DNA of 64,000 nucleotides from Microglena sp. YARC (lineage: Eukaryota > Chlorophyta > Chlorophyceae > Chlamydomonadales > Chlamydomonadaceae). The stretch covers positions 38,805,754 through 38,869,753 of the forward strand of contig CM039465.1 of the NCBI GenBank assembly GCA_022414725.1, in the 5' to 3' direction. Every line of letters begins with the position of its first letter. Position 1 is the stretch's first letter. The notes beneath the pieces were generated by a model. The model saw only the letters and a list, made by a program, of their open reading frames with translations. It was not told the origin of the DNA and made no database searches. Made by a program: the position numbers and the translations under genes. Positions 1-64,000 of the stretch are shown one piece after another.

Positions 1-766
1 TACAAAACACTACAAAGCTAGCTACGGGAGTAAGACCACACTAAAGCACCACTCTACATACCACACCCGCTAGCTACGGCGGTAAGACCACACCCAGACC
101 ACACTACAAAACACTACAAAGCTAGCTACGGGAGTCAGACCACACTACAGCACCACACCCGCTAGCTACAGGGGAAAGACCACACTATCACACCACTCCA
201 CAGACCACACCTGCTAGCTACGGGGGTAAGACCACACCCAGAGACACTGCAGACCACATTACAGAGCACACTACTGACCACACCCAGACCACACTACAAA
301 ACACTACATATCTAGCTACATGAGTAAGACCAAACTACAACAGCACACCTTGCACCATGCTCAAACAGTTGAGAGGAGGGCTGGTCCATTGGCAAGCCAT
401 GTCCATTGTCAAATACTACTGCTAAGTTGGGGGGTCTTCGGCACCCTTTTATTTGGCTGGGAAGGGTGCCTTATGGGTCTGAGGGGTGCTGCAGGGGTGC
501 AGGAAAGGGTGCTGAAGACCCCCTAAATTTGTTGGCTTGGCTTGAAAGGGTGCTGAAGACCCCCTACATTTGCAACGTACGGCCTAGTTCTCGACGTTAC
601 GTCCCACTTTTCGAGCAGCCTTCATTTACGGCAAATACTGCTCTCTACCTGGATTAGACCTCTGTCTCAATAGCCTCTGAGCCTCTAACCACCCTAATCC
701 TACCCCCCCCCCCCCCCCCCCTCCTCTTCTCCCTCCCTCTCTCCCAACCAGACGGGTAAAAAAAAG
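1..766. repeat. Downstream of APC2: GCTAGCTACGGG minisatellite and pyrimidine tract
   Basis: At 1-330, irregular tandem units share GCTAGCTACGGG.GTAAGACC and CACACCCAGACCACAC. At 331-703, GGGTGCTGAAGACCCCCTA occurs twice. At 704-722 is a C run followed by a CT-rich tract. No gene is supported here. Confidence 0.8.
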
Positions 767-1098
767 GTTAGTTCTCAGCATTACGCTCTTCTTGTGGAGC
801 GGTCTTCATCCCGTAAATGCCGTTCTCAACCTGGATTTTCTCCCTCCCAACCAGATGGGCCAAGGAAGCTTAGTTCTCGACATTACGCTCTAGTGGAGCG
901 GTCTTCATCCCGTAAATGCCGTTCTCTACCTGGATTTCCCTCTCCAAACCAGATGGGCCAAGAAAGCTTAGTTCTCGACATTACGCTCTAGTGGAGCGAT
1001 CTTCATTCGGTGAAGCCGTTCTCTACCTGGATTTCTCCCTCCCAACCAGATGGGCCAAGAAAGCTTAGTTCTCGACATTACGCTCTATTTGTGGAGAG
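767..1098 (-). repeat. Tandem truncated copies of the APC2 last exon
   Basis: Four tandem units of about 100 bp plus a partial one each repeat the 3' part of the terminal exon (minus strand: the HLVGRE region through to NVEN-stop). They lie downstream of the functional TAA. Each differs by small indels that break the frame. Confidence 0.9.
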
Positions 1099-1099
1099 C

Positions 1100-1229
1100 T
1101 TAGTTCTCGACATTACGCTCTACTTGTGGAGCTGTCTTCATCCGGTAAATGCCGTTCTCTACCTGGATTTTCTCCCTCCCAACCAGATGGGTCAAGAAAG
1201 CTGAAAGAAGCTCCACTGATTTGTCATAC
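1100..1229 (-). CDS. APC2: APC2 terminal exon (winged-helix C-terminus, stop TAA)
   Basis: The 130-bp exon has one base plus 43 codons including TAA at 1100-1102. With the previous exon the split codon gives Lys, so the protein reads SPK-YDKSVELLSAFLTHL, then VGREKIQVENGIYRMK. This matches the APC2 C-terminal pattern YDKS...L..FL..LV....L....G.Y. The acceptor is CACCGTAG. Tandem truncated copies of its 3' part fill 767-1098 and two copies of its 5' edge lie at 1775-1819 and 1956-2000. A minus-strand TGTAA occurs at 249-253, but whether it is the poly(A) signal is unknown. Confidence 0.93.
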
Positions 1230-4200
1230 CTACGGTGTGGTGCGAGGTGTGTTGTGTTGTGTTGTGTGTTGTGTGGTGTGGTGTTTTGTATCGTGTTGTA
1301 TTGTGTTGTGGAATGTAGTGTGTTGTGTGTTTTGGTGTGTTGTGGTATGTTGTGGTGAGGGGTGTTGTGTTGTGTGTTGCGTTATGTTGTGTGTTGTGTT
1401 GCGTGTTGTGGTCGGGGGTGTTGTGTTGTGTGTTGTGTTGCGTGTTGTGGTCGGGGTGTTGTGTTGTGTGTTGTGTTGTGTGTTTGGTAGGGGTGTTGTG
1501 TTGCGTGTTGTGTTGCGTGTTGTGGTCGGGGGTGTTGTGTTGTGTGTTGTGTTGCGTGTTGTGGTAGGGGGTGTTGTATTGTGTGTTGTGTTGCGTGTTG
1601 TGGTAGGGGGTGTTGTGTTGTGTTGCGTGTTGTGTTGCGTTTTGTGGTAGGGGGTGTTGTATTGTGTGTTGTGTTGCGTGTTGTGGTAGGGGGTGTTGTG
1701 TTGTGTTGCGTGTTGTGTTGCGTGTTGTGGTAGGGGGTGTTGTATTGTGTGTTGTGTTGTGTTGTGGAGTGTGTAGATGGGTCAAGAAAGCCGAGAGCAG
1801 CTCCACTGATTTGTCATACCCACGGTGTGGTGCGGGTGTGCTGTGGTGTTTTGTGTGTGTGTTGTGGTGAGGGGTGCTCTGTTGTGTTCTGGGGTGTTGT
1901 GTCGTGTTGTGTTGTGTGTGTAGTGTGTGTGTGGTGTGTGGTGTGTGATGTGTGTAGATGGGTCAAGAAAGCCGAGAGAAGCTCCACTGATTTGTCATAC
2001 CTGGAGAAACAGGGAGGTACAGACATCATTCCAATTGCAAATTTTGCTTGCTTGCTGCAATATCGCCTATATGATTTTGAGGATTAGTTGGAACGACCCC
2101 TCACGGATGTTATGGAGCGAGCATGTCTTGGTTCGAAAATGGCCAGTTAATACGTAATGTAATGTAATGTAATGTAATGTAATGTAATGTAATGTAATGT
2201 AATAATCAAATACCACTCTGCCCCTCCCCCCCCCCCACACACACACAAGTGCCACACAGATTTGCCTACATCGGACAATACACCGGGCACTACGCAGCAA
2301 GAAGACCAAGCACGAGACAAAGTCCTATCCCTCACACCCCCAATCCCGTCTTTCCAACCCATCCCAACCCGTTCCAACGCAGAAAACCCAATTTCAACCC
2401 GCCACAACCTCAATCCCGTCTTTCCAACCCATCCAAACCCATTTCTGTCAACTCCATATCATTCAAACCCATGTCTGTCAATTCCATACCTTTGAAACCC
2501 ATGTATGTCAACTCCATATCATTCAGACCCATGTCTGTCAATCCCATACCTTTGAAACCCATGTCTGTCAACCCCATATCATTCAAACTCATGTCTGTCA
2601 ATCCCATACCTTTGAAACCCATGTCTGTCAACTCCATATCATTCAAACCCATGTCTGTCAACCCCATATCATTCAAACCCATATCTCCCGTTTCCGATGC
2701 CGTTGTTGTTGATAGGACCAGGTAAAGAGATATTCATTGCTGGAGGTGGTGGTGGTGTGTTTGGCGGTGGAGGCAGTGGTGGTGTGTCGTGGTGGTGAAC
2801 GTGGTGGAGATGGTGGAGATGGAGGCGGGAAATCCTTTCAATAAAAACATAAACAAAGGGGACTCACTTAGGAGACCTACAAACATTTGCAGCATGGAAC
2901 GCAGCCGATGTAGAGGCAATCCCTTGTAGTTGAAATCCTTTCAATAAAAAACACAAACAAAGGGGACTCACTTGGGAGAGACTACGAACATGCGCAGCAT
3001 GGAATGCAGCCGATCTAGTGGCAATTCCTTGTAGTTTGTGAGCATGCCGTAGATGTAATTCTCAAAGGGGCTCATCTCCTCAATTGCAACCTCCTGGGCT
3101 CCCGACGTAACGGTAGCAGGTACCTCATCCTCAGCACCAAAGTCTGTGACCACAGTCCCTGCGACGTAGATTGTTGATTTCTTGTTGATTGATTGTCGAT
3201 CGATTGTCGATAGATTGTCGATCGATTGTTGATTGATTGTCGATTGCATGTCGATTGCTTGTCGATTGCTTGTTGATTGCTTGCTTGTCTATTGATTGTT
3301 CATTGATTGTCGATTGATTGTTTGATACATTGTTGATTGATTGACGATTAATTGTCCATTGTTTGTTGATTGCTTGTTGATTGCTTGTCGATAGATTGTT
3401 GATTGCTTGTCGATAGATTGTCGATTGATTGCTGATCGATTGTTGATTGATTGACGAATGATTGTCCATTGCATGTCGATTGCATTTCGATTGCTTGTTG
3501 ATTGCTTGCTTGTCTATTGATTGTTCATTGATTGTCGATTGATTGTTTGGTACATTGTTGATTGATTGACGATTGATTGTTCCTTGCATGTCGATGGCTT
3601 GTCGATTGCTTGCTTGTCTATCGATTGTTCGTTGATTGTTGATTGATTGTTTGATACATAGTTGATTGCTTGTTGATTGATTGTTGATTGATTGTTGATT
3701 GATTGTTTGATACATAGTTGATTGCTTGTTGATTGCTTGTTGATTGATTGTTGATTGATTGTTTGATACATAGTAGATTGCTTGTTGATTGCTTGTTGAT
3801 TGCTTGTTGATTGATTGTTGATTGATTGTTTGATACATTGTTGATTGCTTGTTGATTGCTTGTTGATTGCTTGAGCATTGATTGATTGTTGATTGATTGT
3901 TTGATACATTGTTGATTGCTTGTTGATTGCTTGTTGATTGCTTGTTGATTGCTTGTTGATTGATTGTTTGATACATTGTTGATTGCTTGTTGATTGCTTG
4001 TTGATTGATTGTTGATTGATTGTTTGATACATTGTTGATTGCTTGTTGATTGCTTGTTGATTGATTGTTGATTGATTGTTGATTGATTGTTTGATACATA
4101 GATGATTGCTTGTTGATTGCTTGTTGATTGCTTGTTGATTGCTTGTTGATCGATTGTTGATTGATTGTTAGATACATTGTTGATTGCTTGTTGATTGCTT

Positions 4201-7200
4201 GTTGATTGCTTGTTGATTGCTTGTTGATTGCTTGAGCATTGATTGCTTGTTGATTGATTGTTTGATACATTTTTGATTGCTTGTTGATTGCTTGTTGATT
4301 GATTGTTGATTGATTGTTTGATACATTGTTGACTGCTTGTTGATTGCTTGTTGATTGATTGTTGATTGATTGTTTGATACATTGTTGATTGCTTGTTGAT
4401 TGCTTGTTAATTGATTGTTGATTGCTTGTTTGATACATTGTTGATTGCTTGTTGATTGCTTGTTGATTGATTGTTTGACACATTGTTGATTGCTTGTTGA
4501 TTGCTTGTTGATTGATTGTTTGATTGCTTGTTGATTGCTTGTTGATTGCTTGTTGATTGCTTGTTGATTGATTGTTGATTGATTGTTTGATACATAGTTG
4601 ATTGCTTGTTGATTGATTGTTGATTGATTGATTGATTGTTTGATACTTGCTTGTTGATTGCTTGCTTGATTGTTGATTGCTTGTTGATTCATTGTTGATT
4701 GATTGTTGATTGATTGTTGATTGATTGTTTGATACATTGTTGATTGCTTGTTGATTGCTTGAGCATTGATTGATTGTTGAATGATTGTTTGATACATTGT
4801 TGATTGCTTGTTGATTGCTTGTTGATTGATTGTTTGATACATTGTTGATTGCTTGTTGATTGCTTGTTGATTGATTGTTGATTGATTGTTTGATACATTG
4901 TTGATTGCTTGTTGATTGCTTGTTGATTGTTGAGTTGCTTTAGCTGATTGCTTGATTGCTTGTTTGATTGTTGATTGCTTGTTGATTGCTTGTTGATTGC
5001 TTGTTGATTGATTGTTGATTGATTGTTTGATACATTGTTGATTGCTTGTTGATTGCTTGTTGATTGATTGTTGATTGCTTGTTTGATACATTGTTGATTG
5101 CTTGTTGATTGCTTGTTGATTGCTTGTTGATTGATTGTTTGACATTGTTGATTGCTTGTTGATTGCTTGTTGATTGATTGTTGATTGATTGTTTGATACA
5201 TTGTTGATTGCTTGTTGATTGCTTGCATTGATTGATTGTTGATTGATTGTTTGATACATTGTTGATTGCTTGTTGATTGTTTGATTGTTGATTGATTGTT
5301 TGATACATTGTTGATTGCTTGTTGATTGCTTGTTGATTGCTTGTTGATTGATTGTTTGATACATTGTTGATTGCTTGTTGATTGCTTGTTGATTGCTTGT
5401 TGATTGCTTGTTGATTGCTTGTTGATTGATTGTTGATTGATTGTTTGATACATTGTTGATTGCTTGTTGATTGCTTGTTGATTGCTTGTTGATTGATTGT
5501 TTGATACATTGTTGATTGCTTGTTGATTGCTTGTTGATTGATTGTTGTTGATGATACTTGATTGCTTGTTGATTGCTTGTTGATTGCTTGTTGATTGTTG
5601 CTTGTTGATTGCTTGTTGATACATTGTTGATTGCTTGTTGATTGCTTGTTGATTGATTGTTGATTGATTGTTTGATACATTGTTGATTGCTTGTTGATTG
5701 CTTGTTGATTGATTGTTGATTGATTGTTTGATACATTGTTGATTGCTTGTTGATTGCTTGTTGATTGCTTGTTGATTGCTTGTTGATTGCTTGTTGATTG
5801 CTTGTTGATTGATTGTTGATTGATTGTTTGATACATTGTTGATTGCTTGTTGATTGCTTGTTGATTGATTGTTGATTGATTGTTTGATACATTGTTGATT
5901 GCTTGTTGATTGCTTGTTGATTGATTGTTGATTGATTGTTTGATACATTGTTGATTGCTTGTTGATTGCTTGTTGATTGCTTGTTGATTGATTGTTGATT
6001 GATTGTTTGATACATTGTTGATTGCTTGTTGATTGCTTGTTGATTGATTGTTGATTGATTGTTTGATACATTGTTGATTGCTTGTTGATTGCTTGTTGAT
6101 TGTTTGTTGATTGATTGTTTGATACATTGTTGATTGTTGATTGCTTGTTGATTGATTGCTTTGATTGATTGTTTGATTGATTGTTTTGATACATTGTTGA
6201 TTGCATTGTTGATTTGCTTGTTGATTGATTGTTGATTGATTGTTTGTACATTGTTGATTGCTTGTTGATTGCTTGTTGATTGATTGTTTGATGATTGCAT
6301 TGTTGATTGCTTGTTGATTGCTTGTTGATTGATTGCATTGTTGATTGTTGATTGATTGTTGATTGATTGTTGATTGATTTGTGTTGATTGTTGTTGATGC
6401 TTGTTGATTGATTGTTGATTGATTGTTGATTGTTGCTTGTTGATTGCTTGTTGTTGATTGTTGATTGATTGTTTGATACATTGTTGATTGTTGATTGCTT
6501 GTTGATTGCTTGTTGATTGCTTGTTGTTTGTTGATTGATTGTTTGATACATTTGTTGATTGCTTGTTGATTGCTTGTTGATTGTTGTTGATTGCTTGTTG
6601 ATTGATTGTTGATTGATTGTTGATTGATTGCTTGTTGATTGCTGTTGATTGATTGTTGATTGATTGATTGTTTGATTGCTTGTTGATTGATACATTGTTT
6701 GATTGCTTGTTGATTGCTTGTTGATTGCTTGTTGATTGCTTGTTGATTGATTGCTTGTTGATTGCTTGTTGATTGCTTGTTGATTGCTTGTTGATTGCTT
6801 GTTTGAGTTGACATTGTTGATTGCTTGTTGATTGCTTGTTGATTGCTTGTTTGATACTTGTTGATTGTTTGATTGCTTGTTGATTTGCTTGTTGATTGCT
6901 TGTTGATTGATTGTTACATTACATTACATTACATTACATTACATGTTAAAGTCTACTTGACACCGCGAGGGTGTATGAGACTCTGTGCTTTAAACAAAAA
7001 GAAAAAGCACCCACAAAGCAAAAAACCCCATTACATCAGGGGTGTGTCGAGGACAAACAAACCAAACTCCCAACCACCGTTTTGGTGGCGTAGGTATTAA
7101 ACCCTTTAGAGCCGGACCCAGATCTCAACCACTTACAGTGGCGGAGGTAAGAAGCTAACAACTGAGAAGTCACAAGAAGAAAAAGAGGGATGATAAATTA

Positions 7201-10200
7201 CGGTGCCACTAAGCAGTCCAGGGCTTCCTGTCTTGCTCTTCTACAAGTAGAAAGATAGTCGGCTAGGTTGCTCCAAAAAGACTTAGTGCCATTTCCATTC
7301 ATAAAGGTTCTGAATGTGGAATCGCAGAATTCCACATTCCATACGGTTAAGTCGGTATCCTCCTGGACATGCCTATAAATATCTGTAAACAGCTTCTGGT
7401 AGCGGAGGCGAATAACATTATCATATCATGTTGATTGATTGTTCGATATATTGTTGATTGCTTGTTGATTGCTCGTTGATTGATTGTTGATTGATTGTTT
7501 GATACATTGTTGATTGCTTGTTGATTGCTTGTTGATTGCTTGTTGATTGATTGTTTGATACATTGTTGATTGCTTGTTGATTGCTTGTTGATTGATTGTT
7601 GATTGATTGTTTGATACATTGTTGATTGCTTGTTGATTGCTTGTTGATTGCTTGAGCATTGATTGCTTGTTGATTGATTGTTTGATACATTGTTGATTGC
7701 TTGTTGATTGCTTGTTGATTGCTTGTTGTTTGATTGTTGATTGATTGTTTGATACATTGTTGATTGCTTGTTGATTGCTTGTTGATTGATTGTTGATTGC
7801 TTGTTTGATACATTGTTGATTGCTTGTTGATTGCTTGTTGATTGCTTGTTGATTGATTGTTTGATTCATTGTTGATTGCTTGTTGATTGCTTGTTGATTG
7901 ATTGTTTGATACATTGTTGATTGCTTGTTGACTGCTTGAGCATTGATTGATTGTTGATTGATTGTTTGATACATTGTTGATTGCTTGTTGATTGCTTGTT
8001 GATTGATTGTTTGATACATTGTTGATTGCTTGTTGACTGCTTGAGCATTGATTGATTGTTGATTGATTGTTTGATACATTGTTGATTGCTTGTTGATTGC
8101 TTGTTGATTGATTGTTGATTGATTGTTGATTGATTGTTTGATACATTGTTGATTGCTTGTTGATTGCTTGTTGATTGCTTATTGATTGATTGTTTGATAC
8201 ATTGTTGATTGCTTGTTGATTGCTTGTTGATTGCTTGTTGATTGCTTGTTGATTGATTGTTGATTGATTGTTTGATACATTGTTGATTGCTTGTTGATTG
8301 CTTGTTGATTGATTGTTTGATACATTGTTGATTGCTTGTTGATTGATTGATTGTTTGATACATTGTTGATTGCTTGTTGATTGCTTGTTGATTGCTTGAT
8401 TGTTGATTGATTGGTTGATTGCTTGTTGATTGCTTGTTGATTGCTTGTTGATTGATTGTTGATTGATTGTTTGATACATTGTTGTTGATTGCTTGTTGAT
8501 TGCTTGTTGATTGCTTATTGATTGATTTGATACATTGTTGATTGCTGTTGATTTGCTTGTTGATTGATTGATTGATGTTGATTGTTTGATACATTGTTGA
8601 TTGCTTGTTTGATTGCTTGTTGATTGTTTGTTTTTGTTGATTGTTGATTGATTGTTTGATACATTGTTGATTGCTTGTTGATTGCTTGTTGATTGATTGT
8701 TGATTGATTGTTTGATACATTGTTGATTGCTTGTTTGATTGTTGATTTGCTTGTTTGATTGCTTGTTGATTGATTGTTGATTGATTGTTTGATACATTGT
8801 TGATTGCTTGTTGATTGCTTGTTTGATTGCTTGTTGATTGATTGTTGATTGATTGTTTGATACATTGTTGATTGTTGCTTGTTGATTGCTTGTTGATTGC
8901 TTGTTGATTGTTGATTGATTGTTTGATACATTGTTGATTGCTTGTTGATTGCTTGTTGATTGATGTTGTTGATTGATTGTTGATTGATTGTTTGATACAT
9001 TGTTGATTGCTTGTTGATTGCTTGTTGATTGATTGCATTGATTGATTGATTGATTGATTGATTGTTGATTGCTTGTTGATTGTTGTTGATTGCTTGTTGA
9101 TTGATTGTTGATGATTGTTTGATACATTGTTGATTGCTTGTTGATTGCTTGTTGATTGATTGTTGATTGATTGTTTGATACATTGTTGATTGCTTTGTTG
9201 ATTGCTTGTTGATTGTTGATTGATTGTTTGATACATTTGTTGATTGTGTTGATTGCTTGTTGATTGCTTGTTGATTGATTGTTGATTGATTGTTTGATAC
9301 ATTGTTGATTGCTTGTTGATTGCTTGTTTGAATTGATTTTGCTTGATTGATGCTTGATACATTGTTGATTTGCTTGTTGATTGATTGCTTTGATTACATT
9401 GTTGATTGCTTGTTGATTGCTTTTGATTGATTGCTTTGTTGATTGATTGTGTTTTGATTGTTTGATACATTGTTGATTGCTTGTTGATTGCTTGTTGATT
9501 GATTTGTTGATTGATTGTTGATACTTGTTGATTGCTTGATTGATTGCTTGATTGATTGTTGTTGATTGTTTTGATCATTGTTGATTGCTTGTTGATTGTT
9601 TGATTGATTGTTGATTGATTGTTTGATACATTGATTGTTGATTGCTTGTTGATTGCTTGTTGATTGATTGTTGATTGATTTGTTATTGATTGCTGTTGAT
9701 TGCTTGATTGCTGGCAATTGTTGATTGTTGATTGATTGTTTGATACATTGTTGATTGCTTGTTGATGAATTGCTTGATTGATTGTTGATTGATGATGCTT
9801 GTTGATTGCTTGTTGATTGTTGATTGATTGTTTGATTGTTGATTGCTTGTTGATTGTTGATGCATGATTGATTTGATTGATTGTTTGATACATTGTTGAT
9901 GATTGTTGATTGTTTTTGATTGATTGTTTGATACATTGTTGATTGCTTGTTGTTGCTTGTTGATTGCATTGATTGCTTTGTTGATGCTTGTTGATTGCTT
10001 GTTGATTGTTGATTGTTGTGAATTGATTGTTGTTTGATTGCTTGATTGCATTGCTTTGTTGATTGCTTGTTGATGATGCTTGTTGATTGCTGTGTTTGAT
10101 TGGGTGATGCTTGTTGATTGATATTGATGATTGTTTGATACATTGTTGATTGCTTGTTGATTGCTTGTTGATTGCTTGTTGATTGTTGATTGCTTTTGAT

Positions 10201-13200
10201 TGCATTGTTGATTGCTTGTTGATTGATTGTTTTGATACATTGTTGATTTGCTTGTTGATTGCTTGTTGATTGCTTGTTGCATTGATTGTTTTGATTGTTG
10301 TTGATTGATTGTTGAATTTGTTGATTTGGATTGTTGATTGCTTGTTGATTGATTGTTGATTGATTGATGATTTTTTGATTGATTGATTGCTTGTTGATTG
10401 CTTGTTGATACTTGTTGATTGCTTGTTGACTGCTTGTTGATTGCTTGATTGATTGATTGATTGATTGTTTGATACATTGTTGATTGTTGTTGATTGTTGA
10501 ATTGCTTGTTGATGTTGTTGATTGCTTGTTGATTTGATTGTTGTTGATTGATTGTTTGATACATTGTTGGATGCTTGTTGATTGATTGTTTGATTGCTTG
10601 TTGATTGATGTTGATTGATTGTTGATAATTGTTGATTGCTTGTTGATTGCTTGTTGATTGCTTGTTGATTGCTTGTTGATGTTGATTGATTGTTTGTTTG
10701 ATACATTGATTGCTTGTTTTGATTGTTGTTGATGATTGTTGATTGATTGTTTTGATACATTGTTGATTGCTTGTTGATTGCTTGTTGATTGCTTGTTGAT
10801 TGATTGTTTGATAATTTGATGATTGTTGATTGCATTGTTGATTGCTTGTTGATTGCTTGTTGATTGCTTGTTGATTGCCCTGATTTGATTGTTTGATACA
10901 TTGCTTTGATTGCTTGTTGATTGCTTGTTGATTGCTTGTTGATTGATTGTTATGATTGTTTGATTGTTGATTGCTATTTGTGTTGATTGATTGCTTGTTG
11001 ATTGCTTGTTGATTGCTTGTTGATTGATTGATTTGATACATTTTGATAGCATTGTTGATTGCTTGCTTTTGATTGGCTGTTGATTTTTGATAATTGTTGA
11101 TGTTTGATTGTTGATTGCTTGTTGTTGATTGCATTGTTGATTGATTGTTTGAATTGTTGATTGCTTGTTGAATTGTTTGATTGACTTGCATTGCTTTGAT
11201 TGATTGATTGTTGGCTTGCTGACGACTGATTGTTGATTGCTTGTCGATTGTTGATTGCTTGTCTATTGCTTGTTGATTGATTTTTCATTGATTGTCGATT
11301 GATTGTTCATTGATTGTCGATCGATTGATTGCTTTTTGATTGCCTGACGATTGGTTGTTGATTGCTTGTCGATTGTTGATTGATTAATTGTTGGACAGAG
11401 TTCTTTGACAATTGAAAATTGTTATGCCTTGCTATGTGGCGTCAAGTTGAAGGAACTTTCCCGTTCACTTGCACTGGGATGATTACTGTGGGTTTTGCAT
11501 TCGCCGACTGCTCTTCCTCCTGAAGCTCGGACTGCCGCGGGACAGAGTTCTTGCATCTTGAGTATGCTCTTTTAAAAACTGCTTCTTGAGATGCAAACAT
11601 TTCAAAATCCGCGTCTGCCCCCCCCCCCATCTGTGTCTGCGACGCACCCAGACCCTCACTAACCACTAAAAGCGCGGCACATTGCTAAGCCCTACATACC
11701 CATACATGCATGTAAGTGTGAAGTTGCAGGCAAGATCAGGCAGTGCAACAAGCAGAATAAACAAAGCAGGTACGAACCCAAGGTGCTTGAATTAATGAGG
11801 CCTGGTAATGTTGTCTGCAGGCGTAGGGTACCGGTTCACCAACAAACAATGCCCTCAAAGATAATGCATAATGATGCACCATGCATTTATGCCCCACGCA
11901 TTATCAACATACTTACACACATACAGCCTTTGAAATGAAAGCAAGCACGTGAGCAATTCATAATGCCAAACACTGCGTAGTTCGAAGTGATGGCTATCAT
12001 ACGACGCACCAAACTTCACATAATCCTATATATAATAGAGCGTTGTGCAGGGTTTGACGCGTGCCCGGCGCGTGTTTGACCCCTTTTGGCCTAGCCACTT
12101 GGGGCTTTGGTTCCATATCTTGCAGACCTGTCGCTGACGTGGCCACGGGGGTCCTCCCGTCGGAACGACGGGCTCAATGCTAGTTGAATTGAATGATGGG
12201 TTGTTTTCTTCACCAAATATAGGTCCACCGTGCCAGCCTGTCAACAGGGGAGGAACTTGCCGCCAAGCAATATTCAGTATCCATCATTTTGGGCGGAGCT
12301 CCCTCTTCAAGATGCCAATTACCAGCTACCCTTCCCGAGGCTGCTTCAATTCAAATTTGTTTTTGGCGGAGCCCCCTCTTCAAGGGGGCGGGAGCCCCCA
12401 TGTTTACCCATTTGTCCGTTTGACCGGTAAAAAACTTGAGGTCAGCCAACGGTCGCGTAACTAACTTGCTTCGGTCAGCTCCATCGTTGCCACCGATTTT
12501 TCGTTTCCGTTGCCAACACACTCCGCCAATTTTCCTCGTCGCTTGCGACGCCGCAAAGGAATTGTCTACCACACGTGAGCAATTCATAATGCCAAACACT
12601 GTGTAGTTTGAAATGATGGCTATTATACAACGCACCAAACTTGCATGGCACTCAACTATGCCATGCATGCCATGCATGGCACTCGACTATATTTAGCACA
12701 CGTTTTGGACTTCACCCACACTGGCACCTGCACAAGCCACGCCAAACCCCGTTGGTTGTACCAAAAGCAAGCATCTCTCTCACTTCCCACAAAGCATGCC
12801 ATGCATGCATCAATCCATCAATAAATCAATCATGCCATGCTCAATGCATGCATGCATCAATCAATCCATCAATCCATCAAGCAATCATGCCACGCCACAA
12901 AGCATGCCATGCATGCATGCATGCATCAATCAACCAATAAATCAATCATACCATGCTCAATGTATGCATGCATGCATCAATCCATCAATCCATCAATCCA
13001 TCAACCAATCAATCAATCAATCGATCAATCATACCATGCTCAATGTATGCATGCATGCATGCATCAATCAATCAATCATACCATGCTCAATGTATGCATG
13101 CATGCATCAAATCAAATAATCATACTATGCTCAATGTATGCATGCATGCATCAATCAATCCCTCAATCCATCAAGAAATCATGCCATGCCACAAAGCATG

Positions 13201-16200
13201 CATGCATGCATGCATGCATAAATCAATTGATCAAGCAAACAAGCAATAATGCCACAAAGCATGCCATGCATCAGAAGCTCCAAATCCAGCTACAAACTAT
13301 GTTACAAGTAGGGACCAGCATAAGAGCATATCATGCATATCTACTTGCAGCTTTTTTGGCTCTGTAGGCAACCTCGAGAGACTCATCAAAGCACCCCCAG
13401 AACACCAAGTTACATACTTCAGGATTCGTCCCGTCTATAGCACCTAACAGAAACACCTGCCACCCAAAGCTCTACACTACAGGCCAGCTCTCAGGCCTAT
13501 CAAACCCTAGCATGTAGATGCATTGGTATAAGTAGGGACCGGCATATCATATGATGTTGACCAAGGGCGATTATGATATCATATGATAGCATATAAATTG
13601 CATCATATGATAAATCTGGCCTAGTCAGACTGCCGGTATCATATGATATCATATGATGACATGATATCAGATGATGACATGACATCATATGATATCATAT
13701 TGCCGTTCCCTAGTGACAAGGCATGTCTTGCTCGGTACTCAGAGATCAGGCGCTGTAGCGGTCTGCGAAAGCAAAACCCACAGTTACCATCCCCAGAGCA
13801 AGCGAACGAGAAGGTTCCTTCACGCTCACGCCACGTGGCAAGCCTGAAATATTGTACTGCACACAGCAAGACATATTTGTACTGCAAACAAAAATGAAGC
13901 CTGGAGGGGCGTGGTGTTAAGGGGACCCTCCCGTAGGCCGTAGCTGGGGAAAGTCACAATTTGTACTGTAACATACGTACTGGGAATGGGTGTTGGTAAC
14001 CCCTGGACTGCAATAAACATTCATACTCACGCCACGTGGAAATGAGTAGAATTGCTTCATTTTTCAATGTTACAAGGCATGTATGTATTTTACAGTCCAG
14101 GGGTAGGCCAGCTAGGCTAAAGGGACTTGCCTAACCGTGACAGGGACGACTCAAAAGACAAGTTCTAAGAGCGAGTGGCAAGTGACACGGAAAAACGCTT
14201 TAGCAGTCACCGGCAGGGAGTTTCGAAAGTAGTGGAGAAAGTAGCTACTCGTAGCCGAATAAAGCTACAAAACATTGAACAAATTTTGCAAAGGATCTTG
14301 ACCGCTGCGATGCTGATAACTCTAGTCATGCGCACTCAAACTATGAGCCAAATGTTTGGGTGCGGAGGTGACGTTCAAACGCCTGGACAGCGGTACGGAG
14401 AGACGGACAGACAGCGGATGGAGAGACGAAGAACGGAGAGAGACACGGGGGGAACTCAGAGCTTCAGCCCCGGGACCCTGGGGGGTCCAGAGAGGGCTAA
14501 AGCGAAAAAGCATTGATGATCTGAAACCCAAACAAAGCATGTTAGGAATGGCTGCCGCATACCATGTAGCTTGCCATCCAATTCTGTTCCCATGTACCAC
14601 ACCATACCATGCCACCATACCATGTAGATTTCCATCCAGTTCTGTTCCCATGTCCCACACCATACCATGCCACTAACCATGTCCTACACTATACCATGTG
14701 CCACACCTTACTATGCCACCTACCATGCAGCTTGCCATCCAATTATGTTCCCATGTACCAAACCATACCATGCCACCTACCATGTACCACACCATACCAT
14801 GTAGCTTGCCATCCAGTTATGTTCCCATGTACCACACCATACCATGCCATCTACCATGTACCACACCATACCATGTTGCTTGCCATCCAGTTATGTTCCC
14901 ATGTACCACACCATACCATGCCACCTACCATGTAGCTTGCCATCTAGTTCTGTAGCTCGGGAATACAGAGTTGTGGTTCCACTCCCTTTCTGTCCACTCT
15001 CGCCCAAGGAGCTCTCCTCGACAACTCCATTGTTGACCCAGAAGAGCATCTTTTGGCGAACCAGGGTGACAGGAAGGCCAACCTGCATGTTGGTGGTTTG
15101 CTACTCAAACTGTTGGTGGTTTGGTGGTTGCCATTGTCAATGCATGTATGATTGTTAGTCATTGACGCCTATATAGGCTACCTTGTGAGTCATGCCTGCT
15201 TCTCAGTTGCCACTGTCAATGCATGTATGATTGTTAGTCATTGACGCCTATATAGGCTACCTTGTGAGTCATGCCTGCTTCTCAGTTGCCACTGTCAATG
15301 CATGTATGATTGTTAGTCATTGACGCCTATAAAGGCTACCTTGTGAGTCATGCCTGCTTCTCAGTTGCCACTGTCAATGCATGTATGATTGTTAGTCATT
15401 GACGCCTATAAAGGCTACCTTGTGAGTCATGCCTGCTTCTCAGTTGCCGCTGTCAATGCATGTATGATTGTTAGTCATTATCTCCTGGACAACTCCATCA
15501 TTGATCCAGAAAAGCATCTTTTGGCGAACTAGGGTAACAGAGAGGCCAACCTGCATGTTGTTGGTAGACAGAAATGTGACACTCATGACTATAACAAACT
15601 GCAGCATGACTACAGAACAGTGAGGTTACCAAAAACGGTGCCCCATGTCAAGTGAGAAACACAACGAAGGCGGCACACTCACCGCCTCACAAAACAAAAC
15701 ACATTTATATTATTTTGGGTTAACACAATGAAGGAGGCACACTCACCGCCTCACAAAACAGGAACGGTGCCCCATGCTATGTGAGAAGCACAACCAAGAA
15801 GCCACACTCACCGCCTCACAACACAAAACGCATTTATTTTATTTTGGGTTAACACCACCAAGGAGGCACACTCACTTCAATCAAGGAGGCACACTCACTT
15901 CAACCAAGGAGGCACACTCACTTCAATCGATCCTCGTCGTTAAACTGCATAAACAGAGTTGCCATGATGGGAGGCACACTCAGCGCCTCACAAAAAAAAA
16001 AAAACTCACCGAGTCAGATAAAAAAAAGTATTTGCTGACCGCCTCACAAATACAAAATACTCACCGCCTCGGATAGCTGTGCTGCGTTCAGTTGTACCTC
16101 ATTGTTAAACTGCATCAGCAGCGTCACCAGGATGGGAGGCACAACGACCGAGGCACACTCACGGCATTAAAAAAAAAAACTTTTTTACTTACCGCCTCGG

Positions 16201-19200
16201 ATAGCTGTTCTGCGTTCAGTTGTTCCTCATCGTTAAACTGCATTAACAGAGTTGCCATGATGGGAGGCACACTCAGCGCCTCACACAAAAAATAACTGCC
16301 TCGGATTAAAAACAGGTATTTACTGATCGCCTCACAACAACAAAAACTCACCGCCTCGGATAGCTGTGCTGCGTTCAGTTGTTCCTCGTCGTTAATCTGC
16401 ATCAGCATCGTCGCAATGATGGGAGGCACACTAATCGCCTCACAAAAAAAACTCACAGCCTCAGGTTAAAAAAAAAGTATTTACTGACCACCTCACAAAA
16501 ACAACAAAATACTCACCGCCTCGGATAGCTGTGCTGCGTTCAGTTGTTCCTCATCGTTAAACTGCATCAGCAGCGTTGCCATGATGGGAGACACACGAAA
16601 GTCTACCTCCACACCGGCCAAGCTGATCTCTAGCTCAACCTGGTGGGGTGTCAGATCCAATGAAATGAAATAATGAATGAATGAACGATTGAAGGAATGA
16701 AATAATGACATAATGAATGAATGAATGAATGAATGAATGAATGAATCGATGAATGCATAAATAATACTCCATATTAGGAGGCGTGAGGTTGAGGGGGCCA
16801 GCCCGTTCGCTTGCGCTGAGGCCAACCACCAACTTGCCTGACTGTGATAAATACATATATATATATATATATAATACATAGTAATGCCTTACTACAAGGC
16901 GTGAGGTTGAGGGGGCCAGCAAACTGCTTTTGCTTGCACTGGGGGCAATCACCCAATAGGGGGGGAGGGAGGGAGGGGGGGGGGGGAGGGGAGGGGAGGG
17001 GGGGGGAGGGGGAGGGGGGGGCGTCATTCCCCTTGAAGAGCGTTTTGGAATGGATGTAATGTCATGAACGAAACAATTGATGCATGTAACGAATGTAATG
17101 TAATGTAATGCAATGTAATGCAATGTAATGTAACGAATGTAATGTAATGTAATGTAATGCAATGTAATGTAACGAATGTAATGTAATGTAATGTAATGCA
17201 ATGTAATGTAACGAATGTAATGTAATGTAATGTAATGTATTGTAATGTAATGTAATGTAATGCATGTAACGAATGTAATGTAATGTAATGCAATGTAATG
17301 CAATGTAATGTAACGAATGTAATGTAATGTAATGTGATGCAATGTAATGCAATGTAATGTAACGAATGAAATGTAATGTAATGTAATGTAATGTAATGTA
17401 ATGCATGTAACGAATGTAATGTAATGTAATGCAATGTAATGCAATGTAATGCAATGTAATGTAAATAATGTAATGTAATGCAATGTAATGCAATGTAATG
17501 CAATGTAACGAATGTAATGTAATGCATGTAACGAATGTAATGTAATGTAATGTAATGCAAAAATGAATGAATGGATTTAATGCATGAAAAAATGAATGAA
17601 TGGAATGCGCGTAAAAATGCAACGAATGTAATGTAATGAATTAAAATATGCATGAATAGATGAATGAATGAATGTAATGAATTAAAAAATGAATGAAAAA
17701 ATTAATGATATGGATGCAATAAATATAATGAATGAATGAATGAATGAATGAATGAATGAATGAATGAATTAAAAAATGAAATGAGTCTTGGTGATTGCTG
17801 TTGCTGATAAGTTGTGGTGACAGGGTGCTGATTTATGCTTATGTTTAAATTTGACAGATAATATGCCATGTGATTTAAATTTATGTTTGATTTAACAGAC
17901 AACATGGCATATGCTGTAAATTAATTTAAATTGTATGTTTAATTTAACAAATAACACGACATATGCTTTATTTCAATTACATTACATTAAATTTCATGTC
18001 AAAGTCTACTTTGAATTTTGAATTTTAAATATGTATTTTAAATATTTTCAATTAACTCTTTCAATGCCATATGCTGCAATAAACCATATCACCTATAGAC
18101 CTGACAGGCCCGGCATATTTAATCCACCTGACATGGCCCGGCTGATTTCATCCACCCAACATTTGCGGGCAGCGCTCCCACCAAGGCTACTAATTATGGA
18201 CATTAAATGCCTATAATTAGTAGCCTATTACTCCTATTTTGTAGGGGACGGCAATATGATATCATATGATATCATGTCATCATATGATATCATATGATGC
18301 CGGCGGTCTGACTAGGTAACTATGGCCTGGGGCATCATATCATATGATATTAAATCATATGATTTGTGTTTGATATCATATGATATCATACTCGTCTTTG
18401 GTCAACATCATATGATTTGCTGTTCCATACTATTTTGACAATAAATTAGGGCCTGAAGTACAAGATACAAATACAAAATACAAAATGTATTTTGAATTGA
18501 ATAAAGTAGCGCCTGAAGAATAAGATACAAATTCAAAATACAAAACATATTTTGAATTTAACAAAGTAGGGCCTGAAGTACAAGATACAAATCCCAGCAG
18601 TACTAGAAAGCTGATTACGCCAGCTTCCAAGTGCACTTGGTTGCTTGTGATTTGGCTGAATAGCCAGCCAGAGGAGCTACCTAGAAGCTGTTGCTCTTAC
18701 AGCAAATGCCAGACAGAGCCACACAAAGCCTTAGGACAGATTGTTTGCTTGTTCACCGCTGCTTGGTCTGATGCACTGTCTCTTTTTGGGGCTACGCGTA
18801 GCAGCTTCTAGGCAGCTTCCAAGTCGGTGGCCATTGCAATCACTGCTTCTTTTCTATGGGGCCATGCTTGGTCTGATGCACAGTTTCTTTTTCTCCGGGC
18901 TACATGCCGCAGCTTCTAGGCAGCTCCCCTGACTTGCTGCTCACAGAATCATCGTTTCAGTACTATTTAAATCTTGGGGCTTAGCCCAGTTGCTAGCTCA
19001 TGGAGCTGCCTAGAAGCTGCTGACCGTAGCGGGAAAGAAAAGCTATGGCGCTCCTCAAAGCTCCTTTTACCCACCCTTGGGCCAAACCTGAAGCTAGCTA
19101 GTGCGTATAAAATCTGGCATGACATGTTTTCCAATGCAGCTGCAAGCTTTGGGTTTTACCCAGTGGCTAGCTATTGGAGCTGGTGGGAAGCTGCCATGAG

Positions 19201-22200
19201 TAGCCAAAAAGAAACAGTGTTAGTGACCAGCTCCATTACCCTGAAGCGTCAAGTAAACATATTTTCCCCGACGACACTTGCTAGGGGTCGGCAATATGTA
19301 GGGGTCGGCTTGTGTTATATAATATTAGTCAATAAATAATATTAGATAATATTAGATAATATTAGACGGACGAGCCATCTCACCATAATTTTGAATTTAT
19401 TTGAAAAACTAATATTATTGTAACACTTTAACAATATTAGTTAATATTAGTTTTTCAAACACTAATATTAGTTGCCGTTCCCTAGCAATATGATATCATA
19501 TGATACCATGTCATCATATGATATCATATGATGCCGGCGGTCTGACTAGGTAACTTTGGCCTGGGGCATCATGTCATATCATATTAAATCAAATGACTTT
19601 TGTATGACATTATATGATATCATACTCGTCTTTGGTCAACATAATATGATTTACCGTTCCCTACACTTTGTCATTCTGTCACTATTCCCCCATTGCATGG
19701 CAACGCATGGCTAAACAAGTCAGAACTTCCCCTCAAGACCCCGCGGGTTCCACGCTTGGTGCTCCACAGGGTTCGGGGGGCAGCGCATCACACTGGGGTC
19801 GCACCGAGACACTCAATTTGTGACGCGTCGCACAAACAAATGTCAACTGCTGGCTGTCTATAACAATATAAATATTAAAACAATTACGTTCTTCTTCTCC
19901 CACGTTATAGGTACGTGTACGCAAACAATGTCTTGATGACAAACGTGTGTGACAAATGTCATCAATGTGCAAAATGCATGTTTCCTAAGACCCCCCCCCC
20001 CCCCCCCAAAAAAATATACAAAACTTAAAGAGGCAGTGCGTGTACGCAGACAACATCTTGATATTAACACATAAAACAGTACGACCCAATCACAGGCATG
20101 GAAGTGATGAGATGTCCAACGCCACAATCCTGAAATTAGGCCCCCCTTTTTGACCCCAATTTGTATGCCTTTAAGATTTGTCCCCCAGTGCCCCCACCCA
20201 CCCACACACCACCACCACACACACACACCACCACACACCTCCCACACCATTTTTCTGGATAAGTTTAAGAGCCCGCCTTAAAAAATAATATATATACATA
20301 CGCCCAGTGGGCCGCTAAAAAGTTGCTCGTGTACTACATGTCGGAAATGGGTTCTAAAGGGGCTCGTAAAACCCTGTAACCATAAAAAAAAGTCGAAAAA
20401 GTGTCGGGGGGGGGGGGGGGGGGGGGGGGGGGGGCGGCCGCTTTCAGATATTTCCTCTGGTGAAAACTGGAAGAGGCCAAAACTTCCTCAGGACTTGGTC
20501 TCTGATAAAATTAAGCAGACCTATGACACAAGCTTGACGAGATCTTTCCGAATCCACGCTTATTTCCGACAACGAGTAAATATGGAGGCATGATCCTCTA
20601 GATCTAAGTCGAGGCACCTGCCAGGCTGGCAGATCCAAGTACAGAAGTCGAGCCTAACTTCCTCACCAGACGGAATCTGACGAAGTTAAGCATACTCACA
20701 AAACTGGTTAGACGAGAGCATTTCGAATCCATGCTTGTTTTCGAGACTGAGTAAATGTGTCGTGGTAGTACTCGAGTAGTGACCTCCACAGGTTCCAAGT
20801 ACACCAAGTGTGAAAGTTGAGTCAAAACAGAAACTCAATATTTCATCCCCAAGCTTCTTGGGTATCAGGAGGGTACTTAGGCATGCAACTTAGGCTTAAC
20901 ACAACCTTCAATTCTCAAACACCAACACTAGCTAGCCCAGCTCAGAATGAGGACTAAGAAAGGGTGTTTGCTTGACTGTGTTGTCAAACTTTGATCAAAT
21001 CCAAATGTAAGACCACAAATGGATAGAGCTTGTCGAGGGGATCATTTATACTTTGCCCCCCTAAATATTAATTCCTGAAGGAGATATGGGCCTTTGGGGG
21101 GAGGGGGGGGGGGGGGGGGGGGGTAAGGCAGTTTTAGAAATTTCAGAGATAGGTATATGAAAAAAAATCCTCGCGACCCCCCGCATACGCCTTAACTTTT
21201 GCTACAAAACTGGAACTACAGAAAGCTGACAAAAAAACTAGCTCTTACCACGCCCAAGTGAGGCTTCCACTACAGTTTCCTCGGTTTCCTGTCATGGCAG
21301 CCCCCCCCATCCCACCCCCACAAAACCACACACCACCACCTCCCCCCCACAACTCCACCATGGCATGCAGCAGCCCGCCCCACTCTCACCACGCCCAAGT
21401 GAGGCTTCCACTGCAGTTTCCTCGGCGACTTGAGGGAGTGATATCTGTCATCGTATTGCTCCATGGCAGCGATGATGTACGCTGGCAGTACAAGCTGTTG
21501 CTCAGGGCTTGCAGAGTCCTGCGTTATCCAGGTACATGGAGTGTGTGTGCGTGAATCATATACTATATATCGTATTGCTCCATTTCAGGGATGATGTACG
21601 GTGCGAGTACGAGCTGTTGCTCAGGACTTGCAGAGTCCTGCGTTATCCAGGTGGAGTGTGTGTGCGTGAATCATATAATATATCGTATTGCTTCATGGCT
21701 GCGATGATGTTAGGTGCGAGTTCGAGCTGTTGCTCAGGACTTGCTGAGTCCTGTGTTATCCAGGTACATGGAGTGTGTGTGCGTGAATCATATAATATAT
21801 TGTATGATGTGGGGTGGGAGTAGGACTTGTGGAGTCCTGGGCTTCTGTATGTGTGTGTTAGGTGTGTGTGTATGTGTGTGTATGTGTATATATGTGTATG
21901 TATGTGCTTGTATACGTGTGTGTATATGTGTGTATATATGTGCGTGTACATGTGTGTGTGTGTGTGTGTGTGTGAGAGTCCTTTCAGCTGAATTTGAATG
22001 CTAGCTTCATGCTAGGCTCAAAGAAAGGGAAAGGGATCTGACTAGAAGCTGCTCAGTATGTGTGTTACAGTCCAGGGGTAGGCCAAATAGGCTGAAGGGA
22101 CTTGCCCAACAGTGACTGGAAGGGCTAACAATAAACAAACAGTGATGAACTGAACCCCAAACAATCGCTTTACTGTCAGGGGCCTTGGGTTTGTGCTACA

Positions 22201-25200
22201 GTGAACTTTAATTATATGACATTTAATCCATGCACGGCATGCGTACAAGGTGGTAGAGGGCATGAGTACATGGTGGTAGAGACCACTGCTGCCATGCGTA
22301 GCCCCAAAGAGAAACGCTCTGGTCTGTCAGTTGTTCAGTGGTATTAAAAAAAGTAATGAGAACGCCTGGTGGGGCGTGGTATTAAGGGAGCCTGTCGTAC
22401 GGCGGTAGAGAAGGGGTTGCTACTTTACCTGAGCATAGCTACCATGGCGGATGCCAGCGACCGTGAACTCTTAAGTGCAACCAGAGGGATTCGAACCCCG
22501 CACCTTCGGCGTATTTTACGGATGGTCAACCACCTAACCATTCGACGAAACAGGATTACCAATGATACGTAATACACATGCCTAAAGGAGTTGTTGTTGG
22601 TATGTGTTGGTGGTAGTGGTGGTGATGATTGCAGTGGTGGTGGTTATAGGTGGTGGTGGTATGGTATGGTGGTGATGATTTTAGTGGTGGTGGTTATAGA
22701 TGGTGTTGCTGGTAGGTGGTGATGATTGTAGTGGTGGTGGTTATAGGTGGTGTCGCTGGTAGGTGGTGATGATTGTAGTGGTGGTGGTTATAGGTGGTGG
22801 TTGTATGGTATGGTGGTGATGATTGTAGTGGTGGTGGTTACAGATGGTGTTGCTGGTAGGTGATGGTGGTGGTGGTTGTGGTGGTGATGATTGCAGTGGT
22901 GGTGGTGGTGGTAGCATCCTACCTTGGCATCGTCTGCCTTAGGCCAGTACAAGTGGCTGATGATGGTGGCCGATAAAGTCGACAATGCCATGGCCGTCAT
23001 CTCTGTAGAGGCAGCACTGCCAGAGTCAGCATCTTGTCTGTCATAGTGGTGTTGTTAGTGTTGTTAGTGTTGTTAGTGTTGTTAGTGTTGTTGTTGTTGG
23101 TATTGTTGGTGTTAGTGGTGGTATTAGTGGTGGTGTTAGTGGTTTTAGTGGTGGAGTTAGTGGTGTAAGTGGTGTTCGTAGTGTCAGTGGTGGTAGTGAT
23201 GATGGTGGCTGATAAAGTCGTCAATGCCATGGCTTTCATTTCTGTTGAAGCAGCACTGCCAGGGTCAGTATCTTGTCTGTCATAGTGGTGGTCCTGCACC
23301 CTTTCGGCACGCCTCTCACCCAAGATACACTGTTACAAGTAGGGAAAGGCAATATGATAACATATGATATCATGCGGATATTATGTCACCATATATATAT
23401 ATATATATATCATATGATACAGCTTGGTTAAACTAGACTTCAGTTACCATATGATACAATTTGTATGATATCATATGATATCATACTTGCCTTAGGTCAA
23501 ATTCATATGGTATGCTGGTTCCTAGTTATAAGCCAAGTTAAAGGGTGCGGAAGACCCCCCCAATTGTTCAGTGCCCCCACCTATCTTGCATCTGCTCAGA
23601 CTTGATTTGTTCGCTCCAGAGGTAACCCCCAAAGACTTCAATGCAGCACCCCCAAAACACAGAGATACATAATTGGGCACTAGTGCTATATACAGCGCTG
23701 TAGAGAATGCCCTGGTTCACAGCGCACCTGTCTTACATTTGCTCTGCCTTGATTGCTTCTCTCCAAAGACAACCCCCTAAGACTCCAACGTAGCACCCCC
23801 AAAACCTTAAGGTACCTAATTGGGCACTTGTGCTATAAGTAGCGCCGTAAAGAAAGCCCAGCTCCTGCGCACGTGTCTTACATTTGCTCTGCCTTGATTT
23901 CTTCGCTCAAAAGACAACCCCCAAAGAGTCCAACTTAGCACCCCCAAAACACAAAGGTGCATCATTGGGCATTAGTGCTATATACAGGGCCGTAAAGAAT
24001 GCCCTGGTTAGCAGCGCACCTGTCTTACATTTGCTCTGCCTTGATTGCTTCTCTCCAAAGACAACCCCCTAAGACTCCAACGCAATGCTATACTTGTGCT
24101 ATATACAGCGCCGTAGAGAAAGCCCTGGTTAGCAGCGCACCTGTCTTGCACCTGCTCTGCCTAGACTTGATAGCTCCAAAGACAACCCCAAAACACTAAG
24201 GTACACAATTAAGCACTTGTGCTATATAGAGCGCCATAAAGGTTCACAGCGCACCTGTCTTGCATCTGCTCTGCCTTGATTGCTCGGATGTTCATGTTGA
24301 TGCGTTTTGAATCTGCAATGTCTTTCAACATCACCTGGTGGCAGCGGTGGTGGTAGTAGTGGTAACTGTGTTGGCGGTGGTGTTGGTTATGGTGGTGTTG
24401 GTAATGGTGGTGTTGGTAGTGGTGGTGGTAGTAGTGGTAACTGTGTTGGTGGTGGTGTTGGTTATTGTGGTGTTGGTAATGGTGGTGTTGGTAGTGGTGG
24501 TGGTAGTAGTGGTAACCGCGTTGGTGGTGGTGTTGGTTATGGTGGTGTTGGTAATGGTGGTGTTGGTAGTGGTGGTGGTAGTAGTGGTAACCGTGTTGTT
24601 GTTGGTGGTGGTTATGGTGGTGTTGGTAATGGTGGTGTTGGTAGTGGTGTTGGTAATGGTGGTGTCTGTGGTGGTGTTGGTAATGGTGGTGTTGGTAGTG
24701 GTGGTGTCTGTGGTGGTGTTAGTGGTGGTGTCAGTGATGGTGTTAGCGGTGGTGGAGTTAGACGTGTTGTCAGTGGGGAGCAGGGGGTCAGAAGGGACCA
24801 GAGAAGATGGTTGAGTCTGCAATGTCTTTCAACATCATCTGGTGTCAGTGTTATAGTGGCGGGGTTAGTGGTGTTAGTGGTGGTGGTGTCAGTGGTGGTG
24901 TCAGTGGTGTCAATTATGGTGTCAGTGGTGTTGGTGTTGGTAGTAGTGGTGTGACCAATGAGGAAAACGTGGTGATCGATAGGGGAACGCGAGGATTGTT
25001 ATCTGTCACACTTCACCCCTCTTTCGAAGGACCGACGCCCACTATCGGTGTACACGTCCGACCCGGCCAGGTACCAGGTACCATCGCCTCCGTTATCTGT
25101 CACCAAAAGGGCGGCGATCGTAATGTGTAACCCGCATACTGTCATGTGTAACCCGCATACTGTCATGTGTAACCTGCATACTGTCACGTGTAACACGCAT

Positions 25201-27159
25201 ACTGTCATGTGTAACCCGCATACTGTCATGTGTAACCTGCATACTGTCACGTGTAACCCGCATACTGTCATGTGTAACCCGCATACTGTCATGTGTAACC
25301 TGCATACTGTCACGTGTAACCCGCATACTGTCATGTGTCTTTCGAAAGACCGACGCCCACTATCAGTGTGCACGTCCTGCTCAGCCAGGTCCCCTTCCGT
25401 CGAAGGAGATTTCCTCAGACAGCCGAGCTGCACTTTGGTTCTTGGGGGGATCGAACTCGGGGTGCTTGGCGACCGTTCGCTCCAAGCAGGCCCTCAACAA
25501 CTCCATCAATTGTAACCAATGAGGAAAACGTGGTAATCGATGAGGGAACGCGAGGATCGTTATCCGCCACAAGAGGTAGAGGTGGTGGTGCTGTGGTGTG
25601 ACAGATGGTCGGGGGCACCCATTCTACACAGAGACCCTTTGAAGGGGGGTGGAGTGTGACAGATGGTCGGGGGCACCCATATTACACTGATACCCTATGA
25701 AGGGGGGTGAAGTGTAACACATGGTCAGGGGCACCCATACTTCACAGATACCCTTTGAAGGGGGGTGAAGTGTGACAGATGGCTGGAGGAGCCCATACTT
25801 CTAATGCACAATTCACACACACACCACACACACACACACCAGCCCCCCCCACACACCACACACACACCACCAACCCCACCCACCCACACACACTCATACA
25901 CACACCCCACACACACCAACCCTGCCTTGCAGAGGCCCTTCACAACGAGTTTTGGAGGAGCCCATACTACTAATGCACAATTCACACACACACCACACAC
26001 ACAACACCAACCCCACCCACCTACACACACACTCGTACACACACCCCACACACACCAACCCTACCTTGCAGAGGCCCTTCACAACGAGTATTGGAGGAGC
26101 CCATACTACTCGAGACTTCCCCTGATCGGTCATCACATTTCCCCCTGTTGCGCACAACCAACCTCACACATGTGCAGGGAACGGCAAATAATATGATGTT
26201 TACCAAAGACGAGTATGATATCATATGATATCATACACAAATCATATGATTTAATATCATATGATATGATGCCCCAGGCCAAAGTTACCTAGCCAGACTG
26301 CCGGCATCATATGATATCATATGATATCATATTGCCGATCCCTACACATGTGCAGTGCATCCTCCATTTGCTCACAACCTACCTTTGTTGGTTGGGCCCA
26401 GTGAAAGCAAACGGGCTGGCCCACTCACATCTCGCCTCGCAATAAGGCATACTATTAATTTTGTTTATGTATGTATTTGCCACCTACCACGCACATGTGT
26501 AGTGCACCCTCTCTTTGCTCACAACCTGCCTTTGGCTGTTGGGCCCAGTGAAAGCAAACAGGCTGGCCCCCTCACTTCTCACCTCGTAAGGAGGCATACT
26601 ATTAATTTTCTTAATGGATTTATTTTGTGTTTCTATTTATTTAAGTGATGTATTTATTTTATGCATTTATTTATTTATGTTCTGTATTTATTTCATTTAC
26701 TTATTTATTTTATGTATATTCTATGTCTTTATTCATTGTATGCATTTATTTTATGCATTTATTTATGTTATATATTTATTTTATGTACTTATTTATTTAA
26801 AGTATATTGTATGTATTTATTTATTTTAATTTCCACGTACCTCACACATGTGCAGTGCACCCTCTCTTTGCTCTCAACCTATCTTTGGTGGTTGGGTCCA
26901 TGGAAAGCAAACAGGCTGGCCCCCTCACCTCTTGCCTCATAATAAGGCATCCAATTTATCTATTTTATTTATTTATTTTATGTATTTATTTTATCTTTTT
27001 ATTTTATATTTGTATTTATTGTATTCATTGTATCTTCCACGTACCTCACACATGTGCAGGGCTCCCTCTCCAAAGCGTAGCTTCAAAAGCTCAGTGGTGC
27101 GTATGTTTGCGGCACACTCATAATCAGAGCAGTACAGCAGCTTGGTGGCCAGGATGGAT
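1100..27159 (-). CDS. APC2: Anaphase-promoting complex subunit 2 (cullin-like scaffold), 3' half of gene, 8 exons
   Basis: APC2 is the cullin-related scaffold of the APC/C ubiquitin ligase; its C-terminal part binds the RING subunit APC11 and drives cell-cycle protein degradation in the nucleus and cytosol. Exons, in transcript order: 27159-27045, 24334-24255, 23016-22923, 21518-21390, 16639-16517, 15082-14929, 3158-2972, 1229-1100. Together they encode about 338 residues. Every intron begins GT and ends AG, and every phase matches (0,2,0,0,0,1,2). Diagnostic family blocks appear in the expected order: ELLKLRFGE, HMCE then VMLKDIADSKRIN, SATIISHLYWP, PRKLQWKPHLG, LLMQFNDEEQLNA, GMLTNYKELPLDRLHSMLRMF and YDKSVELLSAFL. 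This corresponds to the cullin-homology C-terminal half plus the terminal winged helix. The N-terminal half is not found; it should lie above 27159, in satellite, in the gap or elsewhere. Family recognition is from memory; the exon structure is read from the sequence. Confidence 0.93.
1230..1955. repeat. TG-rich minisatellite (TGTTGTGTTGCGTGTTGTGG)
   Basis: Irregular units of about 40 bp containing GTGTTGTGTTGCG and GGTAGGGGG separate the last-exon edge copies of APC2. Both strands are open because of the composition. Confidence 0.9.
1775..1819 (-). pseudogene. APC2 last-exon 5' edge copy, acceptor lost
   Basis: The copy encodes YDKSVELLSAFLTHL at the same phase as the true exon, but the acceptor AG has become GG. 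It is followed by TG-rich repeat instead of the LVGRE continuation. Confidence 0.85.
1956..2000 (-). pseudogene. APC2 last-exon 5' edge copy with intact acceptor
   Basis: This is a second copy of the YDKSVELLSAFLTHL edge. Here the acceptor (CTCCAG) is intact, so splicing could use it, giving a His/Thr-rich C-terminus read from the TG repeat on the opposite strand instead of the conserved end. Confidence 0.8.
2003..2700. repeat. (TAATG)n tract, C run, and 30-bp minisatellite
   Basis: 2003-2151 holds nothing recognised. At 2152-2202 is a (TGTAA)n tract; at 2220-2247 a C run with CA repeat; at 2330-2440 repeats of CAATCCCGTCTTTCCAACCC; at 2440-2690, 30-bp units alternating TCCATATCATTCAAACCC and ..CATACCTTTGAAACCC forms. 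The 30-bp length keeps frames open on both strands. Confidence 0.9.
2701..2867. repeat. GGT/GGA-rich tract
   Basis: A short purine-rich microsatellite-like stretch inside the last APC2 intron, ending at the decayed exon copy. Confidence 0.7.
2868..2931 (-). pseudogene. Decayed copy of APC2 exon 2972-3158 (3' end and donor)
   Basis: The minus strand reads NYKGLPLHRLRSMLQMF, then a frameshift and the same GTGAGT donor context. The copy includes the following intronic bases (AAAGGATTTC context), so exon end and intron start were duplicated together. Confidence 0.88.
2972..3158 (-). CDS. APC2: APC2 exon, GMLTNYKELPLDRLHSMLRMF
   Basis: The 187-bp exon has 2+183+2 bases, with acceptor GTCGCAG and donor GTGAGT. 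An acidic linker (DFGAEDEVPATVTSG, EEMSPFE) precedes the highly diagnostic YIYGMLTNYKELPLDRLHSM then LRMFVVSP, the conserved helix leading into the winged-helix domain. The intron upstream runs to 14928 and is filled with satellite. A decayed tandem copy of the 3' part with its donor lies at 2868-2931. Confidence 0.95.
3159..6913. repeat. 11-bp satellite, left block (inside APC2 intron)
   Basis: Monomers are TTGATTGCTTG and TTGATTGATTG, with TTTGATACATTG closing a higher-order unit of about 55 bp. Monomers at the left edge (3170-3650) are diverged (TGTCGATTG forms); the centre is homogeneous; beyond about 6100 many one-base indels appear. No monomer contains a stop on the minus strand, which creates very long Asn/Gln/Ser-rich open frames. 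Confidence 0.97.
6914..7425 (-). mobile_element. 5'-truncated LINE-like element with (TGTAA)n tail
   Basis: On the minus strand there is an open-frame remnant, a 3' untranslated part and then six (TGTAA) units (6914-6944). The 3' part (about 6945-7110) is a nearly exact inverted copy of 48495-48655. The element interrupts the 11-bp satellite and is in the same orientation as APC2, so its TGTAA tail is in sense within the intron. Confidence 0.75.
7198..7425 (-). pseudogene. 3' end of an unidentified retroelement-like ORF
   Basis: The minus-strand frame has about 75 codons ending in TAA at 7198-7200 and is cut at the 5' side by the satellite. It reads VIRLRYQKLFTDIYRHVQED, VWNVEFCDSTFRTFMN, FWSNLADYLSTCRRA and ends CLVAP. 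The composition is protein-like and unlike the neighbouring repeats. The family is not recognised; the retroelement assignment rests on position before the tail. Confidence 0.5.
7428..11395. repeat. 11-bp satellite, right block
   Basis: Same monomers as the left block. The right edge (11220-11395) again has diverged TGTCGATTG forms. Frequent one-base insertions and losses from 8400 to 11200 look like sequencing errors or real decay. Confidence 0.96.
11396..12640. other. Unique-looking APC2 intron sequence with a 70-bp direct repeat
   Basis: A segment beginning CACGTGAGCAATTCATAATG occurs at 11947-12020 and again at 12571-12645, flanking about 550 bp. A minus-strand frame at 11442-11666 (SELQEEEQSANAKP) is protein-like, but its phase does not fit between the flanking APC2 exons. 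No gene is claimed. Confidence 0.5.
12650..13280. repeat. CATGCATG/CAATCAATCCATC minisatellite
   Basis: Irregular tandem units combine palindromic (CATG/GCAT) runs, ATCAATCCATCAATC tetranucleotide-like runs and TACCATGCTCAATG. It lies within the large APC2 intron. Confidence 0.92.
13281..13532. other. Intron sequence, possible truncated MITE edge
   Basis: At 13303 the bases TTACAAGTAGGGACCAGCA resemble the end of the nearby MITE family. Nothing else is recognised. Confidence 0.4.
13533..13712. mobile_element. hAT-like MITE copy 1 (palindromic CATATGATATC family)
   Basis: Starts TAGGGACCGGCATATC and ends TTGCCGTTCCCTA, inverted termini shared with the other copies. The interior is dense in TCATATGATATCATATGA palindromes and contains GTTGACCAA and CAGACTGCCGG landmarks. 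No clear 8-bp duplication is visible at this copy. Confidence 0.8.
13713..14559. other. APC2 intron sequence with short dispersed-repeat fragments
   Basis: 13905-13960 (GGGGCGTGGTGTTAAGGG) matches the tail module of the SINE candidate. 14091-14140 (TTACAGTCCAGGGGTAGGCC) matches 22065-22120. ACGCCACGTGG occurs twice. The plus-strand frame at 14175-14516 has no recognisable motif and is not claimed as a gene. Confidence 0.5.
14560..14928 (-). repeat. Minisatellite grown from an APC2 exon donor junction
   Basis: Several units of roughly 50-75 bp repeat the last bases of exon 14929-15082 and its donor (minus: AACTAGATGGCAAGCTACATG then GTAGGT context), alternating with GGTATGGTGTGGTACATGGG-like spacer. 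Confidence 0.85.
14929..15082 (-). CDS. APC2: APC2 exon, helix LVRQKMLFWVNNGVVEE and linker
   Basis: The 154-bp exon has 51 codons plus one base. The acceptor is CATGCAG. The donor GTAGGT is chosen because phase 1 joins the next exon (two leading bases) in frame. VTLVRQKMLFWVNNGVVEES matches the R..L..WV..GVL.E motif of APC2, followed by a Ser/Gly-rich linker. The donor side grades into a minisatellite (14560-14928) made of copies of the last part of the exon and its donor. A diverged copy of the 5' part lies at 15482-15550. Confidence 0.88.
15130..15479. repeat. 79-bp tandem repeat, about 4.4 copies
   Basis: Units start at 15130, 15209, 15288, 15367 and 15446 with exact 79-bp spacing and very few substitutions. 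They lie between the two copies of an APC2 exon edge, and the last unit runs directly into the copy at 15482. Confidence 0.93.
15482..15550 (-). pseudogene. Truncated copy of APC2 exon 14929-15082
   Basis: The minus strand reads VGLSVTLVRQKMLFWINDGV then VQE after a CATGCAG acceptor. It has several conservative changes relative to the true exon, and then the homology stops. Confidence 0.88.
15620..15927. repeat. Repeats of the APC2 exon-5 donor context
   Basis: Repeated GAGGCACACTCACCGCCTCAC segments with spacers containing TTATTTTATTTTGGGTTAAC. They derive from the donor side of the exon copies to the right but keep almost no coding sequence. Confidence 0.75.
15928..16425 (-). pseudogene. 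Four tandem 3'-part copies of APC2 exon 16517-16639
   Basis: Copies lie at about 16353-16425, 16193-16266, 16065-16140 and 15928-15975. The first three keep PI.AT.LMQ.NDEEQLNA then QLSEA and a good donor (GTGAGT or GTAAGT). All lack the VELEISLAG half; each begins near a potential AG just before CCTCCCATC. Substitutions are mostly conservative (for example M to I, L to M). They could be decaying debris or cassette-like alternative exons. Confidence 0.85.
16517..16639 (-). CDS. APC2: APC2 exon, VELEISLAG to QFNDEEQLNA
   Basis: The 123-bp exon is exactly 41 codons in phase 0, with acceptor CCACCAG and donor GTGAGT. It encodes VELEISLAGVEVDF, then VSPIMATLLMQFNDEEQLNA and AQLSEA. This matches the APC2 V..E.....F.V.P..A...QF segment at the start of the winged-helix-like region. 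It is the only copy with the full 5' half; four shorter copies follow between 15928 and 16425. Confidence 0.93.
16640..17086. repeat. (TGAA)n, dispersed repeat segment, (TA)n, G-rich run
   Basis: 16670-16748 is (ATGA)n. 16770-16860 and 16885-16955 are two copies of a GGCGTGAGGTTGAGGGGGCC segment, found inverted near 26400-26950. 16853-16872 is (TA)n. 16958-17022 is an almost pure G run with scattered A, able to form G-quadruplexes on the plus strand. Confidence 0.9.
17087..17800. repeat. (TGTAA/TGCAA) pentanucleotide array and (TGAA)n
   Basis: 17087-17545 is a long array of TGTAA with interspersed TGCAA and CGAATGTAA variants forming a higher-order pattern. 17560-17790 changes to ATGAATGA-type repeats. 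On the APC2 (minus) strand the array reads TTACA. Confidence 0.95.
17801..18241. other. AT-rich intron sequence with about 60-bp repeats
   Basis: 17840-17985 has three diverged units containing TTTAAATTTATGTTTGATTTAACA and CATATGC. 17979-18015 (ATTACATTACATT then GTCAAAGTCTACTT) looks like a remnant of the LINE-like 3' end. 18020-18233: nothing recognised. Confidence 0.55.
18242..18429. mobile_element. hAT-like MITE copy 2 with perfect 8-bp TSD
   Basis: The element is 188 bp, starting TAGGGGACGGCAATATG and ending with the imperfect inverted form TTTGCTGTTCCATA. It is flanked by CTATTTTG at 18234-18241 and 18430-18437. The 8-bp duplication and TAGGG..CGGC termini fit the hAT superfamily. No transposase is encoded. 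Confidence 0.88.
18438..18600. repeat. Tandem repeat of about 64 bp, 2.5 copies
   Basis: Units contain AGGGCCTGAAGTACAAGATAC and TACAAAATGTATTTTGAATT with small changes. Confidence 0.85.
18601..19281. mobile_element. Cluster of a second inverted-repeat element family
   Basis: The clearest copy, about 18896-19032, has arms GCAGCTTCTAGGCAGCTCC and GGAGCTGCCTAGAAGCTGC around a short AT-rich interior. Partial arms lie at 18610-18680, 18790-18820 and 19160-19200. The family recurs at 51918-52092 and 58680-58863. No protein is encoded. Confidence 0.65.
19282..19662. mobile_element. hAT-like MITE copy 3, split by a nested element
   Basis: The left end (19282-19298, TAGGGGTCGGCAATATG) and the remainder (19485-19662, ending TACCGTTCCCTA) belong to the CATATGATATC family. 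They are separated by the nested insertion at 19299-19484. Confidence 0.85.
19299..19484. mobile_element. Nested TAGGG...CCCTA element (AATATTAG family), perfect 8-bp TSD
   Basis: The 186-bp element starts TAGGGGTCGGCTTG and ends TTGCCGTTCCCTA, with an interior rich in AATATTAG. It is flanked by GCAATATG at 19291-19298 and 19485-19492; removing the element and one copy restores the host MITE. It shares termini with the CATATGATATC family but not its interior. Confidence 0.88.
19663..21247. other. APC2 intron: homopolymers and a two-copy diverged repeat
   Basis: 19663-19990 nothing recognised. 19991-20007 C run, then A run. 20190-20245 CA/ACC repeat. 20406-20434 is an uninterrupted G run of 29. 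20450-20640 and 20641-20825 are two diverged copies sharing AACTTCCTCA, GACGAGA and CGACAACGAGTAAAT-like motifs; the second has 5S-rRNA-like blocks. 20830-21097 nothing recognised. 21098-21123 G run. Confidence 0.6.
21248..21320 (-). pseudogene. 3'-edge copy of APC2 exon 21390-21518
   Basis: The minus strand repeats the KLQWKPHLG end and donor context with substitutions, then diverges into a C/A-rich tract. Confidence 0.75.
21390..21518 (-). CDS. APC2: APC2 exon, PRKLQWKPHLG block
   Basis: The 129-bp exon is exactly 43 codons, phase 0 at both ends. Acceptor ATAACGCAG and donor GTGAGA. It encodes an LP..I..AMEQYDDRYHSLK stretch followed by SPRKLQWKPHLGV, matching the YE.LKA.R.L.WK..LG block before the beta-strand region of APC2. 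Truncated copies of either edge flank it at 21248-21320 and at 21575-21845. Confidence 0.9.
21575..21845 (-). pseudogene. Three 5'-edge copies of APC2 exon 21390-21518
   Basis: Copies at about 21587-21640, 21700-21765 and 21808-21845 repeat the acceptor and QDSASPEQQL..A..IIAAM coding part with divergence. They are separated by a GTGTGTGCGTGAATCATATA spacer and lead into a (TG)n tract at about 21850-21975. Confidence 0.82.
21846..22240. repeat. (TG)n/TATG tract and a dispersed repeat fragment
   Basis: 21850-21975 is TG-rich with TATA interruptions. 22063-22235 holds ACAGTCCAGGGGTAGGCC then TGATGAACTGAACCCCAAAC, which also occurs in both B-repeat copies (about 43000 and 62296). Confidence 0.75.
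22346..22560 (-). mobile_element. tRNA-derived SINE candidate
   Basis: On the minus strand a B box GGTTCGAATCC (22487-22497) lies about 32 bp after an A-box-like TGGTTAGGTGG (22530-22540), as in pol III tRNA promoters. The flanking bases do not fold into a full cloverleaf (no pairing acceptor stem), so this is not called a tRNA gene. The tail module (AACGCCTGGTGGGGCGTGG) recurs at 13905 and, inverted, near 55890. A second head-plus-tail copy lies at 55687-55915. Confidence 0.5.
22575..22915. repeat. GGT-rich minisatellite
   Basis: Units of about 50-60 bp contain GGTGATGATTGTAGTGGTGG and GGTTATAGGTGGTG; they end directly at an APC2 donor site. Confidence 0.9.
22923..23016 (-). CDS. APC2: APC2 exon, SATIISHLYWP block
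   Basis: The 94-bp exon has one base plus 31 codons, with acceptor TCTGGCAG and donor GTAGGA. It contains LSATIISHLYWPKADDAK, equivalent to the hydrophobic block ending in WP of other APC2 proteins. The acceptor was chosen because it is the one that joins the preceding phase-2 exon in frame; a reading extending further 5' (HYDRQDADSG) would break phase. A partial second copy lies at 23198-23293. Confidence 0.88.
23017..23197. repeat. GTT/AGT triplet repeat between exon copies
   Basis: (GTTGTTAGT)n and (GGTGTTAGT)n tract separating the true APC2 exon from its partial copy. Confidence 0.85.
23198..23293 (-). pseudogene. Partial copy of APC2 exon 22923-23016
   Basis: The minus strand has the same acceptor context and AASTEMKAMALTTLSATII, then runs into GTT/AGT triplet repeats (23041-23190). 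The homology extends upstream of the acceptor into the intron. Confidence 0.85.
23340..23524. mobile_element. hAT-like MITE copy 4 with near-perfect 8-bp TSD
   Basis: The 185-bp element starts TAGGGAAAGGCAATATG and ends GCTGGTTCCTA. Flanks are GTTACAAG (23332-23339) and GTTATAAG (23525-23532), one mismatch. The interior has an added (TA)n tract at 23390-23410. Confidence 0.85.
23581..24254 (-). repeat. Five tandem donor-edge copies of APC2 exon 24255-24334
   Basis: Copies at about 23581-23618, 23727-23764, 23874-23908, 24020-24057 and 24141-24177 each repeat the AIKAEQMQD-donor part (plus strand: TGTCTTACATTTGCTCTGCC), about 120-150 bp apart. Spacers share GTGCTATATACAGCGCCGTA and GACAACCCCCAAAGACTCC. 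Confidence 0.88.
24255..24334 (-). CDS. APC2: APC2 exon, VMLKD block
   Basis: The 80-bp exon encodes VMLKDIADSKRINMNI followed by RAIKAEQMQD and ends in phase 2. The acceptor is CCACCAG and the donor is GTGCGC. VML.D.ADS.R is one of the most conserved APC2 stretches and directly follows the CE of the upstream exon. Five truncated copies of the donor-side end lie immediately downstream (23581-24177) and one acceptor-side copy lies upstream (24811-24838). Confidence 0.92.
24335..24810. repeat. GGT-rich minisatellite between two APC2 exon-edge copies
   Basis: Units of about 75 bp contain GTTGGTAATGGTGGTGTTGG and AGTAGTGGTAACCGTGTTGG. Multiples of three keep a Gly/Val-rich frame open on the plus strand and a Thr/Asn-rich one on the minus strand; neither is a gene. 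Confidence 0.92.
24811..24838 (-). pseudogene. Acceptor-edge copy of APC2 exon 24255-24334
   Basis: The minus strand after a CACCAG acceptor reads MMLKDIADS, then diverges. It lies on the other side of the GGT-rich minisatellite from the true exon. Confidence 0.85.
24839..25599. repeat. Duplicated intron segments and 21-bp minisatellite
   Basis: CCAATGAGGAAAACGTGGT..TCGAT segments lie at 24953-25010 and 25513-25570. TCGAAAGACCGACGCCCACTATC-like segments lie at about 25023 and 25343. 25120-25340 is a 21-bp array (AACCCGCATACTGTCATGTGT and variants). No coding match to APC2 was found. Confidence 0.85.
25600..26166. repeat. 64-bp repeats and CA-rich repeats
   Basis: 25600-25790 has three units containing TGACAGATGGTCGGGGGCACC and CCCTTTGAAGGGGGGTG. 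25790-26110 has three units containing AGGCCCTTCACAACGAGT and CCCATACTACTAATGCAC with CACACACC tracts between. Confidence 0.88.
26175..26344. mobile_element. hAT-like MITE copy 5 with perfect 8-bp TSD
   Basis: The 170-bp element starts CAGGGAACGGCAAATAATATG and ends TTGCCGATCCCTA. It is flanked by CACATGTG at 26167-26174 and 26345-26352. The target is a truncated copy of the last bases of APC2 exon 27045-27159, so the exon-edge duplication predates this insertion. Confidence 0.9.
26345..27031 (-). repeat. Tandem donor-edge copies of APC2 exon 27045-27159 with TTTA spacers
   Basis: Copies of the CACACATGTGCAG exon end and its donor context lie at about 26346, 26490 and 26836; a fourth flanks the MITE at 26159-26174. 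Each is followed by a GGGCCCAGTGAAAGCAAAC-type segment and AT-rich TTTA repeat (longest about 26605-26830 and 26950-27031). The same segment occurs inverted at 16770-16950. Confidence 0.8.
27045..27159 (-). CDS. APC2: APC2 exon (first visible), cullin-homology core
   Basis: The minus-strand exon is 115 bp: one base completing a split codon, then 38 codons ending LHMCE. Acceptor GCACAG lies just above 27159 and donor GTACGT just below 27045. The block NIRTTELLKLRFGEGALHMCE matches the APC2 segment that precedes the VMLKD motif, and the next exon continues it exactly in phase 0. The exon supplying the first two bases of the split codon was not found. Confidence 0.9.
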
Positions 27160-27730
27160 CTGTGCATCACGTGGGGGAAATGGGGGAATGAGGAAATGTT
27201 TTCAACATGCAGATTGGCATACATGTTTTGTTTTTAACCTACAGATTAGCATACATGTTTTGCTTTCAACATGCAGATTGGCATACATGTTTTGTTTTCA
27301 ACATGCAGATTGGCATACATGTTTTGCTTTCAACATGCAGATTGGCATACATGTTTTGTTTTCAACATGCAGATTGGCATACATGTTTTGTTTTCAACAT
27401 GCAGATTGGCATACATGTTTTGTTTTCAACATGCAGATTAGCATACATGTTTTGTTTTCAACATGCAGATTGGCATACATGTTTTGTTTTCAACATGCAG
27501 ATTAGCATACATGTTTTGTTTTCAACATGCAGATTGGCATACATGTTTTGTTTTCAACATGCAGATTAGCTTACATGTTTTGTTTTCAACATGCAGATTA
27601 GCTTACATGTTTTGTTTTCAACATGCAGATTAGCTTACATGTTTTGTTTTGGGCATGATGTTCATGAGTCCCTCTTGGCTCCGTCAAGCCGTGGACACAT
27701 GTGGAGACCCATAGGGCACCAGGGAAAATG
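27160..27730. repeat. 32-bp minisatellite upstream of the first visible APC2 exon
   Basis: 27205-27645 holds about 13 units of 32 bp (TTCAACATGCAGATTGGCAT plus ACATGTTTTG and T runs) with few substitutions. 27650-27730 is unique but no APC2 exon was recognised in it. Confidence 0.93.
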
Positions 27731-27733
27731 CCC

Positions 27734-27767
<34 letters not shown>

Positions 27768-28053
27768 CATTATTATTATTATTATTATTATCATCATCAC
27801 CATCCTCATCCTCATCACCATCATCATCCTCATGATCCTCATCCTCATCCTCCTCCTCCTACTACTTATTACCATCCTCATCTCCATCATCATCCTCATG
27901 ATCCTACTCCTCCTTCTCCTCCTCCTCCTCCTACTACTACTACTTATCACCATCCTCATCACCATCATCATCCTCATGATCCTCCTCCTCCTCCTCCTAC
28001 TACTACTACTATTACTACTACTTATCACCATCCCCATGATCCTCCTCCTCCTC

Positions 28054-28098
<45 letters not shown>

Positions 28099-28303
28099 AT
28101 CACCATCCTCATCACCATCCTCATCCTCATGACCCTCCTCCTCCTCCTCCTCCTCCTACTACTACTACTACTACTTATCACCATCCTCACCATCATCCTC
28201 ATGACCCTCCTCCTCCTCCTCCTCCTCCTCCTCCTCCTCCTACTACTACTACTACTTATCACCATCCTCATCACCATCCTCATCCTCATGATCCTCCTCC
28301 TAA
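27731..28303. repeat. Triplet repeats (TTA, CTC, TAC) with CATCCTCATGATCC motifs
   Basis: An ATT run (27734-27790) followed by several cycles of CTC runs, TAC runs and TTATCACCATCCTCATCACC. It is strongly pyrimidine-biased on the plus strand. Confidence 0.95.
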
Positions 28304-31300
28304 TGGGTGGGTGCGTGAGTAATGTGGGTGTGTGGGTGAATGGGTGAGTAATGTGGGTGGGTGGGTGAATGGGTGAGTAATGTGGGTGGGTGGGTGAATG
28401 GGTGAGTAATGTGGGTGGGTGGGTGAATGGGTGAGTAATGTGGGTGGGTGGGTGAAATGAGTAATGGTGTGGGTGTAATTGGGTGGGTGGTGTGAATGGG
28501 TGAGTAATGTGGGTGGGTGGTGAATGGGTGAAGTAATGTGGGTGGGGGTGTAATGGGTGAGTAATGTGGGTGGGTGGGTGAATGGGTGAGTAATGTGGGT
28601 GGGTGGGTGAATGGGTGAGTAATGTGGGTGGGGTGGGTGAATGTGGGTGGTGGGTGAGTAATGTGGGTGGGTGGGTGAATGGGTGAGTAATGGGTGGGGT
28701 GGTGGGTGAATGGGGAGTAATGTGGGTGGGTGGGTGAATGGGTGAGTAATGTGGGTGGGTGGGTGTAATGTGGGTGGTGGGTGAGTAATGTGGTGGGTGG
28801 GTGAATGGGGAGTAATGTGGGTGGGTGGTGGGTGAATGGGTGATGGGTAATGTGGGTGGGTGGGTGAATGGGTGAGTAATTGTGGGGGTGGGTGTGGGTG
28901 GGGTGGGTGAATGGGTGAGTAATGTGGGTGGGTGGGTGAATGGGTGAGTAATGTGGGGTGGGTGGGTGGGTGAATGGGTGAGTAATGTGGGTGGGTGGGT
29001 GAATGGGTGAGTAATGTGGGTGGGTGGGTGAATGGGTGAGTAATGTGGGTGGGTGGGTGAATGGGTGGGGAGTATGTGGTGGGTGGGTGAATGGGTGAGT
29101 AATGTGGGTGGGTGGGTGGGTGAGTAATGTGGGTGGGTGAATGGTGAGTAATGTGGGTGGGTGGGTGAATGGGTGAGTAATGTGGGTGGGTGGGTGAATG
29201 GGTGAGTAATGTGGGTGGGTGGGTGAATGGGTGTAATGTGGTGCGGTGGGTAAATGGGTGAGTATGTGGGTGGGGGGTGAAATGGGTGAGTAATGTGGGG
29301 GTGGGTGGTGAATGGGTGAGGTGAATGGGTGAGTAATGTGGGGTGGGTGGGTGAATGTGGTGTGTAAATGTGGGTGGTGTGAATGGGTGGGTTGAGATGT
29401 GGGTGGGTGAATGGAAATGAGTAATGTGGGTGGGTGGGTGAAATGGGTGATGTGAATGTGGAGTAATGTGGGTGGGTGGGTGGGTGAATGTGGGTGGGTG
29501 GGTGAGTAATGTGGGTGGGTGGGTGAATGGGTGAGGGGTGGGTGGGTGGGGTGAATGGGTGAGTAATGGGGTGGGTGTGGTGGGTGGTGGTGAATGGGTG
29601 AGTAATGTGGGTGGGTGAATGGTGGTGAGTAATGTGGGTGGGTGGGTGAATGGTGAGTAATGTGGGTGGGTGGGTGAATGGTGAGTAATGTGGGTGTGGT
29701 GAATGGGTGAGTAATGTGGGTGGGTGGGTGAATGGGTGAGTAATGTGGGTGGGTGGTGAATGGGTGAGTAATGTGGTGGGTGTGGGTGAATGGGTGAGTA
29801 ATGTGGGTGGGGGGTGAATGGGTGAGTAATGTGGGTGGGTGGGTGAATGGGTGAGTAATGTGGGTGGTGGGTGAATGGGGGAGTATTGTGGGTGGGTGGG
29901 TGAATGGGTGAGTAATGTGGTGGGTGGGTGAATGGGTGAGTAATGTGGGTGGGTGGGTGAATGGGTGAAGTAATGTGGGTGGGTGGGTGAATGGGTGAGT
30001 AATGTGGGTGGGTGGGTGAATGGGTGAGTAATGTGGGTGGGTGGGTGAATGGGTGAGTAATGTGGGTGTGGTGAATGGTGAGTAATGTGGGTGGTGGTGA
30101 ATGTGAGTAATGGGTGGGTGGGTGAATGTGGGTGCAGGTGGGTGTGATGGGTGGTGGGTGAATGGTGAGTAATGTGGGTGGGTGGGTGAATGGGTGGCAG
30201 TAATGTGGGTGGGTGGGTGAATGGGTGAGTAATGTGGGTGGTGGTGAATGGGATGAGTAAGTGGTGGTGGCGTGGAATGGTGGTAATGGGTGGGTGGGCT
30301 GGGGGTGAGTAATGGGTGGGTGAATGGTGAGTAATGGGGTGGGTGGGTGAATGGGTGATAATGTGGGTGGGTGGTGTGAATGGAGTAATGTGTGGGTGGG
30401 TGGGTGAATGGGTGAGTAATGTGGGTGGGTGGGTGAATGGGTGAGTAATGTGGGTGGGTGGGTGAATGGGTGAGTAATGTGGGTGGGTGGGTGAATGGGT
30501 TGAGTAATGTGGGTGGGTGGGTGAATGGTTGAGTAATGTGGGTGGGTGAATGGTGAGAATGGGTGGTGAATGGTTCTGTGTATGGGTGGTGTGAATGGGT
30601 GAGTAATGTGGGTGTGGTGTTAGGGTAGTAATGTGGGTGGTGGTGAATGGGTGAGTAATGTGGGTGGGTGGGTGAATGGCCTGTGAAGTAATGGGTGGGT
30701 GGGGTTGGTGTGGGGAATGGGTGATGGGTTGGAATGTGGTGATGGTGGGGTGGTTGAATGGGTGAGTAATGTGGTGGGGTGTCGTGAATGCGTGGGTAAC
30801 TCTGGTGTAGATGTGGTCGGGGGCTGTCTTAACTGCGGTGTTGGAAAGAGGGGGTGGGATGGTGGTGGTGTGTGAATGGGACCTGTGAGTAATGTGGGTG
30901 GTGGGGAATGAATGGATGAGTAATGTGGGTGAGTAATGTGGGGATTTGTGAATGTGGAATAGACATGACGAGTAACTGTGCACGACCTTTCTGTCGGTTG
31001 GGACCGAAGGGGGTCACCACCCACGCTCTGTTGATATGGAAGAGGCGTGAATGCTGGCAGTAATGTGGGGGGGTGGTGAGATGGATGATTGTGTGGGGGA
31101 GTAATGTTGCGGTGGGTGGTGGGTGGTGATATGGTGGGTGAAGTTGTGGGTGGGTGAAGTAGAATGTGGGTGGTGATGGTATATGTGTTGGATTGGGTAA
31201 GTGGGGTGGTGGGAGGACAGGGCCGTGAGCCTACGGGCCCGTGAGTAATGTGTGGGTGGGTGATGTATGAATGCATGAGTAATGGGCTGGTGGGGCTGGG

Positions 31301-34300
31301 TGGAATGGGTGGTAAATGGTGTTAGTGAGTGGGTGGCTGCGGTGAGTGGGTGAATGGCCGCCCAATGAGTAATGTGCGGTGGGTATACTGGTGAATGGGC
31401 GGATAAATGTAAAATGATGTGGGTGGGATCGTTTTTTTGAAAACTTGTTGGTGGGTGCCGAGTACATGTGGGTATGGGCTTAGGCTTGTCAGTAATGTGG
31501 CTGTGGGTGGATGCCGCTGCCCCTGTGAGTCGAGGGACATGGGTGATTTGGGTCTGTGGGTAATGTGGGTGAGTTGGTGGGGGTGTGGCGTGATGGTGGT
31601 GATGATGAGCAGTAACCTTGCCACTAGTAATGTGGTGGGCTGGGTGGGTGGATGGTTGATGGATGCTGGTGAGTAATGTGGGTGGTGATATGGGATGTGA
31701 TGAGTGAGTAATGTGGGTGGTAATAGTGGTGATGGGATGGGAACTACATCTGAGTGGCCGTAATCGGCGCCCCGTGTGGATGTGGGACGTGGTGGGGTGG
31801 AGGGGGTGAATGGGTGAGTAATTGTGGTTGGTGGTGAAGTGAGAGTGAGTGATGTGGGTGAATTGGGTGAGTAATTTGGGTGGTGGGTGAATGGCGTGAT
31901 GGGGGGTGGGTATGTATGATGGGTGGGCGGGTGGATAATGAGTAAGTAGTGGGTGGTGAATGGTGGAGTAATGCTGGGTAGTGTGGGGTGAATGGGTGAG
32001 TAATGTGTGTGTGGGTGGTGGAATGTGAAGTGGGTGGTGGGACATGAATGGTGAGTAATAGGTGGGTGTGGTGAATGGGTGATGGGCGGTAATGATATTA
32101 TGTGGGTGGTGTGGCCCACGCCGGTGAATGGGTGGTATGTGCTGTGGGTGGTGTGAATGGGTGAGTAATGTGGGTGGTGGCTGCGTGATGAATGGTGTAA
32201 AGTAATGTGGGTGGGTGTGGCGGTGGTGGTGGGTGGGTGAATGTGGTGAAGTAATGTGGTGTGGGTGGAGTGAATGGTGAGTAATGTGGGTGGGTGTGGT
32301 GAATGGGTTGAGTAATGTGGGGGTCACTGGTTTGTGGTAGTGAATGATCATTGTGAGTGAAGTGTTGGTGGGTGGGGGTGAATGTGGAGTAATGGGGTGG
32401 GTGTGATGGTGAATGAAAGTAATGTGGGTGGTGTGAATGGTTAATGTGGGTGAGTATATCTGGGTGGTGTGAATGGTGAGTAATGTGGGTGGGTGGGTGA
32501 ATGGGTGATTAATGTATATGGGTGGATGTGGTCCGTGCGCTCCAAATGATGTGGTGGGTGTGCCGTGACGTGGTGTGGAGTAATGTGGCGTGGTGGGTGG
32601 GTGAAATGGGTGATTAATAATGTGGGTGGGTGGGTGGTGGGTGAATGGGGAGTAATGTTGGGTGGGTGGAGTGAATGGATATGGTGAGTAATGTGCCTGG
32701 GTGGGTTGGTGATGGATGCGCTGAGTAATGTGGGGTGGGTGGTGAATGGGTGAAGTAATGTGGAGTGGGTGGGTGACGAATGCGTGAGTAATGTGGTGGG
32801 TGGAGTAATGGTGAGAGATAATGTGGTGGTGGCTTGGTGAAATGGTGAGTAAATGTGGGTGGTGGCTCCACTAAGGGTGGCGTGTGGATGGTGGTGGGTG
32901 GCAGTGAATGGTGAGTAATGCTGGTGGGTATTTGGTGATGGTAGTGTAGTTGATTGTGGGTGGTGTGAGTAAATGTGGCGTGATGGTGAATGCGGAGTGA
33001 TGGCTGGGTGGTGAATGTGGGTGAGTTAATGGGTGGGTGCTGAATGGGTGAGTAATGTGGGCTGGGGATATGGGTGAGTAATGTGTGGGATGGGGTGAAT
33101 GGGAGTGGTAATGTGGGTGGTGGGGAATGGCGTGAGAATGTGGTGTGATGGGTGAAATGGGTGTAATGCATGGAGTGTGGGTGTGCTATGTGAATGGATG
33201 AGTAATGTGGTGCGCTGGCGTGAATGGGTGATGATTGAAATGGGTCGGTGATTGGGATGTGGTGTGATGGTGCTGATGAGATGCTTGCAGTAGTAATGTG
33301 AGTGGTGCTATGGGTGAAGGGGGATGTGAGTAATGGTGGTGGTGGAGTCGGGGTGCTGATGGTGAGTAATGCTGGGTGGGGAATGTAGGGAATAATGTGG
33401 GTGAATGGCAGTGAATGAGTAATGTGCGTGGGGGTGGTGGCCGTGTGGTGAGTAATGTGGGGTGGGTGGGTGAATGTGATTAATGTGGGTGGGTGTCTGT
33501 GAATGGGTGAGTAATAGAAGTGGGGTGGTGGGGGTGAATGGGTCGAGTAATGTGGTGGTGGGTGAAATGAGTCAATGTGGTGGGTGGGTGAATGGTAGAT
33601 AAATGTGGTGCGTGGAGTGAGTGGATTGGGTGGGTGGGTGTGGGTAGAATGTGGGTGTGGTGAAATGGATGAGTAATGTGGGTGGGTGGATTGTGTGAAT
33701 GGTGATGTAAATGTGGGTGGGTGGGTGAATGCCTGTGAGTTAATGTGGATGGTGCGTAGCGTGAATGGGCATGAGATTATGTGGATGGGGGTGAATGGGA
33801 GTAAATGTGGGCTGGGGTGGTGGATGGCTCCAAGTGATGAGTTAATGTGTGGTGGTGGGTGCATGGTGAAGTAAATGGCTGGCGTGCGGAATGGGTGAGT
33901 AATGTGGGTGGTGGAAAGTGGTGAATGGTGCAGTAATGTGGCGTGGGTGGCGTGAGAATGGTGAGTAATGTGGGGGTGGGTGAATGGGGAAGTAATGTGG
34001 TGGGTGGGTGATAGGGTGTGAGTAATGTGCGATTGGTGTGGGTGAATGTGTTGAGTTAGTGGGTGGTGTGGTGAATGGTGGTTTAATGTGGGGTGGGTGA
34101 AATGGTGAGTAAAAATTGTGGTGGTGCGGTGAATGTGTGCGTGAATGAGTCGTGGTAATAAGTGGGTGATGGGTGAATGGAATGAGTAATGTGGCGTGTG
34201 GTGGTATGTTTTGGAGTAATGAGTGTGCTGGGTGAATGGGGTGAGTAATGTGGTGAGTGGGTGAGTGAATGGTGAGTAATGTGGTGATGGGTGAATATGG

Positions 34301-37141
34301 ATGTAGTAATTGTGGGTGCCTGAATGTGTGGTGAATGGGTGGGGGGAAGAAATGGCAGTGAAGTAATGTGTCGGTGGGTGGTGTGAATGAGGATGAGTGG
34401 ATGTGGAGTGAATGTGGAATGGGTGGTGAATGGTGTGGAGTTGAATGGGGTGTGGTGGAGATGGTGATGGGTGTGCGCTCGCCGGCGTGATATGGTGAAT
34501 GTGAGTAATGGGGTGGTGTGTGAAAATGGAATGAGTAATCTGGGTGGGGGAAGAATGGGTTGAATGGCGGGAAGCTTTAAATCGTGTGGTGGTGGGTGAA
34601 TGGGCTTGTGTTAGTAATGTGGGGTGGGTGGATGTAATATGTTGATGAGTAATGTGGGTGGGTGAGAATGGCGTGCAGTGAATGGGGTATGATGGCGCTG
34701 AATGGCGTGAGTAATGTGGGTGGGGAGTGGTGATAATGGCGTGTGGTAATGTGGGTGGGTTGGGTGAATGGCGAGTGAGTTGTGGGGTAGGTGGTGAATT
34801 GGTGATGATGGTATGTGGTGGTGTGGTGATTGGATGCAGTAATGGGTGGATGTGGGTGAAATGGTGTGCATAATGGTGCGTGTGGGGTGAATGGGTGGAT
34901 AATGTTGGTGGTGGGTGAATGGGTGATAAGTAATAGTGTGTGTTGAATGGGATAATTGGGGAATGGGTGATTGAGTAATTGGTGGGGTGTGGAAGTGTTG
35001 GGTTGTGAATGGCTGGAGTAATTGTGAATGGCTGTGAGTGGGTAGTGTGACGGAATGTTGAATGTGGAATGGGCGTGGCCGTGGAGTAAGTGTAGTGGCG
35101 TGGGTGGACGTGGTGAGAATGGTGGTGGTGAGTGAATGAGCGATGCAGTGAATGTGTGGGGCTGGGTGGGTGAATGGGTGAGTAATGTGGCGATGGCGTG
35201 GTGCGTGACATGGTGAGTCAATTGTGGCGTGCAGTGGTGAATGGCGTGAGTAATGTGGGTTCCGTGTGAGTGAGGTGATTGGTGATGCGCTGTGTGTGGA
35301 ACTGGGTGAGTAGATCGTGGTGGTGAATCGCGGTGGGTGAAAATGGGTGAGTAATCTGGTGGTGGTAATGGTGAGTAATGACTGGGTGTGTGTGATATTG
35401 GTGCAGCTAATGTGGCGTGGTGGCAGCTGGATGGGTGCCAGTATGATGCTGGTTGGCGTGGGTGAATGGTCGTGAGAATTGGGTGGGTGGCACGTGAATT
35501 GTGGGTTGCAATGGTGGGTGTGTGTAATGTGGTGACGTCACTGTTGGTTGGGTGTGTGGCCTGGGTATGATTGGTGTGTGAGTAATGTGGGTGGTGGATG
35601 TTTATGGGGTAATTGTCGCTGGTGACATTGGAGTGCGAGTATGTGGGTGGTGCGTGATATGGGTGAGTTGAATTGGGTGGTGTGTGAAGGGTGATAATGT
35701 GCGGTTGGGTGGCTGAAATGGAATGTGAAGTAATGTGCGGACATGGTGAGAGTGCCGTGTGCAGAATGTGACCATGGTGGAGTGGGGGTGGGTGGAATGC
35801 GGTGAGTAATGGGTGGCGCTCGTAATGGTGCAGTCAATGGGGCACATTACATGTGCGACGTGGGAGGTATCTGCGCTGGGTGGGGGAATGGGTGAGAGTA
35901 ATGTGGTGGTGGGTGAATGTGTGAAGTAATGTGGGTGGGGGGCGTGGGAATGTGGTTAAGTGGGTGGGTGGGGGGGAATCGTGGATGGAGTACATGTGGT
36001 GTGTGTGGAGGGGATATGTAATGGTGAGTGGCCGGCTGGGTGGATCAATTGTGGAGTGGGAACTGTGAGTCAATGTGGTGGTGGCGGTGGCGAGTTAATG
36101 TGGGTGGGTGGTGACATGGATGAGTGTGAATGCATGTGGGTGGTGGGGCACCGACTTGGATCATGGATCGAGTTGCATGATGATGATAATGCACTGGGTG
36201 GTGGTTTGTAATGGTGAATGGTATCTAAAAAATACGCAACCCAACAAGTTCTGTGTAGTATTGTGGTGGGTGGGGGAATGGGTGGTAATGTGGGTGGGTG
36301 TGGAATGGGTGGCCGAAGTAATGGTGGGTGGTGGGTGAATGGGTGCAGGTAATGTGGGTGGGGTGGCGGTGAATGGGAGTGATGGAAGGCGATGGGGGTG
36401 AATGGGGTAGTTAATGTGGTGGTGGCCTGAATGGGTGAAGTAATGTGGGCTGGGTGGGTGAATGGATGAGTAAGGTGGTGGGTGGCAGCGTGAATGATGA
36501 GTAATGTGTGGTCGTGGTCGTTGAATCGGGTGAGTAATGTGGGTGGGGGGTGAATGGTGAGTAATGTGGGTGGTGGGTGAATTGGGCTGAGTAATGGGGG
36601 GAGATGGGGATAATGTGGAGTGTAATGGTAGGTAATGTGGCGGTGGGTGGGTTGAATGCGCGCACGCACACCCGCGGTGGGTGCTCGTGAAATGGGCTGA
36701 GTAATTGCTGGGTGATGGGTGAGTAATGTGGGTGTGGGTGAATGGGTAGTATGTGTGTGGTGGCGTGGGGCGTGGGTGAAATGGTATATATAATGTTGGT
36801 GTGAGTGAATGGGGAAGTAATGTGGTGGGGGTGTGAATGGTGAGTAAATCGGTGAGGTGTGGTGGGTGAATGGGTGAGATAGTAAGTGGTCGTGGTCTAT
36901 ATGTGGAGAATGTGGGCGCGGTGGTGGGGAAATGCTGTGGAGTAAATCTGGGTGGTGGCGTGATATGGGGAGTAATGTGGTGGGTCGTGAAATGGTGCAT
37001 AATGTGGTGGGTGAGTGCAATGGTGTTAATAGTATGTGGGCTGGGGGAGTAATGCGTGTGAGTAATTGGTGGTGGTGGGTGAATGGCTTTCAGTTAATGC
37101 TGGCTGGTTGGGCTGAAGGGAGTAATTGGTGCGTGGTGAAT
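28304..37141. repeat. 29-bp satellite, degrading toward the gap
   Basis: The monomer is GGGTGAATGGGTGAGTAAT followed by GTGGGTGGGT (29 bp). It is nearly perfect at 28340-28450 and 28900-30500, then increasingly interrupted by indels and foreign bases beyond about 30700, until units are hard to recognise near 37141. Long His/Pro/Thr frames on the minus strand are artefacts of composition. Confidence 0.97.
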
Positions 37142-38141
37142 NNNNNNNNNNNNNNNNNNNNNNNNNNNNNNNNNNNNNNNNNNNNNNNNNNNNNNNNNNN
37201 NNNNNNNNNNNNNNNNNNNNNNNNNNNNNNNNNNNNNNNNNNNNNNNNNNNNNNNNNNNNNNNNNNNNNNNNNNNNNNNNNNNNNNNNNNNNNNNNNNNN
37301 NNNNNNNNNNNNNNNNNNNNNNNNNNNNNNNNNNNNNNNNNNNNNNNNNNNNNNNNNNNNNNNNNNNNNNNNNNNNNNNNNNNNNNNNNNNNNNNNNNNN
37401 NNNNNNNNNNNNNNNNNNNNNNNNNNNNNNNNNNNNNNNNNNNNNNNNNNNNNNNNNNNNNNNNNNNNNNNNNNNNNNNNNNNNNNNNNNNNNNNNNNNN
37501 NNNNNNNNNNNNNNNNNNNNNNNNNNNNNNNNNNNNNNNNNNNNNNNNNNNNNNNNNNNNNNNNNNNNNNNNNNNNNNNNNNNNNNNNNNNNNNNNNNNN
37601 NNNNNNNNNNNNNNNNNNNNNNNNNNNNNNNNNNNNNNNNNNNNNNNNNNNNNNNNNNNNNNNNNNNNNNNNNNNNNNNNNNNNNNNNNNNNNNNNNNNN
37701 NNNNNNNNNNNNNNNNNNNNNNNNNNNNNNNNNNNNNNNNNNNNNNNNNNNNNNNNNNNNNNNNNNNNNNNNNNNNNNNNNNNNNNNNNNNNNNNNNNNN
37801 NNNNNNNNNNNNNNNNNNNNNNNNNNNNNNNNNNNNNNNNNNNNNNNNNNNNNNNNNNNNNNNNNNNNNNNNNNNNNNNNNNNNNNNNNNNNNNNNNNNN
37901 NNNNNNNNNNNNNNNNNNNNNNNNNNNNNNNNNNNNNNNNNNNNNNNNNNNNNNNNNNNNNNNNNNNNNNNNNNNNNNNNNNNNNNNNNNNNNNNNNNNN
38001 NNNNNNNNNNNNNNNNNNNNNNNNNNNNNNNNNNNNNNNNNNNNNNNNNNNNNNNNNNNNNNNNNNNNNNNNNNNNNNNNNNNNNNNNNNNNNNNNNNNN
38101 NNNNNNNNNNNNNNNNNNNNNNNNNNNNNNNNNNNNNNNNN
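37142..38141. other. Assembly gap of exactly 1000 N
   Basis: A round-number run of N, typical of a scaffold join with unknown true distance. Order and orientation of the two sides, and the real distance between APC2 and DNMT1, are therefore uncertain. Confidence 0.97.
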
Positions 38142-41100
38142 CATTCATTTGTAGATATATGAAGGTAGGCTGGACCAGTAAATACAACTGTTTGCAGAAG
38201 GAGCTGCCATGCTGAGAAATCAGATTTGAACAGCATTCACTAAGGTGCAGGTGTTTGGCAAAGGAAAACTAGTCAAAACTTCCTGTGTCAGTTACATGGC
38301 AGGACAGGATTAAATTCCTTAGAGTGGTCATTGCTATTAAAAATATGACTAGGCAGGTCAAAAGGCACATTTAAATCCTAGGTGCTAGGAAGCCATCCAG
38401 TTCTTGGCTGCAATGGTGCAGAGTTGTCGCAATGGTGCTAGGGAGCTGGTGAGGAGCTGAAGGCATGTAGGGCCTGCTAGGGAACTGCAGGTCAATAGTA
38501 CTCCTAGGAGCTGTTGGGGTACTCAATCGGACTCTACTGGGAGCTGCCAGATGGGTAGGATTTGCTGGGACATTGCAGATGGAGTGAGTGTAACTATGAC
38601 TGCCGCAGAAAGGTGCAGACCAAGGGTGGCTGCATATTAGGGAGGCTGCAGACCAGGTGGCTGCAGATTAGGGAGCTGCCAGACCAGGGTGCTGCAGATT
38701 AGGGAAGCTGCCAGGACCAGGGTGGCTGCAGATTAGGGAGGCTGCAGGACCCAGGGTGGCTGCAGCACCAGGAAGCTGAACAATCAAGAACGGATGATTG
38801 AGTTGCTCGATCAGTTCGAAGGACAATATGTGACACGCAATGAACTCAGCAACGAGGTATCGCCTACATTGCTGAGGATCTGCATGCGAATGAAAAGTCA
38901 ATGTAATCATTGCAATGGTGAGTGCCACATAAAAATCAAGGCCGGTCACTGCGATTTTAATGCGGATCAGTGTGCAGATCAGATCATAATACATCAGATC
39001 AGTGCCAGTATACATTCCCCATCCAGTGCATGGTCCATCTAACACCAAGATCATGTAGATCGTGCCATCATGGCGTGCATTTAGGTCCAGTATCATTAAT
39101 ATGAGATCAATAAAGTACAATGCATTCGCCATTTCAAGGTTCAGCTATTTACATCCCCTCACAAAGTGTATCATCTATCCTATGCCAACAAGATAGATGT
39201 GTGCGCCGTGAGTGTTCTATGATGGCCAATAAGGGCCAGGGCAGGTGGGAGAAGATGCCTTGGAAGGCAGAGTGAGGATGTGAGCGGTGGTCGTAATGAT
39301 GATTTCAATCGGAGCAGCAGTGGGATGGGAGGCTTGTGAACATGCCTCAGTGGATGCGGATGTGGATGCAGAGATGAGTAGATGTGTTGCCCCTCAATGG
39401 GATTGATGTGGATGTGTGTGTGTTGTCGCTAATCAAAGTGTAGTGGATGTACTGCGTGCAAGGTTACTAACCGGCTCAGTGAGTTGGAGTGTTGTTCCTC
39501 AGGTATATGTGGTGAGTGTGTCCCCAATTCACGTGTACTGGATGTACTTTTCATAGTACTAAGCTTCCTCCCCATGCAGGTGAGGATCAGGAAACAGGTG
39601 ATCTTCATGAGCAGTGCAGAATTCTGTGGATTGTACGTGTGGTCCTCAGGGTATGAGTTGTCTGATGTGTGTTTAGGTGATGTTCCTCATCATGTACATG
39701 GATGTACTGCAGAGATAAGGTCCCCCATGCAAGTGAGCATCAGCAGGGGTATTCTTCCCCACCATGAGCAGTAATGAGAGTGGGCATAACTAGACTGCGC
39801 AGATGTTCCTATCAGGGGCCACAGAATGCTTGCAAGCATGATGATATGTGATAGTGCTGGGAACATGGACATCACAAGGTGAGACAATGGCATTGCATCT
39901 TGCAGGTTGAGGGTTCTTGGTTATAGGGTCCCCCATGCAAAAAGCAAGAGCAAGATCAGTTGGTATGCCTCCAGTGCTGATGTGTGTGGAGGTGGAAAAA
40001 AATGCCCTTACCCATTTACCGTGGTTGGAAGCTTAGGGTTCCCGGGGGTCGGTCCGAGACTGTAATTATTTTTTACTTCCCCGGGAGTCCAAGAGTTTTT
40101 ATTATCGTTCCCGGGGAGGATTTTGAATTAAACGTACATCACGGCGGCAAACATTTGGAATTAATGGAGGCATCTGTATTAAAAGGACAGAAGAAAGTCC
40201 AAGTCATTGTATCTCCTTTACATATAGTACCGTCTTTTACTATCATACCGACATCAACTACCGGTATCATTCTACCGCTATTTGTCCATCACACCCACTA
40301 CCTCAATTGTAAGAAAACAAATTTGCTGGTTAAGAAAAAAATTACCCTAGCTCTGCCTTTCTCTAATCGATATCTGTTCTTACTCATTCTTCTTCTTAAC
40401 TTCTTTCCCTTGATGCTTCTTCTTTGCCCCTCATCATCATTCAGTCTAGGCTCTTTTCTATGCCTGCCCCTTCTTCGTGGGGGTGCCATTGGCTTAGCCT
40501 AGCTACGGCTTTCCTGCCCTTCTTCCTCAACGTTCCTAGCCCAACACGCGATTGCATTATCAATGTCCCCCATCATGGGGAAGCAGCCAGATCAGCCGAA
40601 ACTCCTCTGCTAATGTACCAGATTGCCTGAGCTGCAGTCCTCCTCGTCAAGCGAGTGAACTCAGCGCCCTCATTCACAAAAAAGATCTTGCGGTGGACGG
40701 TGGAGTTTTGCATCTCGCATGGCGCGCACAAGTTGTCCCATCCGAGCCTTCAACACATTCACGATCTTCACTACTCGAACATTCGGGCCTTTTCTCACCG
40801 GCTTATTTCGAGATCAGAAAGTGTCAGATTCGAACTATTGCAAAGATCAGGCGTGTCAACTTCGGCCTCCATGTTGAAAGGCCGGAGCATGGAAAAGCAA
40901 CAATTTCAGACGATTGGGAGCGAAAAGAGTTGCGAAGCGGGAGGAGGGAACCCCCTTGAAATATATTCAATAGGCTATACTAGCCCAATTCTAGTTCCTG
41001 GTGCGATGGTGTGATCTGAGGCCGACCCCATTTTTAATCGACCCGCGGGGCGCGTAAAAAAATATTATTTTCGCATCGCGAATGCAGAGTTCCGAGGGGC

Positions 41101-42252
41101 GTCAAAATACGATATTATGCGGGAACCCAACCTAACATTTTCTACGTATCATGGAGTTGCTGTTGTTGTCTCCATATTCCATGTTTAATCATGACGCTCC
41201 ATTGCTTTGGATCGTATGGGTTTTGTGCTGGATCTCATGAGTTTTGTGCTTTTGGATGTTATACGTTCAACTCTGAGATAATGGGGTTTGGAGCAGGGTT
41301 CTACTTAGGGGCCAAGAAACAGTCCTAGGGCCTGCCAAAGGTCGCAGACAGTCCTAGGGTTCCTAAGGTAGGATAGTCCTGCAGGGGCAGGGACAAGCGT
41401 TTCCTAGGAGCCTTCCTAAGTAGGGACATGTCTAGGTGCAGGGACAGTCTAGACTGGGTTGCGACATATCACTTATCATCATGACTATCATCATGACTAT
41501 GCTCATGGAAAACTGGTGGTCTCATGACTGAGTAGACCCATGCGATTACCTACCAGGGACTGTCAGGAGCAGAAAGCTTGTCGTCCACGATATTCCCAAG
41601 ACAACGAAGCCAAATCCCTCAAAAGGTCATGATGCTCCACGCGGTCCTTGAGAAGACGGCAGAAAGAAGGGCTCCAGCCGTAGCGCCCAATTGACGATCA
41701 GAAATCCCCCCCATTCTGGCTGTAAGTGGCTAGTACAGCCGGCCTGTGATAGGAAATTGTTTAGCAGATTACAAAGACAGGGAGAGGCGGTGGGGGGTGG
41801 GGGGTGATAGTAGCAGGCTTGGGGATGCAGATGGATGGAGAGAGGCGTGAGGAGAGGAGAGTGTGGAAAAGGGAGCGAGAAAGGGTGGGTGGCGTGGGGG
41901 TGGTCCATGTGATGTGTGGGGGGACGATGGAGGAGAGGGAGGAGAGGAGTTGCGGGTCTTGTTCCGCCTGCACACCGATTAATAAACCGCCTGTGGGTAA
42001 TTCGGGTGTGAAGCTTTCATCTTCAGTCTTGTCGTGTGTTTCGAGTAGAGGCGGAGGGGTGTTGACAGCGAAGGGGGATCCGAAGGATCCTGTTGGGTAA
42101 ATGATGCGACGTAGCCAGGTGTGTGGGAATTAGTAAACAGGTACTGACATGGGTGCAGGCTTTATCTCCATTGCACAACAATCTTCGGGGATTGTTCAAC
42201 GCTCTGGTCCGCTCTTAGGGGGGTTTAATACCTACGCCACCAAAAACGTGGT
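38142..42252. repeat. Large repeat unit A, copy 1
   Basis: Homologous along its length to 44453-48507 and, from its start, to 63721-64000. Internal repeats: GGTGGCTGCAGATTAGGGAG units (38612-38780), a GTACTGGATGTACTT series of about 100 bp (39400-39780) and CAGTCCTAGGG units (41315-41460). Copies differ mainly by one-base indels. It ends with TTTAATACCTACGCCACC, the start of the LINE-like 3' region, and then joins unit B. Confidence 0.85.
40366..41630 (-). pseudogene. Unidentified protein of repeat A, copy 1 (frames broken by indels)
   Basis: The minus strand is homologous to the better copy at 46642-47898, from the ATG at 41628-41630 to the Lys-rich end. Frameshifts occur every 50-150 bases. 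Whether these are real or sequencing errors cannot be told from one sequence. The function is not recognised. Confidence 0.5.
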
Positions 42253-42257
42253 TGGGT

Positions 42258-44452
42258 CCGCCGACTGTAATAACCAATGACATGCGCAATCAATGGAATA
42301 GTCGTTCAAATACAATCAAATAAACAAAAACTACTGCAACAAAAATCTCTCCCCCCTCCCCCCCGCCTGAAGGTGGCTGACCCTCCCCCCTCCTAAGATA
42401 GACAGAAAGAGTTCACGAATCTGAAATTGGTACCGGTATGGATTATGGGGTAGTTGCACTATGGTGTCCTCAGAATTCCAAGTAATCTCACACCCCCTCA
42501 ATTTCACGCCACCCACATACCCACCCATCATCATCATAAGCACCCATTCGCCCCCCTTCACCCACGTCTTAATGGTGCACGAGAAACTTCCTATGCCAAA
42601 CACAAAACTCAGATGGGGGTCTCAGAATGTTTCATCTTGGAGTCTGAGTAAGAAATAGCAAAAACCTGCGGAGGGCTGACCCCCACCCCACCCCAAAAAT
42701 GATGTGTGCTCAGAATGACCTGAAAATTAGCTCAGAGCATAGCATGAATCCATGCCAGCTAAGCTCCATTCTGAGAAGAAGAAAATATCGATTCGGCGCC
42801 TTACAAAAACATTCAGACCTGGGCTCCTCCTGACCCACGTAGACCGAAAAGAAGGCTGTTTGTGCACCGAGGTGCGTCTAATTGGTGCGGATCGACAATA
42901 CCTATCAGTTGACGTTATGACAAAAGGCCCGATGCCAAAATAATAAGCCGTTTAGACTGTTGTCCGGGCGCCCAGGTGTGCGAAACATAATGAACCTGAA
43001 CCCCAAAAACAATCGTTTGACGACAAAGGCCCTCAGTTCGTGCTACAGTGATAATTTAATTATACGATCTCGTATACCATTATAATTTAATCAAGCCGTC
43101 TAAAATCAGTGCCAGCGAATGCAGTATAATGGGTGCATTATTTTTATTAATTCGGCCTACACACGCCTTACCTGTAACATTGGGGAGGTGGAGACGTTTA
43201 TAATGGGATACACAAAATTCTTCGGTAATCGGGGCTGCACAAAATATTCTCCTTACATTTGGGCTTTATCAAAAAACTTTTGCATAAGAAGTTCTATCAT
43301 CAGGGCCATCAACCATTTTTAGGCTCTGGTGATTTGATGTTAACTTACGGCGAGCAACCCAATTTGCTTGGCTGGAGCCATGTAGCCAAGTTCAAGTTCA
43401 AGGGCACAAATACTAAGACTACAACAAACCCTATTCAAGCCAAATTGAAGAAAGTCATTTCACCAATCATGCCTCAGATCAATCTTGCGGTACAAATAAA
43501 AAGTAATGATACACGCCTGGTGCGGTGGTTGTTATTTTCCGATTACGTCGACACGAGTCGGCATATGAATACCCGCCTGGTTCCTCAGTCCAACAAGTGC
43601 CTGCCACCCGGCCATAGGCTAGCGATGGCCTGCACGGGATCTGCAGTTCTTCCGCGAACTCCCGTCTTCTATATATGCACTATCGTTGCTCCTCTTATCA
43701 CATCTTCTCTTCAGTTCACTTCGTGTAACGCCTACATTAAAGGTGGGGGTGTTTTTTTTGTTGAGCAGGGTCATACTTAGGGGCATAAAGATTAATAATT
43801 AGATATTAAAGAAATTATAATGCTAAGAGCTGGTCTCCTTCCGGTCAAAAAATTGCACAATAAAGATTAATAGTTTCAGGTCAAACTAAAGGCGGAAGGA
43901 GGCAAAACGTGGAAAGTATCGAAGTCAGTAAACACTATATGTGGCTCTTACACTGTCATGGTGGCAAGAGATACAGTATGAAACCTTATCTTGACTGCTG
44001 CAAAGGCGTCGCTGCGAACAGTCAAGGTGATAATCTTTATTAAAGAAAAACTCTGAGGCACTTATCTAGGCTGGCAGTGAAGAGTGCCAGGAAGGATACA
44101 GACTTAGACTAAACGGTTATCAATGAAGGGAAATGATACAGGTAATATTCCCTGATCAGCTAGACTATATTCCCCTCTGATTGGGATCGAAATCTGCAAG
44201 ACTTGTCAAATCAAGAGTGAATCAGGGTTAACTAAAACGAGAGCGAGGAGGGATGACAGATGTAAATGTATACGTCCCGCACCAGAGCCAGTTGGAATAC
44301 ATAGGTCAGTACTTACTATTCACCCCATAATTTGGAGCTCTACATGAATCCACAAAAAATACGGATGACATTATGAGAAAAACTTTAAGGTAGAGCTCCC
44401 CCGCAGGCTCATAACTAATCAGTCCAGAAGGAAGACTAGGATAGTGACTTCA
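42258..44452. repeat. Large repeat unit B, copy 1
   Basis: Homologous to 61598-63720. It begins GGACTGTAATAAC.AATG and passes directly into unit A at 44453, as the second copy does at 63721; thus B+A (about 6.25 kb) is the natural unit. It includes the GAACCCCAAACAATCG segment also found at 22140. Confidence 0.85.
43175..43510 (+). pseudogene. Unidentified protein remnant of repeat B, copy 1
   Basis: Plus-strand coding-like sequence with at least one frameshift. Readable parts are VETFIMGYTKFFGNRG, FIKKLLHKKFYHQGHQPFLG, GWSHVAKFKFKGTNTK and QAKLKKVISPIMPQINL. The same protein, with different indels, lies at 62480-62790. Basic and aromatic residues are frequent; the family is not recognised. 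Confidence 0.45.
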
Positions 44453-47400
44453 TATTCATTTGTAGGATTATATGAGGCAGGTGACAGTAAATACACTGTC
44501 TTGAAAGGAGGCTCCATTGATGAGAAAAATCAGATTGAAGACAGCATGTCACTAGAGGTGCAGGTGTTGGAAGGAAACTAGTCAAAACTCTGTGTCAGTA
44601 CATGCAGACAAGGATTTAATTCCTGACGTGGTCATTTCTATTAAAAAAATATGACAGGCAGGTCAAAGGGGCACATTAAATGCTAGTGCTGGGAAAGCCA
44701 TCCAGGTTCTTGGCCTGCCACAATGGTTGCAGAGTTGTCGCAATGTGCTGAGCTGGTGAGGCTAAGGGCATTAGGGCCTGCTAGGAACTCGCAGCGCAAC
44801 TAGTATCCTAGGAGCTGCGGGTACTCAATCGGATCTCTACTAGGGAGCGCCAATCGTAATAGGATTTTGGACATTGCAGATGGAGTGAGTGTACTATGAC
44901 TGGCCGCAGGGAAGTTGCAGACAGGGTCTGCTATAGGGAGCTGCAGACCAGGTGGCTGCAGATATTGGACGGCTGCAGACCAAGGTGGCTGCCAGTTAGG
45001 GAGCTGCAGACCCAGCGTGGCTGCAGACCAGGGAAGCTTGAACAAATCAGAACGGGAATTGAGGGCTGATCAGTCAAGGGACAAATTTATGTGACACGCC
45101 GATGTAACTTCGCAAGCGGGTATCGCTCATGCTGAGGACTGCAAAGCGAATGAAATCGAATGTAATCATGCAGGGAGTGCACATAAAATCACAGGTCACT
45201 GCGATTTATGCGGAAATCAGTTGCATTCAGATCATGAAGACTACGATCAGTGCAGATATACCAATTCCCCATCCAAGGCATGGTCCATTCTATACACAGA
45301 TGATCATGTAGATCAGTGCATCCATGGGTGCATTTAGGTCAGGTCCATTATATGAGATCAAAAGTCAATACATTCCCATTCAAGGTTCAGATTTACATTC
45401 CCACTCACAAGTGTATCATCTATCTATGCACAACAAGGATAGATGTGTGGCGCCGTGCGTGTTCTATTATGCAATAGGGCCAGGGCAGGTGAAAGAAGTG
45501 CCTTGGAAGAGCAGAGGTGATTGCGGAGGGTGGTCGATTGATGATGATTCAAATCGAGCAATCAGTGGGAGTGGGAGGCGGTTGGTGACATGCTCTCATG
45601 TGTGGATGCGGATGTGGATGAGGATGATGTGGATGTGTTGCCCTCAATGGGTATGATGTTGGATGTGTGTGTGTTTTGTCGCTATCAAGTGTAGTGGATG
45701 TACTTGCGTGCATAGGTACTAACGTGCTCAGTGAGTGTGGATGTTTGTCCTCAGGGTATATGATGGGTGGCTGGATGTGTCCCCATCACGTGTACTGGAC
45801 TGTACTTGCATAGGTACTAAGGTCCTCCCCATGCAGTGAGGATCAGGAAATACAGGTGTCTTCATGAGCAGTGCAGAATGCTGTGGTGGATGTGGACGGG
45901 TGTGGTCCTCAGGGTAATGATGTGTCCTGATGTGTGTGAGGTGGATGTGTCCTCATCACGTGTACTGGATGTACTTGCAGAGGTACTAAGTTCCCCCCAT
46001 GCAAGTGAGCATCAGCAGGTAGTTCGCCCCACCATGAGCAAGTAATGAGGAGTGGGGGCAGAGACAGAGTGGCAGACTTGTGTCCTCATCAAAGGGCACA
46101 GAATGCTGGCAGCATGTGATTATGTGTAGTGCGGGAACATGACATTAACAAGTGAGCATTTTTTGCATTGCATCTGCAGGTGAAGGGTTCATGCGTATAG
46201 GGTCCCCCATGCAGCGAAGAGCAAGATCAGTTGGTATGGCTCCAGTGGCTTGATGTGTGTGGAGGTGGAAAAAAAGCCTTACCCATTTACCGTGGTGGAG
46301 CTTAGGTTCCCGGGGGTCCGGAGACTGTAATTTATTTTTTTACTTCCCGGGGGAGTCCCAAGAGTTTTATATCGTTCCCGGGAAGGGATTTTGAATTTAA
46401 AACTACATCACGGGGCAAACATTGGGAATAGAATGGAGGCATGTATTAAATGACAGAAGAAGTGCCAAGTCATTGTATTCCTTTACATATGTACCGTCTT
46501 TTACTATCATACCGACATCACTACCGGTATCAATCTACCGGAAGGCGTATTTGTCCATCACACCACTACCGCTCAGATTGTAAGAAAAACAATTTGCTGT
46601 GAAGAAAAAAGAATTGTAGCCCTAGCTCTTGCCTTCTCTAATCATATCTGTTTCTTCTTCTTCTTCTTCTTTAACTTCTTCCCCTTGATGCTCTTCTTTG
46701 GCCCCCTCATCATCATCAGCTCTAGGCTCTTTTCTAGGCCTGCCCTCTTCTTGGGGGGTCCAGTTGGCTTAGCCTTAGCTACGGCCTTCCTGCCCTTTCT
46801 TCCTCAACGTCCATAGCCAACAGCGATGCATTATCAATGTCCCCCATCATGGAAGCAGCCAGATCAGCCAACTCCTCTGCTGACATGGTATCCAGATTGG
46901 CCTGAGCTTGCATTTCCTCCTCGTCAGAGGCGAGTGAACTCAGCGCCCTCATTCACAAAAAAGATCTTGCGGTGGAGGTGAAGTTGTTGCATCTCGCATG
47001 GCGCGCACAAGTTGTCCCTATCCGAGTCCTTCAACACATTCACGATCTTCACTACTCGAACATCGGGGCTTTTATCCTCACCGGCTATTTCGAGATCAGG
47101 AGTGTCAGATTCGACTATTGCAAGATCAAGGCGTGTCAAACTTCGGCCTCCCATGTTGAAAGCGGAGCAGGAGCAACAATTTCAGACGATGGCGAGCGAA
47201 GAGTTGCCGAAGCGGGAGGAGGAACCCCTTGAAATATGTATTGCAATCAGGCAGTACTGCCCCAATTCTAGTTCCTGGGGTGCTGGTGCTGATCTGAGGC
47301 CGACCCCGCATTTTTTAATCGTACCGCGGGGCGGTAAAAAATATATTTTTGCATCGCGAATGCAGGTTCGCGAGGGGGCAAAAACGATAATTATTCGGGG

Positions 47401-48507
47401 AACCCTAACATTTTCTACGGTATCATGGAGTTGCTGTTGGTTTGTCTCATATTCCATGTTGTAGATCTGACGCTCCATGCTTTGGATCGTATGGTTTTGT
47501 GCTTGGATCTCATGGTTTTGTGCTTGATGTTATAGTTCAACTCTGAGATAATGGGGATTTTGGAGCAGGGTCTACTTTAGGGGCAAGAACAGTCCTAGGG
47601 GCCTTCCAAAGGGTAGGGACAGTCCTAGGGGGTCCTAAGGGTAGGGATAGTCCTAGGGGCAGGGACAGTCCTAGGAGCCTTCCTAAGGGTAGGGACAGTC
47701 CTAGGGGCAGGGACAGTTCTAGGGCTGGGTTGGACATCACTATCATCATTGACTATCATCATGACTTATGCTCATGGAACTGGTGGTCTCATGAGTGAGT
47801 AGACCCATGCGATTACCTAGCCAGGGACTGTCAGGAGGCAGAAGCTTGTCGTCCACGGATATGTCCCAAGAGTCGAAGCCAAATCCCTCAAAGGTCATGA
47901 TGCTCCACGCGGTCCTTGGAGAAGGACGGAGAAGAGAGGTCCAGCGGTAGCGCCCAATTGACGATCAGAAGATCCCCCCATTCTGGCTGTAAGTGGCTAG
48001 TACAGCCGGCCTGTGATGGAAATTGTAGCAGATTACAAAGGACAGGGGAGGGGGTGGGGGGTGGGGGGGATAGTAGCAGGCTTGGGATGCAGATGGATGG
48101 AGGAGAGGGGAGGAGAGGGAGGACGGTGGTGGAAAGGGAGGAGAAAGGGGTGGGTGGGGGTGGGGGTGGGGTGTGTGTGTGGGGGGGGAGATGGAGGAGA
48201 GGGAGGAGAGGAGTTGGGGTCTTGTCCGCCTGCACACCGAGTTAATAAACGGCCTGTGGGTAAATTCGGGTGTGAAGCTTGTCGATCTTCAGTCTTGGTC
48301 GTGTGTTTCGGAGGTAGAGGGAGGGGGGTGTTGACAGCGAAGGGGGATCCGAAGGGATCCTGTTGGGTGAAATGATGCCGGGGACGTAGCAGGGGTGTGG
48401 GGAAATAGTAACAGGGGTACTGACGATGGTGCAGGGCTTGATCTCCTTGGCACAACAATCTCCGGGGATTGTTCAACGCTCTGGGTCCGGCTCTAGGGGG
48501 TTTAATA
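44453..48507. repeat. Large repeat unit A, copy 2
   Basis: The second copy of A, contiguous with B. Internal repeats match copy 1: CTGCAGACCAGG units (44935-45035), GTACTGGATGTACTT series (45660-46000), CAGTCCTAGGGG units of about 20 bp (47590-47725). Confidence 0.85.
46642..47898 (-). pseudogene. Unidentified protein of repeat A, copy 2
   Basis: A minus-strand protein with frameshifts. It begins ATG (47896-47898) with MTFEGFGFDSWDISVDDKLL and GNRMGLLTHETTSSMS, passes through the CCTAGGG minisatellite, a Gln-rich likely coiled coil (IQAQNHTIQSMERQIYNMEY), TRLDLAIVESDTPDLEIAGE, CAPCEMQQLHLHRKIFFVNE, an acidic stretch (MSAEELADLAASMMGDIDN), and a Lys-rich tail resembling a nuclear localisation signal. 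No known family is recognised. The coiled coil and basic tail would suit a nucleic-acid-binding protein of a mobile element, but that is inference. Confidence 0.5.
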
Positions 48508-48765
48508 CCTACGCCACCAAAACGGTGGTTGGGAGCTTGGTTTGTTTGTCCTCGACACACCCCTGATGTAATGGGGTTTTTTGCTTTGTGGGTGCTTTTT
48601 TCTTTTTGTTTAAAGCACAGAGTCTCATACACCCTCGCGGTGTCAAGTAGACTTTAAAATGTAATGTAATGTAATGTAATGTAGTGTAATGTAATGTAAT
48701 GTAATGTAGTGTAATGTAATGTAATGTAATGTAATGTAATGTAATGTAATGTAATGTAATGTAAC
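48495..48765 (+). mobile_element. LINE-like 3' end with (TGTAA)n tail
   Basis: From TTTAATACCTACGCCACC to AAGTAGACTTTAAAA the sequence is an inverted near-copy of 6945-7110, then a tail of about 20 TGTAA units (48658-48765) with two TGTAG variants. The upstream sequence differs from the 7-kb copy, so the shared part is only the 3' region. The tail unit equals the chlorophycean poly(A) signal. Confidence 0.75.
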
Positions 48766-49157
48766 GCTGTGTGTGATTTAATGAGTAATGCAACTCACGT
48801 TAGGGATCTACGGTGACTTCTGAACTGCGTCTACGGGGCGTCTTGAACGCGAGGTAGAGACAACAATGTTGTGTGGGCAGTAGGCGAGGCAGCGCAGGAG
48901 TATATTCCTCACAACGAAGCGTAGGCAATCCAGGCCAAAAGCAGTACTCAAGCCGTGGAGCAAGTCAGAGGGGAAACTATCACCTTGTGGGCTGTAACTC
49001 CTTGGCAGAGGCGCAGTGGCGTCGTCTTCGGGCAGCGGTCAGGGGTCGATAACCTTTCAATGCTAGAGTGGTTACACGATAGTGAACTGAAGAGACGATG
49101 ATAAAGAACGCAACAAGTGCGCATATATAGAAGACGGGAGTCTGCAGGAAGATCCTT
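48766..49157 (-). repeat. Inverted fragment of repeat B
   Basis: At least 49045-49157 is the reverse complement of about 62915-63030 (GTCTTCTATATATGC, CTCTTCAGTTCACTATCG, AGCATTGAAAGG). It abuts the DNMT1 duplicate at 49158. The part 48766-49040 shows no other recognisable feature. Confidence 0.75.
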
Positions 49158-49983
49158 GCTGTGGTCGTTCTTTCGTGTTTTGGGGGTGCTATGTTAGTCT
49201 TCTACGGGAATCTTCTGAGACTTGCCTCAAAACCTGCTAGGAGCACCCCGGAAAGCTGCTGGGAGCACCAAGACAATGGTTCCTTTTCTTGGAAAACAAC
49301 TCTAGAAGCTGGAGAGAAGCAGCTCTAGCGACAAGGACAGAAATGTGTAATGAGCCATGGTTAGTGGAATGGTGATAAGTTGTATTGCTATGGCCGTGGT
49401 GGGGTTGGGCCGTTTGCTTCAATCCTTTGTCGAGCTGCTTGTTATGCTTCTCAAGGAAAGTATCCATCACCATTTCTCCAGCTGCATTCCCATCCATCAC
49501 CATCCATCCATCTCCACATTCCCATCTATCACCATCCATCCATCACCACATTCCCATCCACCACCATTCCCCCAGGTGCATTCCCGCCATCACCATCCAT
49601 CCATCACCGCATTCCCATCCACCACCATTCCCCCAGGTGCATTCCCGCCATCACCATCCATCCATCACCGCATTCCCATCCACCACCATTCCCCAGGTGC
49701 ATTCCAAGAACCAACCCGGTGCTGATTGGAGAGTGCTTCAAGAAATCGTGAAGGCGGATCCTTCCAAGGAGATGTACAAGGTGGGTGTTACTGATGCTGG
49801 GCAGGAAGTACAAGGTGGGTGATACTGATGGTGGGAAGGGCAGTACGACTTGTGAAGGCGGATCCTTCCAAGGAGATGTACAAGGTGGGTGTTGTCATAA
49901 TGATGGTGGGCACACTGCGCATTGATGATGATGATGATAACTTTTACCCTATCTTAAATACAAGCATAGTCAGGCCACTCCCA

Positions 49984-50610
49984 GCCTGGAGGGTATATGG
50001 TGATCACATTGCACTATATGGTGATCACATTGCACTATATGGTGATTACATTGCACTATGTGGTGATCACATTGCACTATATGGTGATCACATTGCACTA
50101 TATGGTGATCACATTGCACTAAATGGTGATAACATTGCACTATATGGTGATCACATTGCACTACGTGGTGATCAAATTGCACTATATGGTGATCACATTG
50201 CACTATGTGGTGATAACATTGCACTATATGGTGATCACATTGCACTATGTGGTGATCAAATTGCACTATATGGTGGTCACATTGCACTAGATGGTGATCA
50301 AATTGCACTATGTGGTGATCACATTGCACTATATGGTGATCACATTGCACTATATGGTGATCACATTGCACTATATGGTGATTTCATTGCACTATATGGT
50401 GATCAAATTGCACTATATGGTGATCACATTGCACTATATGGTGATCACATTGCACTATATGGTGATCACATTGCACTATATGGTGATCACATTGCACTAA
50501 ATGGTGATAACATTGCACTATATTGGTGATCACATTGCACTATGTGGTGATCACATTGCACTATATGGTGATCACATTGCACTATATGGTGATCACATTG
50601 CACTATTTAT
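49984..50610. repeat. 21-bp GTGATCAC minisatellite, upstream copy
   Basis: About 30 units of ATATGGTGATCACATTGCAC plus T. Each holds the palindrome GTGATCAC; variants are TGTGG, CTAAATGG and GATAACA. The paralogous array is at 56687-57340. Confidence 0.97.
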
Positions 50611-51917
50611 CTTGCTTGGTTTCTCCCATGCTGTTTTTTTGCATAACTTGTACCTAACTTTATTTGAAGAACTTGCATGTACCACAGACACTCGCCCACT
50701 GGTACCTGACTTTGTTCGCAGAGCTTGAACCCGCGGCCCACTCGAACTTGTACTCACGCCCCACTCAGACCTAAGTTTGTTTGCAGAACTTGCATCTAAC
50801 CGAGACACACGCCCAATTGTACTTGACTCTGTTCGCAGAACTTGAACCCGCATCCCACTTGAACTTATACTCACGCCCCGCTCATACCTAAGTTTGTTTG
50901 CATAACTTGCACCTAACAAAGACACACGCCCACTTGTACCTGACTTTGTTCACAGAACTTGAACTTGCACCCGCGCCCCCCCTCATACCTAAGTTTGTTT
51001 GCAGAACTTGCACCTAACCGAGACACACGCCCAATTGAGTGTTTCAGGGACAACCTTTGGTGCCTACCAAACCCCGCGGACAGGCACAACAGAGAAACAA
51101 CTCATCTATCTAGCATCCCATCCCAATGGGATCCCAGTAGCATCCCAAAAGCATCCCATCCCAAAGATCCCAAATCATCTAATCTCTGATGAATAACTAA
51201 TGAGTAATGTTCCAGGGACAAACCTTTGGGTCCTTGGTGCCTACCTAACACCGCAGACAGGAAATTGCCCGGAAAAAAGCCTTCATTTGTTACCCCAAAC
51301 TTCAACCCCCCCCCCCCCCACACACACACACACGCACCTCACCCCTCACCCCCGCACCCACTTCCCCCACCCACCTACCCCACCCCACCCCTCTCCCCAC
51401 CCCCCACCCGCACACTCACCCCCCTCACCCCTCACCCCGGCACCCACTTCCCCAATTGTGGTGTTTCAGGGACAACCCTTGGTGCCATGGTGCCTACCAA
51501 ACACTGCCGACAGGCACAACGGCTGGCGTGGACTGTTTGGACGCTTGGACCTCAACGGCCACTTCCCCACTTCCACCAACTGATCCCCAACCCATGGGCA
51601 AGGTTAGTCTCGAACAGGGTACTTCCATTGACCAAATTGGCCAGCGCTTTAGCGCACTTGAAAAAACAAAACTGCGCTTTGTAGTTTTGTACAGTGGGTT
51701 GCCAAAACTGCGCGAAACTTGCTTGCTTGTGTGTGTATGTTGTGTTGCTTGTAACTGGTCAGGGTTGAGGGTTTACCCTAAACCCTAAAACTTTGGCGCA
51801 AAAGCGCGCTCTTGGTAATACCCTGGTCTCGAAGCTAGCATCTTGGCTGTGTGCTCAAATGTCTATTTGCTTTCAACGTGCATGCTGTACTGGCTCTCAA
51901 TCAGTGTTGTTCTGTTC

Positions 51918-52092
51918 AGCTACACGCAGCAGCTTCTAGGCTGCTCCCCTGACTGGCTATTCAGCCAAAGCTGACGCAACCTAGTGTGGTCTGTAAGCTG
52001 GACAGAATCCATTGTCCAGAACTTTCGAAAATATTGGGGCTTGGCATGGTGGCTGGCTCGAGGAGCTGCCTAGAAAGCTGCTGCTTGTAGCT
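51918..52092. mobile_element. Inverted-repeat element, second family, upstream copy
   Basis: Arms CTACACGCAGCAGCTTCTAG (about 51920) and CTAGAAAGCTGCTGCTTGTAG-like (about 52070) face each other around roughly 110 bp. The same element lies at 58680-58863 in the paralogous block. Confidence 0.7.
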
Positions 52093-52099
52093 GGAAAGG

Positions 52100-52795
52100 A
52101 CAATTAAGCTCTCAATTAAGCTCTCAATTAAGCTCTCAAGCTTAAGCTCTAAGCTCTCAATTAAGCTCTCAATTAAGCTAAGTGCTAGTTTCACTCTAGT
52201 AGCATTCCACAATTGTACTTCAATGTTTGTACACCACTTTGAGTGCTTGGCATGAAAATAGGTGTACAATAATTTGGTTGCACACTTGTACTCCAATCTG
52301 TGTACACCACTCGAGTGCTTGGCATGGAAATAGGTGTGCAATCATTTGTTTTGTACAGTTTGTATGACATGCAGTTGCCGCATAATGATTGATCGCCTTG
52401 TATGTCTTAGTCCTAGGCATGTCTTCTGACAAGCTATTACAGACTGATGTAAATAATCATATAGCACTATAAATCAAACTGACAAGCTGCCACGGACTAA
52501 TATAAATAAGACTGACAAGCTATTACAGACTGATAGAAATAATCATATAGAGCATATATAGAACTATAAATCAAACTGACAAGCTGTTACAGACTGATCT
52601 GAATAATCATATAGCACTATAAATCAAACTGACAAGCCGTTACAGACTTATACAAATAATCATTTAGCACTATAAATCAAACTGACAAGCTCTCTCGGAC
52701 TTATATAAATAATATTGACAAGTCGTCACAGATATGTATGTATGTATGTATGTATATATCATGTATGTATGTATCATATGTATGTATGCTTCATT
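52100..52795. repeat. Intron repeats: AATTAAGCTCTC, GACAAGCTGTTACAGACTG, TATG
   Basis: 52105-52185 CAATTAAGCTCTC units. 52425-52735 units of about 55-60 bp with ACTGACAAGCTGTTACAGAC and ATCATATAGCACTATAAATC. 52736-52795 (TATG)n, present only here and not in the downstream paralogue. Confidence 0.88.
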
Positions 52796-52840
52796 TTTGT
52801 GTCACCACACCACCAGACCACACCACAACCTTGATATGCT

Positions 52841-53090
52841 TGTTCGCTTTGGCGTGTTGAATGATGGACTGTACTCTGTCCCTCAGTCTGAATGAGACTA
52901 CTTCTGTAGTGAAAGCCAAATTATCCCTCCGACCTCAAAAACGTCATAGGTATGTATGCTCCATTATTGTGGCACCACACCACCAGACCACACCACAACC
53001 TTGATCTGCAGGTTCGCTTTGGCGTGTTGAATGCTAGACTGTACGGTGCCCCTCAGTCTCGAATGATACTGCTAATGTAGTGAGAGAGGG
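52841..53090 (+). pseudogene. Two 5'-edge copies of DNMT1 exon a
   Basis: Two units of about 160 bp repeat the acceptor and [11 protein letters not shown]...PQS part of exon a. The first has a degraded acceptor and an early stop; the second keeps ATCTGCAG but loses the QSRKR frame. Only the third copy (53178) continues into the full exon. Confidence 0.88.
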
Positions 53091-53177
53091 ATTATCCCTC
53101 CAGCCTCAAAAGCGTCATATGTATGCCCATTATTGTGGCACCACACCACCAGACCACAACACAACCTTGATCTGCAG

Positions 53178-53365
53178 GTTCGCTTTGGCGTGTTGAATGC
53201 TGGACTGTACGGTGTCCCTCAGTCCCGAAAGAGGACCATTATCTGGGCGGCTGCTCCTGGAGACACTCTTCCTGAGTACCCAGCCCCCATCCACGTCTTC
53301 CAGACACCCCCAGCTGACCATCAACCTGCCTGGAGGCGTGCAGTACACCGCAGTACCAAAACCAG
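53178..53365 (+). CDS. DNMT1: DNMT1 exon a, motif VIII
   Basis: The 188-bp exon follows acceptor ATCTGCAG and is followed by GTATAG. It encodes [20 protein letters not shown], then [20 protein letters not shown], containing the QxRxR motif VIII and the AAAPG and P.P.HVF signatures of DNMT1. Its end phase (2) does not join exon b in frame; an upstream GT giving phase 0 or a one-base sequence error would resolve this. Confidence 0.92.
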
Positions 53366-56300
53366 GTATAGTCTAGTCAGGATTTGGTCTGATAATCTAG
53401 GCAGGATTTTGTTTCACCCACCCGCCCCTTGTTTCACCCACTCACCCGCCCACCCCCACCCACCCCCTCGCTTCACCCACCCGCCCTTTGTTTCACCCAC
53501 CCTTCCACCCTCACCCACCCCCTTCATTTTCACCCACCCGCCCCTTGTTTCACCCACTTCACCCGCCCACCCCACCCACCCCCTCGCTTCACCCACCCGT
53601 CCACCCTCACCCACCCCTTTCATTTCATCCACCCACCCCTTGTTTCACCCACCCACCCGCCCACCCCCACCCCCACCCACCCTCTCGTTTCATCCACCCA
53701 CCCCTTGTTTCAACCACACGCCCAACCCCCACCCATCCCCCTCATTTCACCCGCCACCCACCCACCCACTCACCCACTCGTTTCCCCCCCCCCCCCTTGT
53801 TTCAACCACCCGTCCAACCCCACCCATCCCCCTCATTTCACCCGCCCACCCACCCACCCCCCTCGGTTCACACACATGCCCACCCCCCACCCATCCACCC
53901 AGGTTGGCGCCCCTCGTCGTGCTGTCACTGTGAAGGATGCCATCGCTGACCTTCCACAGATCAGCAACGGACATGAAATGTGAGTTGCAGGCATTGGGGT
54001 AGGGATCAGGGTAATTCAAAGCGCGCGCTTTTGAGCGCTGACGTTTTGACCCCCTCTGCGCTTTAAGCGCAATTTTTTCCAACCCCTTGTGGGCGCTGCA
54101 AGCAATTTTTGCGCTTTTTGCATTCATAGCAATATTACATTCATAATCAAAGTAGCCCTCATGAAATAATATATCCCACCTCTCCATGTTAGGCATGAGA
54201 TGCACTGCTTCCAGGCTTCTGCCAGTGCCTACCAGAGCATAGAAGCCACAAACAAAGCATCACACACATACCCTCCAGGACCCCCCCACCCCACCCTCCA
54301 CACTCCACACACACACACACACACACACACAAAGCAGCACACACATACCCTCCAGGACCCCCCCACCCCCACCCCCCCCCCACACACACACAACCTGTGC
54401 CACTGCTTGTTAGGCATGAGATGCACTACTGCCAGGCTTCCTGCCAGTGCCTACGAGCGCCCAGGATCCTCATGCAGACCAGTACCAGCACACTCACATC
54501 CTCTAGGACCCCCCCCCACACACACACACACACACACCTGTGCCACTGCTTGTTAGGGATGAGATGCACTACTGCCAGGCTCCTGCCAGCGCCCAGGATC
54601 CTCATGCAGACCAGTACCAGCACACTCACATCCTCTAGGACCCCCCTCTCCCCCCCCCCCACCCCCCACCCCCCCCACACACACAACCTGTGCCACTGCT
54701 TGTTAGGGATGAGATGCACTACAGCCAGGCTCCTACCAGTGCCTACCAGAAGTTCATCCGTGGCAAGGCCAAGGTGCTGAAGGATCATGATTGCAAGGCG
54801 ATGAACGAGGTCAACCTGGAGAGGTGCAGGTAAGAGGACCAGCAGCTGCACTTAGGGCGATTAGCAAAGTTGGGCATTTGCTTGGGCTGTAGCACGAACT
54901 CAAGGCCCCCGTCGTTAAACGATTGTTTGGGGTTAAGTTCATCAATGTATTTTCTTTGTAAGGTCAACCTGCAGAGGTGCAGGTTAGAGAACCAGCACCT
55001 GTGCTGCATTTAGAGGCGTTTTAGAAAATTAAGGCATTTGCTTGTGTGTTTGTGTGTGTGTGTGTGGGGGGGGGGGGGGGCAACCTGGGAACAGCTGCAC
55101 AGTTTTGGTTGGTGTTGTACATAGTGCTAACTTATTTCCTTTCGTGTTTTGGGGGTGCTACTATTTTGAGACTTGCCTTCAGAGCCCCAATAGCTGCTAG
55201 TATCACCCCAAAAGCTGCTAGGATCACAATGGAGCCTATTAAAGACATTGGTTCCTTTTGTTAGAAGCAACCCTGAGCAGCTGGAAAGAACAAGGGCAGA
55301 AATGAAGGTGTGTGTTTGGTTGGTGGTGTTTTTGTGGGGTGAATGTGTTTTTTGAGGAGTGGGACCACCATTTGAATCAACCCCCCTATCAGGTGGATAG
55401 ATGGTGTGTGTTGGGGGGTGGGGGGGGATGTGGGGTGGGAGTACCATTTGAATAAGGAGTGGGAGCACCATTTGAATCAGCGGCCTATCTGGGTGCAACG
55501 AGTCCTCATGGCTAGTGGAATGGTGATAAGTTCATCAATGTATTTTCTTTGTAAGGTCAACCTGGAGAGGTGCAGGTAAGAGGACCAGCACCTGCACTTA
55601 AGGCATTTAGAAAATTAGAAAAACAACCCTGAACAGCTGGATAGAACAAGGACAGAAATGAAGCAGTGCAACGAGTCCTCATGGTTAGTGAAATGGTGGT
55701 AAGTTGTATTGCTATGGTAGCCCCTTTCAGTGATCGCTTGAGGAAGAAGAGTCTGGGGCTCGACTCCCCCTTTGGTCGCTCTTGGCGTTGCAGGTCATCG
55801 TCAACCGCAATGGTAGCTTCTCCAGTTGAGGTAGGAGACCACTCCCCACCCGCGTACGACAGGCTCTCTTAACACCCCGCCCCACCAGGCGTTATCATTA
55901 CCTTAATTGCTGTGGTCGTTCTTTCGTGTTTTGGGGGTGCTATGTTAGTCTTCTACGGGAGTCTTCTGAGACTTGCCTCAAAACCTGCTAGGAGCACCCC
56001 GAAAGCTGCTGGGAGCACCAAGACAATGGTTCCTTTTCTTGGAAACAACTCTAGAAGCTGGAGAGAAGCAGCTCTAGCGACAAGGACAGAAATGTGTAAT
56101 GAGCCATGGTTAGTGGAATGGTGATAAGTTGTATTGCTATGGCCGTGGTGGGGTTGGGCCGTTGCTTCAATCCTTTGTCGAGCTGCTTGTTATGCTTCTC
56201 AAGGAAAGTATCCATCACCATTTCTCCAGCTGCATTCCCATCCATCACCATCCATCCATCTCCACATTCCCATCTATCACCATCCATCCATCACCACATT

Positions 56301-59300
56301 CCCATCCACCACCATTCCCCCAGGTGCATTCCCGCCATCACCATCCATCCATCACCGCATTCCCATCCACCACCATTCCCCCAGGTGCATTCCCAAGAAC
56401 CAGCCCGGTGCTGATTGGAGAGTGCTTCAAGAAATCGTGAAGGCGGATCCTTCCAAGGAGATGTACAAGGTGGGTGTTACTGATGCTGGGCAGGGAAGTA
56501 CAAGGTGGGTGATACTGATGGTGGGAAGGGCAGTACGACTTGTGAAGGCGGATCCTTCCAAGGAGATGTACAAGGTGGGTGTTGTCATAATGATGGTGGG
56601 CACACTGCGCATTGATGATGATTATGATAACTTTTACCCTATCTTAAATACAAGCATAGTCAGGCCACTCCCAGCCTGGAGGGTATATGGTGATCACATT
56701 GCACTATATGGTGATCACATTGCACTATATGGTGATTACATTGCACTATGTGGTGATCACATTGCACTATATGGTGATCACATTGCACTATATGGTGATC
56801 ACATTGCACTATGTGGTGATAACATTGCACTATATGGTGATCACATTGCACTACGTGGTGATCAAATTGCACTATATGGTGATCACATTGCACTATGTGG
56901 TGATAACATTGCACTATATGGTGATCACATTGCACTATGTGGTGATCAAATTGCACTATGTGGTGATCAAATTGCACTATGTGGTGATCACATTGCATTA
57001 TATGGTGGTCACATTGCACTAGATGGTGATCAAATTGCACTATGTGGTGATCACATTGCACTATATGGTGATCACATTGCACTATATGGTGATCACATTG
57101 CACTATATGGTGATCAAATTGCACTATATGGTGATCAAATTGCACTATATGGTGATCACATTGCACTAGATGGTGATCACATTGCACTATATGGTGATCA
57201 CATTGCACTATATGGTGATCACATTGCACTAAATGGTGATAACATTGCACTATATGGTGATCACATTGCACTATGTGGTGATCACATTGCACTATATGGT
57301 GATCACATTGCACTATATGGTGATCACATTGCACTATTTATCTTGCTTGGTTTCTCCCATGCTGTTTTTTTGCAGAACTTGTACCTAACTTTATTTGAAG
57401 AACTTGCATGTACCACAGACACTCGCCCACTGGTACCTGACTTTGTTCGCAGAGCTTGAACCCGCGGCCCACTCGAACTTGTACTCACGCCCCACTCAGA
57501 CCTAAGTTTGTTTGCAGAACTTGCATCTAACCGAGACACACGCCCAATTGTACTTGACTCTGTTTACAGAACTTGAACCCGCATCCCACTTGAACTTATA
57601 CTCACGCCCCGCTCATACCTAAGTTTGTTTGCATAACTTGCACCTAACAAAGACACACGCCCACTTGTACCTGACTTTGTTCACAGAACTTGAACTTGCA
57701 CCCGCGCCCCCCTCATACCTAAGTTTGTTTGCAGAACTTGCACCTAACCGAGACACACGCCCAATTGAGTGTTTCAGGGACAACCTTTGGTGCCTACCAA
57801 ACCCCGCGGACAGGCACAACAGAGAAACAACTCATCTATCTAGCATCCCATCCCAATGGGATCCCAGTAGCATCCCAAAAGCATCCCATCCCAATGGGAT
57901 CCCAGTAGCATCCCAAAAGCATCCCATCCCAAAGATCCCAAATCATCTAATCTCTGATGAATAACTAATGAGTAATGTTCCAGGGACAACCTTTGGGTCC
58001 TTGGTGCCTACCTAACACCGCAGACAGGAAATTGCCCGGAATAAAGCCTTCATTTGTTACCCCAAACTTCAACCCTCCCCCCCCCCCCCCACACACACAC
58101 GCACACTCACCCCCTCACCCCCGCACCCACTTCCCCCCCACCCACCCACCCACCCCACCCCTCTCCCCACCCCCCACCCCGCACACTCACCCCCCTCACC
58201 CCTCACCCCGGCACCCACTTCCCCAATTGTGTGTTTCAGGGACAACCCTTGGTGCCATGGTGCCTACCAAACACTGCCGACAGGCACAACGGCTGGCGTG
58301 GACTGTTTGGACGCTTGGACCTCAACGGCCACTTCCCCACTTCCACCACTGATCCCCAACCCATGGGCAAGGTTAGTCTCGAACAGGGTACTTCCATTGA
58401 CCAAATTGGCCAGCGCTTTAGCGCACTTGAAAAAAACAAAACTGCGCTTTGTAGTTTTGTACAGTGGGTTGCCAAAAACTGCGCGAAACTTGCTTGCTTG
58501 TGTTTGTATGTTGTGTTGCTTGTAACTGGTCAGGGTTGAGGGTTTACCCTAAACCCTAAAACTTTGGCGCAAAAGCGCGCTCTTGGTAATACCCTGGTCT
58601 CGAAGCTAGCATCTTGGCTGTGTGCTCAAATGTCTATTTGCTTTCAACGTGCATGCTGTACTGGCTCTCAATCAGTGTTGTTCTGTTCAGCTACACGCAG
58701 CAGCTTCTAGGCTGCTCCCCTGACTGGCTATTCAGCCAAAGCTGACGCAACCTAGTGTGTCTGTAAGCTGACAGAATCCATTGTCCAGAACTTTCGAAAT
58801 ATTGGGGCTTGGCATGGTGGCTGGCTCGAGGAGCTGCCTAGAAGCTGCTGCTTGTAGCTGGAAAGGACAATTAAGCTCTCAATTAAGCTCTCAAGCTTAA
58901 GCTCTAAGCTCTCAATTAAGCTCTCAATTAAGCTAAGTGCTAGTTTCACTCTAGTAGCATTCCACAATTGTACTTCAATGTTTGTACACCACTTTGAGTG
59001 CTTGGCATGAAAATAGGTGTACAATAATTGGTTGCACACTTGTACTCCAATCTGTGTACACCACTCGAGTGCTTGGCATGGAAATAGGTGTGCAATCATT
59101 TGTTTGTACAGTTTGTATGACATGCAGTTGCCGCATAATGATGATCGCCTTGTATGTCTTAGTCCTAGGCATGTCTTCTGACAAGCTATTACAGACTGAT
59201 GTAAATAATCATATAGCACTATAAATCAAACTGACAAGCTGCCACGGACTAATATAAATAAGACTGACAAGCTATTACAGACTGATAGAAATAATCATAT

Positions 59301-60914
59301 AGAGCATATATAGAACTATAAATCAAACTGACAAGCTGTTACAGACTGATCTGAATAATCATATAGCACTATAAATCAAACTGACAAGCCGTTACAGACT
59401 TATACAAATAATCATTTAGCTCTATAAATCAAACTGACAAGCTCTCTCAGACTTATATAAATAATATTGACAAGTCGTCACAGACTGATACTGAATGCAA
59501 GCTGCCTGAGGGTATTGAATTTCATAACATCCAACATGTTCCCGTCACGGAAGGTGTTCATCCTACCCCACCTCCTACCAAGTGACGTGTTCATCCTACC
59601 CCAACTCCAACCAAGTGGAGTGTTCATAACACCCCCAACTCCTACCCCATGAAGTGCTTATCCTACCCCAACTCCAACCAAGTGGAGTGTTCATAACACC
59701 CCCAACTCCTACCCCATGAAGTGCTTATCGAACCCCAACTCCAACCAAGTGGAGTGTTCATAACACCCCCAACTCCTACCCCATGAAGTGCTTATCCTAC
59801 CCCAACTCCAACCAAGTGGAGTGTTCATTACACCCCCAACTCCTGTGCAGGTTGGCCAGGTGTTCCACCCCACTCAGGACCGCATCGTTTCTGTCCGTGA
59901 GTGCGCCCGCGCACAAGGATTCCCTGACCACTTTGTCTTCTCTGGCAATGTGTCGAACTGCCATCGGCAGGTTGGAAATGCTGTCCCACCGCCTCTGGCG
60001 GCGGCATTGGGACGCCAGCTCAGAAAGTGAGTCTTCATGCGGCTCGTAATTCTACCTTTGCGCGTTCTGCAAGTTAGTGTGTAGTACCTCTTCACGGTCT
60101 GCAAGTTAGTGGGTAGTACCTTTTCACGCTTTGCAAGTTAGTGGGTAGTACATTTTTACGTTCCGCAAGTTAGTGGGTAGTACCTTTTCACGGTCTGCAA
60201 GTTAGTGTATAGTACCTTTAATGTAGTACCTTTAATGTAGTACCTTTAATGTAGTACCTCTTCACGGTCTGCAAGTTAGTGGGTAGTACCTTTTCACGGT
60301 CTGCAAGTTAGTGGGTACTACATTTTTACGTTCCGCAAGTTAGTGTGCAGTACCTTTTCACGGTCTGCAAGTTAGTGTATAGTACCTTTTCACGCTTTGC
60401 AAGGTAGTGTGTGGTACCTTTTCACGGTCTGCAAGTTAGTGTATAGTACCTTAGCGCTTTGCAAGTTAGTGGGTAGTCCATTTTTACGTTCCGCAAGTTA
60501 GTGTGTGGTACCTTTTCACGCTTTGCAAGTTAGTGTGTGGTACCTTTTCACGGTCTGCAAGTTAGTGTATAGTACCTTTGCGCTTGGCAAGTTAGTGGGT
60601 AGTACATTTTTACGTTCCGCAAGTTAGTGTGTGGTACCTTTTCACGCTTTGCAAGTTAGTGTGTGGTACCTTTTCACGGTCTGCAAGTTAGTGTATAGTA
60701 CCTTTGCGCATCGCAAGTTAGTGTGCAGTATCTTGCAGGGCCAACAACAACCACCACTCAACAACAACACTCAACAACAACGAATTTGATCACCACTCGG
60801 TTGTGACCTCTTTGTGTTCACCACTCTTTGTACTCTCGTGCTTGCAGGGTCCTGGATGCTAAGAGGGAGCTGGAGGTCCAAAGCACGCTCAGCAAGGCCT
60901 TTGGCATGTTCTAG
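53178..60914 (+). CDS. DNMT1: DNMT1/MET1-type DNA (cytosine-5)-methyltransferase, 3' half of gene, 7 exons
   Basis: Maintenance-type methyltransferases transfer a methyl group from S-adenosylmethionine to cytosine in hemimethylated CpG in the nucleus. Exons: 53178-53365, 53903-53979, 54707-54829, 56385-56469, 58240-58371, 59851-60026, 60848-60914 (TAG). About 280 residues are encoded. Visible landmarks: motif VIII (PQSRKR) after [49 protein letters not shown] and DPQPMGK of the long DNMT1 target-recognition domain; motif IX ([11 protein letters not shown]); motif X ([13 protein letters not shown]). The spacing and TRD blocks indicate DNMT1/MET1 rather than DNMT3 or bacterial enzymes. SAM-binding motif I, the catalytic Pro-Cys motif IV and motif VI should be upstream but are not in the window. 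All junction phases match except a-b (off by one). Confidence 0.92.
53366..53902 (+). repeat. DNMT1 intron a-b: C-rich CACCCACCCGCCC repeats
   Basis: 53410-53900 consists of diverged units containing TTTCACCCACCCGCCC, CCCCTTGTTTCACCC and CACCCCCTCATTTCACCC. They run into the acceptor of exon b as an extended polypyrimidine tract. Confidence 0.9.
53903..53979 (+). CDS. DNMT1: DNMT1 exon b, [10 protein letters not shown] block
   Basis: The 77-bp exon encodes [20 protein letters not shown] then SNGHE, matching GAPFR.ITVRD.I.DLP of plant MET1. The acceptor is CACCCAG after a C-rich tract; the donor is GTGAGT. It joins exon c in phase 2. Confidence 0.9.
53980..54186 (+). other. Intron sequence with GCGC-containing short repeats
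   Basis: Contains several short GCGCTT/AAGCGC-type inverted motifs. No gene or element is recognised. Confidence 0.5.
54187..54706 (+). pseudogene. Three 5'-edge copies of DNMT1 exon c with C-run/CA tracts
   Basis: Copies at about 54187-54240, 54409-54470 and 54549-54600 repeat GTTAGG..TGAGATGCACTAC and part of the QAPTSAYQ coding sequence. Each is preceded by CACACACACAACCTGTGCC and a C run serving as polypyrimidine tract. Only the copy at 54707 keeps the complete exon. Confidence 0.88.
54707..54829 (+). CDS. DNMT1: DNMT1 exon c, [15 protein letters not shown] block
   Basis: The 123-bp exon follows CTTGTTAG and ends before GTAAGA. It encodes [19 protein letters not shown], then [19 protein letters not shown], corresponding to F.R.IRG....L.DH..K.MN..N..RC of DNMT1. 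Three truncated copies of its 5' edge precede it and two copies of its 3' edge follow it. Confidence 0.92.
54830..55650 (+). repeat. DNMT1 intron with two exon-c 3'-edge copies
   Basis: Copies of the VNLERC end with donor (AGGTCAACCTGGAGAGGTGC) lie at about 54961-54990 and 55554-55585. The rest holds a G run (55069-55080), a GCTGCTAGGATCAC-type repeat shared with 49200-49330, and GGGTGGGAG-rich sequence. No gene is seen. Confidence 0.75.
55687..55915 (+). mobile_element. tRNA-derived SINE candidate, second copy
   Basis: The plus strand has a B-box-like GGCTCGACTCC (55757-55767) preceded by ATGGTGGTAAG and followed by the tail module (complement of GCCTGGTGGGGCG, about 55880-55900), the same order as at 22346-22560. 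The body has diverged. Confidence 0.4.
55909..56384 (+). repeat. DNMT1 intron c-d: start of duplicated block, CCATCCATCAC repeats
   Basis: Start of the block paralogous to 49158. 56205-56384 has CATCACCATCCATCCATC units and repeats of the exon d acceptor context (CATTCCCCCAGGTGCATTCC); two decoy acceptors here versus three in the upstream copy. Confidence 0.85.
56385..56469 (+). CDS. DNMT1: DNMT1 exon d, PGADWR block
   Basis: The 85-bp exon (one base plus 28 codons) follows TTCCCCCAG and precedes GTGGGT. It encodes [18 protein letters not shown], then [10 protein letters not shown], matching IP..PGADWRDLP of DNMT1, and joins exon c in phase 2 and exon e in phase 0. A second copy at 49697-49780 lacks one base. 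Further copies of its last 36 bp with the donor lie at 56544-56580. Confidence 0.9.
56544..56580 (+). pseudogene. DNMT1 exon d 3'-edge copy
   Basis: An exact repeat of the [11 protein letters not shown] end and GTGGGTG donor, 75 bp after the true exon end. The equivalent lies at 49852-49888 in the upstream duplicate. Acceptor-side copies (CCCCCAGGTGCATTCCCGCC) precede exon d in both blocks. Confidence 0.88.
56687..57340. repeat. 21-bp GTGATCAC minisatellite, downstream copy
   Basis: About 31 units, with nearly the same order of variant units as the array at 49984, so both arrays descend from one recently duplicated array. Confidence 0.97.
57341..58239 (+). repeat. DNMT1 intron d-e: GCAGAACTTG repeats, exon e decoys, CA/C tract
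   Basis: 57370-57760 holds five diverged units containing TTTGTTTGCAGAACTTGCAC and ACACGCCCAATTGTACTTG. 57840-57960 has CATCCCAAAAGCATCCCATC units. 58075-58220 is a C-rich CACCCAC tract before the true acceptor. Confidence 0.88.
57769..58040 (+). pseudogene. Two partial copies of DNMT1 exon e
   Basis: Copies at 57769-57830 and 57978-58040 follow CAG acceptors and repeat GQP..LG..LPNTADR-like coding sequence before diverging. Equivalents are at 51040-51100 and 51208-51275 in the upstream duplicate. Confidence 0.85.
58240..58371 (+). CDS. DNMT1: DNMT1 exon e, [20 protein letters not shown]
   Basis: The 132-bp exon is exactly 44 codons in phase 0, with acceptor GTGTTTCAG and donor GTTAGT. It encodes [33 protein letters not shown] and TDPQPMGK, the most characteristic C-terminal TRD block of DNMT1 (PWCLP.T..RHN.W.GLYGRL). 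Two shorter pseudo-copies of its 5' part lie upstream at 57769-57830 and 57978-58040. Confidence 0.95.
58372..59850 (+). repeat. DNMT1 intron e-f
   Basis: 58545-58566 has two telomere-like CCCTAAA units. 58680-58863 is the second-family inverted-repeat element. 59170-59483 has GACAAGCTGTTACAGAC units (end of the duplicated block). 59540-59840 has about four 67-bp units (CAACCAAGTGGAGTGTTCAT, CCCCATGAAGTGCTTAT) leading into the acceptor of exon f. Confidence 0.85.
59851..60026 (+). CDS. DNMT1: DNMT1 exon f, motifs IX and X
   Basis: The 176-bp exon follows TCCTGTGCAG and precedes GTGAGT. It encodes [38 protein letters not shown] and [17 protein letters not shown]: motif IX (RECAR.QGFPD) and motif X (GNAVPPPLA), which completes the SAM pocket. 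It ends in phase 2 and joins the last exon as Lys. Confidence 0.97.
60027..60847 (+). repeat. DNMT1 last intron: 32-bp minisatellite
   Basis: 60062-60735 holds about 20 units of roughly 32 bp (GCAAGTTAGTGTATAGTACC, TTTTCACGGTCT), with three orderly variants (GGTCT, GCTTT, GTTCC). 60740-60790 is a CAACAAC tract. Confidence 0.93.
60848..60914 (+). CDS. DNMT1: DNMT1 terminal exon g, stop TAG
   Basis: The 67-bp exon (one base plus 22 codons including TAG) follows GTGCTTGCAG. It encodes a short C-terminal tail, [14 protein letters not shown] then SKAFGMF. The tail is not conserved in the family, but acceptor, phase and the stop shortly after motif X fit a normal end. No TGTAA poly(A) signal was noticed in the first few hundred bases downstream; one occurs near 61612 at the edge of the B repeat. 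Confidence 0.82.
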
Positions 60915-61597
60915 TTGTGCTCCTGCAGAATTTGAATTGTTACATCGGGTTTCCAGCCAACTCTAGGCTGCTCACCTTATTCCAATTCCAAGTGCAGTAC
61001 CCGTGGAAATCAGGGGGCACATGAAGTGAATTAGACACCTTGCGTACTGCTAGCTGGCTAATGCTGGCTGTATGGCTTGCCCACTGCTGGCTGAGCACGC
61101 AAAGTGGATAAGACAGTTTTAAGACTTGTCCAGGTCAAGGTCCTCATGTACAGCAGACCATGCACCGGGGTTGTTCAGGACACAAGCTATGCTGGTCCGA
61201 TTGCGTCTTGGGACGCAGGCTATGAAAGTGGTAGCGTCTCAGGAGGAGGCAGAGCTGGGTGTCATCCTGAACAACCCTGTCATAGTCCATAGTCTAGAAT
61301 GGCCAACACTGCCACTGCCCATAACCTAGAATGGCCAAAAACTGCCCTCTATATAACCTAGAAAAACCGCGGAAGACTTGTTTGGCGTACGCAGGTTGCA
61401 TAAAAGGGTGAATTCGCCACAGTGATCACCGCTCAGCTAGACATCTGAACTTAGTTTGATTTGTGATTGTGTTGCACCCAACCAATATGAAATATATAAT
61501 TTAGCACTGATAGCTTTTCTCTTTAGTTTTCTCACACCGAGGTCAGGATCTTATCAATCATTGACCTCAGGTTGGTGATTCTTATCAAGCCTTTTAA
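60915..61597 (+). other. DNMT1 3' flank
   Basis: Unique-looking sequence without recognisable genes. The two short overlapping plus-strand frames near 61104-61329 lack motifs. Confidence 0.5.
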
Positions 61598-63720
61598 ATC
61601 CTCCCGGACTGTAATAACAATGGAATGCGCATCAATGGAATAGTCATCAAATACAATCAAATACAAAAACTATGCACAAAAATCTCTCCCCCCTCCCCCC
61701 GCCTGAGGTGGGCTGACCCTCCCCCCTCCTAAGATAGACAGAAGAGTCACGAATTGAAATTGGGTACCGGTATGGATTATGGGTAGTTGCACTATGGTGT
61801 CCTCAGAATTCCAGAACACCCCCCTCACATTCACGCACCCACATTACCCACCCATATCATCATAAGCACCCATTCGCCCACCCTTCCCCCCGGTCTTAAG
61901 TGGTGCCGAGAAACTTCCTATGCCAACACAAACTCGATGGTGGTCTCAGAATGTCATTTGGAGGTCTGAGTAAGAAGATAGCAAAAACCCTGCGGAGGGC
62001 TGACCCCCACCCCACCCCCAAAATGAGGTGCTCAGAATGACCTGAAAATTAGCTCAGAGCATAGCCATGAATCCATGCCAGTATAGCTCCATTCTCAGAA
62101 GAAGAAATATCGATCGGCCTTACAAAAACATTCGAGGCCTGGGCTCCTCCTGACCCACGTGACGAAAAGAAGCTGGTGCACAGGTGCGTCTAATTGGTGG
62201 GGATCGACATACCGTATCATGTGACGTTGACCAAAGGCGATGCCAAATAATACCCGTTTTGAGCTGTTGTCCGGGCGCCCAGGTGTGCGAAACTAATGAA
62301 CTGAACCCCAAACAATCGTTTTGACGACAAAGGCCCTCAGTTCTTGCTACAGTGATAATTTAATTATACGATCTCGTATACCATTATAATTTAATCAGCG
62401 TCTAAAATCAGCGTAATGCAATATAATTGGGGCATGTATTTTTATAATCGGCCTACACACGCCTTGATGTAACATTGGGGAAGGTGGAGACGTTTATAAT
62501 TGGGATACACAATTCTGGTATCGGGCTGCACATATCTCCTTACATTTGGGCTATCAAAAAACTTTTGCATAAGAAGTTCTATCATCAGGGCCATCAACCA
62601 TTTTTAGGGCTCTGGTGATTTATGTTACTTACGGCGAGCAGCCAATTTGCTGGCTGGAGCCATGTAGCCAAGTTCAAGTTCAAGGGCACAAATACTAGAC
62701 TACACAAACCCTATTCAAGCCAATTGAAGAAAGTCATTCACCAATCATGGCTCAGATCAATCTTGGGTACAAATAAAAGTAATGATAACGCCTGGTGGTG
62801 TTATTGTCCGATATACGTCGGACACTGAGTCGGCATAATGCATACCGGCGCCTGGTCCCTCCAGGTCCCAAGTTGCCTGCCACCCGGCCATAGGCTAGCT
62901 ATGGCCTGCACGGGTCTGCAGGATCTTCCTGCAGACTCCCGTCTTCTATATATGCACACTCGTTGCGTTCTTTATCATCTTCTCTTCAGTTCACTATCGT
63001 GTAACTGCTCTAGCATTGAAAGGTGGGGCGTGTTTTTTTTGTTGAGCAGGGTCTACTTTAGGGGCATAAGAAATTAATATAGATATAAAAGAAATATAAT
63101 GACAAAGAGCTGGTCTGCTTCGGTCAAGAACTTGGACAATAAGATTATTCAGGTCAAGACTAAAGGGAAGGAAGCACTTGGAAAGTCTCGAAGTCAGTAA
63201 ATCACTATATGTGGCTGTACACTGGTCAGGCTTGTCAAGAGATCAGGTGTAAACTTATCTGGACTGTGGCAAGGCGGGCTGGAACAGTCAAGGTGGTAAT
63301 CTTATCTAAAGAACTCTGAGTCACTTATCTAGGTTGGCAGCTGAAGGAGCTGCCAGGAAGGTACAGACTTAGACTAAAGTAAGTCTATCAAAGGAAGGGG
63401 AAATGATACGGTAATCCCTGAGGTCAGCTAACTTATTCCCCCTCTGATTGGGAAGTCGAAATCTGCAAAGACTTGTCAAATCAAGAGTGACATCAGGATA
63501 ACTAAAGCAGAGGCGAGGGGGACTGACAGATGTAAATGTGATACGTCCCGCACAGGGAGCAGTTGGAATACATAAGGTCAGCATACTATTCCCCCCATAA
63601 TTTGGGAGCTCTTAATGAATCCACAAAATACGGATGACATTATGAGAAAGAACTTAAGGTAGACGTCCCCCGCTGGCTCATAACTATCAGTCCAGAAGGA
63701 AGGATAGGATGAGGTACTTC
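61598..63720. repeat. Large repeat unit B, copy 2
   Basis: Homologous to 42258-44452 with frequent one-base indels and a few short losses. Contains the same coding remnant at 62480-62790 (GWSHVAKFKFKGTNT recognisable). Confidence 0.85.
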
Positions 63721-64000
63721 CATTATCATTTGTAGGATATATGAAGGTAGGCTGGACAGTAAATACAACTGTCTTGCAGAAGGGAGCTCCATGCTGAGAA
63801 ATCAGATTTGAAGACAGCATGTCACTAGAGGTGCCAGGTGTTGGCAAGGAAAACTAGTCAAACTGCTGTGTCAGTACATGGCAGGACAGGATTTAAATTC
63901 CTAGAGTGGTCATTGCTATTAAAAATATGACAGGCAGGTCAAAGGGCACATTTAAATGCTAGGTGCTGGGAAGCCATCCAGGTTCTTGGCTGCAATGGTG
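63721..64000. repeat. Large repeat unit A, copy 3, cut by window end
   Basis: Matches the first 280 bases of 38142-42252 and of 44453-48507, confirming the B-then-A order at an independent site. Confidence 0.85.

Follow-up and report, generated by a model that had tools for sequence, protein, structure and literature searches.

Tandem copies of exon edges in the introns of APC2 and other genes of an algal nuclear genome

The APC2 gene in the window

The window analyzed here is a stretch of 64,000 nucleotides from a green-algal genome of 568 Mb, which is assembled in 2390 contigs, includes an rbcL gene, and has a GC content of 48.7% over the 345 kb sampled. The first 27 kb of the window carry, on the minus strand, the C-terminal half of the gene for APC2, a subunit of the anaphase-promoting complex. 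The gene was recognized through matches to PF08672, and its joined minus-strand peptides align with residues 519-817 of human APC2. To locate its exons, five APC2 proteins (Haematococcus, Astrephomene, Trebouxia, and two unnamed) were compared with the sequence by tblastn; the nearest named homologue is that of Haematococcus. Eight exons were obtained by homology, with edges accurate to within a few bases.

All eight exons lie on the minus strand. The first, at 27045-27164 (HRSILATKLL...ALHMCE/V; homology and sequence), ends at the donor GTACGT. It is followed by five exons placed by homology: 24254-24332 (VMLKDIADSKRIN...QMQD, donor GTGCGC), 22917-23051 (LSTLSATIISHLYWPK), 21387-21506 (PEQQLVLPAYIIAAMEQYDDRYHSLKSPRKLQWKPHLG), 16518-16640 (VELEISLAGVEVDF...AQLSEA, donor GTGAGT), and 14930-15085 (VGLPVTLVRQKMLFWVNNGVVEES..., with a 3' end that depends on weak homology). 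The exon at 2969-3165 (...FENYIYGMLTNYKELPLDRLHSMLRMFVVSPK) was assigned from PF08672 and homology, and the last exon, at 1100-1230 (YDKSVELLSAFLTHLVGREKIQVENGIYRMKT; homology and sequence), runs to the stop codon. Two further candidates were rejected: a stretch at 25.0-25.4 kb is without homology, the next exon being that which starts at 24332, and an open reading frame at 11.6 kb was matched by no homologue. Codon-usage scoring proved too weak for finding additional exons (exon mean 0.29, against a non-genic 95th percentile of 0.54).

The introns also contain repeats of other kinds. Most of the intron between the 14930 and 3165 exons is taken up by an 8.2 kb array (3171-11393) whose units are of the TTGTTGATTGC type. 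Related elements of about 150-190 bp, present in both orientations and bearing ATCATATGAT-like palindromes, lie at 13.5, 18.3, 19.5, 23.4, and 26.2 kb; they probably represent a MITE.

Copies of exon edges around APC2

Self-comparison of the gene revealed direct repeats at its exons. Same-strand partial copies were found within 0.8 kb of all eight, at roughly one to five per copied edge, in agreement with the original prediction made from the sequence of the window. That prediction also held that the copies include exon edge, splice site, and adjoining intron. This is the case for six of the eight exons, where an exon piece, a kept GT or AG, and intron occur together in one copy; it does not apply to the last exon, where these elements are split, or to the exon at 22917-23051, where the match is to exon sequence only.

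Three exons were correctly described as copied on the donor side (given there as 27045, 24255, and 16517). The end of the 27045 exon recurs within 26345-26866: edge alignment identified copies at 26866-26792 and 26513-26453, both keeping the GT, and a short third copy at about 26345-26390, recognized by eye, has lost it, so that the dinucleotide is present in two of three. Five copies of the 24254 exon end, with a period of about 147 bp, occupy 23552-24165 and keep the GT in every case. The 16518 edge has four copies at 15922-16434, and the GT is kept in all three that reach the site. A donor-side copy of the 2969 edge (2829-2931; period about 105 bp) likewise keeps its GT.

Other exons are copied on both sides, as had also been anticipated. 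The 21506 edge has two acceptor-side copies at 21548-21798 (period 113-119 bp; AG kept in both), while the 21387 edge of the same exon has one donor-side copy at 21242-21284 with the GT kept. The exon ending at 14930 had been described as copied on the acceptor side, but both of its edges are involved: an acceptor-side copy of the 15085 edge at 15481-15565 keeps the AG together with 12 matched intron bases, and a donor-side minisatellite derived from the exon end, with a period of about 74 bp, lies at 14553-14795. The GT is kept in all five overlapping matches to this donor edge. The start of the 23051 exon has a single acceptor-side copy at 23197-23290, an exon-only match of 85 of 94 bases.

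The last exon is copied on the acceptor side, as described. Edge alignment and inspection of the sequence place two copies of it at 1775-2002. The copy at 2002-1956 keeps the AG with no further intron matched, and in the copy at 1875-1775 the intron is matched and the AG changed to GG; the AG is thus kept in one of two copies at the 1230 edge, and is never joined with intron in the same copy. Of the acceptors, that of the upstream-most copy (1956-2002; TTTCTCCAG) looks stronger than the CCGTAG that precedes the complete exon at 1230. The end of this exon and its 3' flank additionally form an array of 98 bp x 3.5 at 737-1087, beyond the end of the gene.

Tandem-repeat finding confirmed that expanded micro- and minisatellites lie between copies, for example at 15127-15479, where an array of 79 bp x 4.5 separates two copies of the 15085 exon sequence. 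The copies diverge from their exons by roughly 5-35% and differ among themselves in many columns. The retention of GT is not taken as a sign of selection because copies within one array are not independent.

Occurrence in other genes and in the genome

Edge copies were also found in genes elsewhere in the genome. PRP8 was picked by name, blind to its copies; for each of its three sampled exons there are same-strand copies of exon sequence. Exons 2 and 3 have acceptor copies with AG and intron, whereas exon 1 has an exon-only copy; two exon-only pieces also lie downstream of exon 2.

A larger sample comprised 32 kinase loci from the 136 kinase matches listed. These were partial matches on large contigs, hand-picked in roughly E-value order rather than at random; two of the loci appear giant-virus-like and three contain many Ns. 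A same-strand copy across an edge was found for 20 of 31 host kinase exons, with edges taken as the ends of homology rather than exact splice sites and given 30 bases of slack each. The copies span 33 of 62 host edges (15 acceptor and 18 donor), 13 exons being copied at both, and the other 11 exons have no edge-spanning copy. Within 2 kb, none of the 33 rows of the kinase sample had an opposite-strand copy spanning an edge, and a search out to 6 kb gave one opposite-strand match, which overlaps the exon at locus L021. Neither of the two virus-like kinase exons has an edge-spanning copy. CDPK protein matches include sequences from Tetrabaena, Haematococcus, and Chlamydomonas sp. UWO 241, which, with the Haematococcus match of APC2, points to a member of the Chlamydomonadales.

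Duplications cover more than 0.15 of the sequence at 23 of 31 gene loci, compared to two of eight random stretches (Fisher p = 0.016). The individual values for the random stretches are 0.82, 0.02, 0.02, 0.00, 0.36, 0.06, 0.02, and 0.00; laxer settings raise two of them, L036 to 0.54 and L040 to 0.17. At the two virus-like loci the cover is 0.03 and 0.07. Duplication looks concentrated in host genes, in a sample that is small and in which young transposons may dilute the random stretches. Eight of the 31 gene loci outside APC2 show little duplication, including three with more than one exon recognized (L014, L015, and L024). One of these, L015, was considered as an intronless retrocopy of its paralogue L016, but its own matching pieces are separated too, and it was therefore scored as a multi-exon gene without copies. 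Within the window, one other exon was identified, that of a DNA methylase at 59851-60026 on the plus strand; it is flanked on its two sides by arrays at distances of 7 and 26 bp, and its edges are themselves uncopied.

Taken over these loci, tandem edge copies are not confined to APC2, and so far they look like a general habit of this alga's genes more than a process directed at exon edges.

Separately, the kinase searches brought up multi-copy intronless kinases, namely L006, L020, and many 1-255 kinase matches. The two virus-like kinases of the sample are 83% identical to each other. The reading frames of the intronless kinases appear giant-virus-like, and they are perhaps endogenous virus DNA.

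Nature and growth of the copied units

The copies are locus-specific tandem repeats, not introners. Among the loci compared, 27 of the 31 units tested match only within their own locus, which is not the distribution of one element in many unrelated genes that defines introners, and which agrees with the prediction that ordinary transposons are not the source. Two further units match only a paralogous gene (L003 with L002, and L016 with L015). One other gave three short, weak matches outside its locus, and at the 27045 exon part of the unit is a dispersed repeat that has 18 further matches. A total of 312 duplication events, drawn from the host loci, the random loci, and the initial 28 kb of the window, vary widely in spacing; 121 of them fall at 100-200 bp, and the commonest bin is 160-180 bp (n = 30).

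Alignments of individual arrays point to serial local growth in some of them. The donor array of one exon in L012, a CDPK gene, contains five copies whose neighbours are up to 95% identical and which all share 16 differences from the exon. In the acceptor array, with eight copies, it is the third copy rather than the first that best matches the exon. In L022 the first copy is the nearest to the exon in sequence (95%). Altogether, four L012 and L022 arrays were aligned; in three of them the first copy is the one most similar to the exon, and neighbours are clearly most alike in two of those three. In the six arrays assessed for the minisatellite pattern, head-to-tail order with adjacent units most alike is clear in the L012 exon 3 donor and L022 X2 donor arrays. 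Neighbour similarity is not clear in the two aligned APC2 arrays, which are star-like and older-looking. A donor array and an acceptor array together make up most of two introns in L012 and of one in L022.

The exon and intron portions of the copies have diverged to a similar degree. Over 21 junction copies that have 15 bases or more on both sides of the edge, identity is 87.6% in the exon parts and 86.8% in the intron parts; the corresponding values for the APC2 junction copies alone (n = 15) are 87.5% and 85.9%. In the paralogues L002 and L003, acceptor-side copies are 86% and 91-93% alike within each gene, compared to 79% for exons between the genes. For breakpoint microhomology, there were only eight pairs at 93% identity or above, too few for analysis.

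Origin of the copies

In our assessment, the copies probably result from frequent but untargeted short tandem duplication in the nuclear DNA of genes, with selection preserving one exon intact. Short tandem duplications, with spacings mostly of about 100-200 bp, would arise at positions unrelated to exons. A duplication inside an exon would damage the protein and be lost. One that crosses a single exon edge would be nearly neutral: the extra piece of exon, the splice site, and the start of the intron would land in the intron, and the change would be tolerated because the complete exon still has a splice site of its own, which we infer to be the one used. If introns were once only a few hundred bases long and the units 100-200 bp, much of the tolerated duplication would consequently straddle an edge. 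An array with two copies would then grow by further local duplication among copies and decay by mutation, and introns would hence fill with fragmentary copies of the exon ends on either side. The tandem, same-strand, and locus-specific arrangement of the copies in many sampled genes is the observed part of this account, as are their spacing and the serial growth seen in some arrays.

It is possible, though doubtful, that duplication is instead biased toward junctions, started at edges by splicing-coupled R-loops, by a nucleosome positioned on the exon, or by slippage at the step in composition between exon and intron. Several results speak for this. In four annotated genes, of which APC2 was selected on account of its pattern and L012 and L022, annotated with CDPK proteins, once their copies were already known, non-microsatellite duplications enclose 19 of 32 edges, compared to 8.8 under circular shifts (p = 0.0003; APC2 10/16). 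Similarly, 20 of 32 array clusters cover an edge, compared to 6.2 when they are placed at random with exons left whole, where a cluster is counted by its extent over the edge even if the matched pieces stop there, and exon-only copies are included. By gene, the numbers are 9/20 for APC2 (p < 1/3000), 4/4 for PRP8 (p = 0.046), 4/5 for L012 (p = 0.019), and 3/3 for L022 (p = 0.12). The L012 and L022 introns built largely of a donor and an acceptor array fit the same reading, as does the commonest spacing of 160-180 bp. So do the L002 and L003 copies, which are more alike within a gene than the exons are between genes, as if they had been duplicated separately or kept alike.

Other tests disagree. 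Kinase edges are spanned at a frequency of 0.53, compared to 0.44 for control points in these loci at distances above 1 kb (p = 0.30), and once exons are masked, duplication cover near them does not significantly exceed that far away. Likewise, 29 of 138 arrays overlap known edges where 20.3 were expected (sd 3.9). The DNA methylase arrays lie beside its edges, not across them, and several multi-exon genes lack copies altogether. Masking of exons gave mixed results: edge flanks are duplicated about twice as often as random intron points in APC2 (7/16 vs 0.22) and PRP8 (2/6 vs 0.14), but there is no excess in L012 (4/8 vs 0.55) or L022 (3/4 vs 0.79). In APC2, in line with an edge preference, cover drops from 0.40 near exons to 0.10 far away. 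The negative tests are weak, however, because the far stretches hold unannotated exons.

Some edge preference may exist. The original proposal of intron growth by recurrent edge-straddling duplication is supported in its recurrence, which extends to the kinases and PRP8, and the excess over background that it implied is present in the four annotated genes but not significant in the kinase sample, where the junction does not emerge as a preferred target. With the edge tests in disagreement, we place untargeted duplication first, as the probable explanation, and junction bias second, as a tentative one. In its strongest form, in which nucleosome-sized tandem duplications would concentrate in hot spots at splice junctions and transcription, splicing, or exon-bound nucleosomes push intron growth inwards from the edges, the latter seems rather unlikely; if true, such hot spots would leave rows of intact-looking decoy splice sites for the spliceosome to ignore.

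The apparent concentration at edges could also be an effect of visibility, in that old duplications confined to introns decay unseen while copies of conserved exons stay detectable, with APC2 noticed as an extreme case. Duplication cover is significantly higher near exons than far from them when exons are left unmasked (0.39 vs 0.27, p = 0.011), and this excess is not significant after masking (0.34 vs 0.27, p = 0.25; 0.36 vs 0.275, p = 0.14 in a second comparison). Yet the exon parts of junction copies are hardly better kept than the intron parts, and the copies are real regardless; we regard this explanation as improbable. Far less credible is the carriage of exon ends by transposable or introner-like insertions, to which the MITE-like elements in the same introns and the dispersed repeat in the 27045 unit might point: the copies examined are local, same-strand, and exon-specific, and all but two of the 31 units are unmatched outside their own locus or its paralogue among the loci compared. 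An assembly artefact, conceivable given the 2390 contigs and the runs of N in the window and some loci, can hardly be entertained, as roughly 5-35% divergence from the exon and many differences between copies across unrelated loci are beyond what false joins or read errors produce.

Relation to known systems

The algal copies share features with several known systems. Intronic minisatellites are head-to-tail repeats that grow locally and have similar neighbours. The arrays of the alga resemble them in period, in head-to-tail order, and, in some arrays, in the similarity of neighbours; they differ in their founding unit, which for a large proportion of the sampled exons contains the exon end together with its splice site. 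Introners insert copies of themselves in many genes. As with introners, introns have been remodelled on a large scale within one lineage, but the units of the alga are specific to their locus among the loci compared.

The closest published case found appears to be that of a potato RdRp gene. A tandem same-strand duplication there crosses an intron-exon border and copies the splicing signals, and a new intron arises (PMC4974935). The algal copies are likewise tandem, same-strand, and across an intron-exon border; unlike that single gene with its new intron, they lie inside existing introns, several per edge and in many genes. Direct repeats near intron splice sites are described, in a second report, as 4-30 bp long and located at both borders of an intron (PMC11782384). 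The repeats of the alga also lie around intron-exon borders, but their units are about 75-240 bp and are repeated into one intron. No prior description of systematic junction-spanning copies of exon edges was found in the open-licence literature. The algal case stands apart in its extent, since within a single genome a large proportion of the sampled exons have several copies to an edge.

Implications and further observations

The growth of genomes is usually attributed to transposons. In this large nuclear genome, tandemly copied intron borders make up a good part of the introns and are a direct source of intron length. They also constitute a natural experiment, in which the spliceosome must choose the real site over several near-identical decoys. 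For gene annotation, they are a warning: the predicted protein P0158 repeats exon pieces. The EukProt predicted proteins P0122 and P0158 match this genome at 98-100% over parts of their length, and the second match of P0158 to one repeated exon piece maps about 70 bp beyond its exon.

Beyond APC2, translated frames at about 49.1-52.5 kb and 55.9-59.2 kb of the window are partly near-identical, which suggests a direct segmental duplication with its copies 6-7 kb apart.
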